Shown here: positions 1-64,000 of the stretch, in pieces
Layout: every line of letters starts with the position of its first letter
Position numbering within the stretch: the first letter of the stretch is position 1
Source: Rhizobiales bacterium SYSU XM002
GTDB taxonomy: Bacteria; Pseudomonadota; Alphaproteobacteria; Rhizobiales; Beijerinckiaceae
NCBI GenBank assembly: GCA_009846685.1
Contig: VWVY01000001.1
Location: forward strand, 186,001 to 250,000
Reading direction: 5' to 3'
Length of the DNA stretch: 64,000 nucleotides
Notes under the pieces: model-generated
What the model saw: only the letters and a program-made list of their open reading frames with translations
Told to the model about the DNA's origin: nothing
Database searches by the model: none
Position numbers and translations under genes: made by a program

Positions 1-72
1 GGCAGCACCCCGCACCGAGCCGTGACGGATGGTCTCGTGCAGATAGCGTAGCCGGTGATCGTCGAGCGGCAT
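1..72 (-). CDS. LysR-type transcriptional regulator, N-terminus only
   Basis: Only the first 24 codons lie in the window; the gene continues past the left edge. Read on the minus strand from ATG at 72, the peptide is MPLDDHRLRYLHETIRHGSV followed by RGAA. The pattern of a short lead, 'LRYL', 'HGS' and an Ala-rich turn is the start of the winged helix-turn-helix of LysR-family regulators. It is transcribed divergently from the catabolic cluster that begins at 196, the usual layout for a LysR protein controlling its neighbour, so it is the best candidate regulator of that cluster. The effector domain cannot be seen. The family call rests on very few residues. Confidence 0.7.
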   Translation of the reverse strand, partial: MPLDDHRLRYLHETIRHGSVRGAA

Positions 73-94
73 GGGTGAACTCGTAAACTGTTGC

Positions 95-111
95 TTATCA
101 GGCAACGATAA
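95..111. promoter_or_regulatory. Putative LysR-type operator between divergent genes
   Basis: TTATC-N7-GATAA forms a 17-base dyad of T-N11-A type, the general shape of LysR-family binding sites. It lies 23 bases upstream of the LysR start codon (72) and 85 bases upstream of the first catabolic gene (196), where it could serve both autoregulation and activation. No convincing -35/-10 pair was identified, so this is a positional and symmetry argument only. Confidence 0.45.
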
Positions 112-195
112 CGCACCGCACCGGTTATGTCTGCGCCAAAAGTCGATAGGTTAGCATGACCTCGTTCCGGCGCTGTATCGCCGGAAGGGGGTGTG

Positions 196-1095
196 ATGAC
201 GGCAGTTGGCGTGATCGGCTTGGGCAATATGGGACGGGGCATGGCGCTGCGTCTCGCCAGCACCGCTCACCGTATCGCCGGCTATGATGTTTCTCGCGAG
301 GCGCGGCAGCAGATCGCAGCCGAGGGCATCGTGGTGGTCGAAACGCTCGCCGCACTCAGCGCGCGGAGTGATCTTCTCATTCTCTCGTTGCCGAACGCCG
401 AGATCGTCGAGGCGGTAATGAAGGGGGTGGACGGTGTTCTTGCCCATGCCCGGCCCGGCACGCTGATTGTCGATACGACGACCTCCTATCCGGCGACCAC
501 GAAAGAGGTGGCCGCGCTGGCGAAAGGGAAGGGGCTCGCCTTCATCGACGCACCGGTCAGCGGCGGACCGAAGGGCGCCCATGCCGGCACCATGACGATG
601 GTGATCGGCGGAGAGGCCGCAGACATCGCACGAGCCGAACCGATTCTCGAGGCGATCAGCGCGAAGCGCGTCCACGTCGGCCCGGTCGGGGCGGGGCATG
701 TCGCCAAGCTCGTCAACAACCTGCTTTGCGCATCCCACCTTCTGACGGCCGCCGAGGCTCTCGCAATCATTCGCGGCGCCGGGCTCGATCCGGCGCAGGT
801 TCTGGCGGGCGTCAATGCCGGCTCCGGCCGTTCGGGCGTGACGGAGATCAACTTGCCGAACTGGGTTCTGAACGGCGCCTTCAATTCCGGCTTCTCGATC
901 GGCCTGATGCGCAAGGACGTCGGCCTCGCGACCCGCCTCGTCGAAGAACTTGGACTCGATCTGCCGATGGCGACCGTCGTCGCCGGTATCTGGGAAGAGG
1001 CCTTTACCCGTCTCGGCGCCAGCACCGACTTCAACGCGATAACCGCGCACCCGGACTTCGCTTCATCGCCCTTCCACCAGAGAGGACGGGCGTGA
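196..1095 (+). CDS. Beta-hydroxyacid dehydrogenase (3-hydroxyisobutyrate dehydrogenase-like)
   Basis: A 299-residue NAD(P)-dependent oxidoreductase of the 6-phosphogluconate/3-hydroxyisobutyrate dehydrogenase family. It has the Rossmann motif GLGNMG (residues 8-13), the substrate-binding signature DAPVSGG (118-124), the catalytic lysine in GHVAKLVNN (K171) and a C-terminal KD (240-241). Such enzymes oxidise or reduce short beta-hydroxy acids: 3-hydroxyisobutyrate, tartronate semialdehyde, or similar. ATG at 196 is preferred over GTG at 193 because the purine-rich stretch near 183-190 sits at better distance. It overlaps the aldehyde dehydrogenase start by one base (TGATG), so the two are translationally coupled and probably act in sequence. 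The substrate cannot be fixed from sequence. Confidence 0.85.
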   Translation: MTAVGVIGLGNMGRGMALRLASTAHRIAGYDVSREARQQIAAEGIVVVETLAALSARSDLLILSLPNAEIVEAVMKGVDGVLAHARPGTLIVDTTTSYPATTKEVAALAKGKGLAFIDAPVSGGPKGAHAGTMTMVIGGEAADIARAEPILEAISAKRVHVGPVGAGHVAKLVNNLLCASHLLTAAEALAIIRGAGLDPAQVLAGVNAGSGRSGVTEINLPNWVLNGAFNSGFSIGLMRKDVGLATRLVEELGLDLPMATVVAGIWEEAFTRLGASTDFNAITAHPDFASSPFHQRGRA

Positions 1096-2618
1096 TGGCG
1101 GAGACGGATGCTCGCCTTGCCGGCTTTCTCGCGCCCTTCCTCCCCCGGGGTGTCGAGGCCGGCTCTTTTATTGACGGGGCGATGATTGCCGGGGAAGGCG
1201 CCGAAATCGGCGTCACCGACCCCGCGACCGGCAAGCCTCTCTACGCCTATCGCGATGCGGGCGAAGCGGTCGCCTGGCGTGCCGTGGAGGCGGCGGCCCT
1301 CGCGCAACCGGGCTGGAACACTCTGCCGGCGGCACGACGCGGACGGATCATGCAGGCGGTTGCGCGCATGGTCCTCGATCACGCTGAACCACTGGCGCAG
1401 CTTGAGGCGCTCTCCGCCGGCAAGCCGATCCGCGACACGCGCGTCGAGGTCGTCAAAGTCGCGGAAATGTTCGAATATTATGCCGGCTGGTGCGACAAGT
1501 TCCACGGCGACGTCATCCCCGTCCCAACCTCGCACCTCAATTACACCCGGCGCGAACCCTATGGCGTCGTGCTTCAGATTACGCCGTGGAACGCGCCGAT
1601 CTTTACCGCCGGGTGGCAGATCGCGCCGGCGCTCGCAACCGGCAATGCGGTGGTGCTGAAACCGTCGGAACTCACGCCGCTGACCTCGATCGTGCTCGCG
1701 GTGCTCGCGGAGAAGGCCGGTGTACCAAAGGGGGTCGTGAATGTCCTTGCGGGGCATGGTGCAACGAGTGCTCAGGCCGCGCTCGCGCATCCGGCTGTCC
1801 GCAAGGTCGTATTTGTCGGCTCGGTCGGCACGGGGCGCATCATCGCCGAGAGTGCCGCGCGACGGCTGATCCCGAGCCTGCTCGAGCTCGGCGGCAAGTC
1901 CGCCAACATCGTTTTCGCCGATGCCGATCTCGACCGCGCCGCCATCGGCGCGCAGTCCGCGGTCTTTTCGGGCGCCGGGCAGAGTTGTGTCGCCGGCTCG
2001 CGGCTTTTCGTCGAGCGCCCGGTCTATGACGAGTTCTGCCGGAAGGTCGCGTCCGGGGCCGGCAGGATCCGTGTCGGCGATCCGCTCGATCCCGAAACCG
2101 AAGTCGGCCCGATCAACAACGAGAAGCAGTATCGCCATGTGACTGGTGAGATCGCGCGGGCGATTGCCGAAGGTGGGCGGCTGGCGACACCTGCGCGCGA
2201 TCTGCCGGCAGGAGGTTATTTCGTCGCGCCGACCCTGGTCCGCGATCTATCGAACGGATCGGGCCTCGCCCGAACCGAGACGTTCGGCCCCGTGGTCGCT
2301 GCGATCCCGTTTGACACCGAGGCAGAAGCGGTCATGCTGGCCAATGACAGTGAATTCGGCCTCGCGGGGGCCGTCTGGACCCGCGATACCGGGCGCGCCC
2401 ATCGCGTTGCGGCGGCGGTTCGCGCCGGAACGTTCTGGATCAACGGCTACAAGACCATCCACGTTTCCTCGCCTTTCGGCGGTTTCGGCCTCAGCGGATA
2501 CGGTCGATCGAGCGGGGTGGAAGCGCTTTTCGAATACACGCAGACCAAGAGCGTCTGGGTCGAGACAGCCGCCGAACCGGCCGTCGCCTTCGGCTATGCC
2601 GCCGGTATCAGGGAGTGA
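1095..2618 (+). CDS. NAD(P)-dependent aldehyde dehydrogenase
   Basis: A 507-residue member of the aldehyde dehydrogenase superfamily, oxidising an aldehyde to the acid in the cytoplasm. All key residues are present: the oxyanion Asn in PWN (N166), the cofactor Lys (K189), the general-base Glu in LLELGG (E264) and the nucleophile Cys in GAGQSC (C298). The closing FGGFGLSGYGRSSG segment is typical. An open frame continues far upstream but overlaps the preceding gene; the ATG at 1095, in a TGATG overlap, is the natural start. In this cluster it could oxidise aldehydes released from beta-hydroxy amino or hydroxy acids. Betaine, succinate-semialdehyde and general aldehyde dehydrogenases cannot be told apart here. 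Confidence 0.9.
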   Translation: MAETDARLAGFLAPFLPRGVEAGSFIDGAMIAGEGAEIGVTDPATGKPLYAYRDAGEAVAWRAVEAAALAQPGWNTLPAARRGRIMQAVARMVLDHAEPLAQLEALSAGKPIRDTRVEVVKVAEMFEYYAGWCDKFHGDVIPVPTSHLNYTRREPYGVVLQITPWNAPIFTAGWQIAPALATGNAVVLKPSELTPLTSIVLAVLAEKAGVPKGVVNVLAGHGATSAQAALAHPAVRKVVFVGSVGTGRIIAESAARRLIPSLLELGGKSANIVFADADLDRAAIGAQSAVFSGAGQSCVAGSRLFVERPVYDEFCRKVASGAGRIRVGDPLDPETEVGPINNEKQYRHVTGEIARAIAEGGRLATPARDLPAGGYFVAPTLVRDLSNGSGLARTETFGPVVAAIPFDTEAEAVMLANDSEFGLAGAVWTRDTGRAHRVAAAVRAGTFWINGYKTIHVSSPFGGFGLSGYGRSSGVEALFEYTQTKSVWVETAAEPAVAFGYAAGIRE

Positions 2619-2627
2619 GATAAAGGC

Positions 2628-3857
2628 ATGCAGTCGAACATCCGCATTGACGGTCCGAGACTGGTTTCGCGGCTGATGTCGCTGGCGAAGATCGGAGCGA
2701 CGCCCGAAGGCGGTTGCCGTCGACTCGCGCTTTCCGACGAGGACAGGCAGGGACGTGACTGGCTCGTCGGCCAGATGCAGGCGCTCGGCCTTGAGGTGAA
2801 GATCGACGCGATCGGCAATATCGTCGGTATCCTGAAAGGGCAGGAGGATGGCCCGGCGGTCATCCTTGGCTCGCACATCGACACGGTCGGCTCCGGCGGA
2901 CGTTATGATGGCGCGCTCGGCGTGATCGGCGGGCTTGAAGTCGTCGCGACCCTGCGCGATCTCGGCCTCCAGCCAAAGCGGGATATCGCTGTCATCGCCT
3001 TCACCAATGAGGAGGGCGCGCGCTTCCACCCGGATATGCTCGGCTCCTATGTTTGGGCCGGTGGGCTTTCCGTGAAGGATGCCTATGCCGAGAAGGATGC
3101 GGACGGCGCAGTGCTCGGTGAGGAGCTCAGGCGCATCGGCTATGACGGGCCGGAAAAGCCGGGCTTTCTCAAGGCGCACGCCTATTTTGAACTCCACATC
3201 GAGCAGGGGCCGGTGTTGGAGCAGGAGGGCGGCGGTATCGGCGCCGTGACGGGCATCCAGGCGATCACCTGGCTCGAACTCGTGCTGGGCGGCCAGCCGA
3301 ACCACGGCGGCACCACGCCGATGAAATACCGCAAGGATGCCGGGCTGATGGCCGCGCGCATCAATCTCTTCGCGCATGAGTTGACCCATCGCATTCCCGG
3401 CCAGCTCGCGAACATGGGCTTCATTCGCACCGAGCCCGGCAACGTCAACGTGGTACCCGAGCGCGTCACTGTGACGCTCGACATGCGCAATCCGTCGGAC
3501 GAAAATCTCGCCGAGGCCGAGGCAGCACTGCGCGATTTCATCGCCCGCGAATGCCCGAATTACGGCATCACCTGCTCGATCCGCGATCTCGCGCGCTTCC
3601 CCGCGACGCCCTTCGCCGAGCCGATGATCGCCCGGGTCGAGGCGGCGGCGAAAACGCTCGGCCTTCCGGTCCGGCGGATGATCTCCGGCGCCGGGCACGA
3701 CGCGCAGATGATGGCGCGGCTCTGCCCCACCGGCATGGTCTTCGTGCCCTCGATCGGTGGACTCTCGCACAACCCGAAGGAATATTCGACCGACGAGGAC
3801 ATTGTCGCCGGTGCGAACATTCTGCTCCACGTCGCCTGGGACGCCGCCAATGCCTGA
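2628..3857 (+). CDS. hyuC: M20-family amidohydrolase, N-carbamoyl-L-amino acid hydrolase/allantoate amidohydrolase-like
   Basis: A 409-residue di-metal hydrolase of the HyuC/AllC/beta-ureidopropionase branch of peptidase family M20. Metal ligands are visible: H83 and D85 in GSHIDTVGSGG, D94, the Glu pair E128/E129 in FTNEEG, H190 in ELHIEQG and a C-terminal His in GGLSHNPKEYS. These enzymes cleave a carbamoyl (ureido) or related group from an amino acid. It lies 9 bases after the aldehyde dehydrogenase and overlaps the amidase by 8 bases. The cluster also encodes a second, unrelated carbamoylase (12127), suggesting substrates carrying N-carbamoyl or N-acyl groups. HyuC, AllC and ureidopropionase cannot be separated with certainty, so the symbol is tentative. 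Confidence 0.8.
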   Translation: MQSNIRIDGPRLVSRLMSLAKIGATPEGGCRRLALSDEDRQGRDWLVGQMQALGLEVKIDAIGNIVGILKGQEDGPAVILGSHIDTVGSGGRYDGALGVIGGLEVVATLRDLGLQPKRDIAVIAFTNEEGARFHPDMLGSYVWAGGLSVKDAYAEKDADGAVLGEELRRIGYDGPEKPGFLKAHAYFELHIEQGPVLEQEGGGIGAVTGIQAITWLELVLGGQPNHGGTTPMKYRKDAGLMAARINLFAHELTHRIPGQLANMGFIRTEPGNVNVVPERVTVTLDMRNPSDENLAEAEAALRDFIARECPNYGITCSIRDLARFPATPFAEPMIARVEAAAKTLGLPVRRMISGAGHDAQMMARLCPTGMVFVPSIGGLSHNPKEYSTDEDIVAGANILLHVAWDAANA

Positions 3858-5295
3858 TATTGCCCGCCTCGATGCAGTGAAGATGGCGGAAGGCTTTCGA
3901 GCCGGCACGTTGTCGCCCGTGGAGGTTGCGACCGACATCCTCGCGCGGATCGATCGGTTCGAGCCGGACATCAACGCCTTTACTCATGTCGGGCACAAGG
4001 AAGCGCTTAAGGCGGCGGGCGCGGCGGAAGCGCGCTACCGCGCCGGCACCGCGCTCGGCCCGCTCGATGGCGTGCCGGTGACGATCAAGGACAATCTCGC
4101 CGTTGCCGGCTGGCCGAACCGGCGCGGTTCGGCAATCTCGGATCCGTCGCCCGCGAAGGAGGATTGCCCTGTCGCGGAGAAGTTGCGCGCGGCAGGCTGC
4201 GTGATCCTCGGCAAGACGACCATGCCGGAATACGGTTGGAAGGGCACCTCGGATTCGCCGCTCTCTGGCAAGACACTCAACCCGTGGGATCTCTCCAAGA
4301 CCACCGGGGGGTCTTCCGCAGGGGCAGTCGCGGCAGCGGCGCTCAACCTCGGCACGATTCATATCGGCACCGACGGCGCGGGCTCCATCCGTATTCCTGC
4401 CGGGTTCACCGGGGTTTTCGGCATCAAGCCGACTTACGGCCATGTGCCGGCCTATCCGGTCTCGACGATGGGTTTTCTCGCCCATCTCGGCCCACTGACG
4501 CGCACTGTGCGTGATGCCGCACTGGCGATGAACATCATCGGCCGGCCCGATCCGCGTGACATGACCGCGAGCCTGCCGGTCGAGGATTATCTCGATGGGC
4601 TGGAAGACGGCGTCAAAGGGCTCAGGATCGCCTATTCGCCGAAACTCGGGCTTGATGTGGAGGTGCATCCCGATATCGCGCGGCTGGTGCGCGCGGCCGT
4701 CGAAACCTTCGCGCAGCTTGGCGCCGAGATCATCGAGGCTGATCCCGACTTCGCCGATCCGATCGCACCGCTGATGACGCTCTGGGCCGGTGGCGCCGCG
4801 CTCGCGCTCAAGGGCATCTCCGCGTCCGAGCGCGTGAAGATGGATCCTGGCCTCGTCGCGGTTGCGGAAATGGGAGAGGGGATCTCGGCGGCCAGTTACG
4901 TCGATGCTCTGCTCTACCAGCGCAATGCGCTCGCGGCGCGGATGGCGGCCTTCCACGCCCGCTACGATCTTCTCTTGTCGCCGACCCTGCCGCTGCCTGC
5001 TTTTGAGGCAGGCCGCCTCACGCCTGCGCATGGACGCTACGGCGAGGATTGGACCCGCTGGACCCCCTTCACCTATCCCTTCAACCTGACGCAGCAGCCC
5101 GCGGCGTCGATTCCCTGCGGCCTGACGGCGGAGGGTTTGCCCGCGGGCCTCCAGATCGTCGGTGCCTTCGGTGCAGACCGCCTCGTTCTGCGTGCCGCGC
5201 GCGCGTTCGAAGCCGTTTCCGCCCTTCCGCGTCTTTCGACGCCTCGGAGGCTTGGCCGAAACGAGGCCGACTACGTTTCAAACACTGTCCAGTAG
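3850..5295 (+). CDS. Amidase signature family hydrolase
   Basis: A 481-residue amidase-signature enzyme hydrolysing a C-N amide bond. The Ser-cisSer-Lys triad is intact: K80 in VTIKDN, S155 in the GGSSAG loop and nucleophile S179 in GTDGAGSIR. The 24-residue Ser-Ser spacing matches the family. ATG at 3850 overlaps the 3' end of the M20 hydrolase by 8 bases and is preferred to an upstream in-frame start inside that gene. It is the last gene before the sigma-54 promoter at 5320 and the ABC importer, and is probably part of the same deamidating pathway. Family members range from aryl-amidases to GatA-like proteins; there is no gatB or gatC nearby, so a catabolic amidase is favoured. Confidence 0.88.
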   Translation: MPDIARLDAVKMAEGFRAGTLSPVEVATDILARIDRFEPDINAFTHVGHKEALKAAGAAEARYRAGTALGPLDGVPVTIKDNLAVAGWPNRRGSAISDPSPAKEDCPVAEKLRAAGCVILGKTTMPEYGWKGTSDSPLSGKTLNPWDLSKTTGGSSAGAVAAAALNLGTIHIGTDGAGSIRIPAGFTGVFGIKPTYGHVPAYPVSTMGFLAHLGPLTRTVRDAALAMNIIGRPDPRDMTASLPVEDYLDGLEDGVKGLRIAYSPKLGLDVEVHPDIARLVRAAVETFAQLGAEIIEADPDFADPIAPLMTLWAGGAALALKGISASERVKMDPGLVAVAEMGEGISAASYVDALLYQRNALAARMAAFHARYDLLLSPTLPLPAFEAGRLTPAHGRYGEDWTRWTPFTYPFNLTQQPAASIPCGLTAEGLPAGLQIVGAFGADRLVLRAARAFEAVSALPRLSTPRRLGRNEADYVSNTVQ

Positions 5296-5319
5296 TTCAA
5301 GAAGGAGAAGAAAGACCGC

Positions 5320-5335
5320 TGGCATACCCCTTGCA
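5320..5335 (+). promoter_or_regulatory. Sigma-54 (-24/-12) promoter upstream of ABC importer
   Basis: TGGCATACCCCTTGCA matches the RpoN consensus TGGCAC-N5-TTGC[AT] at all but one defined position, with exact GG-N10-GC spacing (GG at 5321-5322, GC at 5333-5334). It lies in the 133-base gap after the amidase, about 94 bases upstream of the binding-protein start. Transcription from here would make expression of the importer and downstream enzymes depend on an RpoN activator, for example general nitrogen control. No clear upstream activator site was seen. Confidence 0.75.
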
Positions 5336-5428
5336 AGTTTGTATTCTGAATTCAGCCGATTGAATGCCCACAAAAGAGGTGGTCCCGGCTGCCGTGCCTT
5401 CCTCGATGTCATAACGGGAGACTTTGAA

Positions 5429-7027
5429 ATGGATCGCAGGACTTTTATCAAATCCACGGGTGGAGCGGCGCTGCTGGCCGCGAGCGGCGGGCTGGCGACG
5501 CCGGCCCTGTCACAGGGGGCGAGCAACAAGGTGCTGCGCTTCGTGCCGCAATCGAACCTCGCGAATTTCGACCCGATCTGGGGCACGCAATATGTCGTCC
5601 GCAACGCGGCGGCGCTTGTCTGGGACACACTCTACGGCGTCGACGACAAGCTCGTTCCGCAGCGGCAGATGGTCGAGAAGGAAGAAGTTTCGGCTGACGG
5701 TCTCGTCTGGACCTTCAAGCTGCGCGCCGGCATGAAATTCCATGATGGTGAGCCTGTCCGCGCCAAGGATGCGGTGCAGAGCCTGAAGCGCTGGGCCGCG
5801 CGCGACCCGATGGGCCTGATGATCACCGCGATCCAGAACGAACTCGTCGCGGTTGACGATCTTACTTTCCGCTGGGCGCTCAAGAAGCCCTATCCGAAGA
5901 TGTTGCTCGCGCTCGGCAAGAACAACTCGCCGTGCTCCTTCATCATGCCGGAACGCATCGCGCAGACCGATCCGTTCAAGCAGATCACGGAATACATCGG
6001 CTCCGGCCCGATGAAGTTCAAGAAAGAGGAATGGGTGCCGGGCGCCAAGGCCGTGTTCGAGCGCTTCGCCGACTACAAGCCGCGCGATGAGGCCGCTTCC
6101 TGGCTTGCGGGCGGCAAGAAGATGCTGGTCGACCGCATCGAATGGATCATCATGCCCGACCCGGCGACCGCCTCTGCCGCGCTCCAGAACGGCGAGGTCG
6201 ACTGGTGGGAGAACCCGATCTCTGATCTTGTGCCGGTGCTCAAGTCGAACCGGAACATCATGGTCGATATCGGCGATCCGCTCGGCAATATCGGCGCCTT
6301 CCGCATGAACCACCTGCATCCGCCTTTCAACAAGGTGAAGATCCGCCGCGCGATCCTCGCTGCGATGAACCAGGAAGACTACATGCGGGGCATCGTCGGC
6401 GACGACAACAACCTCTGGAAGCCGATTCCGGGCTTCTTTACCCCCGGAACACCGCTTTACACTGAAGCGGGCGGCGAAATCCTCAAGATGAAGTCGATCG
6501 ACGCCGGCAAGAAGCTGCTGGCAGAGGGCGGTTACGCCGGCGAACCGGTGACCTGCGTCGTCGCGCAGGATCAGCCAAACCTCAAGCCGATGGGCGAGGT
6601 GACCGCGGATCTCCTCAAGAAGCTTGGCATGAACGTCGATTTCGTCGCGACCGACTGGGGTACTGTCGGCGCACGCCGCGCACAGAAGACACCGCCGGGG
6701 CAGGGTGGCTGGAACATGTTCCATACTTGGCACGCCGGCGCTGACTGCCTCAACCCCGCTCCCTACACCGCCATCCGCGGCAATGGCGAGAAGGCCTGGT
6801 TCGGCTGGCCCGACAGCCCTGAGGTGGAGAAGCAGGTTTCTGCCTGGTTCGACGCCAAGGATCTGACCGAGGAGAAGGCAACCATTGCGCTGCTCAACAA
6901 GGCCGCGCTTGAAGATGTCATCTTCGCACCGACCGGTTTCTTCCTCAGCTACACGGCCTGGCGGAAGAACGTAACCGGCATCACCAAGGGGCCGCTGCCC
7001 TTCTTCTGGGGCGTCGCGAAGAGCTGA
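5429..7027 (+). CDS. ABC transporter substrate-binding protein, dipeptide/oligopeptide family (SBP_bac_5)
   Basis: A 532-residue periplasmic binding protein of the DppA/OppA family. The N-terminus MDRRTFIKSTGGAALLAA is a twin-arginine (RRTFIK) signal peptide, with likely cleavage after ALSQG, so it is probably exported folded. The mature part shows the typical opening LRFVPQSNLANFDPIWGTQY and the 'FHDGEPVRAKDAV' block. ATG 5429 begins the Tat signal and follows a purine-rich stretch; an upstream in-frame extension is rejected. It is the first gene of a five-gene importer, followed by a strong hairpin (7046-7075). Ligands of this family go beyond peptides; the neighbouring hydrolases suggest N-substituted amino acids or small peptides. 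Confidence 0.92.
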   Translation: MDRRTFIKSTGGAALLAASGGLATPALSQGASNKVLRFVPQSNLANFDPIWGTQYVVRNAAALVWDTLYGVDDKLVPQRQMVEKEEVSADGLVWTFKLRAGMKFHDGEPVRAKDAVQSLKRWAARDPMGLMITAIQNELVAVDDLTFRWALKKPYPKMLLALGKNNSPCSFIMPERIAQTDPFKQITEYIGSGPMKFKKEEWVPGAKAVFERFADYKPRDEAASWLAGGKKMLVDRIEWIIMPDPATASAALQNGEVDWWENPISDLVPVLKSNRNIMVDIGDPLGNIGAFRMNHLHPPFNKVKIRRAILAAMNQEDYMRGIVGDDNNLWKPIPGFFTPGTPLYTEAGGEILKMKSIDAGKKLLAEGGYAGEPVTCVVAQDQPNLKPMGEVTADLLKKLGMNVDFVATDWGTVGARRAQKTPPGQGGWNMFHTWHAGADCLNPAPYTAIRGNGEKAWFGWPDSPEVEKQVSAWFDAKDLTEEKATIALLNKAALEDVIFAPTGFFLSYTAWRKNVTGITKGPLPFFWGVAKS

Positions 7028-7045
7028 TCTTCGCCTCGAGCCGAT

Positions 7046-7075
7046 CCGCCGCCGCACTCCCCCGTGCGGCGGCGG
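7046..7075 (+). terminator. Intercistronic stem-loop after binding-protein gene
   Basis: A 12-bp perfect GC-rich stem (7046-7057 with 7064-7075) with a TCCCCC loop, 19 bases after the stop codon, followed by GTTT. The weak T-run suggests partial termination or 3'-end protection of the upstream message rather than full termination, favouring excess binding protein over permease. Equivalent hairpins follow the three other binding-protein genes in this window. Confidence 0.65.
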
Positions 7076-7126
7076 GTTTCGACCGGCCTTCCCGCCGCAA
7101 CGAAGCGACAGGATTGAAGAAAACCG

Positions 7127-8068
7127 ATGCTGGCATTCATTGTCCGCCGCGTCATCGCCACCATTCCCGTGATGGCCTTCGTGGCGCTGTTCGTATTCTC
7201 GCTGCTTTACATCGCGCCGGGCGATCCGGCGGCGGTGATTGCCGGCGATCAGGCAACGCCGGCCGATGTGGAGCGCATCCGGCAGGGGCTGGGGCTCGAC
7301 CGGCCATTTCTGGTGCGGTTCGGTGAATGGCTGTTCCGCGTTCTTCGCGGCGATCTCGGCATCTCGATCTTCACCTCGCTGCCTGTTTCCCAACTGATCG
7401 CCCAACGCATCGAACCCACCGTTTCGCTGATGGTGGTGACCCTGCTGCTCGCGATCCTGATCGCCGTGCCGCTCGGTGTGCTCGCGGCGTGGAAGGCGAA
7501 TACCTGGATTGACCGGCTCGCGATGGCCTTCTGCGTCACCGGCTTCTCGGTCCCCGTTTTCGTGGTCGGCTACCTTCTCGCCTATGTCTTCGCGCTGAAA
7601 CTCGATTGGCTGCCCGTTCAGGGCTACACCCCGCTCAGTCAGGGCGTTTGGCCGTGGTTCGAGAACCTCATTCTCCCGGCGATCACGCTTGGCTTCGTCT
7701 ATATCGCGCTGATCGCGCGCATCACCCGCGCCTCGATGCTTGAAGTGCTGCAGCAAGACTACATCCGCACGGCCCGTTCGAAGGGCGTGGGGCAGACCTC
7801 GATCCTCTTCCTACACGCGCTGAAGAACGCCGCGATCCCGGTCGTGACGGTAATCGGTATCGGCATCGCGCTGCTGATCGGCGGAGCCGTGGTGACGGAG
7901 AGCGTCTTTGCTATTCCCGGCCTCGGCCGCCTGACAGTCGACGCGATCCTGCGGCGCGATTACCCGGTCATCCAGGGCGTCGTGCTGATGTTTTCGTTCG
8001 TCTATGTGCTCATCAATCTCCTCGTCGATCTCGTCTACACGCTGATCGACCCGCGTATCCGGTACTGA
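7127..8068 (+). CDS. ABC transporter permease, DppB-type
   Basis: A 313-residue inner-membrane permease of the binding-protein-dependent transport family. It opens with MLAFIVRRVIATIPVMAFVA, the typical first helix of DppB/OppB, followed by the 'LYIAPGDPAA' periplasmic segment, about six hydrophobic helices, and the ATPase-coupling EAA loop around 'RTARSKGVGQTSILFLHALK'. It ends 'LVYTLIDPRIRY', a common DppB terminus. One base separates it from the next permease, so the pair is cotranslated and should form the heterodimeric channel of this importer. Confidence 0.92.
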   Translation: MLAFIVRRVIATIPVMAFVALFVFSLLYIAPGDPAAVIAGDQATPADVERIRQGLGLDRPFLVRFGEWLFRVLRGDLGISIFTSLPVSQLIAQRIEPTVSLMVVTLLLAILIAVPLGVLAAWKANTWIDRLAMAFCVTGFSVPVFVVGYLLAYVFALKLDWLPVQGYTPLSQGVWPWFENLILPAITLGFVYIALIARITRASMLEVLQQDYIRTARSKGVGQTSILFLHALKNAAIPVVTVIGIGIALLIGGAVVTESVFAIPGLGRLTVDAILRRDYPVIQGVVLMFSFVYVLINLLVDLVYTLIDPRIRY

Positions 8069-8069
8069 C

Positions 8070-8987
8070 ATGACGAAGCCGCTCGACCCCACCGAGACTG
8101 CCGGCCTCGTTGTTGCCCCGCAACTGCCGGATATCCTGCCTGATCGCAAACCCTTGAAGGGTGTCGTCGGCTTCTGTCGCCGCAACCCGTCGATCGCGAT
8201 CGGCGCGTTCCTGCTGGCGATCATGTTCGTGATGGCCATCGCCGCGCCTTACCTCTGGACCGTGGACCCGACCGCCCTCGCGCCCTCGCGCCGGACGCGC
8301 ATTCCCTCGGCGGACTACTGGTTCGGCACCGACATGTTCGGCCGCGACATCTATTCCCGCGTCGTCTATGGCGCGCGGATCTCGCTCATCGTCGGGTTTT
8401 CGGTCGCGATTCTCGCATCCATCGTCGGGCTGGTGATCGGCCTCGTCTCGGGCATGGTGCGATGGGCGGACAGCCTGATCATGCGCGTCATCGATGGCAT
8501 GATGTCGATCCCGCCGATCTTGCTCGCCATCGCGCTGATGGCGCTGACGCGTGGCTCGGTCGGCAACGTCATCATCGCGATCACCATTGCCGAAATCCCG
8601 CGCGTCGCGCGATTGGTGCGCGGCGTGGTGCTCACCTTGCGCGAACAGCCCTATGTCGAGGCCGCGATCGCTGCCGGCACACGGACGCCGATGCTGATCC
8701 TGCGCCATATCCTTCCGAATACCTTCGCGCCGATGAGCGTGCAGGCGACTTATATCTGCGCCTCGGCGATGATCGTGGAGGCGATCCTCTCCTTCATCGG
8801 CGCGGGGATCCCGCCGACCATCCCCTCTTGGGGCAACATCATGGCCGACGGGCGCACGCTCTGGCAGGTGAAGCCGCATATCGTGATGTTCCCGGCGATT
8901 TTCCTCTCGATCACGGTTCTCGCGGTCAACCTCGTCGGTGACGGGCTGCGCGACGTGCTCGACCCCCGCATGGCCAAGAAGATCTGA
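8070..8987 (+). CDS. ABC transporter permease, DppC-type
   Basis: A 305-residue partner permease. It has the DppC layout: a cytoplasmic N-terminal tail of about 40 residues, one helix, then the '[22 protein letters not shown]' type of block, five more helices, and the EAA loop ('[17 protein letters not shown]'). The ending '[13 protein letters not shown]' type is typical (here [16 protein letters not shown]). It forms the channel with the DppB-type protein encoded one base upstream. The ATPase gene follows 14 bases later behind GGGGAGGG, a strong ribosome-binding site. Confidence 0.92.
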
Positions 8988-9001
8988 GGGGGGAGGGAAG
9001 T

Positions 9002-9991
9002 ATGGCACTTCTCGAAATCGATCAGCTCCAGACCCATTTCCGGACCCCGGACGGGATCAATCGCGCCGTGGATGGCGTGACCTTTTCCATCGGAGCCGGG
9101 CAGACGCTGGCCGTCGTTGGCGAGTCGGGCTGCGGCAAGTCCGTCACCGCGATGTCGATCCTGCGCCTCATCCCCGAGCCGCCGGGCAAAATGGCGGGCG
9201 CGATCCGCTTCCAGGGCCGCAACCTGCTCGATTGCACCCCGGACGAGATGCGCGCGATCCGCGGCAACGAGATCTCGATGATCTTCCAGGAGCCGATGAC
9301 CTCGCTCAATCCGGTGCTGACGATCGGTCGTCAGATCGGCGAGTCGCTCCAGTTGCATCAGAACCTCTCCAAGAAGGAGGCTCACGCCCGCGCGGTCGAG
9401 ATGCTGCGGCTCGTCGGCATTCCCGCGCCCGAGCGACGTGTCGACGAATACCCGCACCAGCTTTCCGGCGGCATGCGCCAACGCGTGATGATCGCCATCG
9501 CGCTTGCCTGTTCGCCGAAACTCCTGATCGCCGACGAGCCCACCACCGCGCTCGACGTGACCATTCAGGCACAGATCCTCGATCTGATGCGCGATCTGAA
9601 GGAACGAGTCGGGGCGGCGATCATGCTCATCACGCATGATCTTGGTGTTGTTGCCGAGGTGGCCGATCAGGTGGTGGTCATGTATGCCGGTCGCAAGGTC
9701 GAGGAAGCACCGGTGAAGCAGCTCTTCCGTGCGCCCAAGCACCCTTATACGCAAGGTCTGCTCGGCGCCGTGCCGCGCCTCGGCTCCTCGCAGACCGGCA
9801 CTACGACGCGCCTTGCCGAAATTCCCGGCCTTGTCCCCAGCCTCAAGAAACGCATCGAGGGCTGCGTCTTCGCCGGTCGCTGCCCGAAGGTCACGGACAT
9901 CTGCCGCAAGCATGCGCCGGGCCTCGAGGAAAAGGCGCCAGGCCAGATCGCGGCCTGTCACCATGCCGAGAAGGAGCTGGTTCCAGCATGA
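9002..9991 (+). CDS. ABC transporter ATP-binding protein, DppD-type
   Basis: A 329-residue nucleotide-binding subunit. Walker A is GESGCGKS, the Q-loop is in [10 protein letters not shown], the signature is LSGGMRQR, Walker B is [12 protein letters not shown], and the switch His is in LITHDLG. The C-terminal oligopeptide-transporter extension carries Cys residues ([18 protein letters not shown]) found in Dpp/Opp ATPases, where they can bind an Fe-S cluster. It overlaps the DppF-type gene by four bases (ATGA), consistent with a DppD-DppF heterodimer energising the permeases above. Confidence 0.93.
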
Positions 9992-11025
9992 ATGCGCCCC
10001 ATCGCCACTCCGGCCCGGTGCTGGAGGTCAACGATCTCAAGAAGCACTTCGCGATCACCGGCGGATTTCTCTCCACGGTCGTCGGCCATGTCTACGCGGT
10101 CGACGGCGTTTCCTTCGCCATCGAGCGGGGCGAAACGCTCTCGCTTGTCGGCGAGAGCGGCTGCGGGAAATCGACCGTCGGCAAGGCGATCCTGCGCCTG
10201 TTCACGATCACCGATGGGCAGGTGGTGCTCAACGGCGAGCGGATCGACGAGTTGTCGGATGCCGCATTGCGCCCTCTTCGTCAGCGCATTCAGGTCGTGT
10301 TTCAGGACCCGTTTTCCTCGCTCAACCCCCGCATGCGCGTGCGCGACATTCTCGCCGAGCCGATCACCAACTTCGGGTTGGCGAAGAACAAGGGCGAGAT
10401 CGATGCACGGCTGGCAAAACTCATGGACAAGGTCGGCCTGCCGCGCGATGCGGTGGATCGCTGGCCGCATGAATTCTCCGGTGGCCAGCGCCAGCGCATC
10501 GGCATCGCTCGCGCGCTGGCGGCGGAGCCGGATATCATCATCTGCGACGAGGCGGTCTCCGCGCTCGATGTCTCGGTGAAGGCACAGATCGTCAATCTCC
10601 TGTGCGATCTCCAGCAGGAGCTTGGTCTCGCGCTGCTGTTCATCAGCCACGATCTCGCCATCGTCGAGCACATGACGCATCGCGTCGCGGTGATGTATCT
10701 CGGCAAGATCGTCGAGATCGGCACGCGCGACGCCATCTTCTCGGCGCCGATGCACCCGTATACGCAGGCGCTGCTTTCGGCCGTGCCGGTCCCGGACCCG
10801 GAGGCCTCGCGCGAGCGCATCCTTCTGACAGGCGACGTACCGAGCCCGATCAATCCGCCGAAAGGCTGCCGTTTCAACACGCGCTGTCCGCACGCCTTCG
10901 ACCGTTGCCGGAGCGAGGAGCCGAAACTGCGGATGATGGCCGAGAAGCACGAGGCGGCCTGCCACCTGCACGATCTGCCGGCGAGCGAGAACCCTGTTCG
11001 GAGAGAGTACAAAAACAATGGATGA
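9988..11025 (+). CDS. ABC transporter ATP-binding protein, DppF-type
   Basis: A 345-residue second ATPase subunit. Walker A is GESGCGKS, the Q-loop [10 protein letters not shown], the signature FSGGQRQR, Walker [13 protein letters not shown] and the switch His in FISHDLA. It has the C-terminal Cys-containing Dpp/Opp extension ([15 protein letters not shown]). It overlaps its partner (ATGA at 9988) and the next gene, diaminopropionate ammonia-lyase, by eight bases. That tight overlap ties the importer directly to the catabolic enzyme, arguing that the transported compound is, or yields, the lyase substrate. Confidence 0.93.
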
Positions 11026-12130
11026 TTTCGTCCTCAACCCCGCGCTCGAACGGGGAATGGCGTATGGCGAGGAACAGCGCGCGATCCTATCTCTGGCGAA
11101 GGCGCGGGAGGCCCGCGAGCACATCGCGCGGTGGGACGGCTATGGGGCGACACCGCTGCATGATCTCATCGAACTCGCTCATCGGCACCGTGTCGCTCAG
11201 GTTCTCTACAAGGATGAGGGCAAACGCTTCTCTCTCCGTAGTTTCAAGGCGCTCGGCGGGGCCTATGCGGTTGATCGTCTCGTGGCGAAGAACGGCGCGG
11301 CGGGCCTGACGGTCACCTGCGCGACCGACGGCAATCACGGTCGGGCTGTTGCCTGGGGGGCTGCGCGCGCTGGAGCAAAGGCTGTGATCTACGTTCATGA
11401 GGGCGTCAGTGAAGGTCGCGCGGAGGCGATCCGCTCGTTTGGAGCGACGGTGGTGCGTGAGGGCTCGAACTACGACGCCTCCGTCCGCGCCTCCACCGAG
11501 GCGGCAGCACGCAACGGCTGGGAGATTGTCTCGGATACCTCCTGGCCCGGTTACGAGGACGTTCCCCGTGATGTGATGCAGGGCTACGCCGTGCTGGCGA
11601 TGGAGGCGAGCGAACAGGGCGCGGATCCGACCCATATCTTTATTCAGGGCGGTGTCGGCGGTGTCGCCGCTGCGATGCTCTCCTACTATTGGGAGAAGTT
11701 CGGTGCCAACCGCCCGAAGCTGATCGTCGTCGAGCCGGACAAGGCCGCCTGCCTCTTCGAGAGTGCGAAGAGCCGTCGCGTTGAATTCGTCGAGGGTGAT
11801 CTCGATACCGTCATGGCCGGGCTTGCCTGTGGTGAGCCCTCGATCCTCGCGTGGCAACTGCTCGGCCCGGGTGCCGATGCCTTCATGACCGTAACGGATC
11901 AGGAGGCGATCGCCGCGATGCAACTGCTGGCGGAGTTCCATGTCGTCGGCGGAGAATCGGGCGTCGCGGGGCTGGCCGGCTTCCTCAAGGCGGCGGCGAA
12001 CCCGAATATCCGCACCGCGCTCGAACTCGATCCCACCTCACGCGTGCTGCTGATCGGCACCGAGGGCGCGACCGATCCTGCACTTTACACCGAATTCGTC
12101 GGCATGACGCCGGAGGAGATCGAGGCATGA
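11018..12130 (+). CDS. Diaminopropionate ammonia-lyase (PLP, fold type II)
   Basis: A 370-residue PLP enzyme resembling E. coli YgeX, which converts D- or L-2,3-diaminopropionate to pyruvate and two ammonia via 2-aminoacrylate. The PLP lysine is K77 in RFSLRSFKALGG, the characteristic motif of this family. TCATDGNHGRAVAW and the glycine loop QGGVGGVAAA follow. Length is slightly below YgeX (about 398). In E. coli ygeX lies with an M20 peptidase gene (ygeY) and a hydantoinase-like gene (hyuA); the present cluster has analogous partners. It overlaps the DppF gene and, by ATGA, the D-carbamoylase gene. Threonine/serine dehydratase is the alternative, less likely given the motif. Confidence 0.85.
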   Translation: MDDFVLNPALERGMAYGEEQRAILSLAKAREAREHIARWDGYGATPLHDLIELAHRHRVAQVLYKDEGKRFSLRSFKALGGAYAVDRLVAKNGAAGLTVTCATDGNHGRAVAWGAARAGAKAVIYVHEGVSEGRAEAIRSFGATVVREGSNYDASVRASTEAAARNGWEIVSDTSWPGYEDVPRDVMQGYAVLAMEASEQGADPTHIFIQGGVGGVAAAMLSYYWEKFGANRPKLIVVEPDKAACLFESAKSRRVEFVEGDLDTVMAGLACGEPSILAWQLLGPGADAFMTVTDQEAIAAMQLLAEFHVVGGESGVAGLAGFLKAAANPNIRTALELDPTSRVLLIGTEGATDPALYTEFVGMTPEEIEA

Positions 12131-13074
12131 GCCGTGTGATTACCGTCGGCGCCGCGCAGCTTGGTGCCATCCAGCGGGCCGACAGCCGGGCCAGGGTCGT
12201 CGCCCGCATGGTCGATCTTCTCAAGCAGGCAAGGTCCAACGGCTGCGATCTCGTCGCCTTCCCGGAACTCGCACTGACGACCTTCTTCCCGCGCTGGTTC
12301 ATGGAAGATCAGAGCGAGATCGACACCTTCTTCGAGCGCGAGATGCCCTCGAACGAAACCGCGCCTCTGTTCAACGCCGCGCACGAGTTCGGCATAGCCT
12401 TCTCGCTCGGCTTCGCGGAACTGACCGGGGAAGAAGGGCGCACCCGCCGCTTCAACACGCAGATCATCGTCGGCAAGGACGGGAAGATCATCGGCAAATA
12501 TCGCAAGATCCACCTGCCGGGGCACCGTGAGCACGAGCCTTGGCGTGCCTTCCAGCACTTGGAGAAGCGCTATTTTGAGGTCGGAAACCTCTCCTGGCCG
12601 GTCAACCGTGCGCCGGCGGATCTGCAATCCGGTCTGTTCGGTCAGATGATCTGCAACGACCGTCGCTGGCCGGAAAGCTACCGTGTGATGGGCCTTCAGG
12701 GCGTGGAGATGATCCTTCTCGGCTACAACACGCCCGTCCACAATCCACCGGCGCCCTCCCATGATCGCCTCGGTGACTTCCACAACCATCTCGTGATGCA
12801 GGCTGGCGCCTACCAGAACGCGACATGGGTCGTCGGCGTGGCCAAGTGCGGCGTCGAGGAGGGCTGCGAGATGATCGGTGGTTCCTGCATCGCCGCACCA
12901 ACCGGAGAGATCGTCGCGCAGGCGATCACCCGCGAGGACGAACTCGTTGTCGCACGCTGCGATCTCGATCTCGGCCAGAGCTACAAGAATTCCACCTTCA
13001 ATTTCGCCCGCCATCGCGAGCCGGACCAATACCGGATGATCGTCGAGCGCAAGGGCGCGATCCTCCCCGAATAG
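12127..13074 (+). CDS. Carbon-nitrogen hydrolase, N-carbamoyl-D-amino acid hydrolase-like
   Basis: A 315-residue nitrilase-superfamily enzyme. The Glu-Lys-Cys triad is E47 (FPELALTTFF), K127 (KYRKIHLPG) and C176 (GQMICNDRRWPE). The ICNDRRWPE block and near-identical triad positions are those of D-carbamoylases (E47/K127/C172 in the Agrobacterium enzyme), which release CO2, NH3 and a D-amino acid from N-carbamoyl-D-amino acids. It starts in an ATGA overlap with the diaminopropionate lyase gene. No classical hydantoinase lies beside it, although the deacetylase-type amidohydrolase downstream could play that part. Substrate is inferred from the family. Confidence 0.87.
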   Translation: MSRVITVGAAQLGAIQRADSRARVVARMVDLLKQARSNGCDLVAFPELALTTFFPRWFMEDQSEIDTFFEREMPSNETAPLFNAAHEFGIAFSLGFAELTGEEGRTRRFNTQIIVGKDGKIIGKYRKIHLPGHREHEPWRAFQHLEKRYFEVGNLSWPVNRAPADLQSGLFGQMICNDRRWPESYRVMGLQGVEMILLGYNTPVHNPPAPSHDRLGDFHNHLVMQAGAYQNATWVVGVAKCGVEEGCEMIGGSCIAAPTGEIVAQAITREDELVVARCDLDLGQSYKNSTFNFARHREPDQYRMIVERKGAILPE

Positions 13075-13093
13075 GCACCACAGGAGCCGGACA

Positions 13094-14254
13094 ATGCACG
13101 ATCTTATTCTGAAGGGTGGCCGGGTCATCGATCCGAGCCAGAAGCACGATGGCATCCTTGATGTTGCCTTCACCGGCGGCAAGGTATCCGGTTTCGGCAA
13201 GGACCTGAAGGGCGCAAAGGAAATCCGCGATGTTTCCGGCTACATCGTCACGCCGGGCCTGATCGACATGCACACGCATGTCTATTGGGGCGGCACTTCG
13301 CTCGGCATTGATGCGGACGAGTTCTGCCGCATGTCCGGCGTCACGACCTCGGTCGATACCGGTTCGGCGGGACCGGGCAACTGGCCCGGCTTCCGCAAGC
13401 ACGTGATCGAACACAGCCAGGCGCGCATCCTCGCCTATCTCCATGTTTCCCACGCCGGTATCTACGGTTTCGACCATCGCGTGATGGTGGGCGAGAGTGT
13501 CGATCTCAGGATGATGAACCCGATCGCCTGCGCCGAGGTGGCGGACGCCAACCGCGACATGATCGTCGGCATCAAGGTGCGCGTCGGCCTCCATGCCTCG
13601 GGCGAGCAGGGCACTGCGCCGCTCAACATCGCGCTTCAGGTCGCCGAGGAAGTCGGCATGCCGCTGATGTGTCATATCGACCATCCACCGCCTTCCTACG
13701 AGGAGGTGCTCGATATGCTCCGCCCCGGCGATGTGCTGACCCACGCCTTCCGCCCGTTCCCGAATGCGCCCGCGACCGCGCAGGGCACCGTGAAACCGGC
13801 GGTGCAGGCGGCGCGCAAACGTGGCGTGCTGTTCGACATTGGCCACGGCAAGGGGTCATTCTCGTTCAAGACGACGCGCGCGATGCTGGCCAACGGCTTC
13901 GAGCCGGATACGATCTCGTCCGACGTTCACGCGCTCTGCATCAACGGCCCGGCCTTCGATCAGGTGACGACCATGTCGAAGTTCCTCTGCATGGGGATGC
14001 CCCTTTACGATGTGGTGAAATGCTCGACCGTGAATGCAGGGTTGATGCTCAAGCGCCCGGAATATGGCTCGCTCAAGGTGGGTTCGCTCGGCGATGCAAC
14101 GATCCTCACCGTCAAGGAGGGTAAGTTCGATTACGTCGATGTGGTTGGTGAACATCTCATCGGAAATCAGAAGATTATTTCAGAAGGTGTTGTTCTTAAA
14201 GGAAAATGGTGGCATCCGAAACGTTCGTCCCGTTTCCCGAAGGTGAGCGCATGA
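13094..14254 (+). CDS. Amidohydrolase/deacetylase family metallohydrolase
   Basis: A 386-residue amidohydrolase-superfamily protein. It has the HxH metal pair (H60, H62 in GLIDMHTHV), a probable bridging lysine (K161 in VGIKVRVG), further ligands H194 and H217, and the catalytic Asp D277 in SSDVHAL. The sequence resembles the 'amidohydrolase/deacetylase' group that includes Atu3266 and EF0837, for which ester/amide deacetylation (acetyl-R-mandelate) has been reported, rather than dihydropyrimidinases. Here it may remove an acyl group from, or open a ring in, an imported amino-acid derivative. It follows the D-carbamoylase by 19 bases and overlaps the RidA-like gene (ATGA at 14251). Confidence 0.82.
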   Translation: MHDLILKGGRVIDPSQKHDGILDVAFTGGKVSGFGKDLKGAKEIRDVSGYIVTPGLIDMHTHVYWGGTSLGIDADEFCRMSGVTTSVDTGSAGPGNWPGFRKHVIEHSQARILAYLHVSHAGIYGFDHRVMVGESVDLRMMNPIACAEVADANRDMIVGIKVRVGLHASGEQGTAPLNIALQVAEEVGMPLMCHIDHPPPSYEEVLDMLRPGDVLTHAFRPFPNAPATAQGTVKPAVQAARKRGVLFDIGHGKGSFSFKTTRAMLANGFEPDTISSDVHALCINGPAFDQVTTMSKFLCMGMPLYDVVKCSTVNAGLMLKRPEYGSLKVGSLGDATILTVKEGKFDYVDVVGEHLIGNQKIISEGVVLKGKWWHPKRSSRFPKVSA

Positions 14255-14712
14255 CCCCCGAACAACGCCTCGAACAGCTTGGCATCGTGCTGCCGCCGGT
14301 CCCCGTGCCGGTCGCGAACTATGTGCCGTTCCGCTTTGCCGGCAACCTGCTCTATCTCTCCGGGCAGGGACCGAAGCGGGCAGACGGAACCTACCGCCAA
14401 GGACGGCTCGGCAAGGATATCTCGGTTGAAGACGCCTATCAGGAAGCGCGTCTCACCGGCCTGCAATTGCTGGCGACCGCCAAGGCTGCGCTTGGCGAAC
14501 TTTCCCGTATCGAAGCGACGATCAAGCTCCTCGGCATGGTCAACGCCGAGCCTGAATTCTCCGATCATCCCAAGGTCATCAACGGCTGCTCGGACCTCTT
14601 CGTGGAGGTGCTGGGCGAAGCGGGGCGGCATGCGCGCTCGGCGGTCGGCATGGGCTCGCTCCCCAACCGCATGGCGGTCGAGATCGAAGCGATCTTTCTG
14701 GTGAAACCATGA
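14251..14712 (+). CDS. RidA/YjgF/UK114-family protein
   Basis: A 153-residue member of the longer RidA subgroup, marked by the N-terminal 'LGIVLPPVPVPVANYVP' segment, the core LLYLSGQGP and the end GSLPNRMAVEIEAIFLV. Classical RidA hydrolyses reactive enamine/imine intermediates released by PLP dehydratases. Its position between a 2-aminoacrylate-forming lyase and a putative D-serine dehydratase/aldolase fits that detoxifying role exactly. ATG 14251 in the ATGA overlap is chosen over an upstream in-frame ATG at 14206 inside the previous gene. Its own stop overlaps the next gene by four bases. Whether this subgroup keeps deaminase activity is not certain. Confidence 0.85.
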   Translation: MTPEQRLEQLGIVLPPVPVPVANYVPFRFAGNLLYLSGQGPKRADGTYRQGRLGKDISVEDAYQEARLTGLQLLATAKAALGELSRIEATIKLLGMVNAEPEFSDHPKVINGCSDLFVEVLGEAGRHARSAVGMGSLPNRMAVEIEAIFLVKP

Positions 14713-15788
14713 CGGAGTTGAAATCCCGCATCGCCCGCGAGATCGGCACGCCGGCGCTGGTCGTCGATATGGATGTCGTCGAGCGTAATATCGCCAGGAC
14801 ACAGGCGCTCTGCGACGCGGCGGGCGTGGCCAATCGCCCGCACATCAAGACTCATAAATCCGTCGAGTTGATGCGGATGCAACTCGCCGCCGGCGCCAAG
14901 GGTATCACCTGCCAGAAACTCGGTGAGGCCGAAGTGATGGCGGACGGCGGTGCCGACGACATCTTCATCTCCTACAACCTCCTCGGCGAGGAGAAGATGA
15001 GCAGGCTCGCCGCGCTGATGGGCAGGGTGACGATGCGCGTTGCCGCCGATAATCCGACTGTGGTGGAGCATCTCTCCCGTGCGGCGGCGCAGGCGGGACG
15101 CGACCTTCTCGTTCGTGTCGAATGCGATACGGGGCGGAAGCGGGCAGGGGTTGAAACCGCCGCCGAAGCGATCGCGCTCGCGAAGCTGATCGTCGCAACG
15201 CCGGGGCTGACCTTCGACGGCCTCATGCTCTATCCGCCGGAGGACGCCGCGGCCGTGACCAACAAATTCGTCGAGGAGGTGCGGGCCGCTCTGGCCGAAG
15301 CGGGCATCGGCATTCCCTCGATCTCGACCGGGGGCACGCCGAACCTTCTGAACCTCGGCCAGATCGCGGGGGCGACCGAGCATCGCGCCGGTACCTCGAT
15401 CTTCAACGATCGCATGATGATGGCGGCTGGCTATGCGCAGGAAGCGGAATGCGCCTTGCAGGTCTACACGACCGTTGTCAGCCGGGGCGCGCCGGAACGC
15501 GGCATTCTCGACGCCGGCTCGAAAACGCTGACCACCGAGACAGGCTGGGGCCTCAAGGGGCACGGTCTCATTCTAGAGCATCCAGAGGCTGAGGTCGCGC
15601 GCTTTTCCGAGGAGCACGGCATTCTCGATCTCGCGCGCTGCAACGACCGGCCGAAGGTGGGCGATGTGGTGCGCGTCATCCCCAACCACATCTGCCCGGT
15701 CGTCAATGTTGTGGGAACGCTCGTTTTCGTTCGTGGCGGTGAGATCCTCGGCACGAGCGATGTCGAGGCGCGCGGCAAATTGACCTGA
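14709..15788 (+). CDS. D-threonine aldolase/D-serine dehydratase family PLP enzyme (fold type III)
   Basis: A 359-residue alanine-racemase-fold enzyme. The PLP lysine is K47 in RPHIKTHKS, and the STGGTPN phosphate-binding loop lies at 206-212. A metal pair H327-x-C329 is seen in IPNHICPVVN. Known D-threonine aldolases use His-x-Asp, whereas eukaryotic-type D-serine dehydratase and D-threo-3-hydroxyaspartate dehydratase use His-x-Cys, so a dehydratase making pyruvate or oxaloacetate plus ammonia is at least as likely as the aldolase usually named for this family. It is last in the catabolic cluster, overlapping the RidA-like gene by ATGA. It ends one base before the convergent acetyltransferase gene. 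Confidence 0.83.
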   Translation: MTELKSRIAREIGTPALVVDMDVVERNIARTQALCDAAGVANRPHIKTHKSVELMRMQLAAGAKGITCQKLGEAEVMADGGADDIFISYNLLGEEKMSRLAALMGRVTMRVAADNPTVVEHLSRAAAQAGRDLLVRVECDTGRKRAGVETAAEAIALAKLIVATPGLTFDGLMLYPPEDAAAVTNKFVEEVRAALAEAGIGIPSISTGGTPNLLNLGQIAGATEHRAGTSIFNDRMMMAAGYAQEAECALQVYTTVVSRGAPERGILDAGSKTLTTETGWGLKGHGLILEHPEAEVARFSEEHGILDLARCNDRPKVGDVVRVIPNHICPVVNVVGTLVFVRGGEILGTSDVEARGKLT

Positions 15789-16916
15789 TCAGGCGGCTTT
15801 CCCGCGTCGCCAAGCGATGGCACGACGGGCTGCCTGTTCGAGCGCCGGGCGGCGTTTCACGTAAGCCTTGGCTTCGTGGATCGCTTTGCGCGGTAGGCCG
15901 AGCAGCGAGAGCGCCACTGTCGCGTCGAAGAGGGGGATGCGTTCGAGATGGAAGCGGCGCTTGTACGCGTAATCGCCGATTCCGAAGTCGATGTGCCGGT
16001 AACCCTCGGCGTGCATCGCGGCCATGGTCCGCTCGATCACGAGGCGACCGGGCGAGCAGTTCGACCATTCGCCGCCCGCCGTCGCGATCCGCACCATTGT
16101 GTAACGCGGCATGGAGGCGATGCAGTAGAGCGCAGCGACGAAGTCCTCACCGGCCTTGAGCGCGGTGACGATAACCTCGCCGCGCTCGATGCCGCCATTC
16201 ACAAGTGCGCGGTAAAGGTCGCGATAGGCAGGACGGTCGAGCAAGTATTCGTAGCCGACCTCGTTGGATCGGGCGTTCTGCATCGTCTCCAGCCAGTCGA
16301 GGATGGTGCGGCCTTCGGTGGCGTTCCGGGCGCGAACGAAGCGTGCGCCCTCGGTCTGGGCGGTGAAGACGCGCCAGAACCGGCCCAGCTCCTTGCGGTC
16401 ATGGCGCGGGAGGGCGCGCAGCCATTCCTCGTATTCCTCGCCGAGGATGACCTGACCGCCACTCAGATGCGAGGGATGCCCGCCGAGCGCGAGTAACAGC
16501 GGATTGGCGCGGCCTGCGACGGCTTCCGGCATTTTTTCGAAAACGGCAAGATCGGCCTGCGGCAGTACAGCACGCACCGCGGCCCAAGCTGCGCGCGCCT
16601 CATCCGGCCCAGCAGGCACGGCGGGGCCGAGCAGCGGCATGGCGTAATCGGAAACGCCGAGGTCGGCGAAACCAATCATGCTCTGGCGGCCGCGCCGATC
16701 GAGCACGAGTGGCAGGCCCATGACAGGTTCGCCCGTCAGCGCATCCTCGACGTCCACGAGCACGGGACTAACATCCGCCGCCGAGCCGAGGTGTCGATAC
16801 CATTCCCTCAGCCAATGCGATGACTGGAACGGCGTCGCGCCCGGGTCGAGCGCGGCCCACCGGGCGAGGAATTCGTCCGGCGTGGCAACGAGGCGGGCGC
16901 GATAGGATCGGGTCAT
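15789..16916 (-). CDS. GNAT-superfamily acetyltransferase (BioF2/CelD-like)
   Basis: A 375-residue protein of the BioF2-like acetyltransferase domain type (Acetyltransf_6), seen in proteins linked to polysaccharide or peptidoglycan-precursor modification. The N-terminal 'PFQSSHWLREWYRHLG' and the C-terminal block with 'VAALYCIASMPRYTMV' and 'HIDFGIGDYAYKRRFH' are typical. No signal peptide or membrane helix is evident; it ends in a basic tail. It lies 19 bases downstream of the cupin-like gene on the same strand and is probably cotranscribed. Acceptor substrate unknown. Confidence 0.75.
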   Translation of the reverse strand: MTRSYRARLVATPDEFLARWAALDPGATPFQSSHWLREWYRHLGSAADVSPVLVDVEDALTGEPVMGLPLVLDRRGRQSMIGFADLGVSDYAMPLLGPAVPAGPDEARAAWAAVRAVLPQADLAVFEKMPEAVAGRANPLLLALGGHPSHLSGGQVILGEEYEEWLRALPRHDRKELGRFWRVFTAQTEGARFVRARNATEGRTILDWLETMQNARSNEVGYEYLLDRPAYRDLYRALVNGGIERGEVIVTALKAGEDFVAALYCIASMPRYTMVRIATAGGEWSNCSPGRLVIERTMAAMHAEGYRHIDFGIGDYAYKRRFHLERIPLFDATVALSLLGLPRKAIHEAKAYVKRRPALEQAARRAIAWRRGKAA

Positions 16917-16935
16917 GGGCGGTTTCCTGCCGGGT

Positions 16936-17874
16936 TCAGCGGGTATAGGCCGGAATATCCTGGATGATCCCCGGCTGCGATTTCACCAACTTGAAATCGA
17001 TCGGTCGGCGGGTTCGGCGAGCACGCTTCACCCACGGTGAACGGCGGGCGAGCGCCTGCAGCGCGGCCTTGGCGACATATTCCGGGCCGGTGATCCGACG
17101 TGAGCGTGGCGTCCAGCCGAAGAGATTGCGCAACACGCCATTGGCCATCGTGATCTGCTGGGAGCGCTTGATATCGGCCGTCCAGTGCTCGGAAGTCATG
17201 GAGATGTTGAGGCAATCGTGGTTCTCGACGCGGTGTGGCGCGTTGAGCGGCCACGTCATCATCTGGCCGGGTTCGAGATCGACGATCATCGCTTCGCGGT
17301 CGTAGGTCGGGTCGTATCCCATGTTGACCTCGATACCGTAGAGCGCGATCCGCTCCAGTTCTGCCTGCGGCAGGAAGGGCTCCTGCGCCGGGTAGAGATA
17401 GAGGCGCTTGCGCCCCGCGATCTGCCACAGCGACTGGCCCGGCAGGTCGGAATGATACGGCACGGAGGCGTTGGGCGAGGAGATAAGGATGCCCATCGTC
17501 CGGTCATAGGTCTCGAAATCGGGCATGTAACCTTGCAGTTCGGCAAAAATGCCGTCGATCAAATCGCGATAGCAGCTGTCGACCTCCGGCACATTGCGCA
17601 GATTGAGCCACAGCTTGCCGGCGGCGATGGCCTCGATGACCTCCCCGCCGGAGAGTTCGCCAATCTCGCCTTCGCGCCACACGCGGGTCTTGTCGGCGCG
17701 GTGGCTGACATGGACGAGCGCGTGATGGTCGAGGGGGTAGGTTTCGATCAGCCGCGCCAGATTCTCACGGGAGAAAAGCGGGTTGCGATCAAGATTGTGT
17801 TGAGCCAGCACCGGGCGCGTGCGCCAGCCGGCGGAAAGCTCGTCGGTCCAGTTCTCGAAAACCGTGTTCGTCAT
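16936..17874 (-). CDS. JmjC/cupin-like Fe(II)/2-oxoglutarate-type oxygenase
   Basis: A 312-residue protein with a double-stranded beta-helix signature: HxD at H141/D143 (VPYHSDLPGQ) and a distal His H214 (NAPHRVEN), a 2-His-1-carboxylate iron site like those of JmjC and cupin-8 hydroxylases. GRKRLYLYP between them is typical of the fold. ATG at 17874 is preferred over 17883, because GAGG then sits nine bases upstream. A longer hydrophobic N-terminal extension has no support. It is followed by the acetyltransferase gene and lies divergent to maf across an AT-rich gap. The substrate (protein, lipid or small molecule) is unknown. Confidence 0.7.
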   Translation of the reverse strand: MTNTVFENWTDELSAGWRTRPVLAQHNLDRNPLFSRENLARLIETYPLDHHALVHVSHRADKTRVWREGEIGELSGGEVIEAIAAGKLWLNLRNVPEVDSCYRDLIDGIFAELQGYMPDFETYDRTMGILISSPNASVPYHSDLPGQSLWQIAGRKRLYLYPAQEPFLPQAELERIALYGIEVNMGYDPTYDREAMIVDLEPGQMMTWPLNAPHRVENHDCLNISMTSEHWTADIKRSQQITMANGVLRNLFGWTPRSRRITGPEYVAKAALQALARRSPWVKRARRTRRPIDFKLVKSQPGIIQDIPAYTR

Positions 17875-18141
17875 AAGAGACATCCTCGAATACTGCGCTT
17901 GAAGCAAGAAGAATAAGGCTAGGTGTCGCGAACGGCAAAAGAATAATAAAAATGAGCACATTCAAAGTAAATAAAACAGATCTGCATGACTATTTATTAT
18001 TTCATGTTAATGAAATATTTACATATAAATTCATGGTTTACGGGTGCGTCGAAAAGGAGCGACGCGCCCTGCGCGGAAGGGCTGTTGTGCGGGAACGGTC
18101 GTCCCGCTAGAAGCGAGGGCAGGGTTCCCGGAGGGTGGTTC
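17875..18141. other. AT-rich divergent intergenic region with two dyads
   Basis: This 267-base gap separates the minus-strand oxygenase gene from maf. The part from about 17930 to 18040 is far richer in A+T than its surroundings and probably holds the divergent promoters. It contains an 8-bp inverted repeat TATTTCAT-GTTA-ATGAAATA (17998-18017) and a GC stem GCGTCG/CGACGC (18046-18051 with 18060-18065). No coding sequence is convincing. The infA gene often found before maf in related bacteria is not here. Confidence 0.5.
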
Positions 18142-18777
18142 ATGGCAAAGCGCGATATCGGCATCGGGCGGCTGATTCTCGGCTCTGCTTCGCCTCGGCG
18201 TTTCCAGCTCCTCCAGCAGATCGGCATCACGCCGGATGACGTCATTGCCGCTTCGATCGACGAGACGCCGCAGCAGCGCGAGCGGCCACGCGTTTATGTC
18301 GAACGCATCTCGCGCGAGAAGGCGACGGCGACATTCAAGGCAACTCGACACGACGAGGCGCGTGCCGCCTCGCATATTCTCGCGGCGGATACCGTGGTGG
18401 CGCTCGGATCGCGCATCCTGCCCAAGGCGGAAACGGCGGCGGAGGCTGCCTTCTGCCTGCGCCTCCTCTCGGGTCGCGCGCACCGGGTCTATACCTCCGT
18501 CGTCGTGATGCTGCCGGACGGTCGCCAGAGTCAGCGCCTCGTCGAGGCGCGCGTGCGCTTCAAGCGGCTTTCGACGGCGGAAATCGACGCCTATATCGCC
18601 AGCGGCGAATGGAAGGGAAAGGCCGGCGGCTACGCCATTCAGGGTATCGCCGGCGCCTTCGTCACCAAGATCGTCGGTTCCTACAGCGCGATCGTCGGCC
18701 TGCCGCTTTACGAAACGGCGAGCCTCCTCGAAGGAACCGGCTTTCCCGTACACCTCCGATGGATGCACAGTGGCTGA
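18142..18777 (+). CDS. maf: Maf-family nucleotide pyrophosphatase
   Basis: A 211-residue Maf/Ham1-like nucleoside triphosphate pyrophosphatase, which hydrolyses non-canonical or particular NTPs to NMP and PPi in the cytoplasm. The motif SASPRR (15-20) binds the triphosphate and D83 in AADTVVALG is the conserved catalytic Asp; [10 protein letters not shown] and '[13 protein letters not shown]' complete the signature. ATG 18142 is preceded by GGAGGGTGG, a good ribosome-binding site; longer upstream readings run into the AT-rich gap. In many alphaproteobacteria maf is followed directly by yacG; here an SDR gene lies between. Confidence 0.93.
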
Positions 18778-18832
18778 GTTTTGAGGTTGACCTCCACGCC
18801 CGCGACCCAATTTATTCCTATGGAGAATTAGA

Positions 18833-19654
18833 ATGACTGCTCGTCTTGCCGGCAAGGTTGCGATCATCATGGGAGCGGGCTCCTCCGGACCCGGCTGGGG
18901 CAACGGCAAGGCGACTGCCGTGCGCTTTGCCGAGGAGGGCGCGCGCGTCGTCGCGGTCGATTACAATCTCGCCGCAGCCGAGGAAACGGCCGGGTTGGTG
19001 ACGGATCGTGGCGGCAAGGCCATCGCCCGCCGTTGCGACGTGACGAAATCCGACCAGGTTGAAGCGCTCGTCGCCGAGGTCGCACGCGAGTTCGGCCGCA
19101 TCGACGTGCTCGACAACAACGTCGGTATCGCCGAGGTTGGCGGTGTGGTCGATCTGCCGGAAGACGAGTGGAACCGGGTCATGAGTGTCAACCTCACTTC
19201 GGCTTTCCTCGCGATGAAGCATGTGATCCCGATGATGGAGAAGCAATACGCGCAGGAAGGGCAGGGTGGCTCGATCATCAATATCTCGTCGATCGCCTCG
19301 GTGCGCTATACCGGCGTCGCCTACGCGAGCTACGCGGCCTCGAAGGCGGCGATGAACCACCTCACGCGCGTCACCGCCGCTCAGTATGCGCCCAAGAAGA
19401 TCCGCGTGAACGCGATCCTGCCCGGCCTGATGAAGACCCCGATGGTCGAACGCTCGGCGGGTCTTGCCGCGAGTTACGCCGGCGGCGATGTCGAGGCGAT
19501 GTGGCGCGCGCGTGACGCGCAGGTGCCGATGGGTCATATGGGTGATGCTTTCGATGTCGCCAATGCCGCGCTGTTCCTTGCCTCGGACGAGAGCCGCTAT
19601 ATCACCGGCGTCGAGCTGCTGGTCGATGGCGGCATCACGCTCAAGGTGAGCTGA
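18833..19654 (+). CDS. Short-chain dehydrogenase/reductase
   Basis: A 273-residue classical SDR oxidoreductase. The cofactor loop GAGSSGPGWGNG is a widened version of the usual GxxxGxG. The DNNVG, NISS and YxxxK (ASYAASKA) motifs are all present, so it should be catalytically active with NAD(P). ATG 18833 follows GGAG. It lies 55 bases after maf and 18 before yacG, splitting a gene pair that is usually adjacent, so it is probably a later insertion that shares the transcript. Substrate unknown; it ends in the VDGGITLKVS typical of 3-oxoacyl-ACP-reductase-like members. Confidence 0.87.
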   Translation: MTARLAGKVAIIMGAGSSGPGWGNGKATAVRFAEEGARVVAVDYNLAAAEETAGLVTDRGGKAIARRCDVTKSDQVEALVAEVAREFGRIDVLDNNVGIAEVGGVVDLPEDEWNRVMSVNLTSAFLAMKHVIPMMEKQYAQEGQGGSIINISSIASVRYTGVAYASYAASKAAMNHLTRVTAAQYAPKKIRVNAILPGLMKTPMVERSAGLAASYAGGDVEAMWRARDAQVPMGHMGDAFDVANAALFLASDESRYITGVELLVDGGITLKVS

Positions 19655-19672
19655 CATGCGGAAAGAACCGAC

Positions 19673-19885
19673 ATGAGGGAAGCCGACCCGACGCCGATCC
19701 GCGCACCGCTCTGCCCGATGTGCGGCAAGCTCCGTTCGGAGGCGTTCAAGCCCTTCTGCTCGAAACACTGCGCCGACCTCGACCTCTCGCGCTGGCTTAA
19801 GGGCACCTATGCCGTGCCGGCCAGCGACGAGGACGAGGGCGATGGCCGCCGGCCCGATGCGGAGCCCGGCGAAACCCTTTACTGA
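19673..19885 (+). CDS. yacG: DNA gyrase inhibitor YacG (zinc protein)
   Basis: A 70-residue YacG homologue. The four zinc ligands are C14 and C17 (LCPMCGK) and C29 and C33 (FCSKHCADLDLSRWL), exactly the family pattern. E. coli YacG binds GyrB and inhibits gyrase. The acidic tail (DEDEGDGRRPDAEPGE) is common in alphaproteobacterial members. It lies in the maf transcription unit and is followed 35 bases later by an aldo/keto reductase gene. Confidence 0.93.
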   Translation: MREADPTPIRAPLCPMCGKLRSEAFKPFCSKHCADLDLSRWLKGTYAVPASDEDEGDGRRPDAEPGETLY

Positions 19886-19920
19886 ACCCCCTCTTTTCTC
19901 CCGCAATCCGAAGGTTACTC

Positions 19921-20976
19921 ATGGAACTGAGACCCCTTGGCCGTTCCGGCCTCCAAGTATCCGCCATCTGCCTCGGCACCATGACCTGGGGCCAGCAGAA
20001 CACTGAGGCCGAAGGGCACGAGCAGATGGACTATGCGCTCGCTCAGGGCGTGAACTTCTTCGATACAGCCGAACTCTATTCGATCCCGCCCAAACGCGAG
20101 ACGCAGGGCTCGACCGAGCGCATCATCGGCTCGTGGTTCAAGGCGCGGAAGAACCGCGACAAGGTGATCCTCGCCTCCAAGGTCGTCGGCCGTTCGGTGA
20201 TGGACTGGTTCCGGAAGGATGGCTCGACCTCGCGGCTGACCCGCCCGCAGATGACGGAGGCACTGGAAGCAAGTCTCCAGCGGCTCGGAACCGATTACAT
20301 CGACCTCTACCAGCTCCATTTCCCGGAGCGGGCCGTGCCCTGGGGTTCCAACCCGACCCGGTTTCACCTCAAGGACTATCAGACGCAAGGCGTGGAAACC
20401 TCGATCGCCGAGATCTGCGACATCCTTGGCGATTTCGTGAAGGCGGGGAAAATCCGCCACGTCGGCCTCTCGAACGAGAGCCCGTGGGGCACGATGCGCT
20501 TCCTGTTCGAGAACGAGACCCGTGGTGTGCCGCGCGTCCAGTCGATCCAGAACTGCTACAACCTCATCAACCGCCAGTTCGAGACCGGTCTTGCCGAGAT
20601 CTGGTATCGGGAGCAGGTGGGGCTGCTCGCCTATTCCCCGCTCGCGCAGGGATATCTTACGGGCAAGTACCTTGACGGCGCCCGCCCGCCGGGGTCGCGT
20701 TCCGCACTGTTCAACCGCGGACAGCGCTACGAGAAGCCCGGCTCGGAGGAGGCGACGCGCGACTACATGGCGATCGCGCGCGATTTCGGCATTGACCCGG
20801 CGGTATTTGCCAATGCGTGGGTGACGAGCCGCCCGTTCGTCACGTCCAACATCATCGGCGCGACGACAATGGAGCAGCTCAAGCTCGCCATCGGCTCGGC
20901 CTCGGTCGCGATCACCGAGGAGATGGAAAAGCGGATCGACGCCGTGCACCAGATGCGCGGCAACCCCGCGCCCTGA
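19921..20976 (+). CDS. tas: Aldo/keto reductase, Tas-like
   Basis: A 351-residue NADP(H)-dependent aldo/keto reductase with the closest resemblance in length and motifs to E. coli Tas (346 residues). The catalytic tetrad is D48 (FFDTAELYS), Y53, K87 (LASKVVG) and H133 (YQLHFPER). 'KIRHVGLSNESPWG' and the Arg-rich 'ARPPGSRSALFNRG' are typical. The start follows a purine-rich stretch in a 35-base gap after yacG. It converges with modB, with four bases between the stops, and no terminator is seen there. Physiological substrate unknown; the symbol is by resemblance. Confidence 0.87.
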   Translation: MELRPLGRSGLQVSAICLGTMTWGQQNTEAEGHEQMDYALAQGVNFFDTAELYSIPPKRETQGSTERIIGSWFKARKNRDKVILASKVVGRSVMDWFRKDGSTSRLTRPQMTEALEASLQRLGTDYIDLYQLHFPERAVPWGSNPTRFHLKDYQTQGVETSIAEICDILGDFVKAGKIRHVGLSNESPWGTMRFLFENETRGVPRVQSIQNCYNLINRQFETGLAEIWYREQVGLLAYSPLAQGYLTGKYLDGARPPGSRSALFNRGQRYEKPGSEEATRDYMAIARDFGIDPAVFANAWVTSRPFVTSNIIGATTMEQLKLAIGSASVAITEEMEKRIDAVHQMRGNPAP

Positions 20977-20980
20977 GGGC

Positions 20981-21676
20981 TCATCGCCGCTGCAACTGTC
21001 GCCGCGTCATCCCTTCCGAGAGGGCCAGCGCGGCGACGGAAATCACCACCGCCACGAGGGTCAGCCGGATCGCGGCCCAGTCCCCCCCGGGCAGCTGAAG
21101 CGCCGAATAGATCGCCCCCGGGATGGTCTGCGTTTCGCCCGGAATATTCGAAACGAACGTGATTGTCGCGCCGAATTCGCCAAGCGCCTTGGCGTAGCCG
21201 AGAACCGCACCGGCGATCACGCCCGGCAGTGCCAGCGGCAACACGACGTGGCGGAACGTCTGCCACCGGCTTGCCCCCATCACTGCCGCTTCTTCGAGGT
21301 ATTCATGGCTGACGGCCTCGATGGAAAGGCGGATCGCCCGCACCATCAACGGTAGCGCCATGATCCCGGCGGCCAGCGCCGCACCGGTCCAGCGGAACGC
21401 CAGCGAAAAGCCGAACCAGTCCTCGAGCAGCCGACCGATGGGACCCGCGCGACCGAACAGCATCAGAAGGCCGAGCCCCGTCGCGACAGGCGGCAGCACC
21501 AGCGGCAGATGTACGAGCACGTTGAGTGCGAATTGTCCGGGAAATGGCCTGCGCGAGAGCAGCCAGGCGGCTGCGGTCGCGAAGGGAAGGGTCATCCCTA
21601 CCGCGACGAGCGAAACCCGCAGCGAGAGCAGGATCGCCGTCATCTCTTCCGCGCTGAGAGGCGAGAGAAACGTCAT
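20981..21676 (-). CDS. modB: Molybdate ABC transporter permease
   Basis: A 231-residue inner-membrane permease with five or six helices. The ModB-type conserved segments are evident: 'LPLVLPPVATGLGLL', 'IEAVSHEYLEEAAVMGASRW' and the 'LGEFGATITFVSNIPGETQT' motif that distinguishes ModB. It follows modA by four bases. The ATPase gene modC, normally third, is not in this window: the convergent tas gene begins at once. The permease must use an ATPase encoded elsewhere or be non-functional. Confidence 0.92.
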   Translation of the reverse strand: MTFLSPLSAEEMTAILLSLRVSLVAVGMTLPFATAAAWLLSRRPFPGQFALNVLVHLPLVLPPVATGLGLLMLFGRAGPIGRLLEDWFGFSLAFRWTGAALAAGIMALPLMVRAIRLSIEAVSHEYLEEAAVMGASRWQTFRHVVLPLALPGVIAGAVLGYAKALGEFGATITFVSNIPGETQTIPGAIYSALQLPGGDWAAIRLTLVAVVISVAALALSEGMTRRQLQRR

Positions 21677-21680
21677 CGCC

Positions 21681-22454
21681 TCAGTTCACTCCCGTGAACC
21701 CGTGGCGGGCGAGGAGTGCCTGCGCGCCTGGCGCAAACAGAAAGTCGAGCAGGGCTGCCCCGCCGTTCCGCAAGCCGCGATCCGTCAACGCGACGGGGTA
21801 GACAATTGGGCGGTGGAAGGCCGTCGGCACATTGCCAATGACCCGGACACGGGGTTCGGCGGCGGCGTCGCTTGCGTAGACGATTCCGGTCTCCACCTCG
21901 CCCCGCGCGACCAGCGCCAGCGCAACCCGGACATTCTCGACCTGAACGAGATGCGGCTGGAGCGGGTCCCACAGTCCGAGGCGTTCCAGCGCCTCCTTCG
22001 CGTAGGTTCCAGCCGAGACGGCCTTGACGTCGCCGATCGCGATCCGGCTGCCGATATGGAGGCTCTCCGCCTTCATGCCGGGCTCGACGGTGACCAGTCG
22101 TGCCGACTGCGCGCGCGCGACCACCACCAGCCGGTTTCGGGTGAAGATACGCCGCGTCTCGGCGCGGATGGCGCGCCGGGCGGAGAGTGTGTCCATCCAG
22201 TCCTCGCTCGCGGAGATGAAGAGATCCGCCGGTGCGCCCTGTTCGATCTGCCGGGCGAGCACGCCGGAGCCTGCGTAGGAAATTCTTGGGGAGGGGTGCC
22301 CAAGCTTCGCCCATTCTGTGGCGATCGCGTCCAGCACGTCGCGCAGCGAGGCTGCGGCGAAAATCGTCAGGGGTTCGGATGCCAGCGCGCGCCGGCGCGA
22401 GGCTGCGAAAGGGGCAGCGCTGAGAGCAAGCGCAACGAAACGTCGCGTGACCAT
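21681..22454 (-). CDS. modA: Molybdate-binding periplasmic protein
   Basis: A 257-residue ModA homologue with an N-terminal signal peptide (cleavage probably after RRRALA). 'LTIFAAASLRDVLDAIA', 'YAGSGVLARQIEQGAPADLFISA' and 'VYASDA' are the ModA hallmarks surrounding the oxyanion site. It binds molybdate or tungstate in the periplasm for import by ModB. It starts one base after the racemase-like gene ends, so mod genes here ride on a fatty-acid-type operon. No molybdate-repressor site was recognised. Together with modB it forms a pair lacking modC. Confidence 0.92.
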   Translation of the reverse strand: MVTRRFVALALSAAPFAASRRRALASEPLTIFAAASLRDVLDAIATEWAKLGHPSPRISYAGSGVLARQIEQGAPADLFISASEDWMDTLSARRAIRAETRRIFTRNRLVVVARAQSARLVTVEPGMKAESLHIGSRIAIGDVKAVSAGTYAKEALERLGLWDPLQPHLVQVENVRVALALVARGEVETGIVYASDAAAEPRVRVIGNVPTAFHRPIVYPVALTDRGLRNGGAALLDFLFAPGAQALLARHGFTGVN

Positions 22455-22455
22455 G

Positions 22456-23535
22456 TCATTCCCATGCGGCGAGGGCCGCTTTCAAGGACGGAAAGTCCGG
22501 TTGAGGTCTGGGCGTGACGGTTTCGCTTCCGGAGAACCGCGGCGCGGGAGCGGGCTGCACGACACCGTCCACTGCGGTGAAGGCTCCACGAGCTCGGTTA
22601 TGCGGATGGGCGGGGGCTTCGTCAAGCGTCAACACCGGTGCGACGCACGCATCGGTGCCGGCAAACACCGCGTCCCACTCCTCGCGCGTGCGCGTGGAAA
22701 TGATCGCAGCGAACCGGTCTGTCAGCACTGGCCAGTTGGTCGGGTTCATCCGCTCGGCTTCCGGGATCGGTTCTATGCCGATCCCCTTGCAGAAGGCGGC
22801 GAAGAACTGCGGTTCGAGGCAGCCGACGGCGATGAACTTGCCGTCCTTGCAGGCATAGTTGCGGTAGAAGGGCGCGCCACCGTCGAGGATATTGGCCTCA
22901 CGCCGGGAAAAGTCCCAGCGGTGCTGGTCGCCAAGGTCGGAGAACATCGCCATCAGCGAGGCGGTGCAATCCGAAATCGCGCAATCGACAACTTGCCCCT
23001 TGCCGGTTGTGCGAACGGACAGGAGCGCGGCAAGCACGCCCGTTGCGAGGTATAGCGCCCCCCCGCCCATATCGCCGACGAGATTGAGTGGCGGTACAGG
23101 CCGTTCGGCCGGTCCGATGGCAGCGAGCGCCCCTGTGATCGCGATGTAGTTGATGTCGTGCCCGGCAGAGGCGGCGAGGGGCCCGTCTTGCCCCCAGCCC
23201 GTCATTCGCGCGTAGACGAGGCGCGGGTTGAGCGCGAGCATCGCCTCGGGGCCGAGGCCCAGCCGCTCCATCACACCGGGACGGAAGCCTTCGATCAACG
23301 CGTCGGCATGGGCGATGAGATCGCGCACGAGCTCGATATCCGCGGCTGACTTGAGATCAGCGACGACTGAGCGTCGTCCGCGGCGGACCACGGCCTTCGT
23401 CCAAGGGTCTGCGCCACCGGGGCGGTCGATGCGGATGATCTCCGCACCCATGTCGCCTAGCAGCATCGTCGCGAACGGCGCAGGGCCGATCCCCGCGAAT
23501 TCGACAATCCGCAATCCCGTGAGCGGCAAGGGCAT
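22456..23535 (-). CDS. CaiB/BaiF-family CoA-transferase, alpha-methylacyl-CoA racemase-like
   Basis: A 359-residue type III CoA-transferase-fold protein. H126 in AGHDINY and D155 in VGDMGGGALYL correspond to the His/Asp catalytic pair of alpha-methylacyl-CoA racemase (H126/D156 in the mycobacterial enzyme); 'LRIVEFAGIGPAPFATMLLG' at the start is the subfamily opening. It would epimerise the 2-methyl centre of branched acyl-CoA so that (S)-specific dehydrogenases can act. It lies nine bases downstream of an acyl-CoA dehydrogenase gene, its natural metabolic partner. A CoA-transferase role cannot be fully excluded. Confidence 0.85.
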   Translation of the reverse strand: MPLPLTGLRIVEFAGIGPAPFATMLLGDMGAEIIRIDRPGGADPWTKAVVRRGRRSVVADLKSAADIELVRDLIAHADALIEGFRPGVMERLGLGPEAMLALNPRLVYARMTGWGQDGPLAASAGHDINYIAITGALAAIGPAERPVPPLNLVGDMGGGALYLATGVLAALLSVRTTGKGQVVDCAISDCTASLMAMFSDLGDQHRWDFSRREANILDGGAPFYRNYACKDGKFIAVGCLEPQFFAAFCKGIGIEPIPEAERMNPTNWPVLTDRFAAIISTRTREEWDAVFAGTDACVAPVLTLDEAPAHPHNRARGAFTAVDGVVQPAPAPRFSGSETVTPRPQPDFPSLKAALAAWE

Positions 23536-23544
23536 CGCTCCTCC

Positions 23545-24675
23545 TCAGAGGCTGCGCGCGATGAGCATCCGCTGGATATCGCTCGCGCCCTCGTAAATCT
23601 GGCAGACGCGCACGTCGCGGTAAATTCGCTCGACCGGGAAATCGGCGAGATAGCCGTAGCCGCCGAAGATCTGGATCGCGATCGAGGCAACGCGCTCGGC
23701 CATCTCGGAAGCGAAGAGCTTGGCCATCGAGGCTTCGGTGAGAGCCGGCTGGCCCGCCTCGCGCAGCGCGGCCGCGTGCAGCACGGCTTGCCGTGCGACA
23801 TGGATCTGCGTGCGCATGTCCGCGAGCTTGAAGGCAATCGCCTGATGGTCGATCAGCTTCTTGCCGAAGGTCTCGCGCTCCCGGGCGTAATCCACCGCAG
23901 CATCAAGCGCGGCCTGCGCCATGCCGACCGACTGCGACGCGATACCAATGCGCCCGCCTTCGAGGTTCGAAAGCGCGATCCTGTAACCCTCGCCCTCGGC
24001 GCCGAGCCGGTATTCCGCCGGCAAGCGCATGTCCTCGAACACGAGTTGGCAGGTGTCCGAGGCGTGTTGGCCGAGTTTGTCCTCGACGCGGCCGATCGTA
24101 TAGCCGGGCGTATCGGTTGGCACGATGAAGGCGGAGATGCCCTTCTTGCCGGCCTCTGGATCGGTCACGGCGAAGACAATCACGACCTTCGCATTCTTGC
24201 CCGAGGTGATGAACTGCTTCGTGCCGTTGAGGATGTAGTGCGAATTTCCGTCGGGGCGCGCGCGGGTGCGGATCGCGGAGGCATCGGAGCCGGCCTGCGG
24301 CTCGGTGAGCGCGAAGCCGCCGATCCATTCGCCCGAGGCGAGGGGACGCAGGAACTGTTCTTTCTGCGCTTCCGTTCCGAAGGTCGCGATCGGCTTGCAG
24401 CCAACCGAATTGTGGACGCTCATGATCGTGGAGACCGAGCCATCGCCCGCAGCGATCTCTTCGAGCGCCATCGCGTAAGCCACGTCGCCGACGTTGGAAC
24501 CGCCCCATTCCTCGGAAACCAGCATCCCAAGAAAGCCGATCTCGCCCATCTCGCGTAGGGCTTCGGCGGGGAAGGTCTTGGTCCGGTCCCATTCGGCGGC
24601 GTTCGGCTTCAGGCGCTCGCGAGCAAATTCGCGCGCGGCATCGCGGATCATGGCCTGTTCCTGGGTCGCGATCAT
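23545..24675 (-). CDS. Acyl-CoA dehydrogenase (short/branched-chain type)
   Basis: A 376-residue FAD-dependent acyl-CoA dehydrogenase, of ordinary length. '[19 protein letters not shown]' (FAD/substrate loop), '[10 protein letters not shown]', 'AFQLADMRT'-type helix ('[18 protein letters not shown]') and the catalytic base E362 in [10 protein letters not shown] are present. It introduces the alpha-beta double bond in acyl-CoA. It is first of a minus-strand unit with the racemase-like gene and modAB. The start at 24675 is the only sensible ATG. A 44-base palindromic repeat lies just upstream (24691-24734). Confidence 0.92.
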
Positions 24676-24690
24676 CGTTGTCCCCCTAGA

Positions 24691-24734
24691 GCATTTTCAA
24701 GCGAAGTGGATACCGGTTCGCGTGAAGAAAATGC
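24691..24734. repeat. Intergenic palindromic repeat, copy 1
   Basis: Perfect 8-bp arms GCATTTTC (24691-24698) and GAAAATGC (24727-24734) enclose a core with GCGAAGTGG, ACCGGTTCG and CGTG. From memory, elements beginning CTAGAGCATTTTC with this core are scattered in intergenic regions of many Hyphomicrobiales genomes. A diverged second copy lies at 30839-30881. It sits between the start of an acyl-CoA dehydrogenase gene and the terminator of the TRAP operon. Confidence 0.7.
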
Positions 24735-24803
24735 GACAATGCGTTCTGGCTTTTATTGGGGTCGAACACAGTTGAAGGCCAAGTTCAAGGCCGTCACCTG
24801 ACA

Positions 24804-24833
24804 GAAACGAAAAAAGGCGGCCGAAGCCGCCTT
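24804..24833 (-). terminator. Rho-independent terminator of the dctPQM operon
   Basis: An 8-bp stem AAGGCGGC/GCCGCCTT (24814-24821 with 24826-24833) with a CGAA tetraloop. Read on the minus strand it is followed by a T-run (complement of 24809-24815), 32 bases downstream of the dctM stop. This is a classic intrinsic terminator closing the TRAP operon. Confidence 0.9.
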
Positions 24834-24865
24834 CAATCATCTTGTTAGTGCCGTGGTTCGCCTTC

Positions 24866-26191
24866 TCAGAGCATCCCTAACATCCGCGGCAGGAACAACG
24901 TCACTTCCGGAACGTAAGTGATGAGCACGAGGAAGCCGAGCATCGTCAGCAGCCATGGCATGACGGCGACCGTCAATTCCGTGATGCCCATCTTGGTGAT
25001 GCCCGAAGCCACGTAAAGGTTCAGACCCACCGGCGGATGACACATGCCGACCTCCATGTTGACCACGATCATGATGCCGAAGTGGACCGGGTCGATGCCG
25101 AGCTTGACCGCGACCGGGAACAGGATCGGCGCCATGATGAGCACGATCGAGGACGGCTCCATGAAGTTGCCCGCCATGAGGAGCAGGATGTTCACGAAGA
25201 GGAGGAAGGTCCACCAACCAAGGCCCTGATCCACCATCCAGGCCGAAAGCGCCTGCGGAATGTTCTCGTGCGTCATCAGGAACGAGAACAGCACCGCATT
25301 GGTGATGATGTAGAGCAGCATCGCGCTCATGTTGGCGGAGTTCAGCAGGACCTTCGGCACTTCCTTCAGCGTCATGTCCTTGTAGACGAACACGGCGATG
25401 ACGAAGGCGTAGACCGCGCTCATCGCGGCGGCTTCCGTCGGCGTGAAGGCGCCGGTGTAGATGCCGCCGATGACGATGACGATCAGCGCAAGGCCCCAGA
25501 AGGCTTCGCGGAGGGCCTTCATGCGTTCGGCAAACGAGGCCTTGGGCAGACGCGGATAATCGTTTTTCCAGGCGCGATACCACGTCGTCGCGCCGAGCAG
25601 CGTCGCCAGGATCAGGCCCGGTATGACGCCGGCGATGAAGAGCTGCCCGACCGAGGCCGAGGAGACCTTCTCGCCTGTTGGCCCCTCGACGATCATGCCG
25701 GAGGTCGCGACTGAATACATCACCATCACGATCGACGGCGGGATGAGGATGCCGAGCGCGCCGGAGGTCGTGATGACGCCTGCGCCGAAGCGCGGCGGGA
25801 AGCCCTGCTTGACCATCGCCGGCAGGATGATCGCGCCGATCGCCACCACGGTCGCAGGCGAGGAGCCCGACACCGCCGCGAAGAGGGCGCAGGCCATGAC
25901 GCCCGCGAGGCCGAGGCCGCCGTACCAGTGCCCGACCATCGCCGAGGCGAAGCGGATCATGCGCCGGGCGACGCCGCCGTGGGTGAGGAAGTTGCCGGCG
26001 AGGATGAAGAACGGGATCGCCATGATCTCGAACTTCTCGATGCCGGTGAACAGCTTGAGCGCCACGGTGTCGATCGGCACCTGCGTCATGGTGAAGAGGA
26101 AGGTCAGCACCGTCAGGCCGAGCGCGATCGAGATCGGCATGCCGGTGAGCATGAGGGCGATGAGGCCGCCGAAGATGAGAGCCGCGTTCAT
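24866..26191 (-). CDS. dctM: TRAP transporter large permease (DctM)
   Basis: A 441-residue membrane protein with about 12 hydrophobic segments, the ion-coupled translocation subunit of a tripartite ATP-independent periplasmic transporter. DctM hallmarks include 'AIPFFILAGNFLTHGGVARR', 'AALFAAVSGSSPATVVAIGA' ('CALFAAVSGSSPATVVAIG' here) and 'TSGALGILIPPSIVMVMY', plus 'MEVGMCHPPVGLNLYVASGI' near the end. It starts three bases after dctQ and ends 32 bases before an intrinsic terminator. Works with the dctP and dctQ products. Substrate, probably a carboxylate, is set by DctP. Confidence 0.95.
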   Translation of the reverse strand: MNAALIFGGLIALMLTGMPISIALGLTVLTFLFTMTQVPIDTVALKLFTGIEKFEIMAIPFFILAGNFLTHGGVARRMIRFASAMVGHWYGGLGLAGVMACALFAAVSGSSPATVVAIGAIILPAMVKQGFPPRFGAGVITTSGALGILIPPSIVMVMYSVATSGMIVEGPTGEKVSSASVGQLFIAGVIPGLILATLLGATTWYRAWKNDYPRLPKASFAERMKALREAFWGLALIVIVIGGIYTGAFTPTEAAAMSAVYAFVIAVFVYKDMTLKEVPKVLLNSANMSAMLLYIITNAVLFSFLMTHENIPQALSAWMVDQGLGWWTFLLFVNILLLMAGNFMEPSSIVLIMAPILFPVAVKLGIDPVHFGIMIVVNMEVGMCHPPVGLNLYVASGITKMGITELTVAVMPWLLTMLGFLVLITYVPEVTLFLPRMLGML

Positions 26192-26194
26192 GGA

Positions 26195-26812
26195 TCAGGC
26201 TCCCTTCGCCGGTTCGGCATCGTCCATGCCATCGACATGGGAATGGTCGTGGTGGGGCAACTCGCCCGTCTTCCAGAACGCCCAGGCGACCTGGAGGAAG
26301 CGGAAGCACATCAGCGAGGAGCCGAGCGGGATCGCGAGGTAGATGATCCACATCTTCACCTCGATATCGACCGCCATCGCCGTCGTCTGCGACATGTGGT
26401 GGACGAAGTTCGCGCCGAGCAGCGCGATCGTGCCGGTGAACAGCGCGCCGCAGAGGAGGCCGAACAGGATGATCGCGTTGCGCTTCTTCTCGTCGAGCGT
26501 GTTGATGAGCACGTCGACACCCACATGGATGCCGGTGCGCACGCCATAGGCAGCGCCGAACTTCGCCATCCAGACAAAGAGGTAGATGCAGACTTCCTGC
26601 GCCCAGACGAGATTGATTTCGCGCAGCGCAAGAAATCCTTGCTTGGCCGGCTCGGCGAGCCAGGTGATCTCGTTGGCGCGGGCGAAGTTGAAGACGCCGA
26701 CGATGCCCGAGAGGCTGTAGCGGTGCACCACCGCCACGAAGATAATCACGGTCGCAAGACCGATCAGGACGGTGATGATCACCTCTTCGAGGCGATCGAG
26801 AAGACGCAGCAT
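26195..26812 (-). CDS. dctQ: TRAP transporter small permease (DctQ)
   Basis: A 205-residue small membrane subunit with four predicted helices, starting with LLDRLEEVIITVLIGLATVI. The region 'NEITWLAEPAKQGFLALREINLVWAQEVCIYLFVWMAKFGAAYGVRTG' has the conserved W/E and 'R-G-x-H' of DctQ, though the insert before it makes the protein somewhat longer than common DctQ (about 160-180). It is between dctP and dctM, separated from dctP by a 139-base gap with a hairpin. The His/Asp-rich C-terminal tail (HHDHSHVDGMDDAEP) is cytoplasmic and of unknown use. Confidence 0.92.
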   Translation of the reverse strand: MLRLLDRLEEVIITVLIGLATVIIFVAVVHRYSLSGIVGVFNFARANEITWLAEPAKQGFLALREINLVWAQEVCIYLFVWMAKFGAAYGVRTGIHVGVDVLINTLDEKKRNAIILFGLLCGALFTGTIALLGANFVHHMSQTTAMAVDIEVKMWIIYLAIPLGSSLMCFRFLQVAWAFWKTGELPHHDHSHVDGMDDAEPAKGA

Positions 26813-26900
26813 GACACTCCCCCCACAGCTTTTCGACGATCGGATCTGATCCGCTCGCAGAAAAAGGCGTCAAACACGATTTTTTGGGCGTCGGATGATC

Positions 26901-26924
26901 AGGCCGCGCGCACGGGCGCGGCCT
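26901..26924 (-). terminator. Intercistronic stem-loop between dctP and dctQ
   Basis: Perfect 9-bp arms AGGCCGCGC (26901-26909) and GCGCGGCCT (26916-26924) with a six-base loop, 28 bases after the dctP stop on the minus strand. A run of six T bases occurs on the plus strand upstream but no T-tract follows the stem on the transcribed side, so it more likely stabilises dctP mRNA or reduces read-through than ends transcription. Confidence 0.55.
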
Positions 26925-26951
26925 GCGGTCTGTTCCGGGGCGTCCGGAAAC

Positions 26952-27956
26952 TTAGTTCGTCAGGCCGAGTTCGCGATAGACCGCGTCGACCGTCTCCTTG
27001 CCGATGCGCGAGGTCATTTCCTTGTGCACGGGCTTGAGGGCCTTCAACCAGGCCGCCTTATCGGCGTCGGTCATCTCGTAGACTTCGGTCTTGCCGCTCT
27101 TCTTGATCTCGGCGAGTGCCTCGTCATTCTCCTGCTTGGAGACCGAGTTGGCGTAGTCCGTCGCCTCGTCCATCGCCTTGTCGAGCTGGGTGCGGATGTC
27201 ACCCGGCAGGCCGTCCCAGAACTTCTTGTTCACGATCACCGCGTAGCCGATGTAGCCGTGGCGGGTGACGGTGGTGTTCTTCTGCACCTCGTGGAACTTC
27301 TGGGTGAACATGTTCGAAGGCGTGTTCTCCTGGCTGTCGATAACGCCGGTCTGGAGGCCCTGGTAGACTTCCGAGAACGCCATCACCTGCGGGATCGCGC
27401 CGAGCGCCTTGATCTGCGCCTCGAGCACCTTCGAGGACTGGATGCGAACCTTGAGGCCGAGCATGTCATCGGGGCGCTTGATCGGCTTGTTTGCCGAGAA
27501 GATCTTGAAGCCGTTATCCCAGTAGGCGAGGCCGGTGATACCCTTCGATTCAAGCTTTTTGAACAGGTCCTTGCCGACCGGGCCCTTGGTGATCTTCGCG
27601 AGCGCGTTCCGGTCCGGGAAGATGAAGGGAAGATCGAACACCTCGAACTCGCGGGCGCCGAGCGGGCCGAACTTCGCAAGGCTGGGCGCGAGCATCTGCA
27701 CGGCGCCGAGCTGGAGGGCCTCCATCTCTTCCTTGTCCTTGTAGAGCTGCGAGTTCGGGTAGACTTCCACCTTCACCTTGCCGCCGGTATATTTCTCGGC
27801 CAGCTCCTTGAACTTGTCCGCGCCGAGACCCTTCGGCGTCTTCGGGGCGACCACATGGCTGAACTTGATGACGATCGGTTCCTGCGCGGCGGCAGCTCCC
27901 ATCCCGATCACGAGACCGGCGACGACGGCTGCAATTCTGCCATTGATAAGGCGCAT
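26952..27956 (-). CDS. dctP: TRAP transporter solute-binding protein (DctP)
   Basis: A 334-residue periplasmic receptor of the DctP family. A clear signal peptide (residues 1 to about 25, ending GAAAAQ) precedes 'IVIKFSHVVAPKTPKGLGADKF'. R171 in LGLKVRIQSS is the conserved arginine that binds the ligand carboxylate, and QENTPSN is the second typical block. ATG 27956 is chosen because AAGGAGGAAT lies directly upstream; a longer in-frame reading on this strand is rejected. First gene of dctPQM, with a two-component system divergent to it. Ligand is probably a C4-dicarboxylate or other organic acid. Confidence 0.94.
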   Translation of the reverse strand: MRLINGRIAAVVAGLVIGMGAAAAQEPIVIKFSHVVAPKTPKGLGADKFKELAEKYTGGKVKVEVYPNSQLYKDKEEMEALQLGAVQMLAPSLAKFGPLGAREFEVFDLPFIFPDRNALAKITKGPVGKDLFKKLESKGITGLAYWDNGFKIFSANKPIKRPDDMLGLKVRIQSSKVLEAQIKALGAIPQVMAFSEVYQGLQTGVIDSQENTPSNMFTQKFHEVQKNTTVTRHGYIGYAVIVNKKFWDGLPGDIRTQLDKAMDEATDYANSVSKQENDEALAEIKKSGKTEVYEMTDADKAAWLKALKPVHKEMTSRIGKETVDAVYRELGLTN

Positions 27957-28161
27957 TGGAATTCCTCCTTGAAACATTCTGCCTGCTGGCAATCGGTCTT
28001 GATGCGTCGGCCAATCCACCGTCGCACGCTCGCTGGTTAGGCGCTTCTTGCCAAGTCCGCTATTGTGGATTTCCGTAGATCGCCTTTTTGCCGCTTTGCG
28101 GTCACAGATCACGCAGCCGGCAACAAGGCGCTGGAAGAGCGCCGGCGGGAGGAAACAGGGC

Positions 28162-30213
28162 ATGGTGGCGTCGCCTGGCGGCCGCCGGAACGGCATCAGG
28201 ATCTCGGCGGCCAGACGGTCGGATGTTCCGGGAACCGCCGGCATGCGCCGCTTCGTCCGGGGGGATCGCCTTGGCCGCTGGCTGCTGGCGGCGATGCCGA
28301 TCCTCGCCATCGCGCTTCTCGCTGCGCTGATCTTCGTGCTGCTCTGGTACGTCGAGCGCGAGGAGAACGAGCGCGCGCACGCCTCGCTTCTGACGGATGC
28401 GCTGTGGGTTGAACAGACGCTGCGCTTTCAGCTCGGTACCGACGAGGACGCCCTCAAGCGCCTTTCGCTCGACAGCGGCCGCGCCTCCGTGACCGACGCG
28501 GCCCTGCTGGCCTCGGCCGGGCAGATGCTGGTGAACAATCCCGAGATCCTCGCCCTGTCTTGGTTCACGGCCGAAGGCAAGGTGCTGCTCTCGGTGCCGG
28601 ACAGTTCGCTGCTGCCGGAAGGGCCGATCCGGGCCGGGGTCGTCCGCCGCGGGCTTCAGGGCTCGATGCGGCCGATTTATGCGGGACCTCGCGCCATCGA
28701 CGGCGGCGCGCGCGTGATCGATATCGCCACGCCCGTCGCCGGCGGCGCGCGTGCGGGAACCGTGATCGTCGCGACCTTTGCAGCCGACGCGCTTCTCGCC
28801 CGCCATGTTCCCTGGTGGATTGCCGAGAAATACGACGTGCGCCTCGTCGATACCGACGGCGAGACGGTTGCGGTCAAATCGCGTACCCAGCGCGGCGACG
28901 TGACCAAGGCGCACGGGATCAGCTTCGATCCGCCGTTGCCGGGGCTCATTCTCCAGATCGCGCCTTACGACAAGCCGGGCGATACCACGAACCGGCTTCT
29001 GATCGCGGCGATCTTCGGGCTCGCTGCGCTGGCCGTCGCCTCGCTCGTGCTGGCGCACAGCCATGTCCGCAAGCGTCTCGACGCGGAAACCGCCCTGCGC
29101 GCCGAATCCGCCTTCCGCAAGGCGATGGAGGATTCGCTGACGGTGGGTATGCGGGCGCGCGATCTCGAAGGGCGGATCATCTACGTTAACTCCGCCTTCT
29201 GCCGGATGCTGGGGCTCGAACGCGAAGACCTGATCGGACGCGGCCCGCCGATGCCTTACTGGGATCCGAGCGACCTCGAGCGCACGGTGACCATGCACAA
29301 CCGCGTTCTGGCCGGCGACCCCCCGAACGAAGGCTTCGAGCTGCGTTTCGCCCGTGCCGATGGCTCGCTGTTCGACGTGCTGATCTACGAGGCGCCGCTG
29401 ATCGACGCGCAGGGGCGGCACGCCGGCTGGATGGCTTCGGTGCTCGACATCACCGATCGCAAGCGTGCCGAGGAACTCGCCAAAGCGCAGGACGCCTCGC
29501 TCCAGCGCACCGCCCGGCTCGTGACGATGGGCGAGATGGCCTCGACCCTCGCGCATGAACTCAACCAGCCGCTCGCCGCCATCGCGAGTTATGCGGCCGG
29601 TTGCCTCAACCTCATCCGCGCCGAGCGGGCCGATCCGGCGGCGCTGACCGAGGCGTTGGAAAAGCTCGGCGTTCAGGCGAAGCGGGCAGGGCAGATCATC
29701 CGCCGTGTCCATGATTTCGTGCGCAAGAGCGACCCCAAGATCGTCGCGACCGATGCTGGCCAGCTCATTGCCGAAAGCGCTTCCTTCGCCGAGGCGGACC
29801 TGCGCAAGCACGGGGTGCGCCTCGAAACCGATCTCGCGGCTGGCCTGCCGCTGGTACTGGCCGACCCGATCCTGATGCAACAGGTGCTCCTCAACCTCAT
29901 TCGTAACGGCGTCGAGGCCATGGCCGCAACACCGGCGAAGGATCGCGTTCTGACCCTCCGCACGCGAGCCCGTGACAACGGCGTCGAGATCGCAGTCGAG
30001 GATCGCGGTGTCGGCCTGGCCCCCAACCTCGAGCAGCGTCTGTTCGAGCCATTTGTTACGACCAAGACCGACGGCATGGGCATGGGGCTCAACATTTGCC
30101 GGACGATCGTCGAGCTCCACAAGGGACGGCTGATGTTCGAAACGCGGGAGCGGGACGGTTTGCGCTTCCTCGTCGTGCTGCCGGCAGCCGAGGTGGTGGA
30201 GATCGCCTCATGA
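28162..30213 (+). CDS. dctS: Sensor histidine kinase, DctS-like
   Basis: A 683-residue membrane sensor kinase. It has TM1 (about 39-62), a roughly 215-residue periplasmic sensor region, TM2 (about 278-300), a PAS domain (about 317-432) ending DITDRKRAEE, a dimerisation/phosphoacceptor helix with H465 (LAHELNQPLAAIASY) and an HATPase domain with 'NLIRNGVEAM', 'DRGVGL' and GMGMGLNI. ATG 28162 is chosen because GGAGG lies nine bases upstream; ATG 28243 is an alternative. It is divergent to dctP and overlaps the FixJ-type regulator by ATGA, the same logic as Rhodobacter DctS/DctR controlling dctPQM. Confidence 0.88.
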   Translation: MVASPGGRRNGIRISAARRSDVPGTAGMRRFVRGDRLGRWLLAAMPILAIALLAALIFVLLWYVEREENERAHASLLTDALWVEQTLRFQLGTDEDALKRLSLDSGRASVTDAALLASAGQMLVNNPEILALSWFTAEGKVLLSVPDSSLLPEGPIRAGVVRRGLQGSMRPIYAGPRAIDGGARVIDIATPVAGGARAGTVIVATFAADALLARHVPWWIAEKYDVRLVDTDGETVAVKSRTQRGDVTKAHGISFDPPLPGLILQIAPYDKPGDTTNRLLIAAIFGLAALAVASLVLAHSHVRKRLDAETALRAESAFRKAMEDSLTVGMRARDLEGRIIYVNSAFCRMLGLEREDLIGRGPPMPYWDPSDLERTVTMHNRVLAGDPPNEGFELRFARADGSLFDVLIYEAPLIDAQGRHAGWMASVLDITDRKRAEELAKAQDASLQRTARLVTMGEMASTLAHELNQPLAAIASYAAGCLNLIRAERADPAALTEALEKLGVQAKRAGQIIRRVHDFVRKSDPKIVATDAGQLIAESASFAEADLRKHGVRLETDLAAGLPLVLADPILMQQVLLNLIRNGVEAMAATPAKDRVLTLRTRARDNGVEIAVEDRGVGLAPNLEQRLFEPFVTTKTDGMGMGLNICRTIVELHKGRLMFETRERDGLRFLVVLPAAEVVEIAS

Positions 30214-30830
30214 GCGAAATCCACGCGAGCGAGATTCTTGTCCACATCGTCGACGACGAGGAAGCGATCCGAGATTCGCTGGTCTGGCTCTTCGCTTCGC
30301 GTGGCATCAAGGCGACGAGCTATGCTTCGGGCGAGGATTTTCTCGTCGCGCACGCAGCGGGCCTGCGCGGCGTGATCATTCTCGATCTGCGCCTTGGCGG
30401 CATTTCCGGCATCGAGGTGCTCGATCGGCTCGTCGCGGCGGGCGCGGAACAGCCAGTCATCATGTTGTCCGGGCATGGTGATGTGCCGTTGGCAGTCGCT
30501 GCCCTCAAGCGCGGGGCGATGGATTTTCTCGAGAAACCGTTCAACGACAATCAGTTGGTCGACCGTATCGTGGAATTGCTTGCGATCGAGGAAACCCGCC
30601 AAGCCGCGCGCGAAACCCGCCTTGCGCTGAAGGACCGCCTGGCCACGCTTTCGGACCGCGAGCGCGAGGTGATGGATCTGATGATCCGCGGGCGCCTTAA
30701 CAAGCAGATCGCCGGTGATCTCGGCATCGCCATGCGCACCGTGGAGGTGCATCGGGCGCGCGTGCTCGAGAAAATGGGCGTGCGCAACGGTATCGAACTC
30801 GCGGCGCTGATGGCCCGCCCCGGCGAATAA
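30210..30830 (+). CDS. dctR: Response regulator, FixJ/DctR-type
   Basis: A 206-residue two-domain regulator. The receiver domain has acidic D15/D16, the phosphoacceptor D59 (IILDLRLGG), and the conserved Lys in LEKPF. The LuxR/FixJ-type helix-turn-helix is at about 145-205 (TLSDREREVMDLMIRG, 'IAMRTVEVHRARVLEKMGV'). It overlaps the kinase gene (ATGA at 30210) and should be phosphorylated by it. The likely target is the divergent dctPQM promoter. This class activates sigma-70-type promoters, unlike the NtrC-type DctD at 46786. Confidence 0.92.
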   Translation: MSEIHASEILVHIVDDEEAIRDSLVWLFASRGIKATSYASGEDFLVAHAAGLRGVIILDLRLGGISGIEVLDRLVAAGAEQPVIMLSGHGDVPLAVAALKRGAMDFLEKPFNDNQLVDRIVELLAIEETRQAARETRLALKDRLATLSDREREVMDLMIRGRLNKQIAGDLGIAMRTVEVHRARVLEKMGVRNGIELAALMARPGE

Positions 30831-30838
30831 CCTCCGAA

Positions 30839-30881
30839 GCATTTTCCGATCGAGCAGGTTCCGGTCGGTCCGAGAAGATGC
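30839..30881. repeat. Intergenic palindromic repeat, copy 2 (diverged)
   Basis: Begins GCATTTTC (30839-30846) and ends GAGAAGATGC (30872-30881), with a core GGTTCCGGTCGG comparable to the ACCGGTTCG core of the copy at 24691. The right arm has one mismatch to a perfect palindrome. It lies in the 66-base gap between two convergent genes, where it may act as a bidirectional hairpin terminator. Confidence 0.55.
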
Positions 30882-30896
30882 GCAGGGCTCTCCGAA

Positions 30897-32885
30897 CTAC
30901 GGCCTCTGGTAGGACTTCACATCCGAGATATCGCCGTTGGTAAAGGTGATGCGCATCGATGCGCCCGAGACATCCGGACCGACCCGCAGATAGGGGTTCA
31001 CGTCGCGCGGGATGGCGTAGGGATCGCGCTCGTCGCAGGGGGGTAGTCGGAGTTCTTGCAGGGGCTGCTCATTGCCGAGGCCGTATTCGACCTTCTTGAT
31101 CGCGCAGCGATAGCTGACGATATGGGTATAATAGAGGAACCCGGCGTTGTGATCCTTGCCGAATTGGAACCAGCTCGACGCCGTCTGGTTGAGGATCTGG
31201 CGCTGCATCGCTGTCAACGCGTCGCGCGGATCGAAGGTTTCGGTCGAGACCGCACTGCGGATGCCGTTGGCATCGAGATAGCGCAGCGAAACCTCAGTCG
31301 GCCCCTGCGTCGAGGGCATTTCGAAGCTCGGATTGGCCATCGGCTTGCCGGTGCGCTGGTCGAGCATGGCGAGCGTGCCAGTCGTCTTGAAGTCGGGCAT
31401 GTCACCGAATTTGTATTCGATCGCTGACGCCGCCTCGGGCAGCGAGATCGTTCCCATCCAACTCTGGTTCGAGCGCATGAAGGAAAGGCCGATGCGGTCG
31501 CGCCGCGTGGCGAAGAACTCGGAGGCTGCGCGTTCGCGCTTCTGCGCTCTGTCGATCCATTGCGCGAGCACGCTCTGGTCGAGGAAGAACGGGACAAGCT
31601 TGCCATCCTTCTCGGCGGCAAGAAAGCGCTTCAGGGACGCAAGTTCGAGGCGACGGTCGCTGATCGTCTGGCCGTTCTGCCGATCCTCGCCGAATTCCTG
31701 TGCAATCAGCGCGTGAACCGGCGCGAAATCCGGGTTGGCTTCTGCGAAGGCTTGCAGACGGCTCTGTTTTTCCGCGCCGTCGAACTGGAGAATCTGCACA
31801 AGCGCCGCTGCGCGGCCTTTTCCCTGCGCGAGATCGGCAAATACCTCGCGAGCGCCGGCCCGGCCATCCTGTGTACGGATCAGCGCGGCGAGCCGCATCA
31901 GCGGATCAACGTGATCGGTGCCGAGAGCAGCGAGCGCAAGGTAATCGCGTCGCGCTGCCGCGCTTTCGCCACGCTGCTCGAAGGAGCGGGCGTTGTGATA
32001 GAGTTCGGGTGCGGATTTCGCGTCCTTGACGATGCCGCCGCTTTTGGCGAGCTTCTCGAAAGCCTGTGCCGGTGTCAGATTTTCAGTGACGACCACGCTT
32101 TGCTGCTGCGGTGGCTTCTCCGGTTCCGTAACCTTCGGCGGCTCGACCGTTTTTGGTGCCTCCGCGAGTTTGGGTGGATCGGATTTCACAACAACGGGCG
32201 GCCTGGGTCCCTCCTGCCGCTGGAGCAGAACATAGCCCCCGGCTCCGGCGGCCAGCGCGATGGCGGCAGCGGCGATCCAGCCTGCGGAAATGCCGCGGGC
32301 CTCGACCGGCTGGGTGAGCGGCCGCGGCGGGGTTTGATGCGCGCTCTTCTCACGCGGGCCCATCTCGATCTGATACGCGTGGACGGGATGAGGGAGGTTC
32401 TTGACCTCGCGGTTGCCAAGGTCGCGGAAAGGTACCGAGACTTTGTTCATCACCGCTTCGTGGACATGGCGGGAAACGCAGATGCTGCCCGGTTCGGCAA
32501 GAGCCTGAAGCCGCGCGGCGATGTTGACACCATCGCCCAGCAGGTCGCCGTCACGTTCGACCACGTCGCCGATCGAGATACCGATGCGGAAATGCATCTG
32601 CCTGTCCGTTGGGAGCGCCATGTTGGCCGTGCGCAGCGATTCCTGGATGTCAATCGCGCAACGGGTGGCTTCGACGGCGCTGGAGAATTCGCACATCACG
32701 CCGTCGCCGGCAGTGTTGAAGATGCGGCCGCCCGCGCGCTTGACGAAATCGTCGAACACCTTCCGGTAGGTCTCGAGGCGGCGCAGCGCGCCTTCCTCGT
32801 CTTCCGAGATGAGGCGGGTATATTCGGCGACATCGGCCGCCATGATCGCCGTGATCTTCCGTTTCAAGACAGTATCGCTCCGCAT
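30897..32885 (-). CDS. Class III adenylate/guanylate cyclase with membrane anchor and unknown C-terminal region
   Basis: A 662-residue protein. The N-terminal cyclase domain (about 8-170) has the metal-binding Asp in AADVAEYTRL, the second in FNTAGDGV, and the transition-state pair in GVNIAARL. A single membrane helix (about 209-230) follows, then a Pro/Lys-rich linker, tetratricopeptide-like helices and a roughly 200-residue C-terminal part I cannot assign, probably periplasmic. ATG 32885 follows AAGGAAGGG and is preferred over 32936. It converges with dctR. This N-terminal cyclase plus TM plus extracytoplasmic C-terminal order occurs in rhizobial cyclases, but the tail seems distinctive. 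cAMP rather than cGMP is assumed. Confidence 0.85.
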   Translation of the reverse strand: MRSDTVLKRKITAIMAADVAEYTRLISEDEEGALRRLETYRKVFDDFVKRAGGRIFNTAGDGVMCEFSSAVEATRCAIDIQESLRTANMALPTDRQMHFRIGISIGDVVERDGDLLGDGVNIAARLQALAEPGSICVSRHVHEAVMNKVSVPFRDLGNREVKNLPHPVHAYQIEMGPREKSAHQTPPRPLTQPVEARGISAGWIAAAAIALAAGAGGYVLLQRQEGPRPPVVVKSDPPKLAEAPKTVEPPKVTEPEKPPQQQSVVVTENLTPAQAFEKLAKSGGIVKDAKSAPELYHNARSFEQRGESAAARRDYLALAALGTDHVDPLMRLAALIRTQDGRAGAREVFADLAQGKGRAAALVQILQFDGAEKQSRLQAFAEANPDFAPVHALIAQEFGEDRQNGQTISDRRLELASLKRFLAAEKDGKLVPFFLDQSVLAQWIDRAQKRERAASEFFATRRDRIGLSFMRSNQSWMGTISLPEAASAIEYKFGDMPDFKTTGTLAMLDQRTGKPMANPSFEMPSTQGPTEVSLRYLDANGIRSAVSTETFDPRDALTAMQRQILNQTASSWFQFGKDHNAGFLYYTHIVSYRCAIKKVEYGLGNEQPLQELRLPPCDERDPYAIPRDVNPYLRVGPDVSGASMRITFTNGDISDVKSYQRP

Positions 32886-33241
32886 CGTGCCCTTCCTTGC
32901 CGGTCCGGTTAAGCGGTCAAGGGGATGCTCGCACATTCACGCGGCAAGCCCAATCCGTTTGTGCGCCACAGCACAATCCGGCCTTGTCCCCATGTGGAGA
33001 ACCGCCTTCATATCCCGCCTAGCGCGTTGTTCCAGCGCTGAAATAGTCCAGTTCTGAACAATGCCGGGAAAGGGGAGACAACGACCGGCGAGATGGACTG
33101 TTGACCAGTCTGGATTTTCACGTCTAGGCTGGTGTCTTCGCGTGGCAGTTTTCCGGCGCCAAGGGGGCGACGGAGGAAAACCATCCTATTGGATGAGCCA
33201 GAAACAGAAAAATTGGATCGAAAATCGGGAGATTTCGAAAA
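32886..33241. other. Intergenic region with candidate promoter for ABC importer 2
   Basis: This 356-base gap lies between the divergent cyclase and binding-protein genes, with no credible coding sequence. A possible sigma-70-type promoter is TTGACC (33101-33106), 18 bases, TAGGCT (33125-33130). A dyad GACTG-TTGAC-CAGTC (33096-33110) overlaps its -35, as an operator would. A poor sigma-54-like string at 33143-33158 is considered too weak. The ribosome-binding region (GGGAGATTTCG) precedes 33242. Confidence 0.4.
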
Positions 33242-34828
33242 ATGTCCATCCGGCGTCACCTGCTTGCGGCTTTTGCGGCCGTTGCTCTGTCGAGTGTTTC
33301 GGCCCATGCCGTGACGCTGCGCTATGCCAACCAGGGCGATCTCAAGTCGCTTGACCCCTATACGCTCAACGAGACGACCGCCAATGCGCACCTCGGCCAT
33401 GTCTATGACGGGCTGACCACGCGCGGGAAGGATCTCAAGGTCGGGCCGGGTCTCGCCGAGCGCTGGGAAATCCTCGATGGCGCCAAGAAATGGCGCTTCC
33501 ATCTGCGCAAGAACGTCAAGTTCCACAACGGCGAAGCCTTTACCGCCGACGACGTGATCTTCTCGGCGGACCGCGTGCGCGCGGCGGGGTCGAACTTCCA
33601 GACCCGCGTGCCGAAGGACGCCAAGTTCACCAAGGTCGACGATTATACGGTCGAGGTCGAGCTCTCCTCGCCGAACCCGATCATGATCGCTCAGTGGGAT
33701 ACCTGGTACATCATTTCCAAGAAGTGGGCAGAAGCCAACGGGTCGGCCGCGCCGACGCCAGCTTCCGCGACGACGCCGAGCCACATCTCGCTCAACGCCA
33801 ACGGCACCGGCCCCTTCAAGATCGAGAGCCATCAGCCGGGTGTGAAGACCGTCTTCAAGGCTAACCCCGCCTGGTGGGACAAGAAGGAACACAATCTCGA
33901 CGAGATCATCTTCACGCCGATTCCCAATGCCGCCACGCGCGTCGCGGCGTTGCTCTCGGGCGAGGTGGACGTGATCGAGCCGGTGCCCGTGCAGGACATG
34001 GCGCGCGTCAACGCGTCCGACAAGGCGCAGGTGCTCGCTGGTCCTGAATTGCGCACGATCTTCCTCGGCTATGACCAGAGCCGCGACGAGTTGCTCGAAT
34101 CGAACGTCAAGGGCAAGAACCCCTTCAAGGATGTCCGTGTCCGGCAGGCCTTCAACATGGCGGTCGACAAGGAGACCATCAAGACGCGCGTGATGCGCGG
34201 CCTTTCGACGCCGTCGGCGCTGATGATCGCGCCCGATCTCTTCGCCCACTCGGCCGACTTCACCAGCCCGAAGTTCGATCCGGAAGGCGCGAAGAAGTTG
34301 CTTGCGGATGCCGGCTATCCGAACGGCTTCGAAGTCGGCATGGATTGCCCGAACGATCGTTACGTCAACGATGCGCAGATCTGCCAGGCGGTTGTCGGCA
34401 TGCTCGCCCGCATCGGCGTGAAGGTGAACCTCAACGCCCAGCCCAAGGCGCAGTACTTCGCCAAGGTGCTGAAGCCGGGCGGCTACAAAACCTCGTTCTA
34501 CCTGCTCGGCTGGACGCCGGGCACGTTCGACAGCCACAATGTGCTGAACGATCTGCATGGCTGCCGTGCCGAAGGTTCGCCGCGCGGCGAATCCAACCTC
34601 GGCGGTTACTGCGACGCGAAGGTCGACGAGTTGACGGCCAAGATTCTCGTCGAGGCGGACGAAGCCAAGCGCAACGCGATGATCAAGGAAGCCTACACGA
34701 TCACGACCAAGGCATTTGCCTACGTTCCGCTGCATCAGCAGGCGCTCGCCTGGGGTGTCGCCAAGAACGTCAAGATCACCCAGCGTGCGGATAACTCTGT
34801 GCTGCTCTACTGGGCCGTGAAGAAATAA
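33242..34828 (+). CDS. ABC transporter substrate-binding protein, dipeptide/oligopeptide family (system 2)
   Basis: A 528-residue SBP_bac_5 protein. The signal peptide MSIRRHLLAAFAAVALSSVS ends at SAHA, for ordinary Sec export (unlike the Tat signal of system 1). The family block 'FHNGEAFTADDVIFSADRV' and the start 'LRYANQGDLKSLDPY' are clear. It heads a five-gene importer and is followed by a strong hairpin. The 'CPNDRYVNDAQICQAV' and 'LHGCRAEGSPRGESNLGGYC' segments contain Cys residues that could pair in the periplasm. A glutathione- or peptide-type ligand is possible, but not shown. Confidence 0.92.
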   Translation: MSIRRHLLAAFAAVALSSVSAHAVTLRYANQGDLKSLDPYTLNETTANAHLGHVYDGLTTRGKDLKVGPGLAERWEILDGAKKWRFHLRKNVKFHNGEAFTADDVIFSADRVRAAGSNFQTRVPKDAKFTKVDDYTVEVELSSPNPIMIAQWDTWYIISKKWAEANGSAAPTPASATTPSHISLNANGTGPFKIESHQPGVKTVFKANPAWWDKKEHNLDEIIFTPIPNAATRVAALLSGEVDVIEPVPVQDMARVNASDKAQVLAGPELRTIFLGYDQSRDELLESNVKGKNPFKDVRVRQAFNMAVDKETIKTRVMRGLSTPSALMIAPDLFAHSADFTSPKFDPEGAKKLLADAGYPNGFEVGMDCPNDRYVNDAQICQAVVGMLARIGVKVNLNAQPKAQYFAKVLKPGGYKTSFYLLGWTPGTFDSHNVLNDLHGCRAEGSPRGESNLGGYCDAKVDELTAKILVEADEAKRNAMIKEAYTITTKAFAYVPLHQQALAWGVAKNVKITQRADNSVLLYWAVKK

Positions 34829-34835
34829 GATCGTG

Positions 34836-34865
34836 ACGAGGGCGCGGCAAACTCCGCGCCCTCGT
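34836..34865 (+). terminator. Intercistronic stem-loop after binding-protein gene (system 2)
   Basis: A perfect 12-bp stem ACGAGGGCGCGG (34836-34847) with CCGCGCCCTCGT (34854-34865), loop of six bases, followed by TCCTTTCC. It begins seven bases after the stop codon. The pyrimidine tail is interrupted, pointing to partial termination or mRNA 3'-end stabilisation ahead of the permease genes. Confidence 0.65.
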
Positions 34866-34893
34866 TCCTTTCCGGCTCGAAACGAGAAACCCG

Positions 34894-35871
34894 ATGCTCG
34901 CCTTTATTATCCGGCGGATCGCGCAATCGCTGTTCGTCATGGTCGCGGTCGCGTTGATCGCGTTCCTGATGTTCCGCTTTGTCGGCGACCCCGTGAACCA
35001 GATGGTCGGCATCGATACGCCGCAGGAAGAGGTGGCGCGCCTGCGGGAATCGCTTGGCCTCAATGATCCCGCGATCGTGCAGTTCGGACGCTTCGTCTGG
35101 GACGTGCTCCATTTCAATTTCGGCGTCTCCTACCAGTTCCGTTTGCCGGTGACGCAACTTCTCGCCGAGCGGGCGCCGGCCACGCTGGAGCTCGCGCTCA
35201 CCGCCGCGATCTTCGCGTTGATCGTCGGCGTCATCATGGGTGTCTATTGTGCGCTCAACCGCGATTCCTGGCTTGCGCGCGTATTTCAGGCTGTGAGCCT
35301 CGTCGGAGTTTCGCTTCCGACCTTCCTGATCGGCATTCTCCTCATCTATCTCTTCGCAGTGATTCTCGGCTGGCTGCCCTCCAACGGGCGTGGTCAAGTC
35401 GTGAAAATCGGTGAATGGTGGACCACCGGTTTCTTCACGGCGTCCGGCCTCAAGGCGCTGATTCTGCCAGCGATTACGCTCGGCCTCTTCCAGATGACGC
35501 TCATCATGCGCCTTGTGCGCGCCGAGATGATGGAAGTGATGCGGACCGATTACATCAAGTTCGCCAAGGCGCGGGGCTTGCGGACGCGTTCGATCCATTT
35601 CGGCCATGCGTTGAAGAATACGCTCATCCCGGTCATTACCATCGCGGGCTTGCAGCTCGGCTCGATCATCGCCTTCGCGATCATCACGGAAACTGTGTTC
35701 AACTGGCCGGGCATGGGCATCCTGTTCCTCAAGGCGGTGCAGAACGTCGATATCCCGATCATGGCGGCCTATCTGATGCTGATCGGCTTCCTGTTCGTCA
35801 TCATCAATCTGGCGGTGGATCTCGCCTATGGCCTCGTCGATCCGCGCCTGCGCGTCGCGATGCGGGCATAA
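34894..35871 (+). CDS. ABC transporter permease, DppB-type (system 2)
   Basis: A 325-residue DppB-family permease beginning MLAFIIRRIAQSLFVMVAVA. It has 'FRFVGDPVNQMVG' in the first periplasmic loop, about six helices, the EAA loop ('RTDYIKFAKARGLRTRSIHFGHALKN') and the end 'LAYGLVDPRLRVAMRA'. It lies between the hairpin at 34836 and the DppC-type gene ten bases on. Pairs with the next product as the channel of importer 2. Confidence 0.92.
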   Translation: MLAFIIRRIAQSLFVMVAVALIAFLMFRFVGDPVNQMVGIDTPQEEVARLRESLGLNDPAIVQFGRFVWDVLHFNFGVSYQFRLPVTQLLAERAPATLELALTAAIFALIVGVIMGVYCALNRDSWLARVFQAVSLVGVSLPTFLIGILLIYLFAVILGWLPSNGRGQVVKIGEWWTTGFFTASGLKALILPAITLGLFQMTLIMRLVRAEMMEVMRTDYIKFAKARGLRTRSIHFGHALKNTLIPVITIAGLQLGSIIAFAIITETVFNWPGMGILFLKAVQNVDIPIMAAYLMLIGFLFVIINLAVDLAYGLVDPRLRVAMRA

Positions 35872-35881
35872 GGAGCTTAAC

Positions 35882-36844
35882 ATGCCGCATCCGACACCTG
35901 AGGAAGTCAAAGGTCTCGTCGGCGGGGGGAGTTCCGGTCTCGTTACCCGCCTCCTCGATTCCGATGTCTTCGCGAGCTTCCGCTCCTCGAAGCTGACGAT
36001 GCTCGCGGCCTTCATCGTGCTGCTGATGTTCTTCGGTGCGGCGTTCGCGCCGTGGATTGCGCCGTTCGATCCCTTCGATCCCGCCAAGGTGTTCCTCTCC
36101 GACGCCTCGATCCCGCCGCGCTGGCAGGCGGCTGGCGATCCGCGCTTCATTTTCGGCACCGACGATCAGGGTCGTGATCTCTATTCGGCAATCCTCTACG
36201 GCCTGCGCGTCTCATTGATCGTCGGCGGGCTCGGCGTGCTGCTCGCAGCGGCGATCGGCATCACGCTCGGTCTCGTTGCCGGCTACGTCGGTGGGCGGGT
36301 CGATGCGCTGATCATGCGCGTCGCCGATGTGCAACTAACCTTTCCGGCGATTCTGATCGCTCTGCTGATCGATGGCGTCGTCCACTCACTCTGGAAAGGC
36401 GTTTCTCGCGAGGAAAGCGCGATCCCGGTGCTGGTGATCTCGATCGGTCTCTCGTTCTGGGTGCAGTACGCCCGCACGATCCGTGGTTCCACGCTCGTCG
36501 AGAAGAACAAGGATTACGTCGCTGCGGCGCGCCTCGTCGGCATTCCGACGCCGGTCATCATGCTGCGCCATGTGCTGCCCAACGTGATAGGCCCGGTGTT
36601 GGTGATCCTGACGATCAACCTCGGTCTCGCGATCATCACCGAGGCGACGCTCTCGTTCCTTGGCGTCGGCCTGCCGCCAACGCAGCCCTCGCTCGGCACG
36701 CTGATTTCCATCGGTAACCAGTATCTCTTCTCCGGTGACTGGTGGATCGTCGCCTTTCCGGGCGCGACCCTCGCCGTGCTGGTGCTGGCAGTGAACCTGC
36801 TGGGTGACTGGCTGCGCGATGCGCTCAACCCGAAATTGCGATAG
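35882..36844 (+). CDS. ABC transporter permease, DppC-type (system 2)
   Basis: A 320-residue DppC-family permease. A cytoplasmic N-terminal segment of about 35 residues precedes the first helix; 'FGTDDQGRDLYSAILYGLRVSLIVG' and the EAA loop around 'PTPVIMLRHVLPNVIGP' are typical; it ends GDWLRDALNPKLR. ATG 35882 follows AAGGAGC; an in-frame ATG at 35828 inside the previous gene is rejected. Five bases separate it from the ATPase gene. Confidence 0.92.
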   Translation: MPHPTPEEVKGLVGGGSSGLVTRLLDSDVFASFRSSKLTMLAAFIVLLMFFGAAFAPWIAPFDPFDPAKVFLSDASIPPRWQAAGDPRFIFGTDDQGRDLYSAILYGLRVSLIVGGLGVLLAAAIGITLGLVAGYVGGRVDALIMRVADVQLTFPAILIALLIDGVVHSLWKGVSREESAIPVLVISIGLSFWVQYARTIRGSTLVEKNKDYVAAARLVGIPTPVIMLRHVLPNVIGPVLVILTINLGLAIITEATLSFLGVGLPPTQPSLGTLISIGNQYLFSGDWWIVAFPGATLAVLVLAVNLLGDWLRDALNPKLR

Positions 36845-36848
36845 TCTG

Positions 36849-37847
36849 ATGAGCGATCCCGTCATTTCCGTGCGTAATCTCTGCGTCGAGTTCGTCACCC
36901 GGCGCGGTGTGCTGCGCGCCATCGACAATGTGTCGTTCGATATCGCCAAGGGCGAGGTTCTCGGCGTCGTCGGCGAAAGCGGGGCAGGCAAGTCCGTCAC
37001 CGGTTCGGCGATCATCGGGCTGATCGAACCGCCGGGCCGCATCGCCGGCGGCGAAATCCTGCTGCACGGAAAGCGGATCGACAACCTGCCGCAGGAGGAC
37101 ATGCGCCGCATTCGTGGCCGCAAGGTCGCGATGATCTTCCAGGATCCGCTGACCTCGCTGAACCCACTCTACCGGGTCGGCGAACAGCTCATCGAGACCA
37201 TCCTCACGCACACCGACCTCTCGCCCTCTGCCGCGCGAGAGCGGGCGATCGCGCTGCTGGCTGAAGTCGGCATTCCTGCGCCGGACAAGCGCATCGACGG
37301 TTATCCGCATGAGTTCTCGGGCGGTATGCGTCAGCGTGTCGTCATCGCGCTCGCGCTTTCATGTGAGCCGGACTTCATCGTCGCCGACGAGCCGACGACC
37401 GCCCTCGATGTTTCCGTGCAGGCGCAGATCATCGCGCTGATCAAGAAGCTCTGCCGCGAGCGCGGCACCGCCGTGATGCTGGTCACGCACGACATGGGCG
37501 TCATCGCCGAGACGGCGGATCGTGTGGCGGTGATGTATGCCGGCCGCGTTGCCGAGATCGGCCCGGTGCGCGATGTCGTCCGCCATCCGCTTCATCCCTA
37601 CGCGCGTGGATTGATGGGCGCGATTCCGACGCTCGAAACCGACGCCGAGCGGCTGACGCAGATTCCCGGCGCCATGCCGCGCCTCTCGAATATACCGCAG
37701 GGCTGTGCCTTCAATCCGCGTTGCGACCAGGCATTCGACCGCTGTCATGTCGAGCGGCCCGAGCCAATCGAGCCTCAAGGGGAAAACGTCGAGCCGGGGC
37801 ATCGCGTCGCCTGCCATCTCTACACCGGCGGGGAGGGCGCGCGATGA
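36849..37847 (+). CDS. ABC transporter ATP-binding protein, DppD-type (system 2)
   Basis: A 332-residue ATPase with Walker A GESGAGKS, Q-loop FQDPLTSLNP, signature FSGGMRQR, Walker [13 protein letters not shown] and switch His in LVTHDMG. The C-terminal Dpp/Opp extension has the Cys pattern in GCAFNPRCDQAFDRC. The ATG at 36849 lies five bases after the permease stop, so it is coupled. An in-frame upstream reading inside the permease gene is rejected. Overlaps the DppF-type gene by four bases. Confidence 0.93.
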   Translation: MSDPVISVRNLCVEFVTRRGVLRAIDNVSFDIAKGEVLGVVGESGAGKSVTGSAIIGLIEPPGRIAGGEILLHGKRIDNLPQEDMRRIRGRKVAMIFQDPLTSLNPLYRVGEQLIETILTHTDLSPSAARERAIALLAEVGIPAPDKRIDGYPHEFSGGMRQRVVIALALSCEPDFIVADEPTTALDVSVQAQIIALIKKLCRERGTAVMLVTHDMGVIAETADRVAVMYAGRVAEIGPVRDVVRHPLHPYARGLMGAIPTLETDAERLTQIPGAMPRLSNIPQGCAFNPRCDQAFDRCHVERPEPIEPQGENVEPGHRVACHLYTGGEGAR

Positions 37848-38836
37848 GCGGGGCAACCAAACCCTACGTCACCGTTCGGGATCTCCGGCGTGTGTTCGAT
37901 GTCTCGCGGCCGTGGCTCAACCGTGTTCTGGAGAACCTGCCGAAGGCCTATCTCAAGGCAGTCGATGGTCTGAGCTTCGAAATCCGCAAGGGAGAAACAT
38001 TCGCGCTCGTTGGCGAATCCGGTTCCGGCAAGTCGACCGTCGCGCGCATGGTCGTGGGCCTGCTGCCCGTCTCGGGCGGCGACGTTACGATCGACGGCAT
38101 CTCGATGACTGGGCATCATGATCCGGCCGAGAAGATGGCGCTCCGCAAGCGCATCCAGATGATCTTCCAGGATCCCTATGCCAGCCTCAATCCGCGCTGG
38201 CGCGTTGAACGGATCATTGCTGAGCCGATCCATGCTTTCGGCTTGTTGAAGGGCGCGGATGTGACGAAGCGCGTCGGTGAACTGCTCACGCTCGTTGGCC
38301 TGCACCCGGACGACGGCAAGAAGTTCCCGCACGAGTTTTCCGGCGGCCAGCGCCAACGCATCGCCATTGCTCGCGCACTGGCGTCAAGCGCGGAGTTCAT
38401 CGTCTGCGACGAGCCGACCTCGGCGCTCGACGTTTCCGTTCAGGCGCAGATCCTCAACCTGATGCGCGATCTCCAGAAGGAATTCGGGCTTACCTACCTG
38501 TTCATCAGCCACAACCTCGCGGTCGTGCGTCACATGGCGGATCGGATCGGCGTGATGTATCTCGGCCGGCTCGTCGAGGTCAGCGAGGGCAAGCGGCTGT
38601 TCTCGCATCCGCGTCATCCCTACACGCGGATGCTGCTCGACGCCGTGCCCGATCTCGGTATGACCGGGCGCGAGCGGCAGATGGTGGCGGGCGAAATCCC
38701 GAACCCGATCTCGCCGCCCTCAGGCTGCACGTTCCACCCGCGTTGCCCGCTCGCGAACGAGCGCTGCGCGCGCGAGGCGCCGGCGATGCTCGACGGGGTC
38801 GCTTGCCATGCAGTGGAAGAGGGGCGGTCGGCCTGA
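37844..38836 (+). CDS. ABC transporter ATP-binding protein, DppF-type (system 2)
   Basis: A 330-residue ATPase with Walker A GESGSGKS, Q-loop FQDPYASLNP, signature FSGGQRQR, Walker B FIVCDEPTSALD, switch His in FISHNLA (Asn in place of the commoner Asp after His) and the Cys-containing C-terminal extension (GCTFHPRCPLANERC). An insert 'SRPWLNRVLENLPKAYLKAV' before Walker A is somewhat longer than in most. ATG 37844 sits in the ATGA overlap with the partner gene. It converges on the M20 amidohydrolase gene with two bases between stops. Confidence 0.93.
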   Translation: MSGATKPYVTVRDLRRVFDVSRPWLNRVLENLPKAYLKAVDGLSFEIRKGETFALVGESGSGKSTVARMVVGLLPVSGGDVTIDGISMTGHHDPAEKMALRKRIQMIFQDPYASLNPRWRVERIIAEPIHAFGLLKGADVTKRVGELLTLVGLHPDDGKKFPHEFSGGQRQRIAIARALASSAEFIVCDEPTSALDVSVQAQILNLMRDLQKEFGLTYLFISHNLAVVRHMADRIGVMYLGRLVEVSEGKRLFSHPRHPYTRMLLDAVPDLGMTGRERQMVAGEIPNPISPPSGCTFHPRCPLANERCAREAPAMLDGVACHAVEEGRSA

Positions 38837-38838
38837 AT

Positions 38839-40005
38839 TCAGGCCGCCGTGCGTGCCTTCGCGATTCCGGTGAAGAACTGGATGCCGTAGGGCAGGATCT
38901 CGTCGTTGAAGTCGTAGGCCGGGTGATGCAGGCCCGCCGTGTCGCCGTTGCCGATGAAGGCATAGGCACCGGGACGCTCCTGCAGCATGAACGAGAAGTC
39001 TTCGCCCCCCATCATCGGCGCGACATTGTCGTCGACCATTGCCTCGCCGAACAGCGAACGGGCGATGTTCACCGCGTGATCGGTCGAGGCCTCGTCGTTG
39101 ATCGTCGCCGGATAACCGCGCGTATAGGTGACCCTGGCGCTGGCGCCAAACATTTTCGCCGTCCCTTCCGCGACGGTGCGCAGCCGGGTCTCGGCCATGT
39201 CGCGCATCGCGGGGTCAAGCGTACGGACGGTGCCGGTGAGTGTCGCGCGTGAGGGAATGATATTGAAGGCGGTGCCGGCGTGGAACATGGTCGTCGAGAC
39301 GACCACGGACTTCAGCGGATCGGCATTGCGCGAGGCGATGGATTGCAGCGCGCAAACGACATGCGAGCCGATGAGGATCGGGTCGATACCAAGATGCGGT
39401 GCGGCCGCGTGGGCACCCACGCCCTCTATCTCGATCGTGAACTCGTCCGCAGCTGCCATGATCGGCCCGCGCCGGATCGAGATCGAGCCCGGCTTCATGC
39501 CCGGCATGTTGTGCATCCCGTAGACCTCGGCGATGTTCCAGCGATCCATCATCCCGTCCTCGACCATCGCGCGGCCACCGGCGCCGCCTTCCTCCGCCGG
39601 CTGGAAAATCAGGATCACGGTGCCGTCGAATTCGCGCGTCGCGGCAAGGTGTTTTGCTGCGCCGAGGAGCATCGACGTATGCCCGTCATGGCCGCAGGCG
39701 TGCATCTTGCCCGGCGTCTTGGAGCGGTGGGGGAGGTTGGTTTCCTCCTCGATCGGCAGCGCGTCCATGTCCGCGCGCAGGCCGACCACCTTGCCGCCCG
39801 CGCCCTTGCGCCCGTGGATGACCCCGATCACACCGGTCTTGCCGATGCCCTCGACCACTTCGTCACAACCAAAGGCGCGCAGCCGCTCGGCGACGATCCG
39901 CGCCGTGCGATGGACGTCGTAAAGCAGTTCGGGGTTCTCGTGGAAATCCCGTCGCCAGGCGGTCACTTCGTCCTTGAGCGAGAGAATCCGGGGGTCGATG
40001 GTCAT
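38839..40005 (-). CDS. M20D-family amidohydrolase (hippurate hydrolase/IAA-amino acid hydrolase-like)
   Basis: A 388-residue metallo-aminoacylase, typical of hippurate hydrolase and N-acyl-amino acid hydrolases. Metal-binding blocks are MHACGHDGHTSMLLGA (Cys and His), the Glu pair in QPAEEGGAGG, YGMHNMPG and the C-terminal GGEDFSF with a following His in AGLHHPAY. It hydrolyses N-acyl amino acids in the cytoplasm. ATG 40005 is used; an upstream alternative at 40065 lacks support. Convergent with importer 2 and divergent from the cystathionine lyase-like gene, so it could process peptides or acyl amino acids imported by system 2. Confidence 0.88.
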   Translation of the reverse strand: MTIDPRILSLKDEVTAWRRDFHENPELLYDVHRTARIVAERLRAFGCDEVVEGIGKTGVIGVIHGRKGAGGKVVGLRADMDALPIEEETNLPHRSKTPGKMHACGHDGHTSMLLGAAKHLAATREFDGTVILIFQPAEEGGAGGRAMVEDGMMDRWNIAEVYGMHNMPGMKPGSISIRRGPIMAAADEFTIEIEGVGAHAAAPHLGIDPILIGSHVVCALQSIASRNADPLKSVVVSTTMFHAGTAFNIIPSRATLTGTVRTLDPAMRDMAETRLRTVAEGTAKMFGASARVTYTRGYPATINDEASTDHAVNIARSLFGEAMVDDNVAPMMGGEDFSFMLQERPGAYAFIGNGDTAGLHHPAYDFNDEILPYGIQFFTGIAKARTAA

Positions 40006-40065
40006 GATCACACCAATTGTGAGGGAAGGTGAACCCAACAATAGAGGATCGGGCGCGTTCGCCAA

Positions 40066-40091
40066 GACGCAATCGGTGTCTTTGGTGCGTC
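40066..40091. promoter_or_regulatory. Inverted repeat in divergent promoter region
   Basis: GACGCA (40066-40071) and TGCGTC (40086-40091) form 6-bp arms separated by 14 bases, in the 185-base gap between the divergent amidohydrolase (start 40005) and lyase-like (start about 40191) genes. Position and symmetry suit a regulator-binding site; nothing identifies the regulator. Confidence 0.25.
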
Positions 40092-40190
40092 ACGCATCAA
40101 GGCCATTGCGCTTCGGCGCGGGATGCGGATTGATGGGCGCATGACATCGCCGCCGCAATGGGCAGCGCACCCTTATCGAAGGATATCTCC

Positions 40191-41354
40191 GTGCCGAAGA
40201 AGAATGACTGGAGCCCCGCCACGCTGGCGGCTCAGGCCATGGGCAAGATCGACGAACCCTCCCGCGCCGTGGTGCCGCCGATCCACCTGACGACGACTTT
40301 CATCCGCGATCCGGACAACCAATATCGCACCGGCAATATCTATGGTCGGCCGGACAACGAAACCGTGCGCGAGGCGGAAAGTGTCATCGCAATGCTGGAG
40401 GGTGCGACCAACGCGCTCGTCCTCGGTTCGGGGATGTCGGCGGCCGTGGCGGTGTTCCTGGCGCTCAAACCCGGCGATCACGTCGTCGCGCCCAAGGTGA
40501 TGTACTGGGCCTTGCGAAACTGGCTCATGAACGATGCTGCCGAATGGGGCCTGCGCACCGATTTTGTCGATATGGCAGATCTGGCCGCCGTCGAGGCAGC
40601 GGTGAAGCCGGGTGAGACCAAGCTCGTTTGGCTGGAGTCGCCCGCGAACCCGCTCTGGACCGTTACGGATATCGCCGCCGTTGCCCGCACTGCCCATGCG
40701 GCCGGGGCACGTCTTGCGATCGACTCGACCGGCGCGACGCCGATCCTCTCGCGCCCGCTCGATCTCGGCGCCGATATCGTGATGCATTCTGCCACGAAAT
40801 ACCTCAACGGCCATTCCGATGTGCTCGCCGGCGCTCTCGCGACGCGGCAGGACGATGCCTTCTGGGCCCGCATCAAGCGGGTGCGTGCGATTCAGGGGCT
40901 TATTCTCGGGCCGTTCGAGGCGTTCCTGCTCATTCGCGGCATGCGGACCCTCGAACTACGTGTCAAAGCCGCCAGCGCCGGCGCGCTGGAACTGGCGACG
41001 CGCTTCTCGAACCATCCGCATGTGCTTGAAGTGCTCTATCCCGGACTGTCGACGCATCCCCAGCACGCGCTCGCCGCACGCCAGATGAAGGGCGGCTTTG
41101 GCGGGATGCTCTCAATCCGGCTCCGGGGCGGCGAAAGCCATGCCGTTGCGACAGCCGCTGCGGTCTCGCTCTGGAAACGGGCGACCTCGCTCGGTGGTGT
41201 CGAAAGCCTGATCGAGCATCGCGCCTCAATCGAAGGGCCGGGAACGCCATGCCCTGCCGATCTGCTGCGGCTCTCGACCGGCATCGAGAACGTCGAGGAT
41301 CTTTATGCCGACCTTGATCGCGCCATGCGGGAAAGCGCCGGGGACGGAAAATGA
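40191..41354 (+). CDS. Cys/Met-metabolism PLP enzyme (cystathionine beta-lyase/gamma-synthase-like)
   Basis: A 387-residue trans-sulfuration family PLP enzyme (fold type I). The PLP lysine lies in the SATKYLNGHSDVLAG motif, the Asp in AIDST contacts the pyridine nitrogen, and 'YGRPDNETVREAE' plus 'LVLGSGMSAAV' are family blocks. GTG 40191 is chosen because AAGGA lies seven bases upstream; ATG 40158 would add 11 residues but has no ribosome-binding site. Members include cystathionine beta-lyase, gamma-synthase and methionine gamma-lyase; the sequence alone does not decide. It stands alone on the plus strand before the TAXI-TRAP genes. Confidence 0.82.
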   Translation: MPKKNDWSPATLAAQAMGKIDEPSRAVVPPIHLTTTFIRDPDNQYRTGNIYGRPDNETVREAESVIAMLEGATNALVLGSGMSAAVAVFLALKPGDHVVAPKVMYWALRNWLMNDAAEWGLRTDFVDMADLAAVEAAVKPGETKLVWLESPANPLWTVTDIAAVARTAHAAGARLAIDSTGATPILSRPLDLGADIVMHSATKYLNGHSDVLAGALATRQDDAFWARIKRVRAIQGLILGPFEAFLLIRGMRTLELRVKAASAGALELATRFSNHPHVLEVLYPGLSTHPQHALAARQMKGGFGGMLSIRLRGGESHAVATAAAVSLWKRATSLGGVESLIEHRASIEGPGTPCPADLLRLSTGIENVEDLYADLDRAMRESAGDGK

Positions 41355-41382
41355 GAACCTGTCGGCGGATTTCCGCCGGCAT

Positions 41383-41402
41383 ATGCGCGGGAATTCGCGC
41401 AT
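41383..41402. promoter_or_regulatory. Palindrome, candidate DctD upstream activator site
   Basis: Perfect 7-bp arms ATGCGCG (41383-41389) and CGCGCAT (41396-41402) around GGAATT, 71 bases upstream of the -24 element at 41473. NtrC-type activators bind dyads roughly this far from sigma-54 promoters. A second hairpin-like dyad CGGCGG/CCGCCG lies at 41363-41378, just after the lyase-like gene, and might terminate that gene instead. Confidence 0.45.
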
Positions 41403-41472
41403 CTCTTGCCTTCGCGACTTCAAAACACGTCAAAACGGCGGCTTTTTCCGGACAAAATCGCGGGAATGACTT

Positions 41473-41489
41473 TGGCACGCACGCTGCTA
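41473..41489 (+). promoter_or_regulatory. Sigma-54 (-24/-12) promoter of the TAXI-TRAP operon
   Basis: TGGCACGCACGCTGCTA: a perfect TGGCAC -24 box and a CTGCT -12 box with the exact GG-N10-GC spacing (GG 41474-41475, GC 41486-41487), 60 bases upstream of the TAXI receptor start. The sigma-54 activator gene dctD lies in the same gene group, which supports function. Confidence 0.8.
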
Positions 41490-41548
41490 TTGTAACGACG
41501 ACGGCGCAGAGACGACAAATCGCGCCGCGCATTCAATAGGGAGTGATC

Positions 41549-42535
41549 ATGTCCATTTTCTCGATGAAACTTGCAAAGACCAGGGTCGCAAAAGCGATCG
41601 GCTTTTCGATCGTCGCCGGCTCGGTTTTTGCTGGCGCCTCGGCTGTGCGTGCGGCCGATTTCATCAACGTGCTGACGGGTGGCACCTCCGGCGTCTATTA
41701 TCCGATGGGCGTCGCCATGTCGAAACTGTTCGGCGAGAAGATCGCCGGCTCGCGCCCGAGTGTGCAATCGACCAAGGCTTCGGTCGAGAACCTGAACCTG
41801 TTGCAGTCCTCCAAGGGCGAGATCGCCTTCACGCTCGGCGATTCCCTGATCGCAGGCTGGAACGGTGACGAGGAGGCTGGTTTTACCCGCAAGCTCGACA
41901 AGCTGCGTGGCATCGCCGCGATCTACCCGAACTATGTCCAGATCGTCGCCTCGAAGGAATCGGGTATCAAGACGCTGGCGGACCTCAAGGGCAAGCGCCT
42001 CTCGGTCGGCGCGCCGAAATCCGGCACCGAGCTTTCGGCCCGCGCGATTCTCGCCGCCGCCGGCCTCGGCTACAAGGATCTCGGCAAGGTCGAGTATCTC
42101 TCCTTCGCCGCCTCGGTCGAACTCATGAAGAACCGTCAGCTTGACGCGACGCTCCAGTCCGCCGGTCTCGGCGTCGCTTCGATCCGCGATCTCTCGACCT
42201 CGGTCGAGATCGTGATGGTCGAGATTCCGGACAGCGTCGTGACCAAGGCGGGTGCGCCCTTTGTCACCGCGACGATCCCGGCCAAGACCTACACCGGGCA
42301 GGACGCCGAGGTGAAAACCGCGGCCGTGATGAATTATCTCGTCACCCATGCCGGAGTATCCGAGAAGCTCGTCTACGACATGACGAAGTCGATCTTCGAC
42401 AACCTGTCCGATCTCGCCGCAGCCCATGCTGCCGGCAAGTCGATCACGCTCAAGGGCGCGATGAGCGGCATGGCGGTTCCGCTGCATCCCGGTGCGGCGA
42501 AGTACTTCAAGGAAAAGGGTATCGCGGTTCCCTGA
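41549..42535 (+). CDS. TRAP transporter solute receptor, TAXI family
   Basis: A 328-residue periplasmic receptor of the TAXI family. After a signal peptide (about 1-30, ending AVRAA), the sequence opens with 'FINVLTGGTSGVYYPMGVA', the family hallmark, and continues with 'SVQSTKASVENLNLLQ' and 'KGKRLSVGAPKSGTE'. ATG 41549 follows AGGGAG; an overlapping GTG at 41543 is less likely. It is preceded by a sigma-54 promoter and followed by a hairpin (42572-42597) and the fused permease gene. Known TAXI ligands include glutamate and other acids; the ligand here is unknown. Confidence 0.93.
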   Translation: MSIFSMKLAKTRVAKAIGFSIVAGSVFAGASAVRAADFINVLTGGTSGVYYPMGVAMSKLFGEKIAGSRPSVQSTKASVENLNLLQSSKGEIAFTLGDSLIAGWNGDEEAGFTRKLDKLRGIAAIYPNYVQIVASKESGIKTLADLKGKRLSVGAPKSGTELSARAILAAAGLGYKDLGKVEYLSFAASVELMKNRQLDATLQSAGLGVASIRDLSTSVEIVMVEIPDSVVTKAGAPFVTATIPAKTYTGQDAEVKTAAVMNYLVTHAGVSEKLVYDMTKSIFDNLSDLAAAHAAGKSITLKGAMSGMAVPLHPGAAKYFKEKGIAVP

Positions 42536-42571
42536 GCGGGTCCGCACACCCTCGACCGACCCCGCGGCTTC

Positions 42572-42597
42572 CCGGTCGGCCTCGTGAGGCCGGCCGG
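42572..42597 (+). terminator. Intercistronic stem-loop after TAXI receptor gene
   Basis: An 11-bp stem with one G-T pair (42572-42582 with 42587-42597) and a CGTG loop, 36 bases after the stop codon and 74 before the permease gene. There is no T-run, so it more likely protects the receptor message or attenuates read-through than terminates fully. Confidence 0.55.
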
Positions 42598-42671
42598 CAC
42601 GCCCGACGATCGGCTGCGCACGGCGCATAACAAGAATCCCCTCGACGAAAACTCCTTCCATAGGTGTCGAA

Positions 42672-44972
42672 ATGACGAATGCCGCCCTTGGGACGCCCGC
42701 TGCGCCCGAAACCCATGAGCCTGCCCAGGAGCTTGTCGATCCGGAGCATGGCCTTCCCGCCGGTTTCGGCCCCGGCCGCCTTGGAACCTTTCTGTTCTGG
42801 TTCGCGCTGGCTTTCTCGGTGTTTCAGGTCGCGACCGCGTTCAACGTGCCGATCGATCTCAAGCTCGTCGGTGGCTTCCGCATTCTCGATGCCCTGCGCG
42901 TCGTCATGCTCGGCTGGCTCGTGTGGATCGCCGCCGGTGCGGCGCGGGGCAAGGACTGGGTCCCCGCGTTGCTGGCGTGGCTTCCGCTGATGCTGGTTCA
43001 TGAACTGCTGGCGTTCTACGGTGGCTCGATCCCGGCTATTGTGCTCCGCTCGCTCCACGTCGGATTCCTGATGGTGCTGGCCTCGGGCCTGCTTTACGTC
43101 CACCGCTCACCGACCGCCTTCACGCGGATGGTTTCGCTGGGTATTGCGCTCGTCGGCGCCGTCGTCGCGCTCTACCAGTGGTATTTCTACGCCGATATCC
43201 TGACGCGTTCGGGCAACATCAGCCACATGGATCTGACGTTGGGCGTGATCGTTCTGGTGGCCCTGTTCGCGCTGGCCTGGCGCTTCATGGGGCCGGCGCT
43301 GCCGATTGTCTCCGGGCTGTTCCTCGCCTACGCCCTGTTCGGCCAGTATCTCCCGGCGCCGCTCGATCATCGCGGCTACTCGCTCGAACAGGTTATCGAC
43401 CAGATGTCGTTCGGCGAAGAGGGCATCTACGCGACGCCGACCGGCGTTTCCGCGACTTTCATTTTTCTTTTCGTGCTGTTCGGTGCCTTCCTTGAGCGCG
43501 CGGGCATGATCCAGCTCTTCACCGATGTCGCGATGGGCCTGTTCGGCGCGGCGCGCGGCGGACCGGCAAAAGTCGCCGTGTTCTCCTCCGGCCTGATGGG
43601 CACGATTTCCGGCTCGGGCGTTGCGAACGTGGTCGCGACCGGCCAGTTCACGATTCCTCTGATGAAACGCTTCGGCTATCGCGCGGCCTTCGCGGGCGGC
43701 GTCGAGGCGACGGCCTCGATGGGTGGGCAGATCATGCCGCCGGTGATGGGCGCGGTCGCCTTCATCATGGCCGAGACGATCGACGTGCCTTACGTCGAGA
43801 TCGTCAAGGCCGCGATCATCCCGGCATTGCTCTATTACTTCGCGGCTTTCCTCGCGGTGCATCTCGAAGCGGGCAAGCGTGGCCTTGTCGGCATGACAAA
43901 GGACGAACTTCCGAGCCCTATGGCCTCGCTGCGCAAGAACTGGCATCTGGTTCTGCCGTTGCTGGTGCTGATCTACCTGCTGTTCGCCGGTTTCACCCCG
44001 TTGTTCGCCGGTTCCATCGGCCTTGCGCTGACCGTGCTGCTCATCCTCGGCGCCTCGATCGCGCTCGGGATGGGATCGCTGGCGATGCGTATCGTTTTCT
44101 GGGTCGGGCTTGGCCTCCTGTGCTCGGCGTTCTTCTGGTACGGCGTCCTCGTCATTGTTGGCCTGATCGCGCTGATGATCCTGTGGAACCTCACGACCAA
44201 GGGCGGGCGCGAAGCGCTGGCCGTATGCCGCGATGCGCTGGCGGACGGCGCGCGGCAGGCGGTTCCCGTCGGCATTGCATGCGCGGTCGTCGGCATCGTG
44301 ATCGGCACGATGACGCTGACCGGCGTCGGGACCGTTCTCGGCACGGCGGTTATCAGCGTCGGCGAGAAGAGCCTGTTCCTGGCGTTGATCCTGACGATGT
44401 TCGTCAGCCTCGTGCTCGGCATGGGCATTCCCACAATCCCGAACTACATCATCACCTCGTCGATTGCAGCGCCGATCCTCCTGAAGCTGGGCGTGCCGCT
44501 GATCGTCAGCCACATGTTCGTGTTCTATTTCGGCATCATGGCGGACCTCACGCCACCGGTTGCGCTCGCGGCCTTCGCGGCGGCGCCGATCGCACGCGAG
44601 AGCGGCATGAAGATCGGCTTCGAGGCGATCAAGGTCGCGATCGCCGGCTTCGTCGTGCCGTTCATGGCCGTTTATGACCCTGCGCTGATGCTCCAGCCGG
44701 TCGAAGGTACAACGGGGCTCGCCTATTGGTTCGCCGTCGCCTACATCGTTGCCAAGGTTGTGCTGGCGGTCGTGCTCTGGGGCGGTGCATTCATCGGGTT
44801 CCTCGCCGGGCACATGTCGCGCGTAGAGCGGACGCTGTGCTTCGTCGCCGCGGTCTTTCTTGTCGCGGCGCTGCCGGTGACGGACGAGATCGGCTTCGCG
44901 CTCGCGGCGGCGGTTCTGGGTTATCATGTCTGGCGGGTCAGGAAGGAAGCGGCATCACCCCGCCCGGCCTGA
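42672..44972 (+). CDS. TRAP transporter fused permease subunit (DctQM, 4TM/12TM)
   Basis: A 766-residue protein with about 17-18 hydrophobic helices, combining the small and large permeases of TAXI-type TRAP systems. The DctQ-like part occupies about the first 200 residues, the DctM-like part the rest, with 'SSGLMGTISGSGVANVVATGQFTIPLMKR'-like core and 'MGIPTIPNYIITSSIAAPIL' as clear markers, and 'GIMADLTPPVALAAFAAAPIA' near the end. It partners the TAXI receptor upstream. The gene is 18 bases before dctB, so transporter and sensor appear to share a transcript. Confidence 0.93.
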   Translation: MTNAALGTPAAPETHEPAQELVDPEHGLPAGFGPGRLGTFLFWFALAFSVFQVATAFNVPIDLKLVGGFRILDALRVVMLGWLVWIAAGAARGKDWVPALLAWLPLMLVHELLAFYGGSIPAIVLRSLHVGFLMVLASGLLYVHRSPTAFTRMVSLGIALVGAVVALYQWYFYADILTRSGNISHMDLTLGVIVLVALFALAWRFMGPALPIVSGLFLAYALFGQYLPAPLDHRGYSLEQVIDQMSFGEEGIYATPTGVSATFIFLFVLFGAFLERAGMIQLFTDVAMGLFGAARGGPAKVAVFSSGLMGTISGSGVANVVATGQFTIPLMKRFGYRAAFAGGVEATASMGGQIMPPVMGAVAFIMAETIDVPYVEIVKAAIIPALLYYFAAFLAVHLEAGKRGLVGMTKDELPSPMASLRKNWHLVLPLLVLIYLLFAGFTPLFAGSIGLALTVLLILGASIALGMGSLAMRIVFWVGLGLLCSAFFWYGVLVIVGLIALMILWNLTTKGGREALAVCRDALADGARQAVPVGIACAVVGIVIGTMTLTGVGTVLGTAVISVGEKSLFLALILTMFVSLVLGMGIPTIPNYIITSSIAAPILLKLGVPLIVSHMFVFYFGIMADLTPPVALAAFAAAPIARESGMKIGFEAIKVAIAGFVVPFMAVYDPALMLQPVEGTTGLAYWFAVAYIVAKVVLAVVLWGGAFIGFLAGHMSRVERTLCFVAAVFLVAALPVTDEIGFALAAAVLGYHVWRVRKEAASPRPA

Positions 44973-44990
44973 CCGCAACAGGGAGTAGGG

Positions 44991-46799
44991 ATGTCATTGC
45001 GCCCGACACTCATGCGCTGGATCGCCGCGATCATCGCAATCGCGATGGTGGCGATCGCCGCGCACGGGCTCGGGGCGCAGCGCGCCGAGGATGTCGCCCG
45101 CGCCAAGGCGGAAAGCGATCTTGCCCTGCTCGCCGACAATTTCCGCGTGACCGTCGACAAGTTCCAGCAGACCCCGGTGTTGCTGGCGGCGAACGCGAAG
45201 GTGATGGCACTCCTCGACGGCGTCCCCGATGCCGCAACCGTCGATGCCGCCAATCGCTATCTCGAAATGACGGCCGAACGCCTCGGCGCCGCGCAGCTTT
45301 TCGTGATGCGGCCTGACGGCCTGACAATCGCCGCCTCGCACTGGCGTGGCCCGGACAGCCTTGTTGGCCAGAACTACTCTTTCCGGCCCTATTTCCGCGA
45401 GGCGCTGGCGAGCGGGAGCGGCACCTTCTACGGTGTTGGCGTCACCACTGGATTGCCCGGCTACTTCCTTTCCTCGGACATCCGCGACAATGGCAGGCTC
45501 GTCGGCGTCGCGGTGGTGAAGATCGATCTCGTTCCGCTGGAGGATCTTCTCGCGCGCCGGTCCGTGCCCGTGCTGATCGCCGATGGCGACGGGGTCGTTA
45601 TTCTCGCCTCGGACCCGGCGTTGAAGTACCGCCCGCTGCGCGAACTCACGGAGCAGCAGAAGATCCATATCGCGGCCGAGCGGCGTTTCGCCCGTCATGA
45701 GCTCGGGCCGCCGCTTTCACCGCGCGATCTGAAAATCAAATCGCCGGTTGAGGTCGTCTCCCGCGTGTTGCCCATTGCCGAGGGCGGCACCAACTGGTCG
45801 ATCGTCACGTACCTGCCTGCCGAGGACATGGCCGACAGCGCCCGCTTCGCTGCATTGCTGGCCGCGCTGGTCGCGTTGGCGGGCATCCTTGGGGCGACGA
45901 TCTTCGCGATGCGCCGGCGTCATCTCGCCGAGGAGCGCGCCGCGAAGCGTAATCTTGAGGCGCGCGTCGAGATGCGGACGATCGAGCTGCGTCGCGCCTA
46001 TCAGGAACTGGCGGGCGAAATCACGGAGCGGAAGCGCATCGATCGGCAACTGCACCAGACGCGAGACGATCTCGCGCAGGCCGCAAAGCTCGCGGCGATG
46101 GGGCAGGCATTTTCTGGCCTCGCGCATGAAATCAACCAGCCACTGATGGCGCTGAAGACCTACCTCGCGAGCCTCGGCAAGCTCGTCGAGCGGCAGGATA
46201 GCCAAGGCATCGCGTCCAGCCTCGCCGTGATGAACGAGACGGTGGAGCGGATGAGCGAACTCACCAATTCCCTTCGCCGTCTCGCCCGGAAGGCCGACCG
46301 TCGGATCGAGCCGGTCGATCTGGCGGATCTTGTGCGGCAGGTGGCGGGGCTGTTGAAATTCCGCCTGGCCGATATCGGCGCGAGCCTTCAGATCGAGGGC
46401 CTGTCCTCGGTGGTGGTCGCGGGCGATCCCAACCGTCTCCAGCAGGTGATCCTCAATCTCGTCATGAACGCCATGGATGCCGTCACCGACGTCGACCGCA
46501 AGGAAATCCGGATATCGCTCTCCCAAGAGGGCGGGCTCGCGCGCCTCGCGGTGCGCGATACCGGCAAGGGCATTGCGCCGGAGGTCTCGAACCGGCTCGG
46601 CGAACCGTTCTTCACGACCAAGGATGTCGGCAAGGGGCTTGGTCTCGGACTGGCGATCAGCCATGCCATCGTTGCCGAGCATGCCGGAAACCTCGTTCAC
46701 GAATCCGATCCGGTGGGCGGGGCGATCTTCGTCGTCTCTCTCCCGACCGAGCCGGCCAGAGGAATCATGATGACGGAACGGCCTCATGCCGCCGAATGA
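44991..46799 (+). CDS. dctB: Sensor histidine kinase DctB-like
   Basis: A 602-residue sensor. TM1 (about 9-25), a periplasmic double-Cache (PDC) region (about 26-285) including 'GQNYSFRPYFREALASGSGTFYGVG' typical of DctB, TM2 (about 286-307), a coiled linker, H379 in GLAHEINQPL, and an ATPase domain with 'NLVMNAMDAV', DTGKGI and GKGLGLGLAI. GGAGTAGGG precedes ATG 44991. The gene overlaps dctD by 14 bases. In rhizobia DctB senses C4-dicarboxylates; here, linked to a TAXI-TRAP system, the ligand may differ. Confidence 0.92.
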   Translation: MSLRPTLMRWIAAIIAIAMVAIAAHGLGAQRAEDVARAKAESDLALLADNFRVTVDKFQQTPVLLAANAKVMALLDGVPDAATVDAANRYLEMTAERLGAAQLFVMRPDGLTIAASHWRGPDSLVGQNYSFRPYFREALASGSGTFYGVGVTTGLPGYFLSSDIRDNGRLVGVAVVKIDLVPLEDLLARRSVPVLIADGDGVVILASDPALKYRPLRELTEQQKIHIAAERRFARHELGPPLSPRDLKIKSPVEVVSRVLPIAEGGTNWSIVTYLPAEDMADSARFAALLAALVALAGILGATIFAMRRRHLAEERAAKRNLEARVEMRTIELRRAYQELAGEITERKRIDRQLHQTRDDLAQAAKLAAMGQAFSGLAHEINQPLMALKTYLASLGKLVERQDSQGIASSLAVMNETVERMSELTNSLRRLARKADRRIEPVDLADLVRQVAGLLKFRLADIGASLQIEGLSSVVVAGDPNRLQQVILNLVMNAMDAVTDVDRKEIRISLSQEGGLARLAVRDTGKGIAPEVSNRLGEPFFTTKDVGKGLGLGLAISHAIVAEHAGNLVHESDPVGGAIFVVSLPTEPARGIMMTERPHAAE

Positions 46800-48153
46800 C
46801 GCGCCGTCGGCAATCCTTCTGGTTGATGACGATCCGCAAATCACGCGGTCGCTTGGCCAATGGCTCGAATTGTCGGATTTCATTGTGCAGGTCGCATCCT
46901 CGGCTGACGAGGCCGAAGCGATCATGGAGAGCGGAAAGCCGATCGATGTCGTGCTCTCCGACGTGAGGATGCCCGGCCGTGACGGGCTCGATCTGCTACG
47001 GGCATTGCGCCAGCGCGACACGGGATTGCCGGTCGTGATGCTCTCCGGCCACGCAGACGTGCCGATGGCGGTAGAGGCCCTGAAGGCCGGCGCGTTCGAT
47101 TTCCTGACGAAGCCCGCAGATCCTGAACGGGTTGTCACTGTGCTGCGCAACGCCGCGGCCCAAAGTCGCCTCAGGCGCCGGGTTGCGGCGCTGGAGGCGC
47201 GGTTGTCCGAAACCGACACGCTCGAAAACAGGCTGATCGGCCATTCTCCGGCGATGGCGGCCGTTCGGGAACAGGTCGCTGCACTCGCCAGCCTCCCGAT
47301 CGACGTCATTCTCGTTGGTGAGACCGGGACCGGCAAGGAGGTGGTTGCCGAGGCGCTCCATGCCGCGAGCGGGCGGCCCGGTCGATTTGTCGCGGTCAAC
47401 TGCGCTGCGATCCCTGCCGACATTTTCGAGAGCGAGTTGTTTGGCCACGAGAGCGGAGCTTTTACCGGCGCACGCGAGAAACGCGTCGGCAAACTGGAAT
47501 ACGCGTCCGGCGGGACGCTTCTGCTCGACGAGATCGAGAGCATGCCGCTCGCGGCGCAAGGCAAGATCTTGCGGGTCCTTCAAGAGCGGACCATCGAACG
47601 CCTTGGCTCGAACCGGGCAATCCCGGTCGACCTGCGCGTGATCGCCGCGACCAAGACCGACCTGCGCGCGGCGGCGGCCTCAAGCCAGTTCCGGCTCGAT
47701 CTTTACTATCGCTTGGCGGGTGTCGAGCTCCATCTGCCGCCGTTGCGTGAGCGGCGGGATGACATTCCGCTCCTGTTCCAGGTCTTTGCCTCGCGTATGG
47801 CGGAGCGCGCTGGCCGCAAGGCGCCACAGGCGGACGAGCTGCTGCACGTCGCCCTGCGCGATAATGACTGGCCCGGCAATGTCCGTGAGTTGCGGCGAGC
47901 CGCGGAGCGGTTTGCGCTCGGACTCGATCCCGGCGTTGGCACGCGGGAACCGGTGCTGACGCCGCCTGCCGGACGGGAAGGAGGGCTCGCCGAACAGGTT
48001 GCCCGCTTCGAGGCGGAGGTGATCCGCGAGGCGTTGCACAAGGCGGGCGGCTCGATCGCGGTCGTGGTCGAGGCGCTCGGCATTCCCCGCCGCACGCTCA
48101 ACGAAAAGATGCAGCGCCACGGCATCCGTCGCGACGAAAACGCGGGCGACTAG
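46786..48153 (+). CDS. dctD: Sigma-54-dependent response regulator DctD-like
   Basis: A 455-residue NtrC-family activator. The receiver domain has D59 (VVLSDVRMPG); the AAA+ domain has Walker A GETGTGKE (178-185), the sigma-54-contacting loop GAFTGA (224-229) and 'GGTLLLDEIESMPL'; the Fis-type helix-turn-helix is at about 425-450 (LGIPRRTLNEKMQRHGI). Its start lies within the dctB end. All elements for activating the sigma-54 promoter at 41473 are present. Its 3' end overlaps the convergent Ada-domain gene by four bases. Confidence 0.93.
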   Translation: MPPNDAPSAILLVDDDPQITRSLGQWLELSDFIVQVASSADEAEAIMESGKPIDVVLSDVRMPGRDGLDLLRALRQRDTGLPVVMLSGHADVPMAVEALKAGAFDFLTKPADPERVVTVLRNAAAQSRLRRRVAALEARLSETDTLENRLIGHSPAMAAVREQVAALASLPIDVILVGETGTGKEVVAEALHAASGRPGRFVAVNCAAIPADIFESELFGHESGAFTGAREKRVGKLEYASGGTLLLDEIESMPLAAQGKILRVLQERTIERLGSNRAIPVDLRVIAATKTDLRAAAASSQFRLDLYYRLAGVELHLPPLRERRDDIPLLFQVFASRMAERAGRKAPQADELLHVALRDNDWPGNVRELRRAAERFALGLDPGVGTREPVLTPPAGREGGLAEQVARFEAEVIREALHKAGGSIAVVVEALGIPRRTLNEKMQRHGIRRDENAGD

Positions 48154-48392
48154 GGTAAGCGCCCGTCGGGCCGGCAGCGCTTGCAGGCGCGAAGTCCGGC
48201 GGCGCGGGCGTCATCGGTGCGATCGAAGAACCGGACGTTCTCGCGTTTGGGTCTGCCGGGACAGACCGGTCGGCAGTAAACACCCGTTGTCACCACGCCA
48301 ACAAGGAAATGACCGTCGGCGGCGCTGTCGCGGTTCTGAAAGGCGGCCCAACGGGTTTCGTCATCGGGGAAACAGGGCAGGGGCGTTGTCAT
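48150..48392 (-). CDS. Stand-alone Ada N-terminal-type zinc domain protein
   Basis: An 80-residue protein matching only the methylphosphotriester-DNA repair domain of Ada. The four zinc cysteines C40, C44 (VYCRPVCPG), C70 and C73 (ACKRCRPDG) correspond to C38, C42, C69 and C72 of E. coli Ada, and TTGVYCRP is the conserved core around the methyl-accepting Cys. There is no AraC-type helix-turn-helix or methyltransferase domain. ATG 48392 is used; 48428 would add 12 residues. It is convergent with dctD, overlapping four bases. It may be a functional small repair protein or a remnant of a larger ada gene. Confidence 0.8.
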   Translation of the reverse strand: MTTPLPCFPDDETRWAAFQNRDSAADGHFLVGVVTTGVYCRPVCPGRPKRENVRFFDRTDDARAAGLRACKRCRPDGRLP

Positions 48393-48434
48393 GGAGGCAT
48401 GATGATCGCGGGGTGCGCCTCTCGCCACCCGATT

Positions 48435-49445
48435 TCAGATCAACGCGACCGCTTGCCGCGCGAAGACCGCCGAGAGTTGGCCGACATCCGCCGCATTCTC
48501 GGCTGCCGCCGTTCCCTTGGCGGCCCGGAAGGCAATGCCTTCGAAGATCGCGGCCCAGCGGAACAGCGCAAAAGCCATGTGGAACGGTTCGAGCTTCACC
48601 GGATGGTGGCTCGTCGCCGCATAAGCCGCATTGAATTCCGCATGTCCGGGAATGCCGAGTGCAGTCAGATCCAGCCCGGCGATGCCGCCATACTCGGCCG
48701 GTGCGGTATGCCACGCCATGCCGATATGCGCGAGATCGGCGAGCGGATGGCCGAGCGTTGCCAATTCCCAATCGAGAATGGCAATGACGCGTGGTTCGGT
48801 CTTGTGAAACATCAGGTTGCCGACGCGGTAGTCGCCGTGGACGAGGCTCGTGATCTCGCTGGGCGGGATATGTGCGGGCAGCCAGGCGATGAGCCGCTCC
48901 ATGTTCGCATCCTCGCGCGTGCGACTCTCCTGCCACTGGCGCGACCACCGGCTGATCTGGCGCGCAAAGTAGTCTCCGGGCTTGCCGAAATCCGAAAGCC
49001 CCACCGCCGTTGGTTCAACGTTGTGGAAACGCGCCAGCGTCTCCGCAATCGAGCGATAAATCGCCTTGCGCTCGGCAGGCGGCACATCCGGCAGCGTGCA
49101 ATCGTGGAAGACGCGGCCATCGAGCCGCGCCATCAGGTAGAACGGCGTGCCGACAACGCTTTCGTCCGTGCAATAATGAAGCGCCTCCGGCACCGGAACA
49201 CCGGTATCCTTCAGTGCAGCGATGACGCGGAACTCCCGGTCGATCGCATGGGCGGAGGGGAGAAGGGCTCCCGGCGGCTTCTTGCGCAGAACAAGGGCGC
49301 GATCTTCATAGGTCACGAAGAAGGTCGGGTTCGATTGCCCGCCGGAAATCCGTTCTAGCGCGGGCTTTCCTGCAAGACCCGGCAGAACCGCTTTCAGGTA
49401 GCTGTCGAGCCGCGCAACGTCGAATTCCGGTGCTGAACCGGTCAT
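48435..49445 (-). CDS. APH-family phosphotransferase (ACAD10/11 kinase-domain-like)
   Basis: A 336-residue aminoglycoside-phosphotransferase-fold protein. The catalytic Asp is in LVHGDYRVGNLMFH and the metal-binding Asp in ILDWELATLGHPLADLAH, a form typical of the kinase-like domain found with acyl-CoA dehydrogenases rather than drug resistance. 'ISGGQSNPTFFV' is the nucleotide loop. It overlaps the acyl-CoA dehydrogenase gene by four bases. Human ACAD10 and ACAD11 carry this domain fused to a dehydrogenase and act on 4-hydroxyacyl-CoA; this pair is likely the unfused counterpart. Confidence 0.88.
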   Translation of the reverse strand: MTGSAPEFDVARLDSYLKAVLPGLAGKPALERISGGQSNPTFFVTYEDRALVLRKKPPGALLPSAHAIDREFRVIAALKDTGVPVPEALHYCTDESVVGTPFYLMARLDGRVFHDCTLPDVPPAERKAIYRSIAETLARFHNVEPTAVGLSDFGKPGDYFARQISRWSRQWQESRTREDANMERLIAWLPAHIPPSEITSLVHGDYRVGNLMFHKTEPRVIAILDWELATLGHPLADLAHIGMAWHTAPAEYGGIAGLDLTALGIPGHAEFNAAYAATSHHPVKLEPFHMAFALFRWAAIFEGIAFRAAKGTAAAENAADVGQLSAVFARQAVALI

Positions 49446-50662
49446 CGCGGCTGTTCTCCGGCGACCGTCCAGCGCCAGAAGTCCGGCCCTTCCTTATCAA
49501 GGAAACGGTTGAGCACCATGCGATGCACCTCGTCGGCGCCGTCGACCAGCCGCGCTTGCCGCGCGTAGCGGTAGATCCATTCGAGCACTGTATCTTTTGA
49601 GTATCCGCGCGCGCCGTTGATCTGGATGGCGATATCGGCGGCCTTGTGCAGTGTGTTTGCGGCCTGGATCTTCGCCATCGAGACCTCTTTCCGCGCGAAC
49701 GAGCCGTGATCGAGCGCCCATGCCGCCTTCATGACGAGCAGGCGCCCGATCTCGATCTCCATCGCGAGGCCGCCGAGCATCAACTGCACGCTTTCCCGAT
49801 CTGCGAGCCGGACACCGAACCCCTCGCGCTGCGCGGCGTAATCCGTCGCGATCTCGACGCAGCGCTTGGCAAGTCCGAGCCAGCGCATGCAATGGGTGAG
49901 ACGCGCAGGTCCGAGGCGGATCTGCGTAACCTTCATGCCTGCGCCCTCGCCAAGGAGAACGTTCTCCGGTGCGATGGTGAGGCCGTCGAACGTGAGTTCG
50001 CAATGCCCGCCGTGCTCCTCCGGTCCCATGATCGGGATACGGCGTTCGATCTTCCAGCCCGGCTGGTCGCGGTGGAAGAGAAAGGCAGTGAGGCGCTGCT
50101 TCGGATCGTCCGAGGTGCGGGCGATGAGGATGAAATGCGCGGCGTCCTCCGCGCCAGTGATGAACCACTTGCGGCCATAGATCTTCCAGCTTCCGTCCGG
50201 CTGCTTCTCGCCGCGCGTCCGGATCATCGAAGGGTCGGAGCCACCACCAGGATGCGGTTCTGTCATCACGAAGGCAGAGCGAACCTTGCCCTCAACGATC
50301 GGCGCGAGCCAGAGCGCTTTCTGCTCCGGCGTGCCGATCTTTTCGAGCACCATCATGTTGCCGTCATCGGGCGCGGCTGAGTTGAAAACGACGGGGCCGA
50401 AGATCGAGCGGTTCATCGCCTCATAACAAACGGCCATGCCCATCCGGCCGACGCCGAGCCCGCCGGTTTCGGGTTTCAGTTGCAGGCACCAGAGCCCTTC
50501 CGCACGCGCTTTGGCACGAAGTTCGGCTAGGAGCGGCAGCGCGATATTCTCGTGGGCATCGTAGCTGTCGGCACGGCTCTCCTGCGGAAGGATTTCGCGT
50601 TCAACGAAATCGGTGATGCGGCGGCGGAGGGCGTCCAGTTCGGGGGAGATCGAGAAATCCAT
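49442..50662 (-). CDS. Acyl-CoA dehydrogenase (ACAD10/11-type)
   Basis: A 406-residue acyl-CoA dehydrogenase. 'SAFVMTEPHPGGGSDPSMIRT' and 'GRKWFITGAEDA' mark the FAD domain, and 'GARGYSKDTVLEWIYR' the C-terminal helices. At the catalytic-base position the sequence reads VDGADEVHR, with Asp where short-chain enzymes have Glu; DEVHR is typical of the ACAD11-like branch. ATGA-coupled to the kinase-like gene and 11 bases after the SDR gene, forming a three-gene unit for hydroxyacyl-CoA breakdown or related lipid use. Confidence 0.9.
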   Translation of the reverse strand: MDFSISPELDALRRRITDFVEREILPQESRADSYDAHENIALPLLAELRAKARAEGLWCLQLKPETGGLGVGRMGMAVCYEAMNRSIFGPVVFNSAAPDDGNMMVLEKIGTPEQKALWLAPIVEGKVRSAFVMTEPHPGGGSDPSMIRTRGEKQPDGSWKIYGRKWFITGAEDAAHFILIARTSDDPKQRLTAFLFHRDQPGWKIERRIPIMGPEEHGGHCELTFDGLTIAPENVLLGEGAGMKVTQIRLGPARLTHCMRWLGLAKRCVEIATDYAAQREGFGVRLADRESVQLMLGGLAMEIEIGRLLVMKAAWALDHGSFARKEVSMAKIQAANTLHKAADIAIQINGARGYSKDTVLEWIYRYARQARLVDGADEVHRMVLNRFLDKEGPDFWRWTVAGEQPR

Positions 50663-50673
50663 GACGTGCTCTC

Positions 50674-51441
50674 TTAAAGCGGCGCGAGAAGATGGCCGCC
50701 ATCGACGGCGATGGTTGTACCGGTGATGTAAGCACCGACCTCGCCAGCAAGCAGCAGGAGCGCGCCGTCAAGATCCGAGGGTTGACCGAGACGGCGCTGG
50801 GGAATGCGCTTGATCATGGCTGCGCCGGCCTCGCTCGCGAAGAAGTCGCGGTTGATGTCGGTTTCAATATAGCCAGGGCAGAGCGCGTTGACGCGAATAC
50901 CGTGCCGCGCCCACTCAAGCGCCATCGACTTCGTCATCTGGATCAGCGCAGCCTTCGACGTCGCGTAGGGACCGACATGGCCGGAAACGCCGAGCCCGAG
51001 GATCGAGGCGATATTGACGATGGCGCCGCCGGAGCCCGCGTCGCGCATCTGCGCCGCGCAGGCCTTCGCGACGAGGAAAGCACCCTTGAGGTTGGTGTCG
51101 AGCACGGCGTCGAACCGGGCTTCATCGGTGTCGAGCCAGGCGCGGGTATCGGCGATGCCGGCGTTGTTGACGAGGATATCGATGCCGCCAAGTCCGGCGA
51201 CCACATCGCCGACGCCTGCCGCGACGCTGACACTATCAGCGACATCGAGTCGGACGGCGATCGCCTGTCGCCCCGCTGCGATCAGTTCGGAGGAGATCCG
51301 CTCGCAATCCGCCAGTCTCCGCGCGGCGATGGCGACGCTCACCCCTTCACGCGCCAGAAGCCGGGCGAAGTGTTCCCCCAGTCCACCCGATGCGCCGGTG
51401 ACGAGCGCGCGTTTGCCCTTCAAGCCTGTCGACAAGGCCAT
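50674..51441 (-). CDS. Short-chain dehydrogenase/reductase (FabG-like)
   Basis: A 255-residue classical SDR with GASGGLGEH cofactor loop, NNAG, catalytic Ser in NIASILG and YATSK. It ends TIAVDGGHLLAPL. ATG 51441, directly after GGGAGA, is chosen over an upstream GTG at 51477. It heads the minus-strand unit with the acyl-CoA dehydrogenase and kinase-like genes, so it probably oxidises or reduces a hydroxyacyl/ketoacyl intermediate of that pathway. Confidence 0.88.
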   Translation of the reverse strand: MALSTGLKGKRALVTGASGGLGEHFARLLAREGVSVAIAARRLADCERISSELIAAGRQAIAVRLDVADSVSVAAGVGDVVAGLGGIDILVNNAGIADTRAWLDTDEARFDAVLDTNLKGAFLVAKACAAQMRDAGSGGAIVNIASILGLGVSGHVGPYATSKAALIQMTKSMALEWARHGIRVNALCPGYIETDINRDFFASEAGAAMIKRIPQRRLGQPSDLDGALLLLAGEVGAYITGTTIAVDGGHLLAPL

Positions 51442-51498
51442 TCTCCCGTGTTTCCAGCAAGAGTAGAGACGGGGCACGGGCTTGGCCAGAGCCTACGC

Positions 51499-53616
51499 TC
51501 AATGCCCGCGCGAGAACAGCAGATCGTGCACCATCGTCGAGACATTCTTGAGGCTGGCGAGCACTTCCTTGAGTTCCGCGATCTGGTGGCGGCTGAGCCG
51601 CGAGACATCGACATGGGTGCCTGGCTTCATGCCGCCCGAAATGTCGTGGATCTGCTGGTCGAGGATGAGGTCCATCAGGAAACCGAGGCCTTTTTCCATC
51701 GATTCCAGATCCTGATCGGCACCGATCTTCTGCTCGCGCAGCGCCGCGATGCGGTCGGCGGTCGCGCGATGGGCAATCCCGTGGCTCAACGCCAGGCAGC
51801 GCGATGCGGCGACGATGGGGAAGAGCCCACCCTTCTTGAGATCGAGGCGGTTGTTCTCGACTTGCAGACGCCCGAAGAGCCCAATGGGCGGCGACCAGTT
51901 CGCCATCTGGTCCGCGAGCAGCTTCACCATCGGTCGGGCCTGCTCCGCCATTCCCAGCGCCTCCTGCCGCAGTTGCTGGGCGAGCGGCGCATCGCCGTGG
52001 ACATAGCGGCAGTCGAAGAAGATATCGACAGAGAGCAGGTCTTCCGGGGAGGTGGTTTCGGTCCAGCTCCGGACGCGCTCGCGCCAGAGCGGGAGCGAAC
52101 CGTTCCAGCTCAGGTTTCCGGCCATCACCTTGCCCTTACAGAGCGGGATGCCGATATCGTCGAGAATACGGTTCATGCGCTGGCCATGCTCGATGAACCA
52201 GCCCAGTACCGCTTCGTCGTCGGCGGGACCGTCGAAAACGGTGGCGTTGTCCTGATCCGGCACGAGCAGGGATTCGCCGCGCCCGCCCGAGCCGAGGATC
52301 AGAGTCGCATAGGGTGCGGGCGGCGCGCCGCGGCCGGCATCCAGCATCTGCTTCTCGGCATCCATCGCCGCGCGGCGGGTGAGGGCACCGATCTCGCGGC
52401 TGATGACTGCAGCGACCTCGCGCGCGGTGATCCCTTCCTCGACGAGCCGCTGCGCGACCTTCGGCATCCGCGCCCAGGCGGTCGCGAGCTCGGGTACGGA
52501 TGCGGCACTGTCCACTGCATCGCCAAGCGCAAGCGCGTCAGACGAGCGCAGGCGTAGGAGGTCGCGGGCCGAGAGCGCGCCGACCATGTTCCCGTCCTCG
52601 TCAACGACGCCGAGGTGGCGGATATGGTGCTGCTCCATGCGGCCGATGGCGCGATAGACGAAGGCGTCCTTCGGCACAGTCATCAGCGGGCGGCTCGCCA
52701 TCTCGCCTACGCGATCCTGGAGGCCGGCGGCGCCCTTGCGCCCGACGTGGCGGATAACGTCCCGTTCGGTGACGATGCCAACCGGCGGCACCAGTCCCCC
52801 GGCGCTCGCTGAAACGAATACCGAGGAGATACCCTTCTCCGCCATCAGCGCCACGGCCTCGCCAAAAGGCGTGTCCGGCCCAACATGGATCGGGGGCATG
52901 GCCGCGACATCGCTGACGCGGTGACGGAACGGATAGGCATCGATACGGCCGAGAATACTATCGGGACCCGCCTTGGGTCGGACCGGCTCTGTCCAGCCGG
53001 CGCGGTTGTAATCCTCCAGCACAGCAGTCAGGCGGCGGCAGGCGGTCTCGGCCTCGACGAGTGTACGGATGCCGTGCTCCTTCAGCGCCGGAATCATCGC
53101 CACAAATACCCTTGCGGTCAGCGTCGCGTCGGCGAGCGCATCATGGCGATTGTCGACGCTGACGTTAAGGTAGGCGGCGAGCTTGTCGAGCGAGAAGCCG
53201 GAAAGGCGCGGGTAGCAGATCTCGCCGAGGAGGCGGGTATCGAGAATATGGTTCCAGAACGGCTTCACGTTCGCCATCGCGCATTCGCGCTGAAGGACGG
53301 CGAGATCGAAGCCGATGTTGTGGCCAATGAGGACCCGGTCCTCGCAGAAATCCGCGAGCTGGCGAGAGATTTTCTGGAAACTCGGTGCGTCCTTCAGCAT
53401 CCCGGCATGAATGCCGTGGATGCGCGTTGTTTCAGGCGGAATGGGGACGCCGGGGTTGATCTTGCGCTCGAAGACCGGGCTGTCGAGCAGCATTCCGTGC
53501 TTGAGGATTACCGCGCCAATCTGGAGAATTCTCACCTTGGCGGGGTCGAGCCCGGTTGTTTCTGTATCGAGAAAGACGGCTTCAAGCGCGGAAAGCGGAT
53601 GATGTTCGACGGCCAT
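51499..53616 (-). CDS. DEDDh exonuclease-CBS-DUF294 nucleotidyltransferase fusion
   Basis: A 705-residue multidomain protein. The N-terminal DnaQ-like exonuclease (about 8-175) has all DEDDh residues: D17, E19 (FLDTETTG), D104 (HNIGFDLAV), H158 and D163 (RHDALADA). Two CBS motifs (about 236-358) follow, then a GlnD-like DUF294 nucleotidyltransferase (GSGGRGES 442-449, acidic pair D454/D456) and its helical C-terminal domain. CBS pairs bind adenine nucleotides, so exonuclease and nucleotidyl transfer may be under energy control. It lies in the same direction as, and downstream of, the sodium:solute symporter and two small membrane genes, a context in which CBS-DUF294 proteins recur. Exact job unknown. 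Confidence 0.88.
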   Translation of the reverse strand: MAVEHHPLSALEAVFLDTETTGLDPAKVRILQIGAVILKHGMLLDSPVFERKINPGVPIPPETTRIHGIHAGMLKDAPSFQKISRQLADFCEDRVLIGHNIGFDLAVLQRECAMANVKPFWNHILDTRLLGEICYPRLSGFSLDKLAAYLNVSVDNRHDALADATLTARVFVAMIPALKEHGIRTLVEAETACRRLTAVLEDYNRAGWTEPVRPKAGPDSILGRIDAYPFRHRVSDVAAMPPIHVGPDTPFGEAVALMAEKGISSVFVSASAGGLVPPVGIVTERDVIRHVGRKGAAGLQDRVGEMASRPLMTVPKDAFVYRAIGRMEQHHIRHLGVVDEDGNMVGALSARDLLRLRSSDALALGDAVDSAASVPELATAWARMPKVAQRLVEEGITAREVAAVISREIGALTRRAAMDAEKQMLDAGRGAPPAPYATLILGSGGRGESLLVPDQDNATVFDGPADDEAVLGWFIEHGQRMNRILDDIGIPLCKGKVMAGNLSWNGSLPLWRERVRSWTETTSPEDLLSVDIFFDCRYVHGDAPLAQQLRQEALGMAEQARPMVKLLADQMANWSPPIGLFGRLQVENNRLDLKKGGLFPIVAASRCLALSHGIAHRATADRIAALREQKIGADQDLESMEKGLGFLMDLILDQQIHDISGGMKPGTHVDVSRLSRHQIAELKEVLASLKNVSTMVHDLLFSRGH

Positions 53617-53683
53617 GACGATCCTCCCGATTGAACGCTAGCCGTCCGCGATCACTCCATCCATGCGCTGGCTCAAAACGACG

Positions 53684-54034
53684 TCACCAGACGCCGACAA
53701 GCCGCAGGATCGGCGGCATCGCGAGGAGTGCGCAGCCCGCAACCCAGATCGTCAACGACGTGGAATCAGATTGCGTTTGCCCCGTCATGCGCTCGTAGAT
53801 CGCTGCCGGAACGCCTGCGATTGCCACTGCGGCGAGCCCGAGGAACAGCGAGGTGAAATAGAACACCAGCAGCGGCGAGGTGATGAAGAGGTTGACCAGA
53901 ACTGGCCGGAGCAGGATGAAACCCGGCTCGAAATAGGGCGAGAAATTCATCCCGCACATCAACGACAGGCCGGCGATGGCGATGAGAAACCCGTCGCGCC
54001 TCAGCAGCGCCTCGCGCTGATCATGATCGCTCAT
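53684..54034 (-). CDS. Small membrane protein, function unknown
   Basis: A 116-residue protein with three probable membrane helices (about 16-38, 45-80 as one or two segments, and 92-114) and a short charged N-terminus MSDHDQREALLRRDG. ATG 54034 follows AGGAGC. It is one base from the end of the upstream small membrane gene and 67 bases before the exonuclease-CBS-DUF294 gene. No family was recognised. Its fixed position between symporter and DUF294 genes suggests an accessory membrane role. Confidence 0.7.
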   Translation of the reverse strand: MSDHDQREALLRRDGFLIAIAGLSLMCGMNFSPYFEPGFILLRPVLVNLFITSPLLVFYFTSLFLGLAAVAIAGVPAAIYERMTGQTQSDSTSLTIWVAGCALLAMPPILRLVGVW

Positions 54035-54035
54035 C

Positions 54036-54338
54036 TCACGCTCCTGCCGTCGGAAGAAAACCATACATCGTCGCCACGAGCAGCAGCGCGATGCGAAGGA
54101 TCAGAATCCAGATAACGCCGAAAAGGTAGAGCATGCCGTTCGGCACCAAGGCCGGTGTCACCGCCCGGATGGCGGAAAGCAGCGGGTTGGTGATCTGGCA
54201 GAACACGCGCCAGATGACGAGTTCGCTCTGCGGCCGGAAGAACAGCGAGAGCAGGAAGCGGCCGATCAGTGTGTAGAGAGCTGCCGCCAGTGCGATGTTG
54301 GGAATATGGAAGAGCCAAAAACTGGCTGAGCCGGACAT
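54036..54338 (-). CDS. YggT-like small membrane protein
   Basis: A 100-residue protein with two or three helices. The stretch 'FCQITNPLLSAIRAVTPALVP' after the first helix resembles the 'TePlLxPiRrilP' motif of YggT-family membrane proteins, a loose match. ATG 54338 follows GGGAGG at nine bases. It lies 30 bases after the symporter terminator and one base before the next small membrane gene, so the two are cotranslated. Function unknown. Confidence 0.65.
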   Translation of the reverse strand: MSGSASFWLFHIPNIALAAALYTLIGRFLLSLFFRPQSELVIWRVFCQITNPLLSAIRAVTPALVPNGMLYLFGVIWILILRIALLLVATMYGFLPTAGA

Positions 54339-54368
54339 CTTGATACGCCTCCCGAGGCCGGTGAACTC

Positions 54369-54400
54369 AAAAAACAAGGCGGGGGATCTCTCCCCCGCCT
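54369..54400 (-). terminator. Rho-independent terminator after symporter gene
   Basis: Perfect 10-bp arms AGGCGGGGGA (54377-54386) and TCCCCCGCCT (54391-54400) with a TCTC loop; on the minus strand the stem is followed by TTGTTTTTTG. It lies 22 bases past the symporter stop and separates that gene from the small membrane genes. Confidence 0.92.
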
Positions 54401-54422
54401 CGCGTGGTCAGGTCAAGCCCGC

Positions 54423-56384
54423 TCAGGCGGTCTTCTCTTCCATCAGCGTGTTGCCACGCGGACGGCGGCAGGCGTCGATGAAGTCCTGCATCTCCTGCGA
54501 GGGAGCCGGGGTCATTAGCGAGACGACATACATCGCGATCGCACCGGCCGGCAGACCGAACATGGCTGCCGAGATGTTCGAGATGTTCATCCAACCGACC
54601 TTGTTAGCGAGGATCTTGGCGGCATTCGGATCCGCAAGGGCCTTTGCCATGTCGGGGATGAGGGCCTTGCCGTCGGGGCCGACGAGCGAGGTCATCCCGA
54701 GTGCCTTCACGCCGAACTCCGGCGAGTAGCGCGAGCACCAGAGATAGGTTGCCGTCAACCCGAAGCCGACGATCATGCCGACGACGGCGCCCGTGCCGTT
54801 CACGCGCTTGGACCACACGCCAAGCACCAGCGCCGGGAACAGACCGGCTGCCGCCAGCGAGAACGCCCAGGCCACCATCGAGAGGATGTCGGCCGGCTTG
54901 GTCGAAGCCACATAGGCCGCGAACAAGGCCACGATCACCAACAGGATGCGCGACACAACGAGGCGACGGGAGGTCGGCGCGTTCTTGTCGATCATCTTGT
55001 AGTAGATGTCGTGCGAGAGGGCGTTCGCGATCGCGAGCAGGAGGCCGTCGGCGGTCGAGAGAGCGGCCGCAAGGCCACCGGCGGCGACGAGGCCGGCGAT
55101 GACATACGGAAGGCCTGCGATTTCCGGCGTCGAAAGCACGACCACGTCGGCGTTGATGCCGAAGTTGCCGAGATGGACGATGCCGTCATGACCGGGGATG
55201 GCCGCGCAGGCTGCCTTGACCGCTTCGGCAGAGGCTGCCGCCTTGCCGCAGATCGAGACAAGGCCGAGCTTGCCCCAGCTGTAGACCCAGGCCGGCAGGT
55301 CCGCGATGTTCTTGCCGATCAGGGTCGAATAGACCTCGAGCTTGGAGAACGCCGCATAGGCCGGAGCGGTGAAATACAGCAAGAAGATGAACAGCAGCGA
55401 CCACGCCACCGAGATGCGGGCTTCCTTGACCGAGGGGGTCGTGAAGTAGCGCATCAGGACGTGCGGCAACGACGCCGTGCCGATCATCAGGCAGAAGATC
55501 AGCGCGAAGAAGTTACCGGGCGTGTAGCTGTTGAACGGTGTCACGTGTGCCTTGGCCGCCATGACCTGTGCCGAGGCGACCCCCGTTGCCACGAACTTCT
55601 GTTCGAGCGCGGTGATTTCCTGTAGCGCCTGACCATAGGTGAGTTGCGGGATCGGCAGGCCGTACTTCTTCGCCGAGAGGATGACCACCGGGATGAGGTA
55701 GGCCACGATCAGGACGATGTACTGCGCCACCTGCGTCCAGGTCACGGCGCGCATGCCACCCAGCATGGAGCAGACCAGAATGCCTGCAAGGCCGACATAG
55801 ACCGCCACCACGAAGTCCATGCCCAGGAAGCGCTGGGCGATGATGCCCGTCGCGTAGATCTGGGCGACGACGTAGGTGAACGAGCAGGCCAGCAGCACGA
55901 TCACGCCAAGGAAGCGCGGGAAGTTGCCGCCGTAACGGGCCGACAGGAAGTCCGGAACGGTGTAGGCGCCGAACTTGCGGAGGAACGGCGCGACGAGCAC
56001 CGCAACAAGCACGTAACCGCCTGTCCAGCCGAGCACGAAGGCGAGGCCGTCATACCCGAGCAGGAACAACGAGCCGGCCATGCCGACGAACGAGGCGCCG
56101 GACATCCAGTCCGCGCCGGTCGCCATGCCATTGTAGAACGCCGGAACCCTGCGGCCCGCGACGTAATACTCCGACACCTGCATGGTGCGCGAGATGATGC
56201 CGATGAAGGCGTAGACTGCGATCGTGAAGAACACGAAAAGGTAGCCGAGATACTGGTTCGGCACGCCCATCTTTTCGAGAAGCGCAATAAACAGCACGAA
56301 GGCGACAAAGCCGCCCGTGTAGATGCCGTAGATGCGCCCGAGGTTCGAGGTGAATTCATCACCCCCTGATGCTTGAGTTGCCAT
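54423..56384 (-). CDS. Sodium:solute symporter (ActP/VC_2705-type)
   Basis: A 653-residue sodium:solute symporter family protein with about 13 helices. 'SEYYVAGRRVPAFYNGMATGADWMSGASFVG' and 'GLAAALSTADGLLLAIANALSHDIYY' are the family blocks; the second is the SSF signature near the sodium site. The length (typical 550-650) and the neighbouring DUF4212 gene point to the subfamily often found with DUF4212 and CBS-DUF294 genes, thought to carry short carboxylates such as acetate. The start is 12 bases after the DUF4212 gene; an intrinsic terminator follows. Confidence 0.92.
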   Translation of the reverse strand: MATQASGGDEFTSNLGRIYGIYTGGFVAFVLFIALLEKMGVPNQYLGYLFVFFTIAVYAFIGIISRTMQVSEYYVAGRRVPAFYNGMATGADWMSGASFVGMAGSLFLLGYDGLAFVLGWTGGYVLVAVLVAPFLRKFGAYTVPDFLSARYGGNFPRFLGVIVLLACSFTYVVAQIYATGIIAQRFLGMDFVVAVYVGLAGILVCSMLGGMRAVTWTQVAQYIVLIVAYLIPVVILSAKKYGLPIPQLTYGQALQEITALEQKFVATGVASAQVMAAKAHVTPFNSYTPGNFFALIFCLMIGTASLPHVLMRYFTTPSVKEARISVAWSLLFIFLLYFTAPAYAAFSKLEVYSTLIGKNIADLPAWVYSWGKLGLVSICGKAAASAEAVKAACAAIPGHDGIVHLGNFGINADVVVLSTPEIAGLPYVIAGLVAAGGLAAALSTADGLLLAIANALSHDIYYKMIDKNAPTSRRLVVSRILLVIVALFAAYVASTKPADILSMVAWAFSLAAAGLFPALVLGVWSKRVNGTGAVVGMIVGFGLTATYLWCSRYSPEFGVKALGMTSLVGPDGKALIPDMAKALADPNAAKILANKVGWMNISNISAAMFGLPAGAIAMYVVSLMTPAPSQEMQDFIDACRRPRGNTLMEEKTA

Positions 56385-56396
56385 GATGTCCCCCGC

Positions 56397-56606
56397 TTAT
56401 TCTTCTTCGGCAACGCCGCATTCGCGGTCGATCTTGTCCTGTGCCTTGGCGAACCAGAACAACATCGCCACGAAAATGATGAGCGAGCCCTGCGCGGCCA
56501 TGTAGAAGCCGAGCGGGAAGCCCGCGATCTTGATGGCGTTCAGTTGGTTGACAAACATATGGATGCCGAAGCTAAAAATCGCCCAGAGCACCATCATCGT
56601 AATCAT
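56397..56606 (-). CDS. DUF4212 symporter partner, 5' end broken by in-frame TGA
   Basis: The readable part is 69 residues, with two membrane helices and the DUF4212 core GFPLGFYMAAQGSLIIFVAM and DRECGV. In the same frame an earlier ATG at 56654, with a very strong ribosome-binding site (GGGAGGAAAT), reads MSKDMNELH, then TGA (56627-56625), then KKTSSL before M at 56606. Homologues usually have Trp at this point (YW/HW), so TGG seems changed to TGA. Either the gene is a nonsense allele (or sequence error), or translation restarts at 56606. The symporter gene follows in 12 bases. The start at 56606 has no good ribosome-binding site. Confidence 0.75.
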   Translation of the reverse strand: MITMMVLWAIFSFGIHMFVNQLNAIKIAGFPLGFYMAAQGSLIIFVAMLFWFAKAQDKIDRECGVAEEE

Positions 56607-56654
56607 GAGTGAACTGGTTTTTTTTCAGTGCAGCTCGTTCATATCCTTTGACAT

Positions 56655-57052
56655 TACCTATTTCCTCCCTACCCACGTTTCCCGCGGTGAAGTAAAAGGG
56701 ATCACAGATGAGGGCAAAAAAGTCAGTCGAAATGCCCCTGCCACAGCTCCCAACGTATATAATCGGTTAAGGAGCGTGAATCGTCTCTACGACTTTCGGC
56801 TAAATGTGCCAAAATGGCAGGAAAATGCAGGTAAATTCGCTCTCTATGTGTCGCCGTCGCTCTTGACGGATCACAAAAGTGCCGAATTTGCCGATTGTGC
56901 GACGCAAAACGTATAGTGGAATCCCGTTGGGGAAGAAAAGAAGATTGCTTCAGTGTATCGCGACTCAATGATATTGCATCGCAACAATGCTTCTAATGCA
57001 TGGGTCATGACTGTAGTATTCAATAAGTATATATCAAAATTTATACTTTAAT
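56655..57052. other. AT-rich intergenic region upstream of the symporter operon
   Basis: About 400 bases with much higher A+T than the flanks and no credible gene: short open frames in it lack ribosome-binding sites and coding character. It should contain the promoter of the DUF4212-symporter unit. A TATATA-like segment lies near 56755-56762 on the minus strand. A TTGGCAC string near 56805-56812 is not a sigma-54 site because the spacing to GC is wrong. The right end, near 57000-57050, is the most AT-rich. Confidence 0.5.
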
Positions 57053-57808
57053 TCAAACCAGACCGCCGTTCACGTGCAACGATTGCCCGGTGATGTAATC
57101 CGCCCCGGGCCCCGCCAAAAAAGCGATCAGGGTGGCGACCTCATCCGGCCGCCCGAGGCGCCCCAAAGGGATCCTCTCGGCAATCGCGGCGAGGCGCGCC
57201 GGATCGACATTGCCGACGATCCCAGGATCCTTGGCGATGTAGCCGGGCACAACGCAATTCACGGTGATGCCGTCGGCGGCGTAGGCGAGGGCGAGACTGC
57301 GCACAGCGACCTCGATCGCGCCCTTGGCTGCGACAGAGGCCGGAAACTGCGGCAGATCGTTGCGGAAGAGATGGGCAGTGAAACTCCCGGTCGCGATGAT
57401 CCGCGCATGCGTGGCTTGTCGAAGCAGGTCGCGCGCTGCCTTTGCGAGCGCCAGAAATGAGATCGCGTTGCCTCGGAAGGCATAGTCGAGATCCTCGATT
57501 GTGACAGCCTCGATCGGTTTGGCGATCGGAAACCCGGCGTTGGCAATGAGCACGTCGAGTCGCCCGAAGGTTTGCCTTGCGGCATCAACCACAGCATCGG
57601 CCGTGGATGGTTCCGCGAGATCGCCGAGTACGGTCGCCACTCGTGAACCGGCGGCGCGTGCCTCTTCGGCGACTGCTTCGAGCCGTTGAGCGGAATGGCG
57701 CGCATGGATCACAAAATCCATGTCCGCGCCGGCTACCTGCCGGACGAGCGCGGCGCCGATCCCGGAGGAAGCGCCAGTGACGAGCCACACGCGACGGGCT
57801 GTTTTCAT
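57053..57808 (-). CDS. SDR-family protein lacking the catalytic tyrosine
   Basis: A 251-residue SDR-fold protein. The cofactor loop [12 protein letters not shown] (IANAG) and the C-terminal GQSLHVNGG are normal. Where the active-site YxxxK is expected the sequence is SVAAK ([15 protein letters not shown]), with Ser replacing Tyr; the preceding Ser is in ATGSFTAH. It may be catalytically altered or a pseudo-enzyme that still binds NAD(P). Its ATG directly abuts the stop of the EamA transporter gene. Ends at the AT-rich gap. Confidence 0.85.
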
Positions 57809-58696
57809 TCAATCCTCCCCGCGGCGCACCCTTTCGCGGTGGAGCGTGTAGAGGCCGCTTGCAACGATAATGATGGCGCCGGTGACGATCCACCGGTCGG
57901 GCACGGTTCCGAACAGAAGATAGCCCGTCGCCGCTGCCCAGACGAGTTGCACATAGGCGAACGGCGCCAGCACCGAGGCGCGCGCCCGGCTGAAGGCAAA
58001 GATGATCATTGCATGACCGATCGCCGCGCTGAACCCGATCCACAGCCCGAGGCCAATTTCTCGCCAGGTCGGTACGACGAAGTAGAACGGCAACAGGAGG
58101 GTGGTGCCGACCAGCATGATCAGCGACGACCATACGATCGTGGTTTCCGGCGGTTCGGTTGTCATCATGCCGCGTGTCATCACGCTGCCGAAGGCCCAGA
58201 GCACCGCCGCGCCAATCGGAAATATGGCCGCGACCTGGAAGGCGCTTGAACCCGGTCGGATGATGATGAGCATGCCGATGAACCCGACCAGCGTCGCCAG
58301 CGCGCGGCGGATGCCGATTTTCTCGCCGAGCATGAAAACCGAGAAAACGGTGATCAGAATCGGCCAGATGAAGTTGATCGCGGTCGTATCGGCGAGCGGC
58401 AGGTAGCTCAGGCCGATGATGTAGAGGAGCGAGGAGATCCACACTGCCGTGCCCCGCACGAGCTGAGTGCCGGGGTGGGCAGTGAGGAACGCCGCCTTGC
58501 CCTTCCGCCAATAGACGACCGGAACCGAGAGCAGCGCGACGACGACGGCGCGAATCCACTGCACTTCGAGCGGCGGGAGGGTCGCGACCATCATCTTCGA
58601 TGCGGCGTCGCCGAGGGCGAAAATGAAGGAAGCGCCGAGAACGAGGGCAATGCCAAGCCCGCGTGCTTCTGCGGGCGGCGAGGGAGGGTGATTCAT
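57809..58696 (-). CDS. DMT-superfamily transporter (EamA)
   Basis: A 295-residue inner-membrane protein with ten predicted helices in two EamA repeats, of the drug/metabolite transporter superfamily. 'FALGDAASKMMVATLPPLEVQWIR' in helix 1-2 and 'SYLPLADTTAINFIWPILITVFSVFMLGEKIG' at the end of the first repeat are typical. ATG 58696 is taken because residues upstream are not hydrophobic and lack family character. Probably exports a metabolite. It lies between an amidase gene and the SDR gene, all on the minus strand. Confidence 0.9.
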   Translation of the reverse strand: MNHPPSPPAEARGLGIALVLGASFIFALGDAASKMMVATLPPLEVQWIRAVVVALLSVPVVYWRKGKAAFLTAHPGTQLVRGTAVWISSLLYIIGLSYLPLADTTAINFIWPILITVFSVFMLGEKIGIRRALATLVGFIGMLIIIRPGSSAFQVAAIFPIGAAVLWAFGSVMTRGMMTTEPPETTIVWSSLIMLVGTTLLLPFYFVVPTWREIGLGLWIGFSAAIGHAMIIFAFSRARASVLAPFAYVQLVWAAATGYLLFGTVPDRWIVTGAIIIVASGLYTLHRERVRRGED

Positions 58697-58784
58697 GATC
58701 CCGGAACAATGCGGAGCGGACGCGCCGTTGTCGATCCGCAATCGTGCATACAGAACACAAATTCGCGTCAGCAGGGAATGGACC

Positions 58785-60203
58785 TCAACCCTTCCGCGGC
58801 AGGATCGGGTTGGTGGTGCCGAGGGAAAGAACGTCTTCCAGTCCCTTCGCGGCGGCAAGAGCTCGAGCATCACCCCGGGGGCGGGCGACGATCTGCAAGC
58901 CGACCGGCAACCCGGATTTGGTGAAGCCGCACGGAAGCGAGATCGCCGGGCAGCTTACCAGCGTGATCGCATAGGCGATGGCGAGCCAGTGAACATAGTT
59001 GTCGAAGGCGATGCCGTTGCAGCTCTCGACGTAGCGGTTGCCGACCGGGAAGGGCGGCACGATGGTCGCGGGCGTGCAGAGGATATCGTGGTCCTCGAAG
59101 AAGGTCAGCGTGTTGCGGTAGAGTTCCGCCCGCCGCGTCTCCGCGCGGACATGGTCCTCCATCGTCAGCGCGAGACCCTTCTCGATGTTCCAGATGACCT
59201 CCGGTTTGAGAAGGTCGCGCTTGGTGTCGAGTAGCGCCTTCTTCGAAATCGCGAAATTCTTGGCGCGGAGCACGTTGAAGGCGTCATGCGCGCCGGTGAA
59301 ATCCGGATGTGCCTCCTCGACACTGGCGCCAAGCTCCGAGAAGCGCAGCGCCGCCTTGCGGCAGATCTCCGCGACCTCCGGATCAACCGGGGTGATGCCG
59401 AGATCGGCCGAGAAAGCGACGCGCTTCGGTTTCCAGCCCGAACGGACGAACGCGAGGAACGAGGTTTCCGGCTTCGGCAGCGAGACCGGATCGCGGATAT
59501 CCTCGCCCGTGAGGCAATCGAGGAAGAAGGCGCAGTCCTCGACGTTGCGCGCCATCGGCCCCTGAACGGAGAGTTGCCGGTCGAGTGGAATGCCCGGCAA
59601 GGAGGCAACCCGGCCTGGCGAGGGCCGCATCCCGACGATGCCGCAGAAGCTTGCGGGATTGCGGAGCGAGCCACCAAGATCGGATCCATGCGCGAGCCAT
59701 GCCATTCCGGTCGCGAGCGCGACGGCCGAGCCGCCGGATGAGCCGGCGGCCGACATCGCCGTATTCCACGGATTGACGGTCGCGCCGAACACCTCGTTGA
59801 AGGTGTTGGCGCCGGCGCCGAACTCAGGCGTGTTGGTCTTGGCGTAGATCACGCCGCTTTCTCCCTCCAGCCGTTCGACCAGCGGGTCCGAGGCGTCCGG
59901 CACGTGATCGGCGAAGATTGGCGAACCGTAGGTCGTTCGCATCCCCGCGACATCGGTCAGGTCCTTGATTGCGACGGGCAGGCCCTTGAGCGCACCCCGC
60001 TCGCCAAGTGGTCGCGCCATTGTCGCTTTCGCCGCACGGCGCGCACGATCGAAATCGACGGTCGGCAGCGCGTTGACGTCCTTGTCGACAAGGCTGATGC
60101 GGCTTTCCAGCGCATCAAGGCAGTCGAGCGGGGAAACCTCGCCGCGCGACAGGAGATCGACAACCGCGACCGCGGAGCGGGAAACGAGATCGGAGGAGGG
60201 CAT
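58785..60203 (-). CDS. Amidase signature family hydrolase (second copy type)
   Basis: A 472-residue amidase-signature enzyme with intact triad: K80 (VAIKDL), S155 (AGSSGG) and S179 (GSDLGGSLR), the same spacing as the amidase at 3850. ATG 60203 is preferred to an in-frame TTG at 60209. It hydrolyses an amide of unknown identity. It lies between prfC and the transporter, in the same direction, 88 bases upstream of the EamA gene; together with the SDR they may be a small uptake/export and modification unit. Confidence 0.88.
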   Translation of the reverse strand: MPSSDLVSRSAVAVVDLLSRGEVSPLDCLDALESRISLVDKDVNALPTVDFDRARRAAKATMARPLGERGALKGLPVAIKDLTDVAGMRTTYGSPIFADHVPDASDPLVERLEGESGVIYAKTNTPEFGAGANTFNEVFGATVNPWNTAMSAAGSSGGSAVALATGMAWLAHGSDLGGSLRNPASFCGIVGMRPSPGRVASLPGIPLDRQLSVQGPMARNVEDCAFFLDCLTGEDIRDPVSLPKPETSFLAFVRSGWKPKRVAFSADLGITPVDPEVAEICRKAALRFSELGASVEEAHPDFTGAHDAFNVLRAKNFAISKKALLDTKRDLLKPEVIWNIEKGLALTMEDHVRAETRRAELYRNTLTFFEDHDILCTPATIVPPFPVGNRYVESCNGIAFDNYVHWLAIAYAITLVSCPAISLPCGFTKSGLPVGLQIVARPRGDARALAAAKGLEDVLSLGTTNPILPRKG

Positions 60204-60270
60204 GGGCAATCCGCTGGAAATGAGGTTCGCACCAGCCTAGGCTGCGCATACCGTATGCCGCAAGGCCCGA

Positions 60271-61881
60271 TCAGCCCTCCGACGATTTCTGGTATTCCTT
60301 GACGTCCTTGAGGATGAGGCCCGGCATCCGCTCCGCATCGTATTCGAGCGAAAACTGGCTCGGCGAGAGGAACACCGGCGCACCGTCGAGATCGTTGGCG
60401 ATGGCGGAGCGGTGGCGATCCATGAAGGTGTCGAGATCGGCCGGGTTCTCGGCGCTGATCCAGCGGCAGAGCGAGAATCGAGTCGGTTCGAACGCGACGG
60501 GGAGGCCGTATTCCGCTTCGAGCCGTGCCTGAAGCACGTCGAGCTGGAGCGCCCCGACCACACCGACGATGGCGCCCGAGCCGTCGTGCGGCAGGAAAAG
60601 CTGCACGACGCCTTCCTCGGCGAGCTGCTGGAGCGCCTCGCGCAGCTTCTTGGCCTTCATCGCATCCTTGAGCGAGACGCGGCGCAGGATTTCCGGCGCG
60701 AAGCTCGGAATGCCGCGGAAGACGAGATTTTCGCCCTCAGTCAACGTGTCGCCGATGCGCAAGGTGCCGTGGTTCGGAATGCCGACGACATCGCCGGCAT
60801 AGGCTTCGTCCGCAATCGAACGATCCTGCGCGAAGAAGAACTGCGGCGCGTTGAGGCTGATCGGCTTGCCGGTACGGACGAGCTTTGCCTTCATCCCGCG
60901 CGAGAGCTTGCCCGAGCACACGCGCAGGAAGGCGATGCGGTCACGGTGGTTGGGGTCCATGTTCGCCTGGATCTTGAAGATGAACCCGCTCATCTTCGGG
61001 TCGGTCGGCTGCACCTCGCGCAAGTTGGCCGCTTGCGGGCGCGGCGAGGGCGCGAAATCGGTCATCGCATCCATGAGTTCGCGGATGCCGAAGGAGCGCA
61101 GCGCGGAGCCGAAAAACACCGGCGTCAGGTGCCCTTCGAGAAACGCTGGAAGATCGAACGGCTTCGAGGCCTCGCGCGCAAGCTCGGCGGATTCTGCAAA
61201 GGCGTCCCGCTCGAAACCGGGCAGGAGCGCCAACAGGGCAGGGTCTGTGGCGCCTGAAACGGGTTTGGCGGCCGTATCGTCATCCACCTGCCGGATGGTG
61301 TTGTTGGTGAAGTTGAAGGTGCCGGCGAAGCTCTTGCCCTGACCGATGGGCCAGTTCACGGGTGAAGTGTCGAGTGCCAGCGTCTTCTCGATCTCGTCGA
61401 GCAGGTCGAACGGATCGCGCGCTTCCCGGTCGAGCTTGTTGACGAAGGTGACGATGGGAATGTCGCGCAGCCGGCAGACCTCGAACAGCTTGCGCGTGCG
61501 CGCCTCGATGCCCTTCGCGGCGTCGATCACCATCACGGCGGCATCGACGGCGGTGAGCGTGCGGTAGGTGTCTTCCGAGAAGTCCTCGTGGCCCGGCGTA
61601 TCGAGCAGGTTAAAGATGTGATCGCGATATTCGAACGTCATCACCGAGGTCACGACCGAAATGCCGCGCTCGCGCTCGATCTTCATCCAGTCCGAGCGCG
61701 TCGCTGCGCCGCCGCGCTTGGCCTTGACTTCGCCCGCGAGCTGGATCGCGCCACCGAACAGCAGGATCTTTTCGGTCAGCGTGGTTTTACCAGCATCCGG
61801 GTGGGAGATGATGGCGAAGGTGCGCCGGCGACGCGTCTCGGTTTCGAAAACGCTGGCGGGCGAGGCGGCGTCGGAAGTCAT
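60271..61881 (-). CDS. prfC: Peptide chain release factor 3
   Basis: A 536-residue GTPase that recycles RF1/RF2 from the ribosome after peptide release. G1 HPDAGKTT (27-34), the switch II motif DTPGHED (94-100) and G4 NKLD (148-151) are present; 'KRGGAATRSDWMKIERERGISV' and 'LRSFGIRELMDAM' are RF3-specific. Length agrees with E. coli RF3 (529). ATG 61881 is chosen; an upstream extension of 32 residues has no homology character. No terminator was found after it. Confidence 0.95.
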   Translation of the reverse strand: MTSDAASPASVFETETRRRRTFAIISHPDAGKTTLTEKILLFGGAIQLAGEVKAKRGGAATRSDWMKIERERGISVVTSVMTFEYRDHIFNLLDTPGHEDFSEDTYRTLTAVDAAVMVIDAAKGIEARTRKLFEVCRLRDIPIVTFVNKLDREARDPFDLLDEIEKTLALDTSPVNWPIGQGKSFAGTFNFTNNTIRQVDDDTAAKPVSGATDPALLALLPGFERDAFAESAELAREASKPFDLPAFLEGHLTPVFFGSALRSFGIRELMDAMTDFAPSPRPQAANLREVQPTDPKMSGFIFKIQANMDPNHRDRIAFLRVCSGKLSRGMKAKLVRTGKPISLNAPQFFFAQDRSIADEAYAGDVVGIPNHGTLRIGDTLTEGENLVFRGIPSFAPEILRRVSLKDAMKAKKLREALQQLAEEGVVQLFLPHDGSGAIVGVVGALQLDVLQARLEAEYGLPVAFEPTRFSLCRWISAENPADLDTFMDRHRSAIANDLDGAPVFLSPSQFSLEYDAERMPGLILKDVKEYQKSSEG

Positions 61882-61990
61882 GCTGGCGTCAAATCCGGGC
61901 GTCGAAAAGCGAGATCCCGGCGGAATTGCGCAGGACTGATCGTGACGCCTTATAGCGGCATGGCACCGGAGGTCCACACTCGCACCGACA

Positions 61991-62033
61991 AAATAAAAAA
62001 GGCGGAATGCCGCGAGGGGCGCGACATTCCGCC
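61991..62033 (-). terminator. Rho-independent terminator of the cytochrome c gene
   Basis: Outer arms GGCGGAATG (62001-62009) and CATTCCGCC (62025-62033) with an inner CGCG/CGCG stem; on the minus strand followed by TTTTTTATTT. It is about 79 bases past the cytochrome stop and 110 bases before the prfC start, insulating the two genes. Confidence 0.92.
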
Positions 62034-62111
62034 AGGACCGGGGCCACCACGACTAGGGGGTGGATTGAGCCACACGGTCGTCGCGGCGCATGAGCCCGCG
62101 CCGCGAATGGT

Positions 62112-62495
62112 TCACTTCGCCTTGCCGTCCGGCCCGAAACCCTTCAGGTAGGCAACGAGATCGGCGATCTTCTTTTCGTCCTTAAGGCCGGCATAGGCCA
62201 TCTTGGTGCCAGGCACGACGCCTTTCGGATCCTTGATGTAGTTCGTGAAGGTCTCATCGTCCCAGGTCTTGCCGAATTTCTTGTTCGCGTCGGAATAGCT
62301 GTAGCCTTCCGTTGTGCCGGCGGCACGGCCGAAGAGGCCGTTCAGATGCGGCCCCACCAGATGCTTGGCGCCTTCGCCGACCTGATGGCAGACCCGGCAC
62401 TGGGCGAAAACGGTCTTGCCGGCTGCGGCGTCCTGTGCAGCGGCGGGAAGCGTCGATCCCACAAAGAGCAGGGCGATCGCGATCTTCCGAAACAT
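62112..62495 (-). CDS. Class I c-type cytochrome (cytochrome c2/c550-like)
   Basis: A 127-residue secreted monohaem cytochrome. Signal peptide of about 20 residues (ending PAAAQ), haem motif CRVCH (C33, C36, H37) and distal ligand M99 in GTKMAYAGL. It should carry electrons in the periplasm. ATG 62495 follows AAAGGA. It lies 19 bases downstream of the secreted-protein gene, so the sigma-54 promoter at 63104-63088 may drive both. Ends at an intrinsic terminator. Confidence 0.92.
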   Translation of the reverse strand: MFRKIAIALLFVGSTLPAAAQDAAAGKTVFAQCRVCHQVGEGAKHLVGPHLNGLFGRAAGTTEGYSYSDANKKFGKTWDDETFTNYIKDPKGVVPGTKMAYAGLKDEKKIADLVAYLKGFGPDGKAK

Positions 62496-62514
62496 GGTGT
62501 GTCCTTTCTTGGGC

Positions 62515-63060
62515 TCAACGAGTGCGGCAGGCGACGGCGAAATCATCGATGGCGGCCTCGATCGGGCCGAGCGCGTCGATCGACACGAACAGCGGTGCGC
62601 CGGTATGCCGGAAATTGAGCCGTCCGAGTGTGTAGCCGTTCGCCTTCTTGCGCTTCGAGATCGCGGGCGCGCTGATCTTCTGTTCGGCGACAATGGCACC
62701 TGTCGCGAAACCGTCGCGGACTGTGAGCGCGATCGCGCCGGACTTGCCGGGCGCGTGGACCCAGAGGTCGACAGAGCAGGCCGCGCCCTTCGGAGCATTC
62801 ACGGTGACCGTGCTGGTCAGGGCCGTGCCCGGAAACGGCATCGGGTTCGCGAGCACCACGAATTTCTTGCCGGAATGCGGCTTGATGGTGGACTTGGCGT
62901 CGATCTGGCGCAGGCTGACATCGCCGGTCGCCGCCCATTGGCCCTTGTTCCCATTCTCGAAACCGTCGCGCACGCTGACGTAGCGCGCTTCGGCTGCCGC
63001 CGTGCATCCGACAAGGAGGGCCGCAGTGGCGAAAGTCTTTGCATAGTCGGTGATTTTCAT
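62515..63060 (-). CDS. Exported protein of unknown function (possible lipoprotein)
   Basis: A 181-residue protein with an N-terminal export signal. LVGC (16-19) fits a lipobox, but cleavage after AEA (about 25) would fit an ordinary signal peptide too. The rest is beta-rich ('FVVLANPMPFPGTALTSTVTVNA', 'AIALTVRDGF') and resembles a carbohydrate-binding-type jelly-roll in character only. Two Cys remain near positions 94 and 178. It is directly downstream of a sigma-54 promoter and upstream of cytochrome c. Function not recognised. Confidence 0.75.
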   Translation of the reverse strand: MKITDYAKTFATAALLVGCTAAAEARYVSVRDGFENGNKGQWAATGDVSLRQIDAKSTIKPHSGKKFVVLANPMPFPGTALTSTVTVNAPKGAACSVDLWVHAPGKSGAIALTVRDGFATGAIVAEQKISAPAISKRKKANGYTLGRLNFRHTGAPLFVSIDALGPIEAAIDDFAVACRTR

Positions 63061-63087
63061 TCTCAGTCTCCCGTAGCGACAAGCGTC

Positions 63088-63104
63088 TAGCAGGCGACGT
63101 GCCA
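63088..63104 (-). promoter_or_regulatory. Sigma-54 (-24/-12) promoter of the exported-protein gene
   Basis: On the minus strand TGGCACGTCGCCTGCTA: perfect TGGCAC, exact GG-N10-GC spacing and CTGCT at -12, the same -12 variant as at 41473. The GC is 30 bases upstream of ATG 63060. A dyad GCAGG-GGAT-CCTGC (63188-63201) lies about 85 bases upstream of the -24, a possible activator site. The activator gene (63215 onwards) is immediately upstream. Confidence 0.72.
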
Positions 63105-63214
63105 GCGAATGACGTGGCGGAAGGCTTTGAAATCAAAGAAAAAAGAAAAGATGAGGCCGACAATCCGGCAGGCGGACTGAAAGAACGGCAGGGGATCCTG
63201 CAAAATTGGCGGAA

Positions 63215-64000
<786 letters not shown>

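Follow-up and report, generated by a model that had tools for sequence, protein, structure and literature searches.

Which substrate is served by an operon that combines two unrelated carbamoylases with a diaminopropionate ammonia-lyase (DAPAL), an importer and a D-specific PLP enzyme? The operon lies at positions 196-15788 of a 64,000-nt stretch of Rhizobiales bacterium SYSU XM002 (GCA_009846685.1, contig VWVY01000001.1:186,001-250,000, forward strand), referred to here as the window. The answer that we prefer, giving it close to an even chance, is an operon, probably under LysR control, for the uptake of an open-chain, N-carbamoyl, D-configured, beta-substituted alanine derivative, with (R)-2,3-diureidopropionate or D-albizziin as the best candidate, and for its conversion to pyruvate and ammonia. 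This reading draws on gene content, protein families, active-site residues, a recurrent gene order and, in two MAG contigs, genetic linkage with uric-acid genes, all observed here.

Organization of the operon

Fourteen genes form one run on the + strand, and a single transcript would be expected to span them all. Every gene named in an earlier note on this DNA was found there; missing from its list were the two oxidoreductases at the 5' end of the run and a divergent LysR gene. The note's description of the genes as joined largely by ATGA overlaps was overstated, since 4-bp ATGA overlaps occur at four of the 13 junctions; at three others the overlap is 1 or 8 bp, all of these counts depending on the gene starts that we picked. 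Two of the intergenic gaps measure 133 and 99 bp, and the latter, between the binding-protein and permease genes, contains a strong hairpin (7047-7074, + strand; -27.6 kcal/mol for a 30-nt fold). The N-terminal end of the LysR-family regulator occupies positions 1-72 on the - strand, with the remainder upstream of the window (Pfam HTH_1 and LysR_substrate on L009:13140-14105). Between this gene and the operon lies a perfect inverted repeat with 5-bp arms and a 7-bp gap (90-106), which its sequence makes a candidate LysR site. In base composition the operon does not stand out as foreign (GC 64.1% vs 63.6%).

The first two genes encode a beta-hydroxyacid dehydrogenase of the HIBADH / tartronate-semialdehyde-reductase family (196-1095; PF03446, PF14833) and an aldehyde dehydrogenase (ALDH, 1095-2618; PF00171, 537 bits) whose top models are of the betaine-aldehyde type; every NCBIfam model listed for the former and the 25 listed for the latter score under cut-off. 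They are followed by an M20 hydantoinase/carbamoylase-family amidase (2628-3857; TIGR01879, 395 over a cut-off of 204) and an amidase signature-family amidase (3850-5295; NF004815, 608 over 506, scored on the longer frame 3757-5295). The importer block (5429-11025) consists of a family-5 solute-binding protein (5429-7027; PF00496), DppB-type (7127-8068; PF00528, PF19300) and DppC-type (8070-8987; PF00528) permeases, and DppD-type (9002-9991) and DppF-type (9988-11025) ATPases, both with PF00005 and PF08352. The run ends with DAPAL (11018-12130; NF006058, 451 over 276), a nitrilase-fold N-carbamoyl-D-amino-acid hydrolase (D-carbamoylase, 12127-13074), an amidohydrolase/deacetylase that we take to be of the COG3964 type (13094-14254; NF006689, 443 over 371), a RidA-superfamily protein (14251-14712; PF14588 at 90 bits, PF01042) and a PLP enzyme of the D-serine dehydratase / D-threonine aldolase fold (14709-15788; PF14031, PF01168). 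Family profiles found no hydantoinase or dihydropyrimidinase among the 14 genes.

Active-site features of the enzymes

The D-carbamoylase matches D-carbamoylases in the PDB (including 8i99, 1fo6 and 1erz; E 2e-112 to 2e-123) and retains both the Glu-Lys-Cys triad (E47, K127, C176) and the substrate residues H129, H144, R179, R180 and H219, whose roles are those given in the excerpts of PMC3546935 used here. For the M20 enzyme, two models named allantoate amidohydrolase pass their cut-offs (NF006769, 461 over 452; NF006771, 414 over 399), and allantoate may, after these models, be a substrate. Its PDB relatives include beta-ureidopropionase (8c46) and L-carbamoylases and, more weakly, allantoate amidohydrolase.

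The ammonia-lyase does not reach the TIGR03528 equivalog (325, under a cut-off of 532) and is only about 40% identical to the E. coli ygeX product. K77 and D104 are invariant in all 14 sequences aligned, E. coli YgeX included, and match the PLP lysine and catalytic aspartate, presumably K77 and D120 in the numbering of the E. coli ammonia-lyase. Candidate metal ligands of the COG3964-type enzyme are conserved across seven aligned sequences, and the RidA-like protein has R129, which we take to be the arginine expected of its superfamily. In PDB alignments the PLP enzyme carries the H-x-C metal motif (H327-x-C329) of the D-serine dehydratase type, whereas four aligned aldolases have H-x-D. The binding protein was modelled with a mean pLDDT of 85; its nearest solved structure, 8vdx (40% identity), has a title that names no ligand, so it gives no ligand hint. 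The literature yielded nothing usable on D-carbamoylase with diaminopropionate, on albizziine in rhizobia, on Atu3266 or on 8JE0/8WZY.

Recurrence of the gene association

M20 and/or D-carbamoylase genes are present in 14 of 40 DAPAL-centred regions, drawn mostly from the top of the match list. Of 80 loci centred on a D-carbamoylase, 25 have DAPAL no more than 3 kb away, 30 have M20 within that distance, and 18 contain both; these proportions are biased upward because the loci are the best-scoring matches to a query built from DAPAL-linked D-carbamoylases. Where the genes are adjacent, with starts chosen by script, the overlap is exactly 4 bp in 14 of 15 DAPAL-M20 pairs and 9 of 11 DAPAL-D-carbamoylase pairs. 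Across 398 Pseudomonadota genomes, DAPAL and D-carbamoylase (22 and 48 genomes singly) occur together in nine against 2.7 expected (p 0.0004; p 0.0013 with the window genome left out). They are neighbours in three of the nine (the window genome, G617 and G455). In G028 they are separated by about 10 kb and in G066 by 31 kb, and in the other four (G726, G425, G107 and G159) they lie on separate contigs. Tested on independent pairs of the tree, DAPAL and M20 show no significant correlation (median p 0.125). No clean empty site can be defined within the genus, because the downstream gene has distant homologues only (best 46%).

DAPAL is therefore recurrently linked with both carbamoylases, the co-occurrence that the earlier note had proposed to look for, and this supports its idea that the operon serves the catabolism of N-substituted amino acids of the D- or diamino type.

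Link to the reductive uric-acid pathway

A reductive uric-acid route published in 2025 leads from 2,3-diureidopropionate through albizziin and diaminopropionate (DAP) to pyruvate; albizziin was demonstrated in vitro as an intermediate, and YgeY with YgeX turns it into pyruvate (PMC12507026). Those parts of PMC12990295 used here propose the R/D configuration for 2,3-diureidopropionate and list as open points the stereochemistry and which ureido group is cleaved first. Two distant MAG contigs connect our genes to this route. In one (L165) the D-carbamoylase adjoins YgfK, a hydantoinase and YgeW, all over cut-off, with DAPAL as a fragment of 162 residues; in the other (L172) the M20 and D-carbamoylase genes are divergent to YgeX, YgeY, YgeW and carbamate kinase. 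Because both retain YgeW, the D-carbamoylase does not simply take its place in these contigs. A hydantoinase also adjoins M20 and D-carbamoylase in L143, and in L081 one is found some 5 kb away from DAPAL-M20-D-carbamoylase. Three genes next to the latter cluster that appeared XDH-like were dropped as evidence: with the first 60 residues read by eye, the large subunit resembles an exported oxidoreductase, and one of the three starts with an apparent cytochrome c motif.

We reject a complete uric-acid pathway in this organism on the five components searched for. The best matches in the window genome are all under cut-off for SsnA (144.5 bits vs 455.5), YgfK (186 vs 835), HyuA hydantoinase (213 vs 393), YgeW (26.6 vs 500) and YgeY (91.8 vs 321.5, TIGR03526), the M20 enzyme of the operon itself scoring 23.6 vs 321 (NF009555); YgfK, to which UacX is an alternative, is over cut-off in none of the nine genomes with DAPAL and D-carbamoylase. 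An XdhD-type urate reductase is a further component of the pathway. The open-chain ureido acid would therefore need to be imported. This need not hold for other carriers, since a hydantoinase passes its cut-off in 14 of the 19 carriers tested.

A proposed route to pyruvate

The substrate, the order of steps, the regulation and all activities in the following scheme are predictions. The Dpp-type importer would take up the open-chain ureido acid, the D-carbamoylase would strip the 2-ureido group to give D-albizziin, CO2 and NH3, and the M20 carbamoylase would strip the 3-ureido group to give D-2,3-diaminopropionate. DAPAL would eliminate ammonia and RidA would hydrolyse 2-aminoacrylate toward pyruvate, while the H-x-C PLP enzyme and the dehydrogenase/ALDH pair might deal with a related beta-hydroxy (D-serine-like) product. 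With an alpha-carbamoylase of D specificity next to DAPAL, one predicts the D configuration, and an enzyme acting on the 2-ureido group. Such a division of labour suits the two carbamoylases, because none of the characterised D-carbamoylases aligned is described, in the excerpts of PMC3546935 used here, as acting on N-carbamoyl-beta-amino acids. Counting against the scheme, the amidase, the COG3964 enzyme, the dehydrogenase and the ALDH fit no definite step.

Ammonia and pyruvate as end products, with a place for RidA, agree with what the earlier note had proposed. Its guess of albizziine was close, albizziin being an intermediate of the uric-acid route (PMC12507026), but two carbamoylases are better suited by doubly carbamoylated DAP than by albizziin alone. 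The distinction that it drew from unrelated substrates such as nucleobases is not sharp, since purine breakdown is itself a source of the substrate that fits best. It is possible, though we hold it doubtful, that the operon represents a third, purely hydrolytic way to strip (R)-2,3-diureidopropionate, in a stand-alone uptake and catabolism operon of Proteobacteria that lack the upper uric-acid pathway. If true, microbes would exchange ureido intermediates formed in purine breakdown, or compounds equivalent to them, and a large subfamily of D-carbamoylases, familiar chiefly from industrial catalysis, would have a natural role.

D-carbamoylases and hydantoinases are used together to make D-amino acids. 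The recurrent DAPAL-M20-D-carbamoylase order offers a concrete, testable physiological substrate in a field where the natural function of the hydantoinases that partner D-carbamoylases was called unclear in 2012 (PMC3546935, in the excerpts used), and it bears on the cleavage order and stereochemistry of the uric-acid pathway (PMC12990295, in the parts used).

Alternative explanations

A broader scavenging of N-carbamoyl or N-acyl D-amino acids, with D-serine (or D-threonine) as the main product and diureidopropionate incidental, is somewhat unlikely. D-serine would then be deaminated by DAPAL, the H-x-C PLP enzyme and RidA as a set, with the dehydrogenase/ALDH pair serving as an oxidative branch; serine dehydrogenases of the HIBADH family exist, and the dehydratase motif H-x-C, not the aldolase motif H-x-D, is found in the window enzyme and in all five relatives checked. 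N-carbamoyl-D-serine-type substrates stay a serious rival because much of the operon is present in two near relatives with no DAPAL inside it. Importer, D-carbamoylase and COG3964 genes are found without DAPAL in the operon both in G726, of the same family, which also has the RidA and PLP enzymes, and in Raskinella (L095); two Bradyrhizobium loci (L156, L169) have dehydrogenase-ALDH-D-carbamoylase-importer without DAPAL or M20. Left unexplained, however, are the second, M20 carbamoylase, the recurrent DAPAL-M20-D-carbamoylase order and the urate-gene neighbours in L165 and L172.

The suggestion of the earlier note, in which M20 and DAPAL break down L-albizziin in free form, or some other plant derivative of 2,3-diaminopropionate, is improbable. 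Rhizobium and Agrobacterium plasmids do carry DAPAL-M20 pairs with no D-carbamoylase in the region displayed, and YgeY plus YgeX take albizziin to pyruvate (PMC12507026), but no role is left for the D-carbamoylase or the D-specific PLP enzyme.

There is little chance that the operon is a classical hydantoin-utilisation (hyu) cluster, even though hyu clusters typically contain a D-carbamoylase and an M20 carbamoylase, a hydantoinase-like gene is in reach at 7 of 105 D-carbamoylase loci, and most carrier genomes tested have a hydantoinase. We set this pathway aside for the window since no hydantoinase exceeds cut-off in the genome. Moreover, L089, L090 and L195 group apart in a clade of seven rows (SH-aLRT 100) with no DAPAL neighbour; as just these three of the seven hydantoinase-linked loci do so, the separation is partial, with L196 a long outlier and L081, L143 and L165 among the DAPAL-linked D-carbamoylases, and the tree by itself does not decide against a hydantoin pathway.

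Chance or historical assembly with no common pathway, for which the patchy distribution and the lack of DAPAL and D-carbamoylase in G650, the sole other genus member in the sample, might speak, can be dismissed because the genes overlap and the same pairs recur in distant Alpha- and Betaproteobacteria.

Comparison with known systems

The PLP enzyme is homologous to BhcC of the beta-hydroxyaspartate cycle (BhcABCD), but we reject this cycle: the BhcC model scores 190 vs a cut-off of 690, the motif is H-x-C and not H-x-D, and the BhcB model gives 59 vs 550 on the DAPAL gene. The parallel drawn earlier with the E. coli ygeW-ygeX-ygeY-hyuA locus holds in that a ygeX homologue is clustered with an M20 hydrolase; YgeY, however, belongs to another M20 subfamily (23.6 bits vs 321), and the D-carbamoylase and importer also differ. 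With hyu clusters that contain a D-carbamoylase the operon has both carbamoylase families in common; it differs in the presence of DAPAL, in a genome with no hydantoinase over cut-off, and in a D-carbamoylase outside the L089/L090/L195 clade.

The closest likeness that we propose for our preferred reading is to the lower half of the reductive uric-acid pathway, with which the operon would share the double ureido removal from 2,3-diureidopropionate and the cleavage by a DAPAL of the YgeX family to pyruvate. The 2-ureido group would be taken by a nitrilase-fold D-carbamoylase instead of the carbamoyltransferase YgeW or, in C. difficile, the D-aminoacylase UacY, and the M20 enzyme is of the TIGR01879 family, where the pathway uses YgeY; unlike the pathway, the operon has its own importer, RidA and PLP enzyme. 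The earlier label of an undescribed system is thus overstated, because the chemistry from diureidopropionate to pyruvate was published in 2025, but the enzyme set and the importer-linked, stand-alone form would be new.

Architecture and enzyme content of the operon

Sequence and profile searches place 14 genes in one run on the + strand (window 196-15788), in the order HIBADH-type dehydrogenase, aldehyde dehydrogenase (ALDH), M20 carbamoylase, amidase, family-5 binding protein, DppB, DppC, DppD, DppF, diaminopropionate ammonia-lyase (DAPAL), nitrilase-fold D-carbamoylase, COG3964 amidohydrolase, RidA-superfamily protein and D-specific PLP enzyme. The earlier note's inventory of genes on one strand is therefore sound, and every gene that it named was found. 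Overlaps occur at 7 of the 13 junctions, with ATGA in four, and gaps exceed 20 bp at just two, one of which, between the binding-protein and permease genes, contains a strong hairpin (7047-7074, -27.6 kcal/mol). A LysR gene is divergent to the operon, separated from it by a perfect inverted repeat at 90-106, and the 3' neighbour after 15788 is likely a GNAT-domain protein gene on the opposite strand. The genome totals 3.46 Mb in 15 contigs. Upstream of the window, behind the LysR gene, lies a second catabolic-looking cluster (L009:4075-13130) with genes for a VOC dioxygenase, LysR, a DUF1932 dehydrogenase, PrpF, PIG-L, RraA-like and YCII proteins and a Peripla_BP_6 binding protein.

DAPAL passes NF006058 (451 bits, cut-off 276) and falls under the stricter TIGR03528 (325, cut-off 532). 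The M20 enzyme exceeds the cut-offs of the general carbamoylase model TIGR01879 (395 vs 204) and of two subfamily models that bear the name allantoate amidohydrolase (461 vs 452 and 414 vs 399), does not reach the YgeY model (23.6 vs 321), and is related to solved structures that include beta-ureidopropionases. Candidate metal ligands of the COG3964 protein, at positions that we take to be the metal-binding ones, are kept in all seven aligned sequences. By overall similarity the PLP enzyme is nearest to D-threonine aldolases and BhcC, and it carries H-x-C, as does D-serine dehydratase, in the window and in all five relatives checked; four aligned aldolases have H-x-D. The RidA protein carries the arginine expected in active RidA. 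DAPAL is listed among the 2-aminoacrylate generators of Salmonella in the available text of PMC9127364, which gives RidA a place in the operon. The nitrilase-fold protein aligns with D-carbamoylases of solved structure at E 2e-112 to 2e-123, and has the triad and substrate residues that the available text of PMC3546935 names for the family.

Recurrence of the operon core

DAPAL was found at E <1e-60 in 71 of the 385 genomes of the class. In 40 DAPAL regions, drawn largely from the highest-ranking of these hits, D-carbamoylase was present in 9, M20 in 9 and at least one of the two in 14. An alignment scan of named genomes for D-carbamoylase gave 583 relatives, and among the best 80 of these, DAPAL lay within 3 kb in 25 and M20 in 30, with both in the locus in 18; in the 54 of these 80 loci that extend 3 kb or more to each side, DAPAL was within 3 kb in 18 and M20 in 20. 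The overlap is exactly 4 bp in 14 of 15 adjacent DAPAL-M20 pairs and 9 of 11 adjacent DAPAL-D-carbamoylase pairs, on script-picked gene starts.

Because the D-carbamoylase query came from DAPAL-linked proteins, we ran a less biased, genome-wide test. Across 398 Pseudomonadota genomes, D-carbamoylase occurs in 22, DAPAL in 48 and both in 9, against 2.7 expected (p 0.0004, kinship ignored); with the window genome excluded, both occur in 8 of 21 D-carbamoylase genomes (p 0.0013, kinship again ignored). The co-occurrence that the earlier note had proposed to look for in gene neighbourhoods, of DAPAL with both carbamoylases, is supported. Among the nine two-gene genomes, DAPAL adjoins D-carbamoylase in the window, M20 lies between them in G617 and G455, the distance is about 10 kb in G028 and 31 kb in G066, and the genes are on separate contigs in G726 (same family as the window genome), G425, G107 and G159.

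Window-type operons with the COG3964, RidA and PLP genes recur in L093 and L094, and DAPAL-D-carbamoylase-COG3964 cores, some with RidA, in L096, L097, L099, L102 and L103. The islands in L115 and L187 also hold the dehydrogenase and ALDH pair, and so do the Bradyrhizobium loci L156 and L169, which have neither DAPAL nor M20. In these two loci and in L163, likewise from Bradyrhizobium, D-carbamoylase is paired with an importer that has a binding protein sharing 77% identity with that of the window, again with no DAPAL or M20 in the locus.

Other arrangements were also seen. The betaproteobacterial L105:10936-14948 has TRAP importer-M20-D-carbamoylase, in identical order in L107 and L108. In place of a recognised DAPAL, these loci carry a threonine-synthase-like PALP, a second PALP and an L-serine ammonia-lyase, as judged from a family scan of L105; a member of the second PALP's family adjoins YgeX in L172 as well. 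On Reyranella and similar alphaproteobacterial contigs (L124, L126, L127, L128, L130, L133, L134, L139, L146), D-carbamoylase stands behind an NAD-dependent epimerase-family gene (Pfam match seen for L124), several with M20 upstream.

A tree of 105 D-carbamoylases, 41 with DAPAL in reach, was built by a quick method without bootstrap, and neighbour labels close to contig ends may be missed in it. A seven-row clade with L089, L090 and L195, three of the seven loci with a hydantoinase-like neighbour, is set apart (SH-aLRT 100) and has a DAPAL neighbour in no row. The remaining hydantoinase-linked loci are L196, a long outlier, and L081, L143 and L165, which fall among DAPAL-linked rows, L165 grouping with the DAPAL-M20-linked L140 (95). 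Across the rest of the tree DAPAL linkage is scattered, with at least 20 changes.

Links to reductive uric-acid degradation

The available text of PMC12507026 describes a reductive route in E. coli and C. difficile from 5-ureidomethylhydantoin through 2,3-diureidopropionate, albizziin and diaminopropionate (DAP) to pyruvate, where YgeW or UacY removes the 2-ureido group, YgeY converts albizziin to DAP and YgeX converts DAP to pyruvate. A commentary notes that the R, hence D, configuration was proposed and that the order of ureido removal is unsettled (PMC12990295).

A few loci, three of them (L165, L172, L143) on MAG contigs, join the carbamoylases to this pathway. In the Rhodoferax contig L165, D-carbamoylase lies on the opposite strand amid YgfK (1363 bits vs 835), hydantoinase (607 vs 393), YgeW (763 vs 453), carbamate kinase and xanthine-dehydrogenase-family subunits, the last under equivalog cut-offs, and adjoins a xanthine permease on its own strand; DAPAL in this urate cluster is a 162-residue N-terminal fragment (L165:12382-12870), possibly through decay or assembly. 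In the SAR324 contig L172, D-carbamoylase and an M20 of the window's NF006769 subfamily are divergent to YgeX, YgeY, YgeW and carbamate kinase. L143 has hydantoinase-M20-D-carbamoylase, and on the Rhizobium plasmid L081 DAPAL-M20-D-carbamoylase stands opposite a hydantoinase and an importer. Three genes beside this plasmid cluster (L081:17381-21477), with annotations as aldehyde dehydrogenases and as a (2Fe-2S)-binding protein, may encode a molybdenum hydroxylase. Cupriavidus L147 has DAPAL-M20-D-carbamoylase-MFS-YgeY, an order shared by L141, with a divergent purine-permease-family gene and an SsnA/TRZ-type amidohydrolase, both under NCBIfam cut-offs.

In the papers searched, the phrase N-carbamoyl-D-amino acid was not found joined with diaminopropionate, and neither of the two that name diureidopropionate, one of them a review, describes such an operon, as far as seen.

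A proposed route and its relation to known systems

Profile searches of the window genome found no hydantoinase, SsnA, YgfK, YgeW or YgeY over cut-off, so that import of an open-chain ureido acid would be needed, in this genome at least. Hydantoinase exceeds its cut-off in 14 of the 19 carrier genomes tested, the others being the window genome, G726, G028, G224 and G455. We suggest that the importer brings in such an acid and that diureidopropionate would pass through D-albizziin and D-DAP to pyruvate. The characterised D-carbamoylases that PMC3546935 aligns act on N-carbamoyl-alpha-amino acids, with none described on the beta kind in the available text; this specificity and the beta-ureidopropionases among the M20 relatives suggest a natural split for a molecule carrying one ureido group per position. 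E. coli DAPAL is equally active on both DAP isomers, according to the available text of PMC12507026.

The diureidopropionate route explains neither the amidase and COG3964 enzyme nor the dehydrogenase and ALDH, and it does not account for near relatives whose operon lacks DAPAL (L192 and the Raskinella locus L095). All of these fit its main rival, a broader diet with D-serine-type products among its components. The earlier note's broad reading of the island is supported.

Among known systems, the operon comes nearest to the lower half of the reductive uric-acid pathway, from diureidopropionate to pyruvate. The operon differs from that pathway as defined, and is not a member of it, since SsnA, YgfK, HyuA, YgeW and YgeY were sought and not found over cut-off. 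It may nevertheless work like this lower half, using other carbamoylases.
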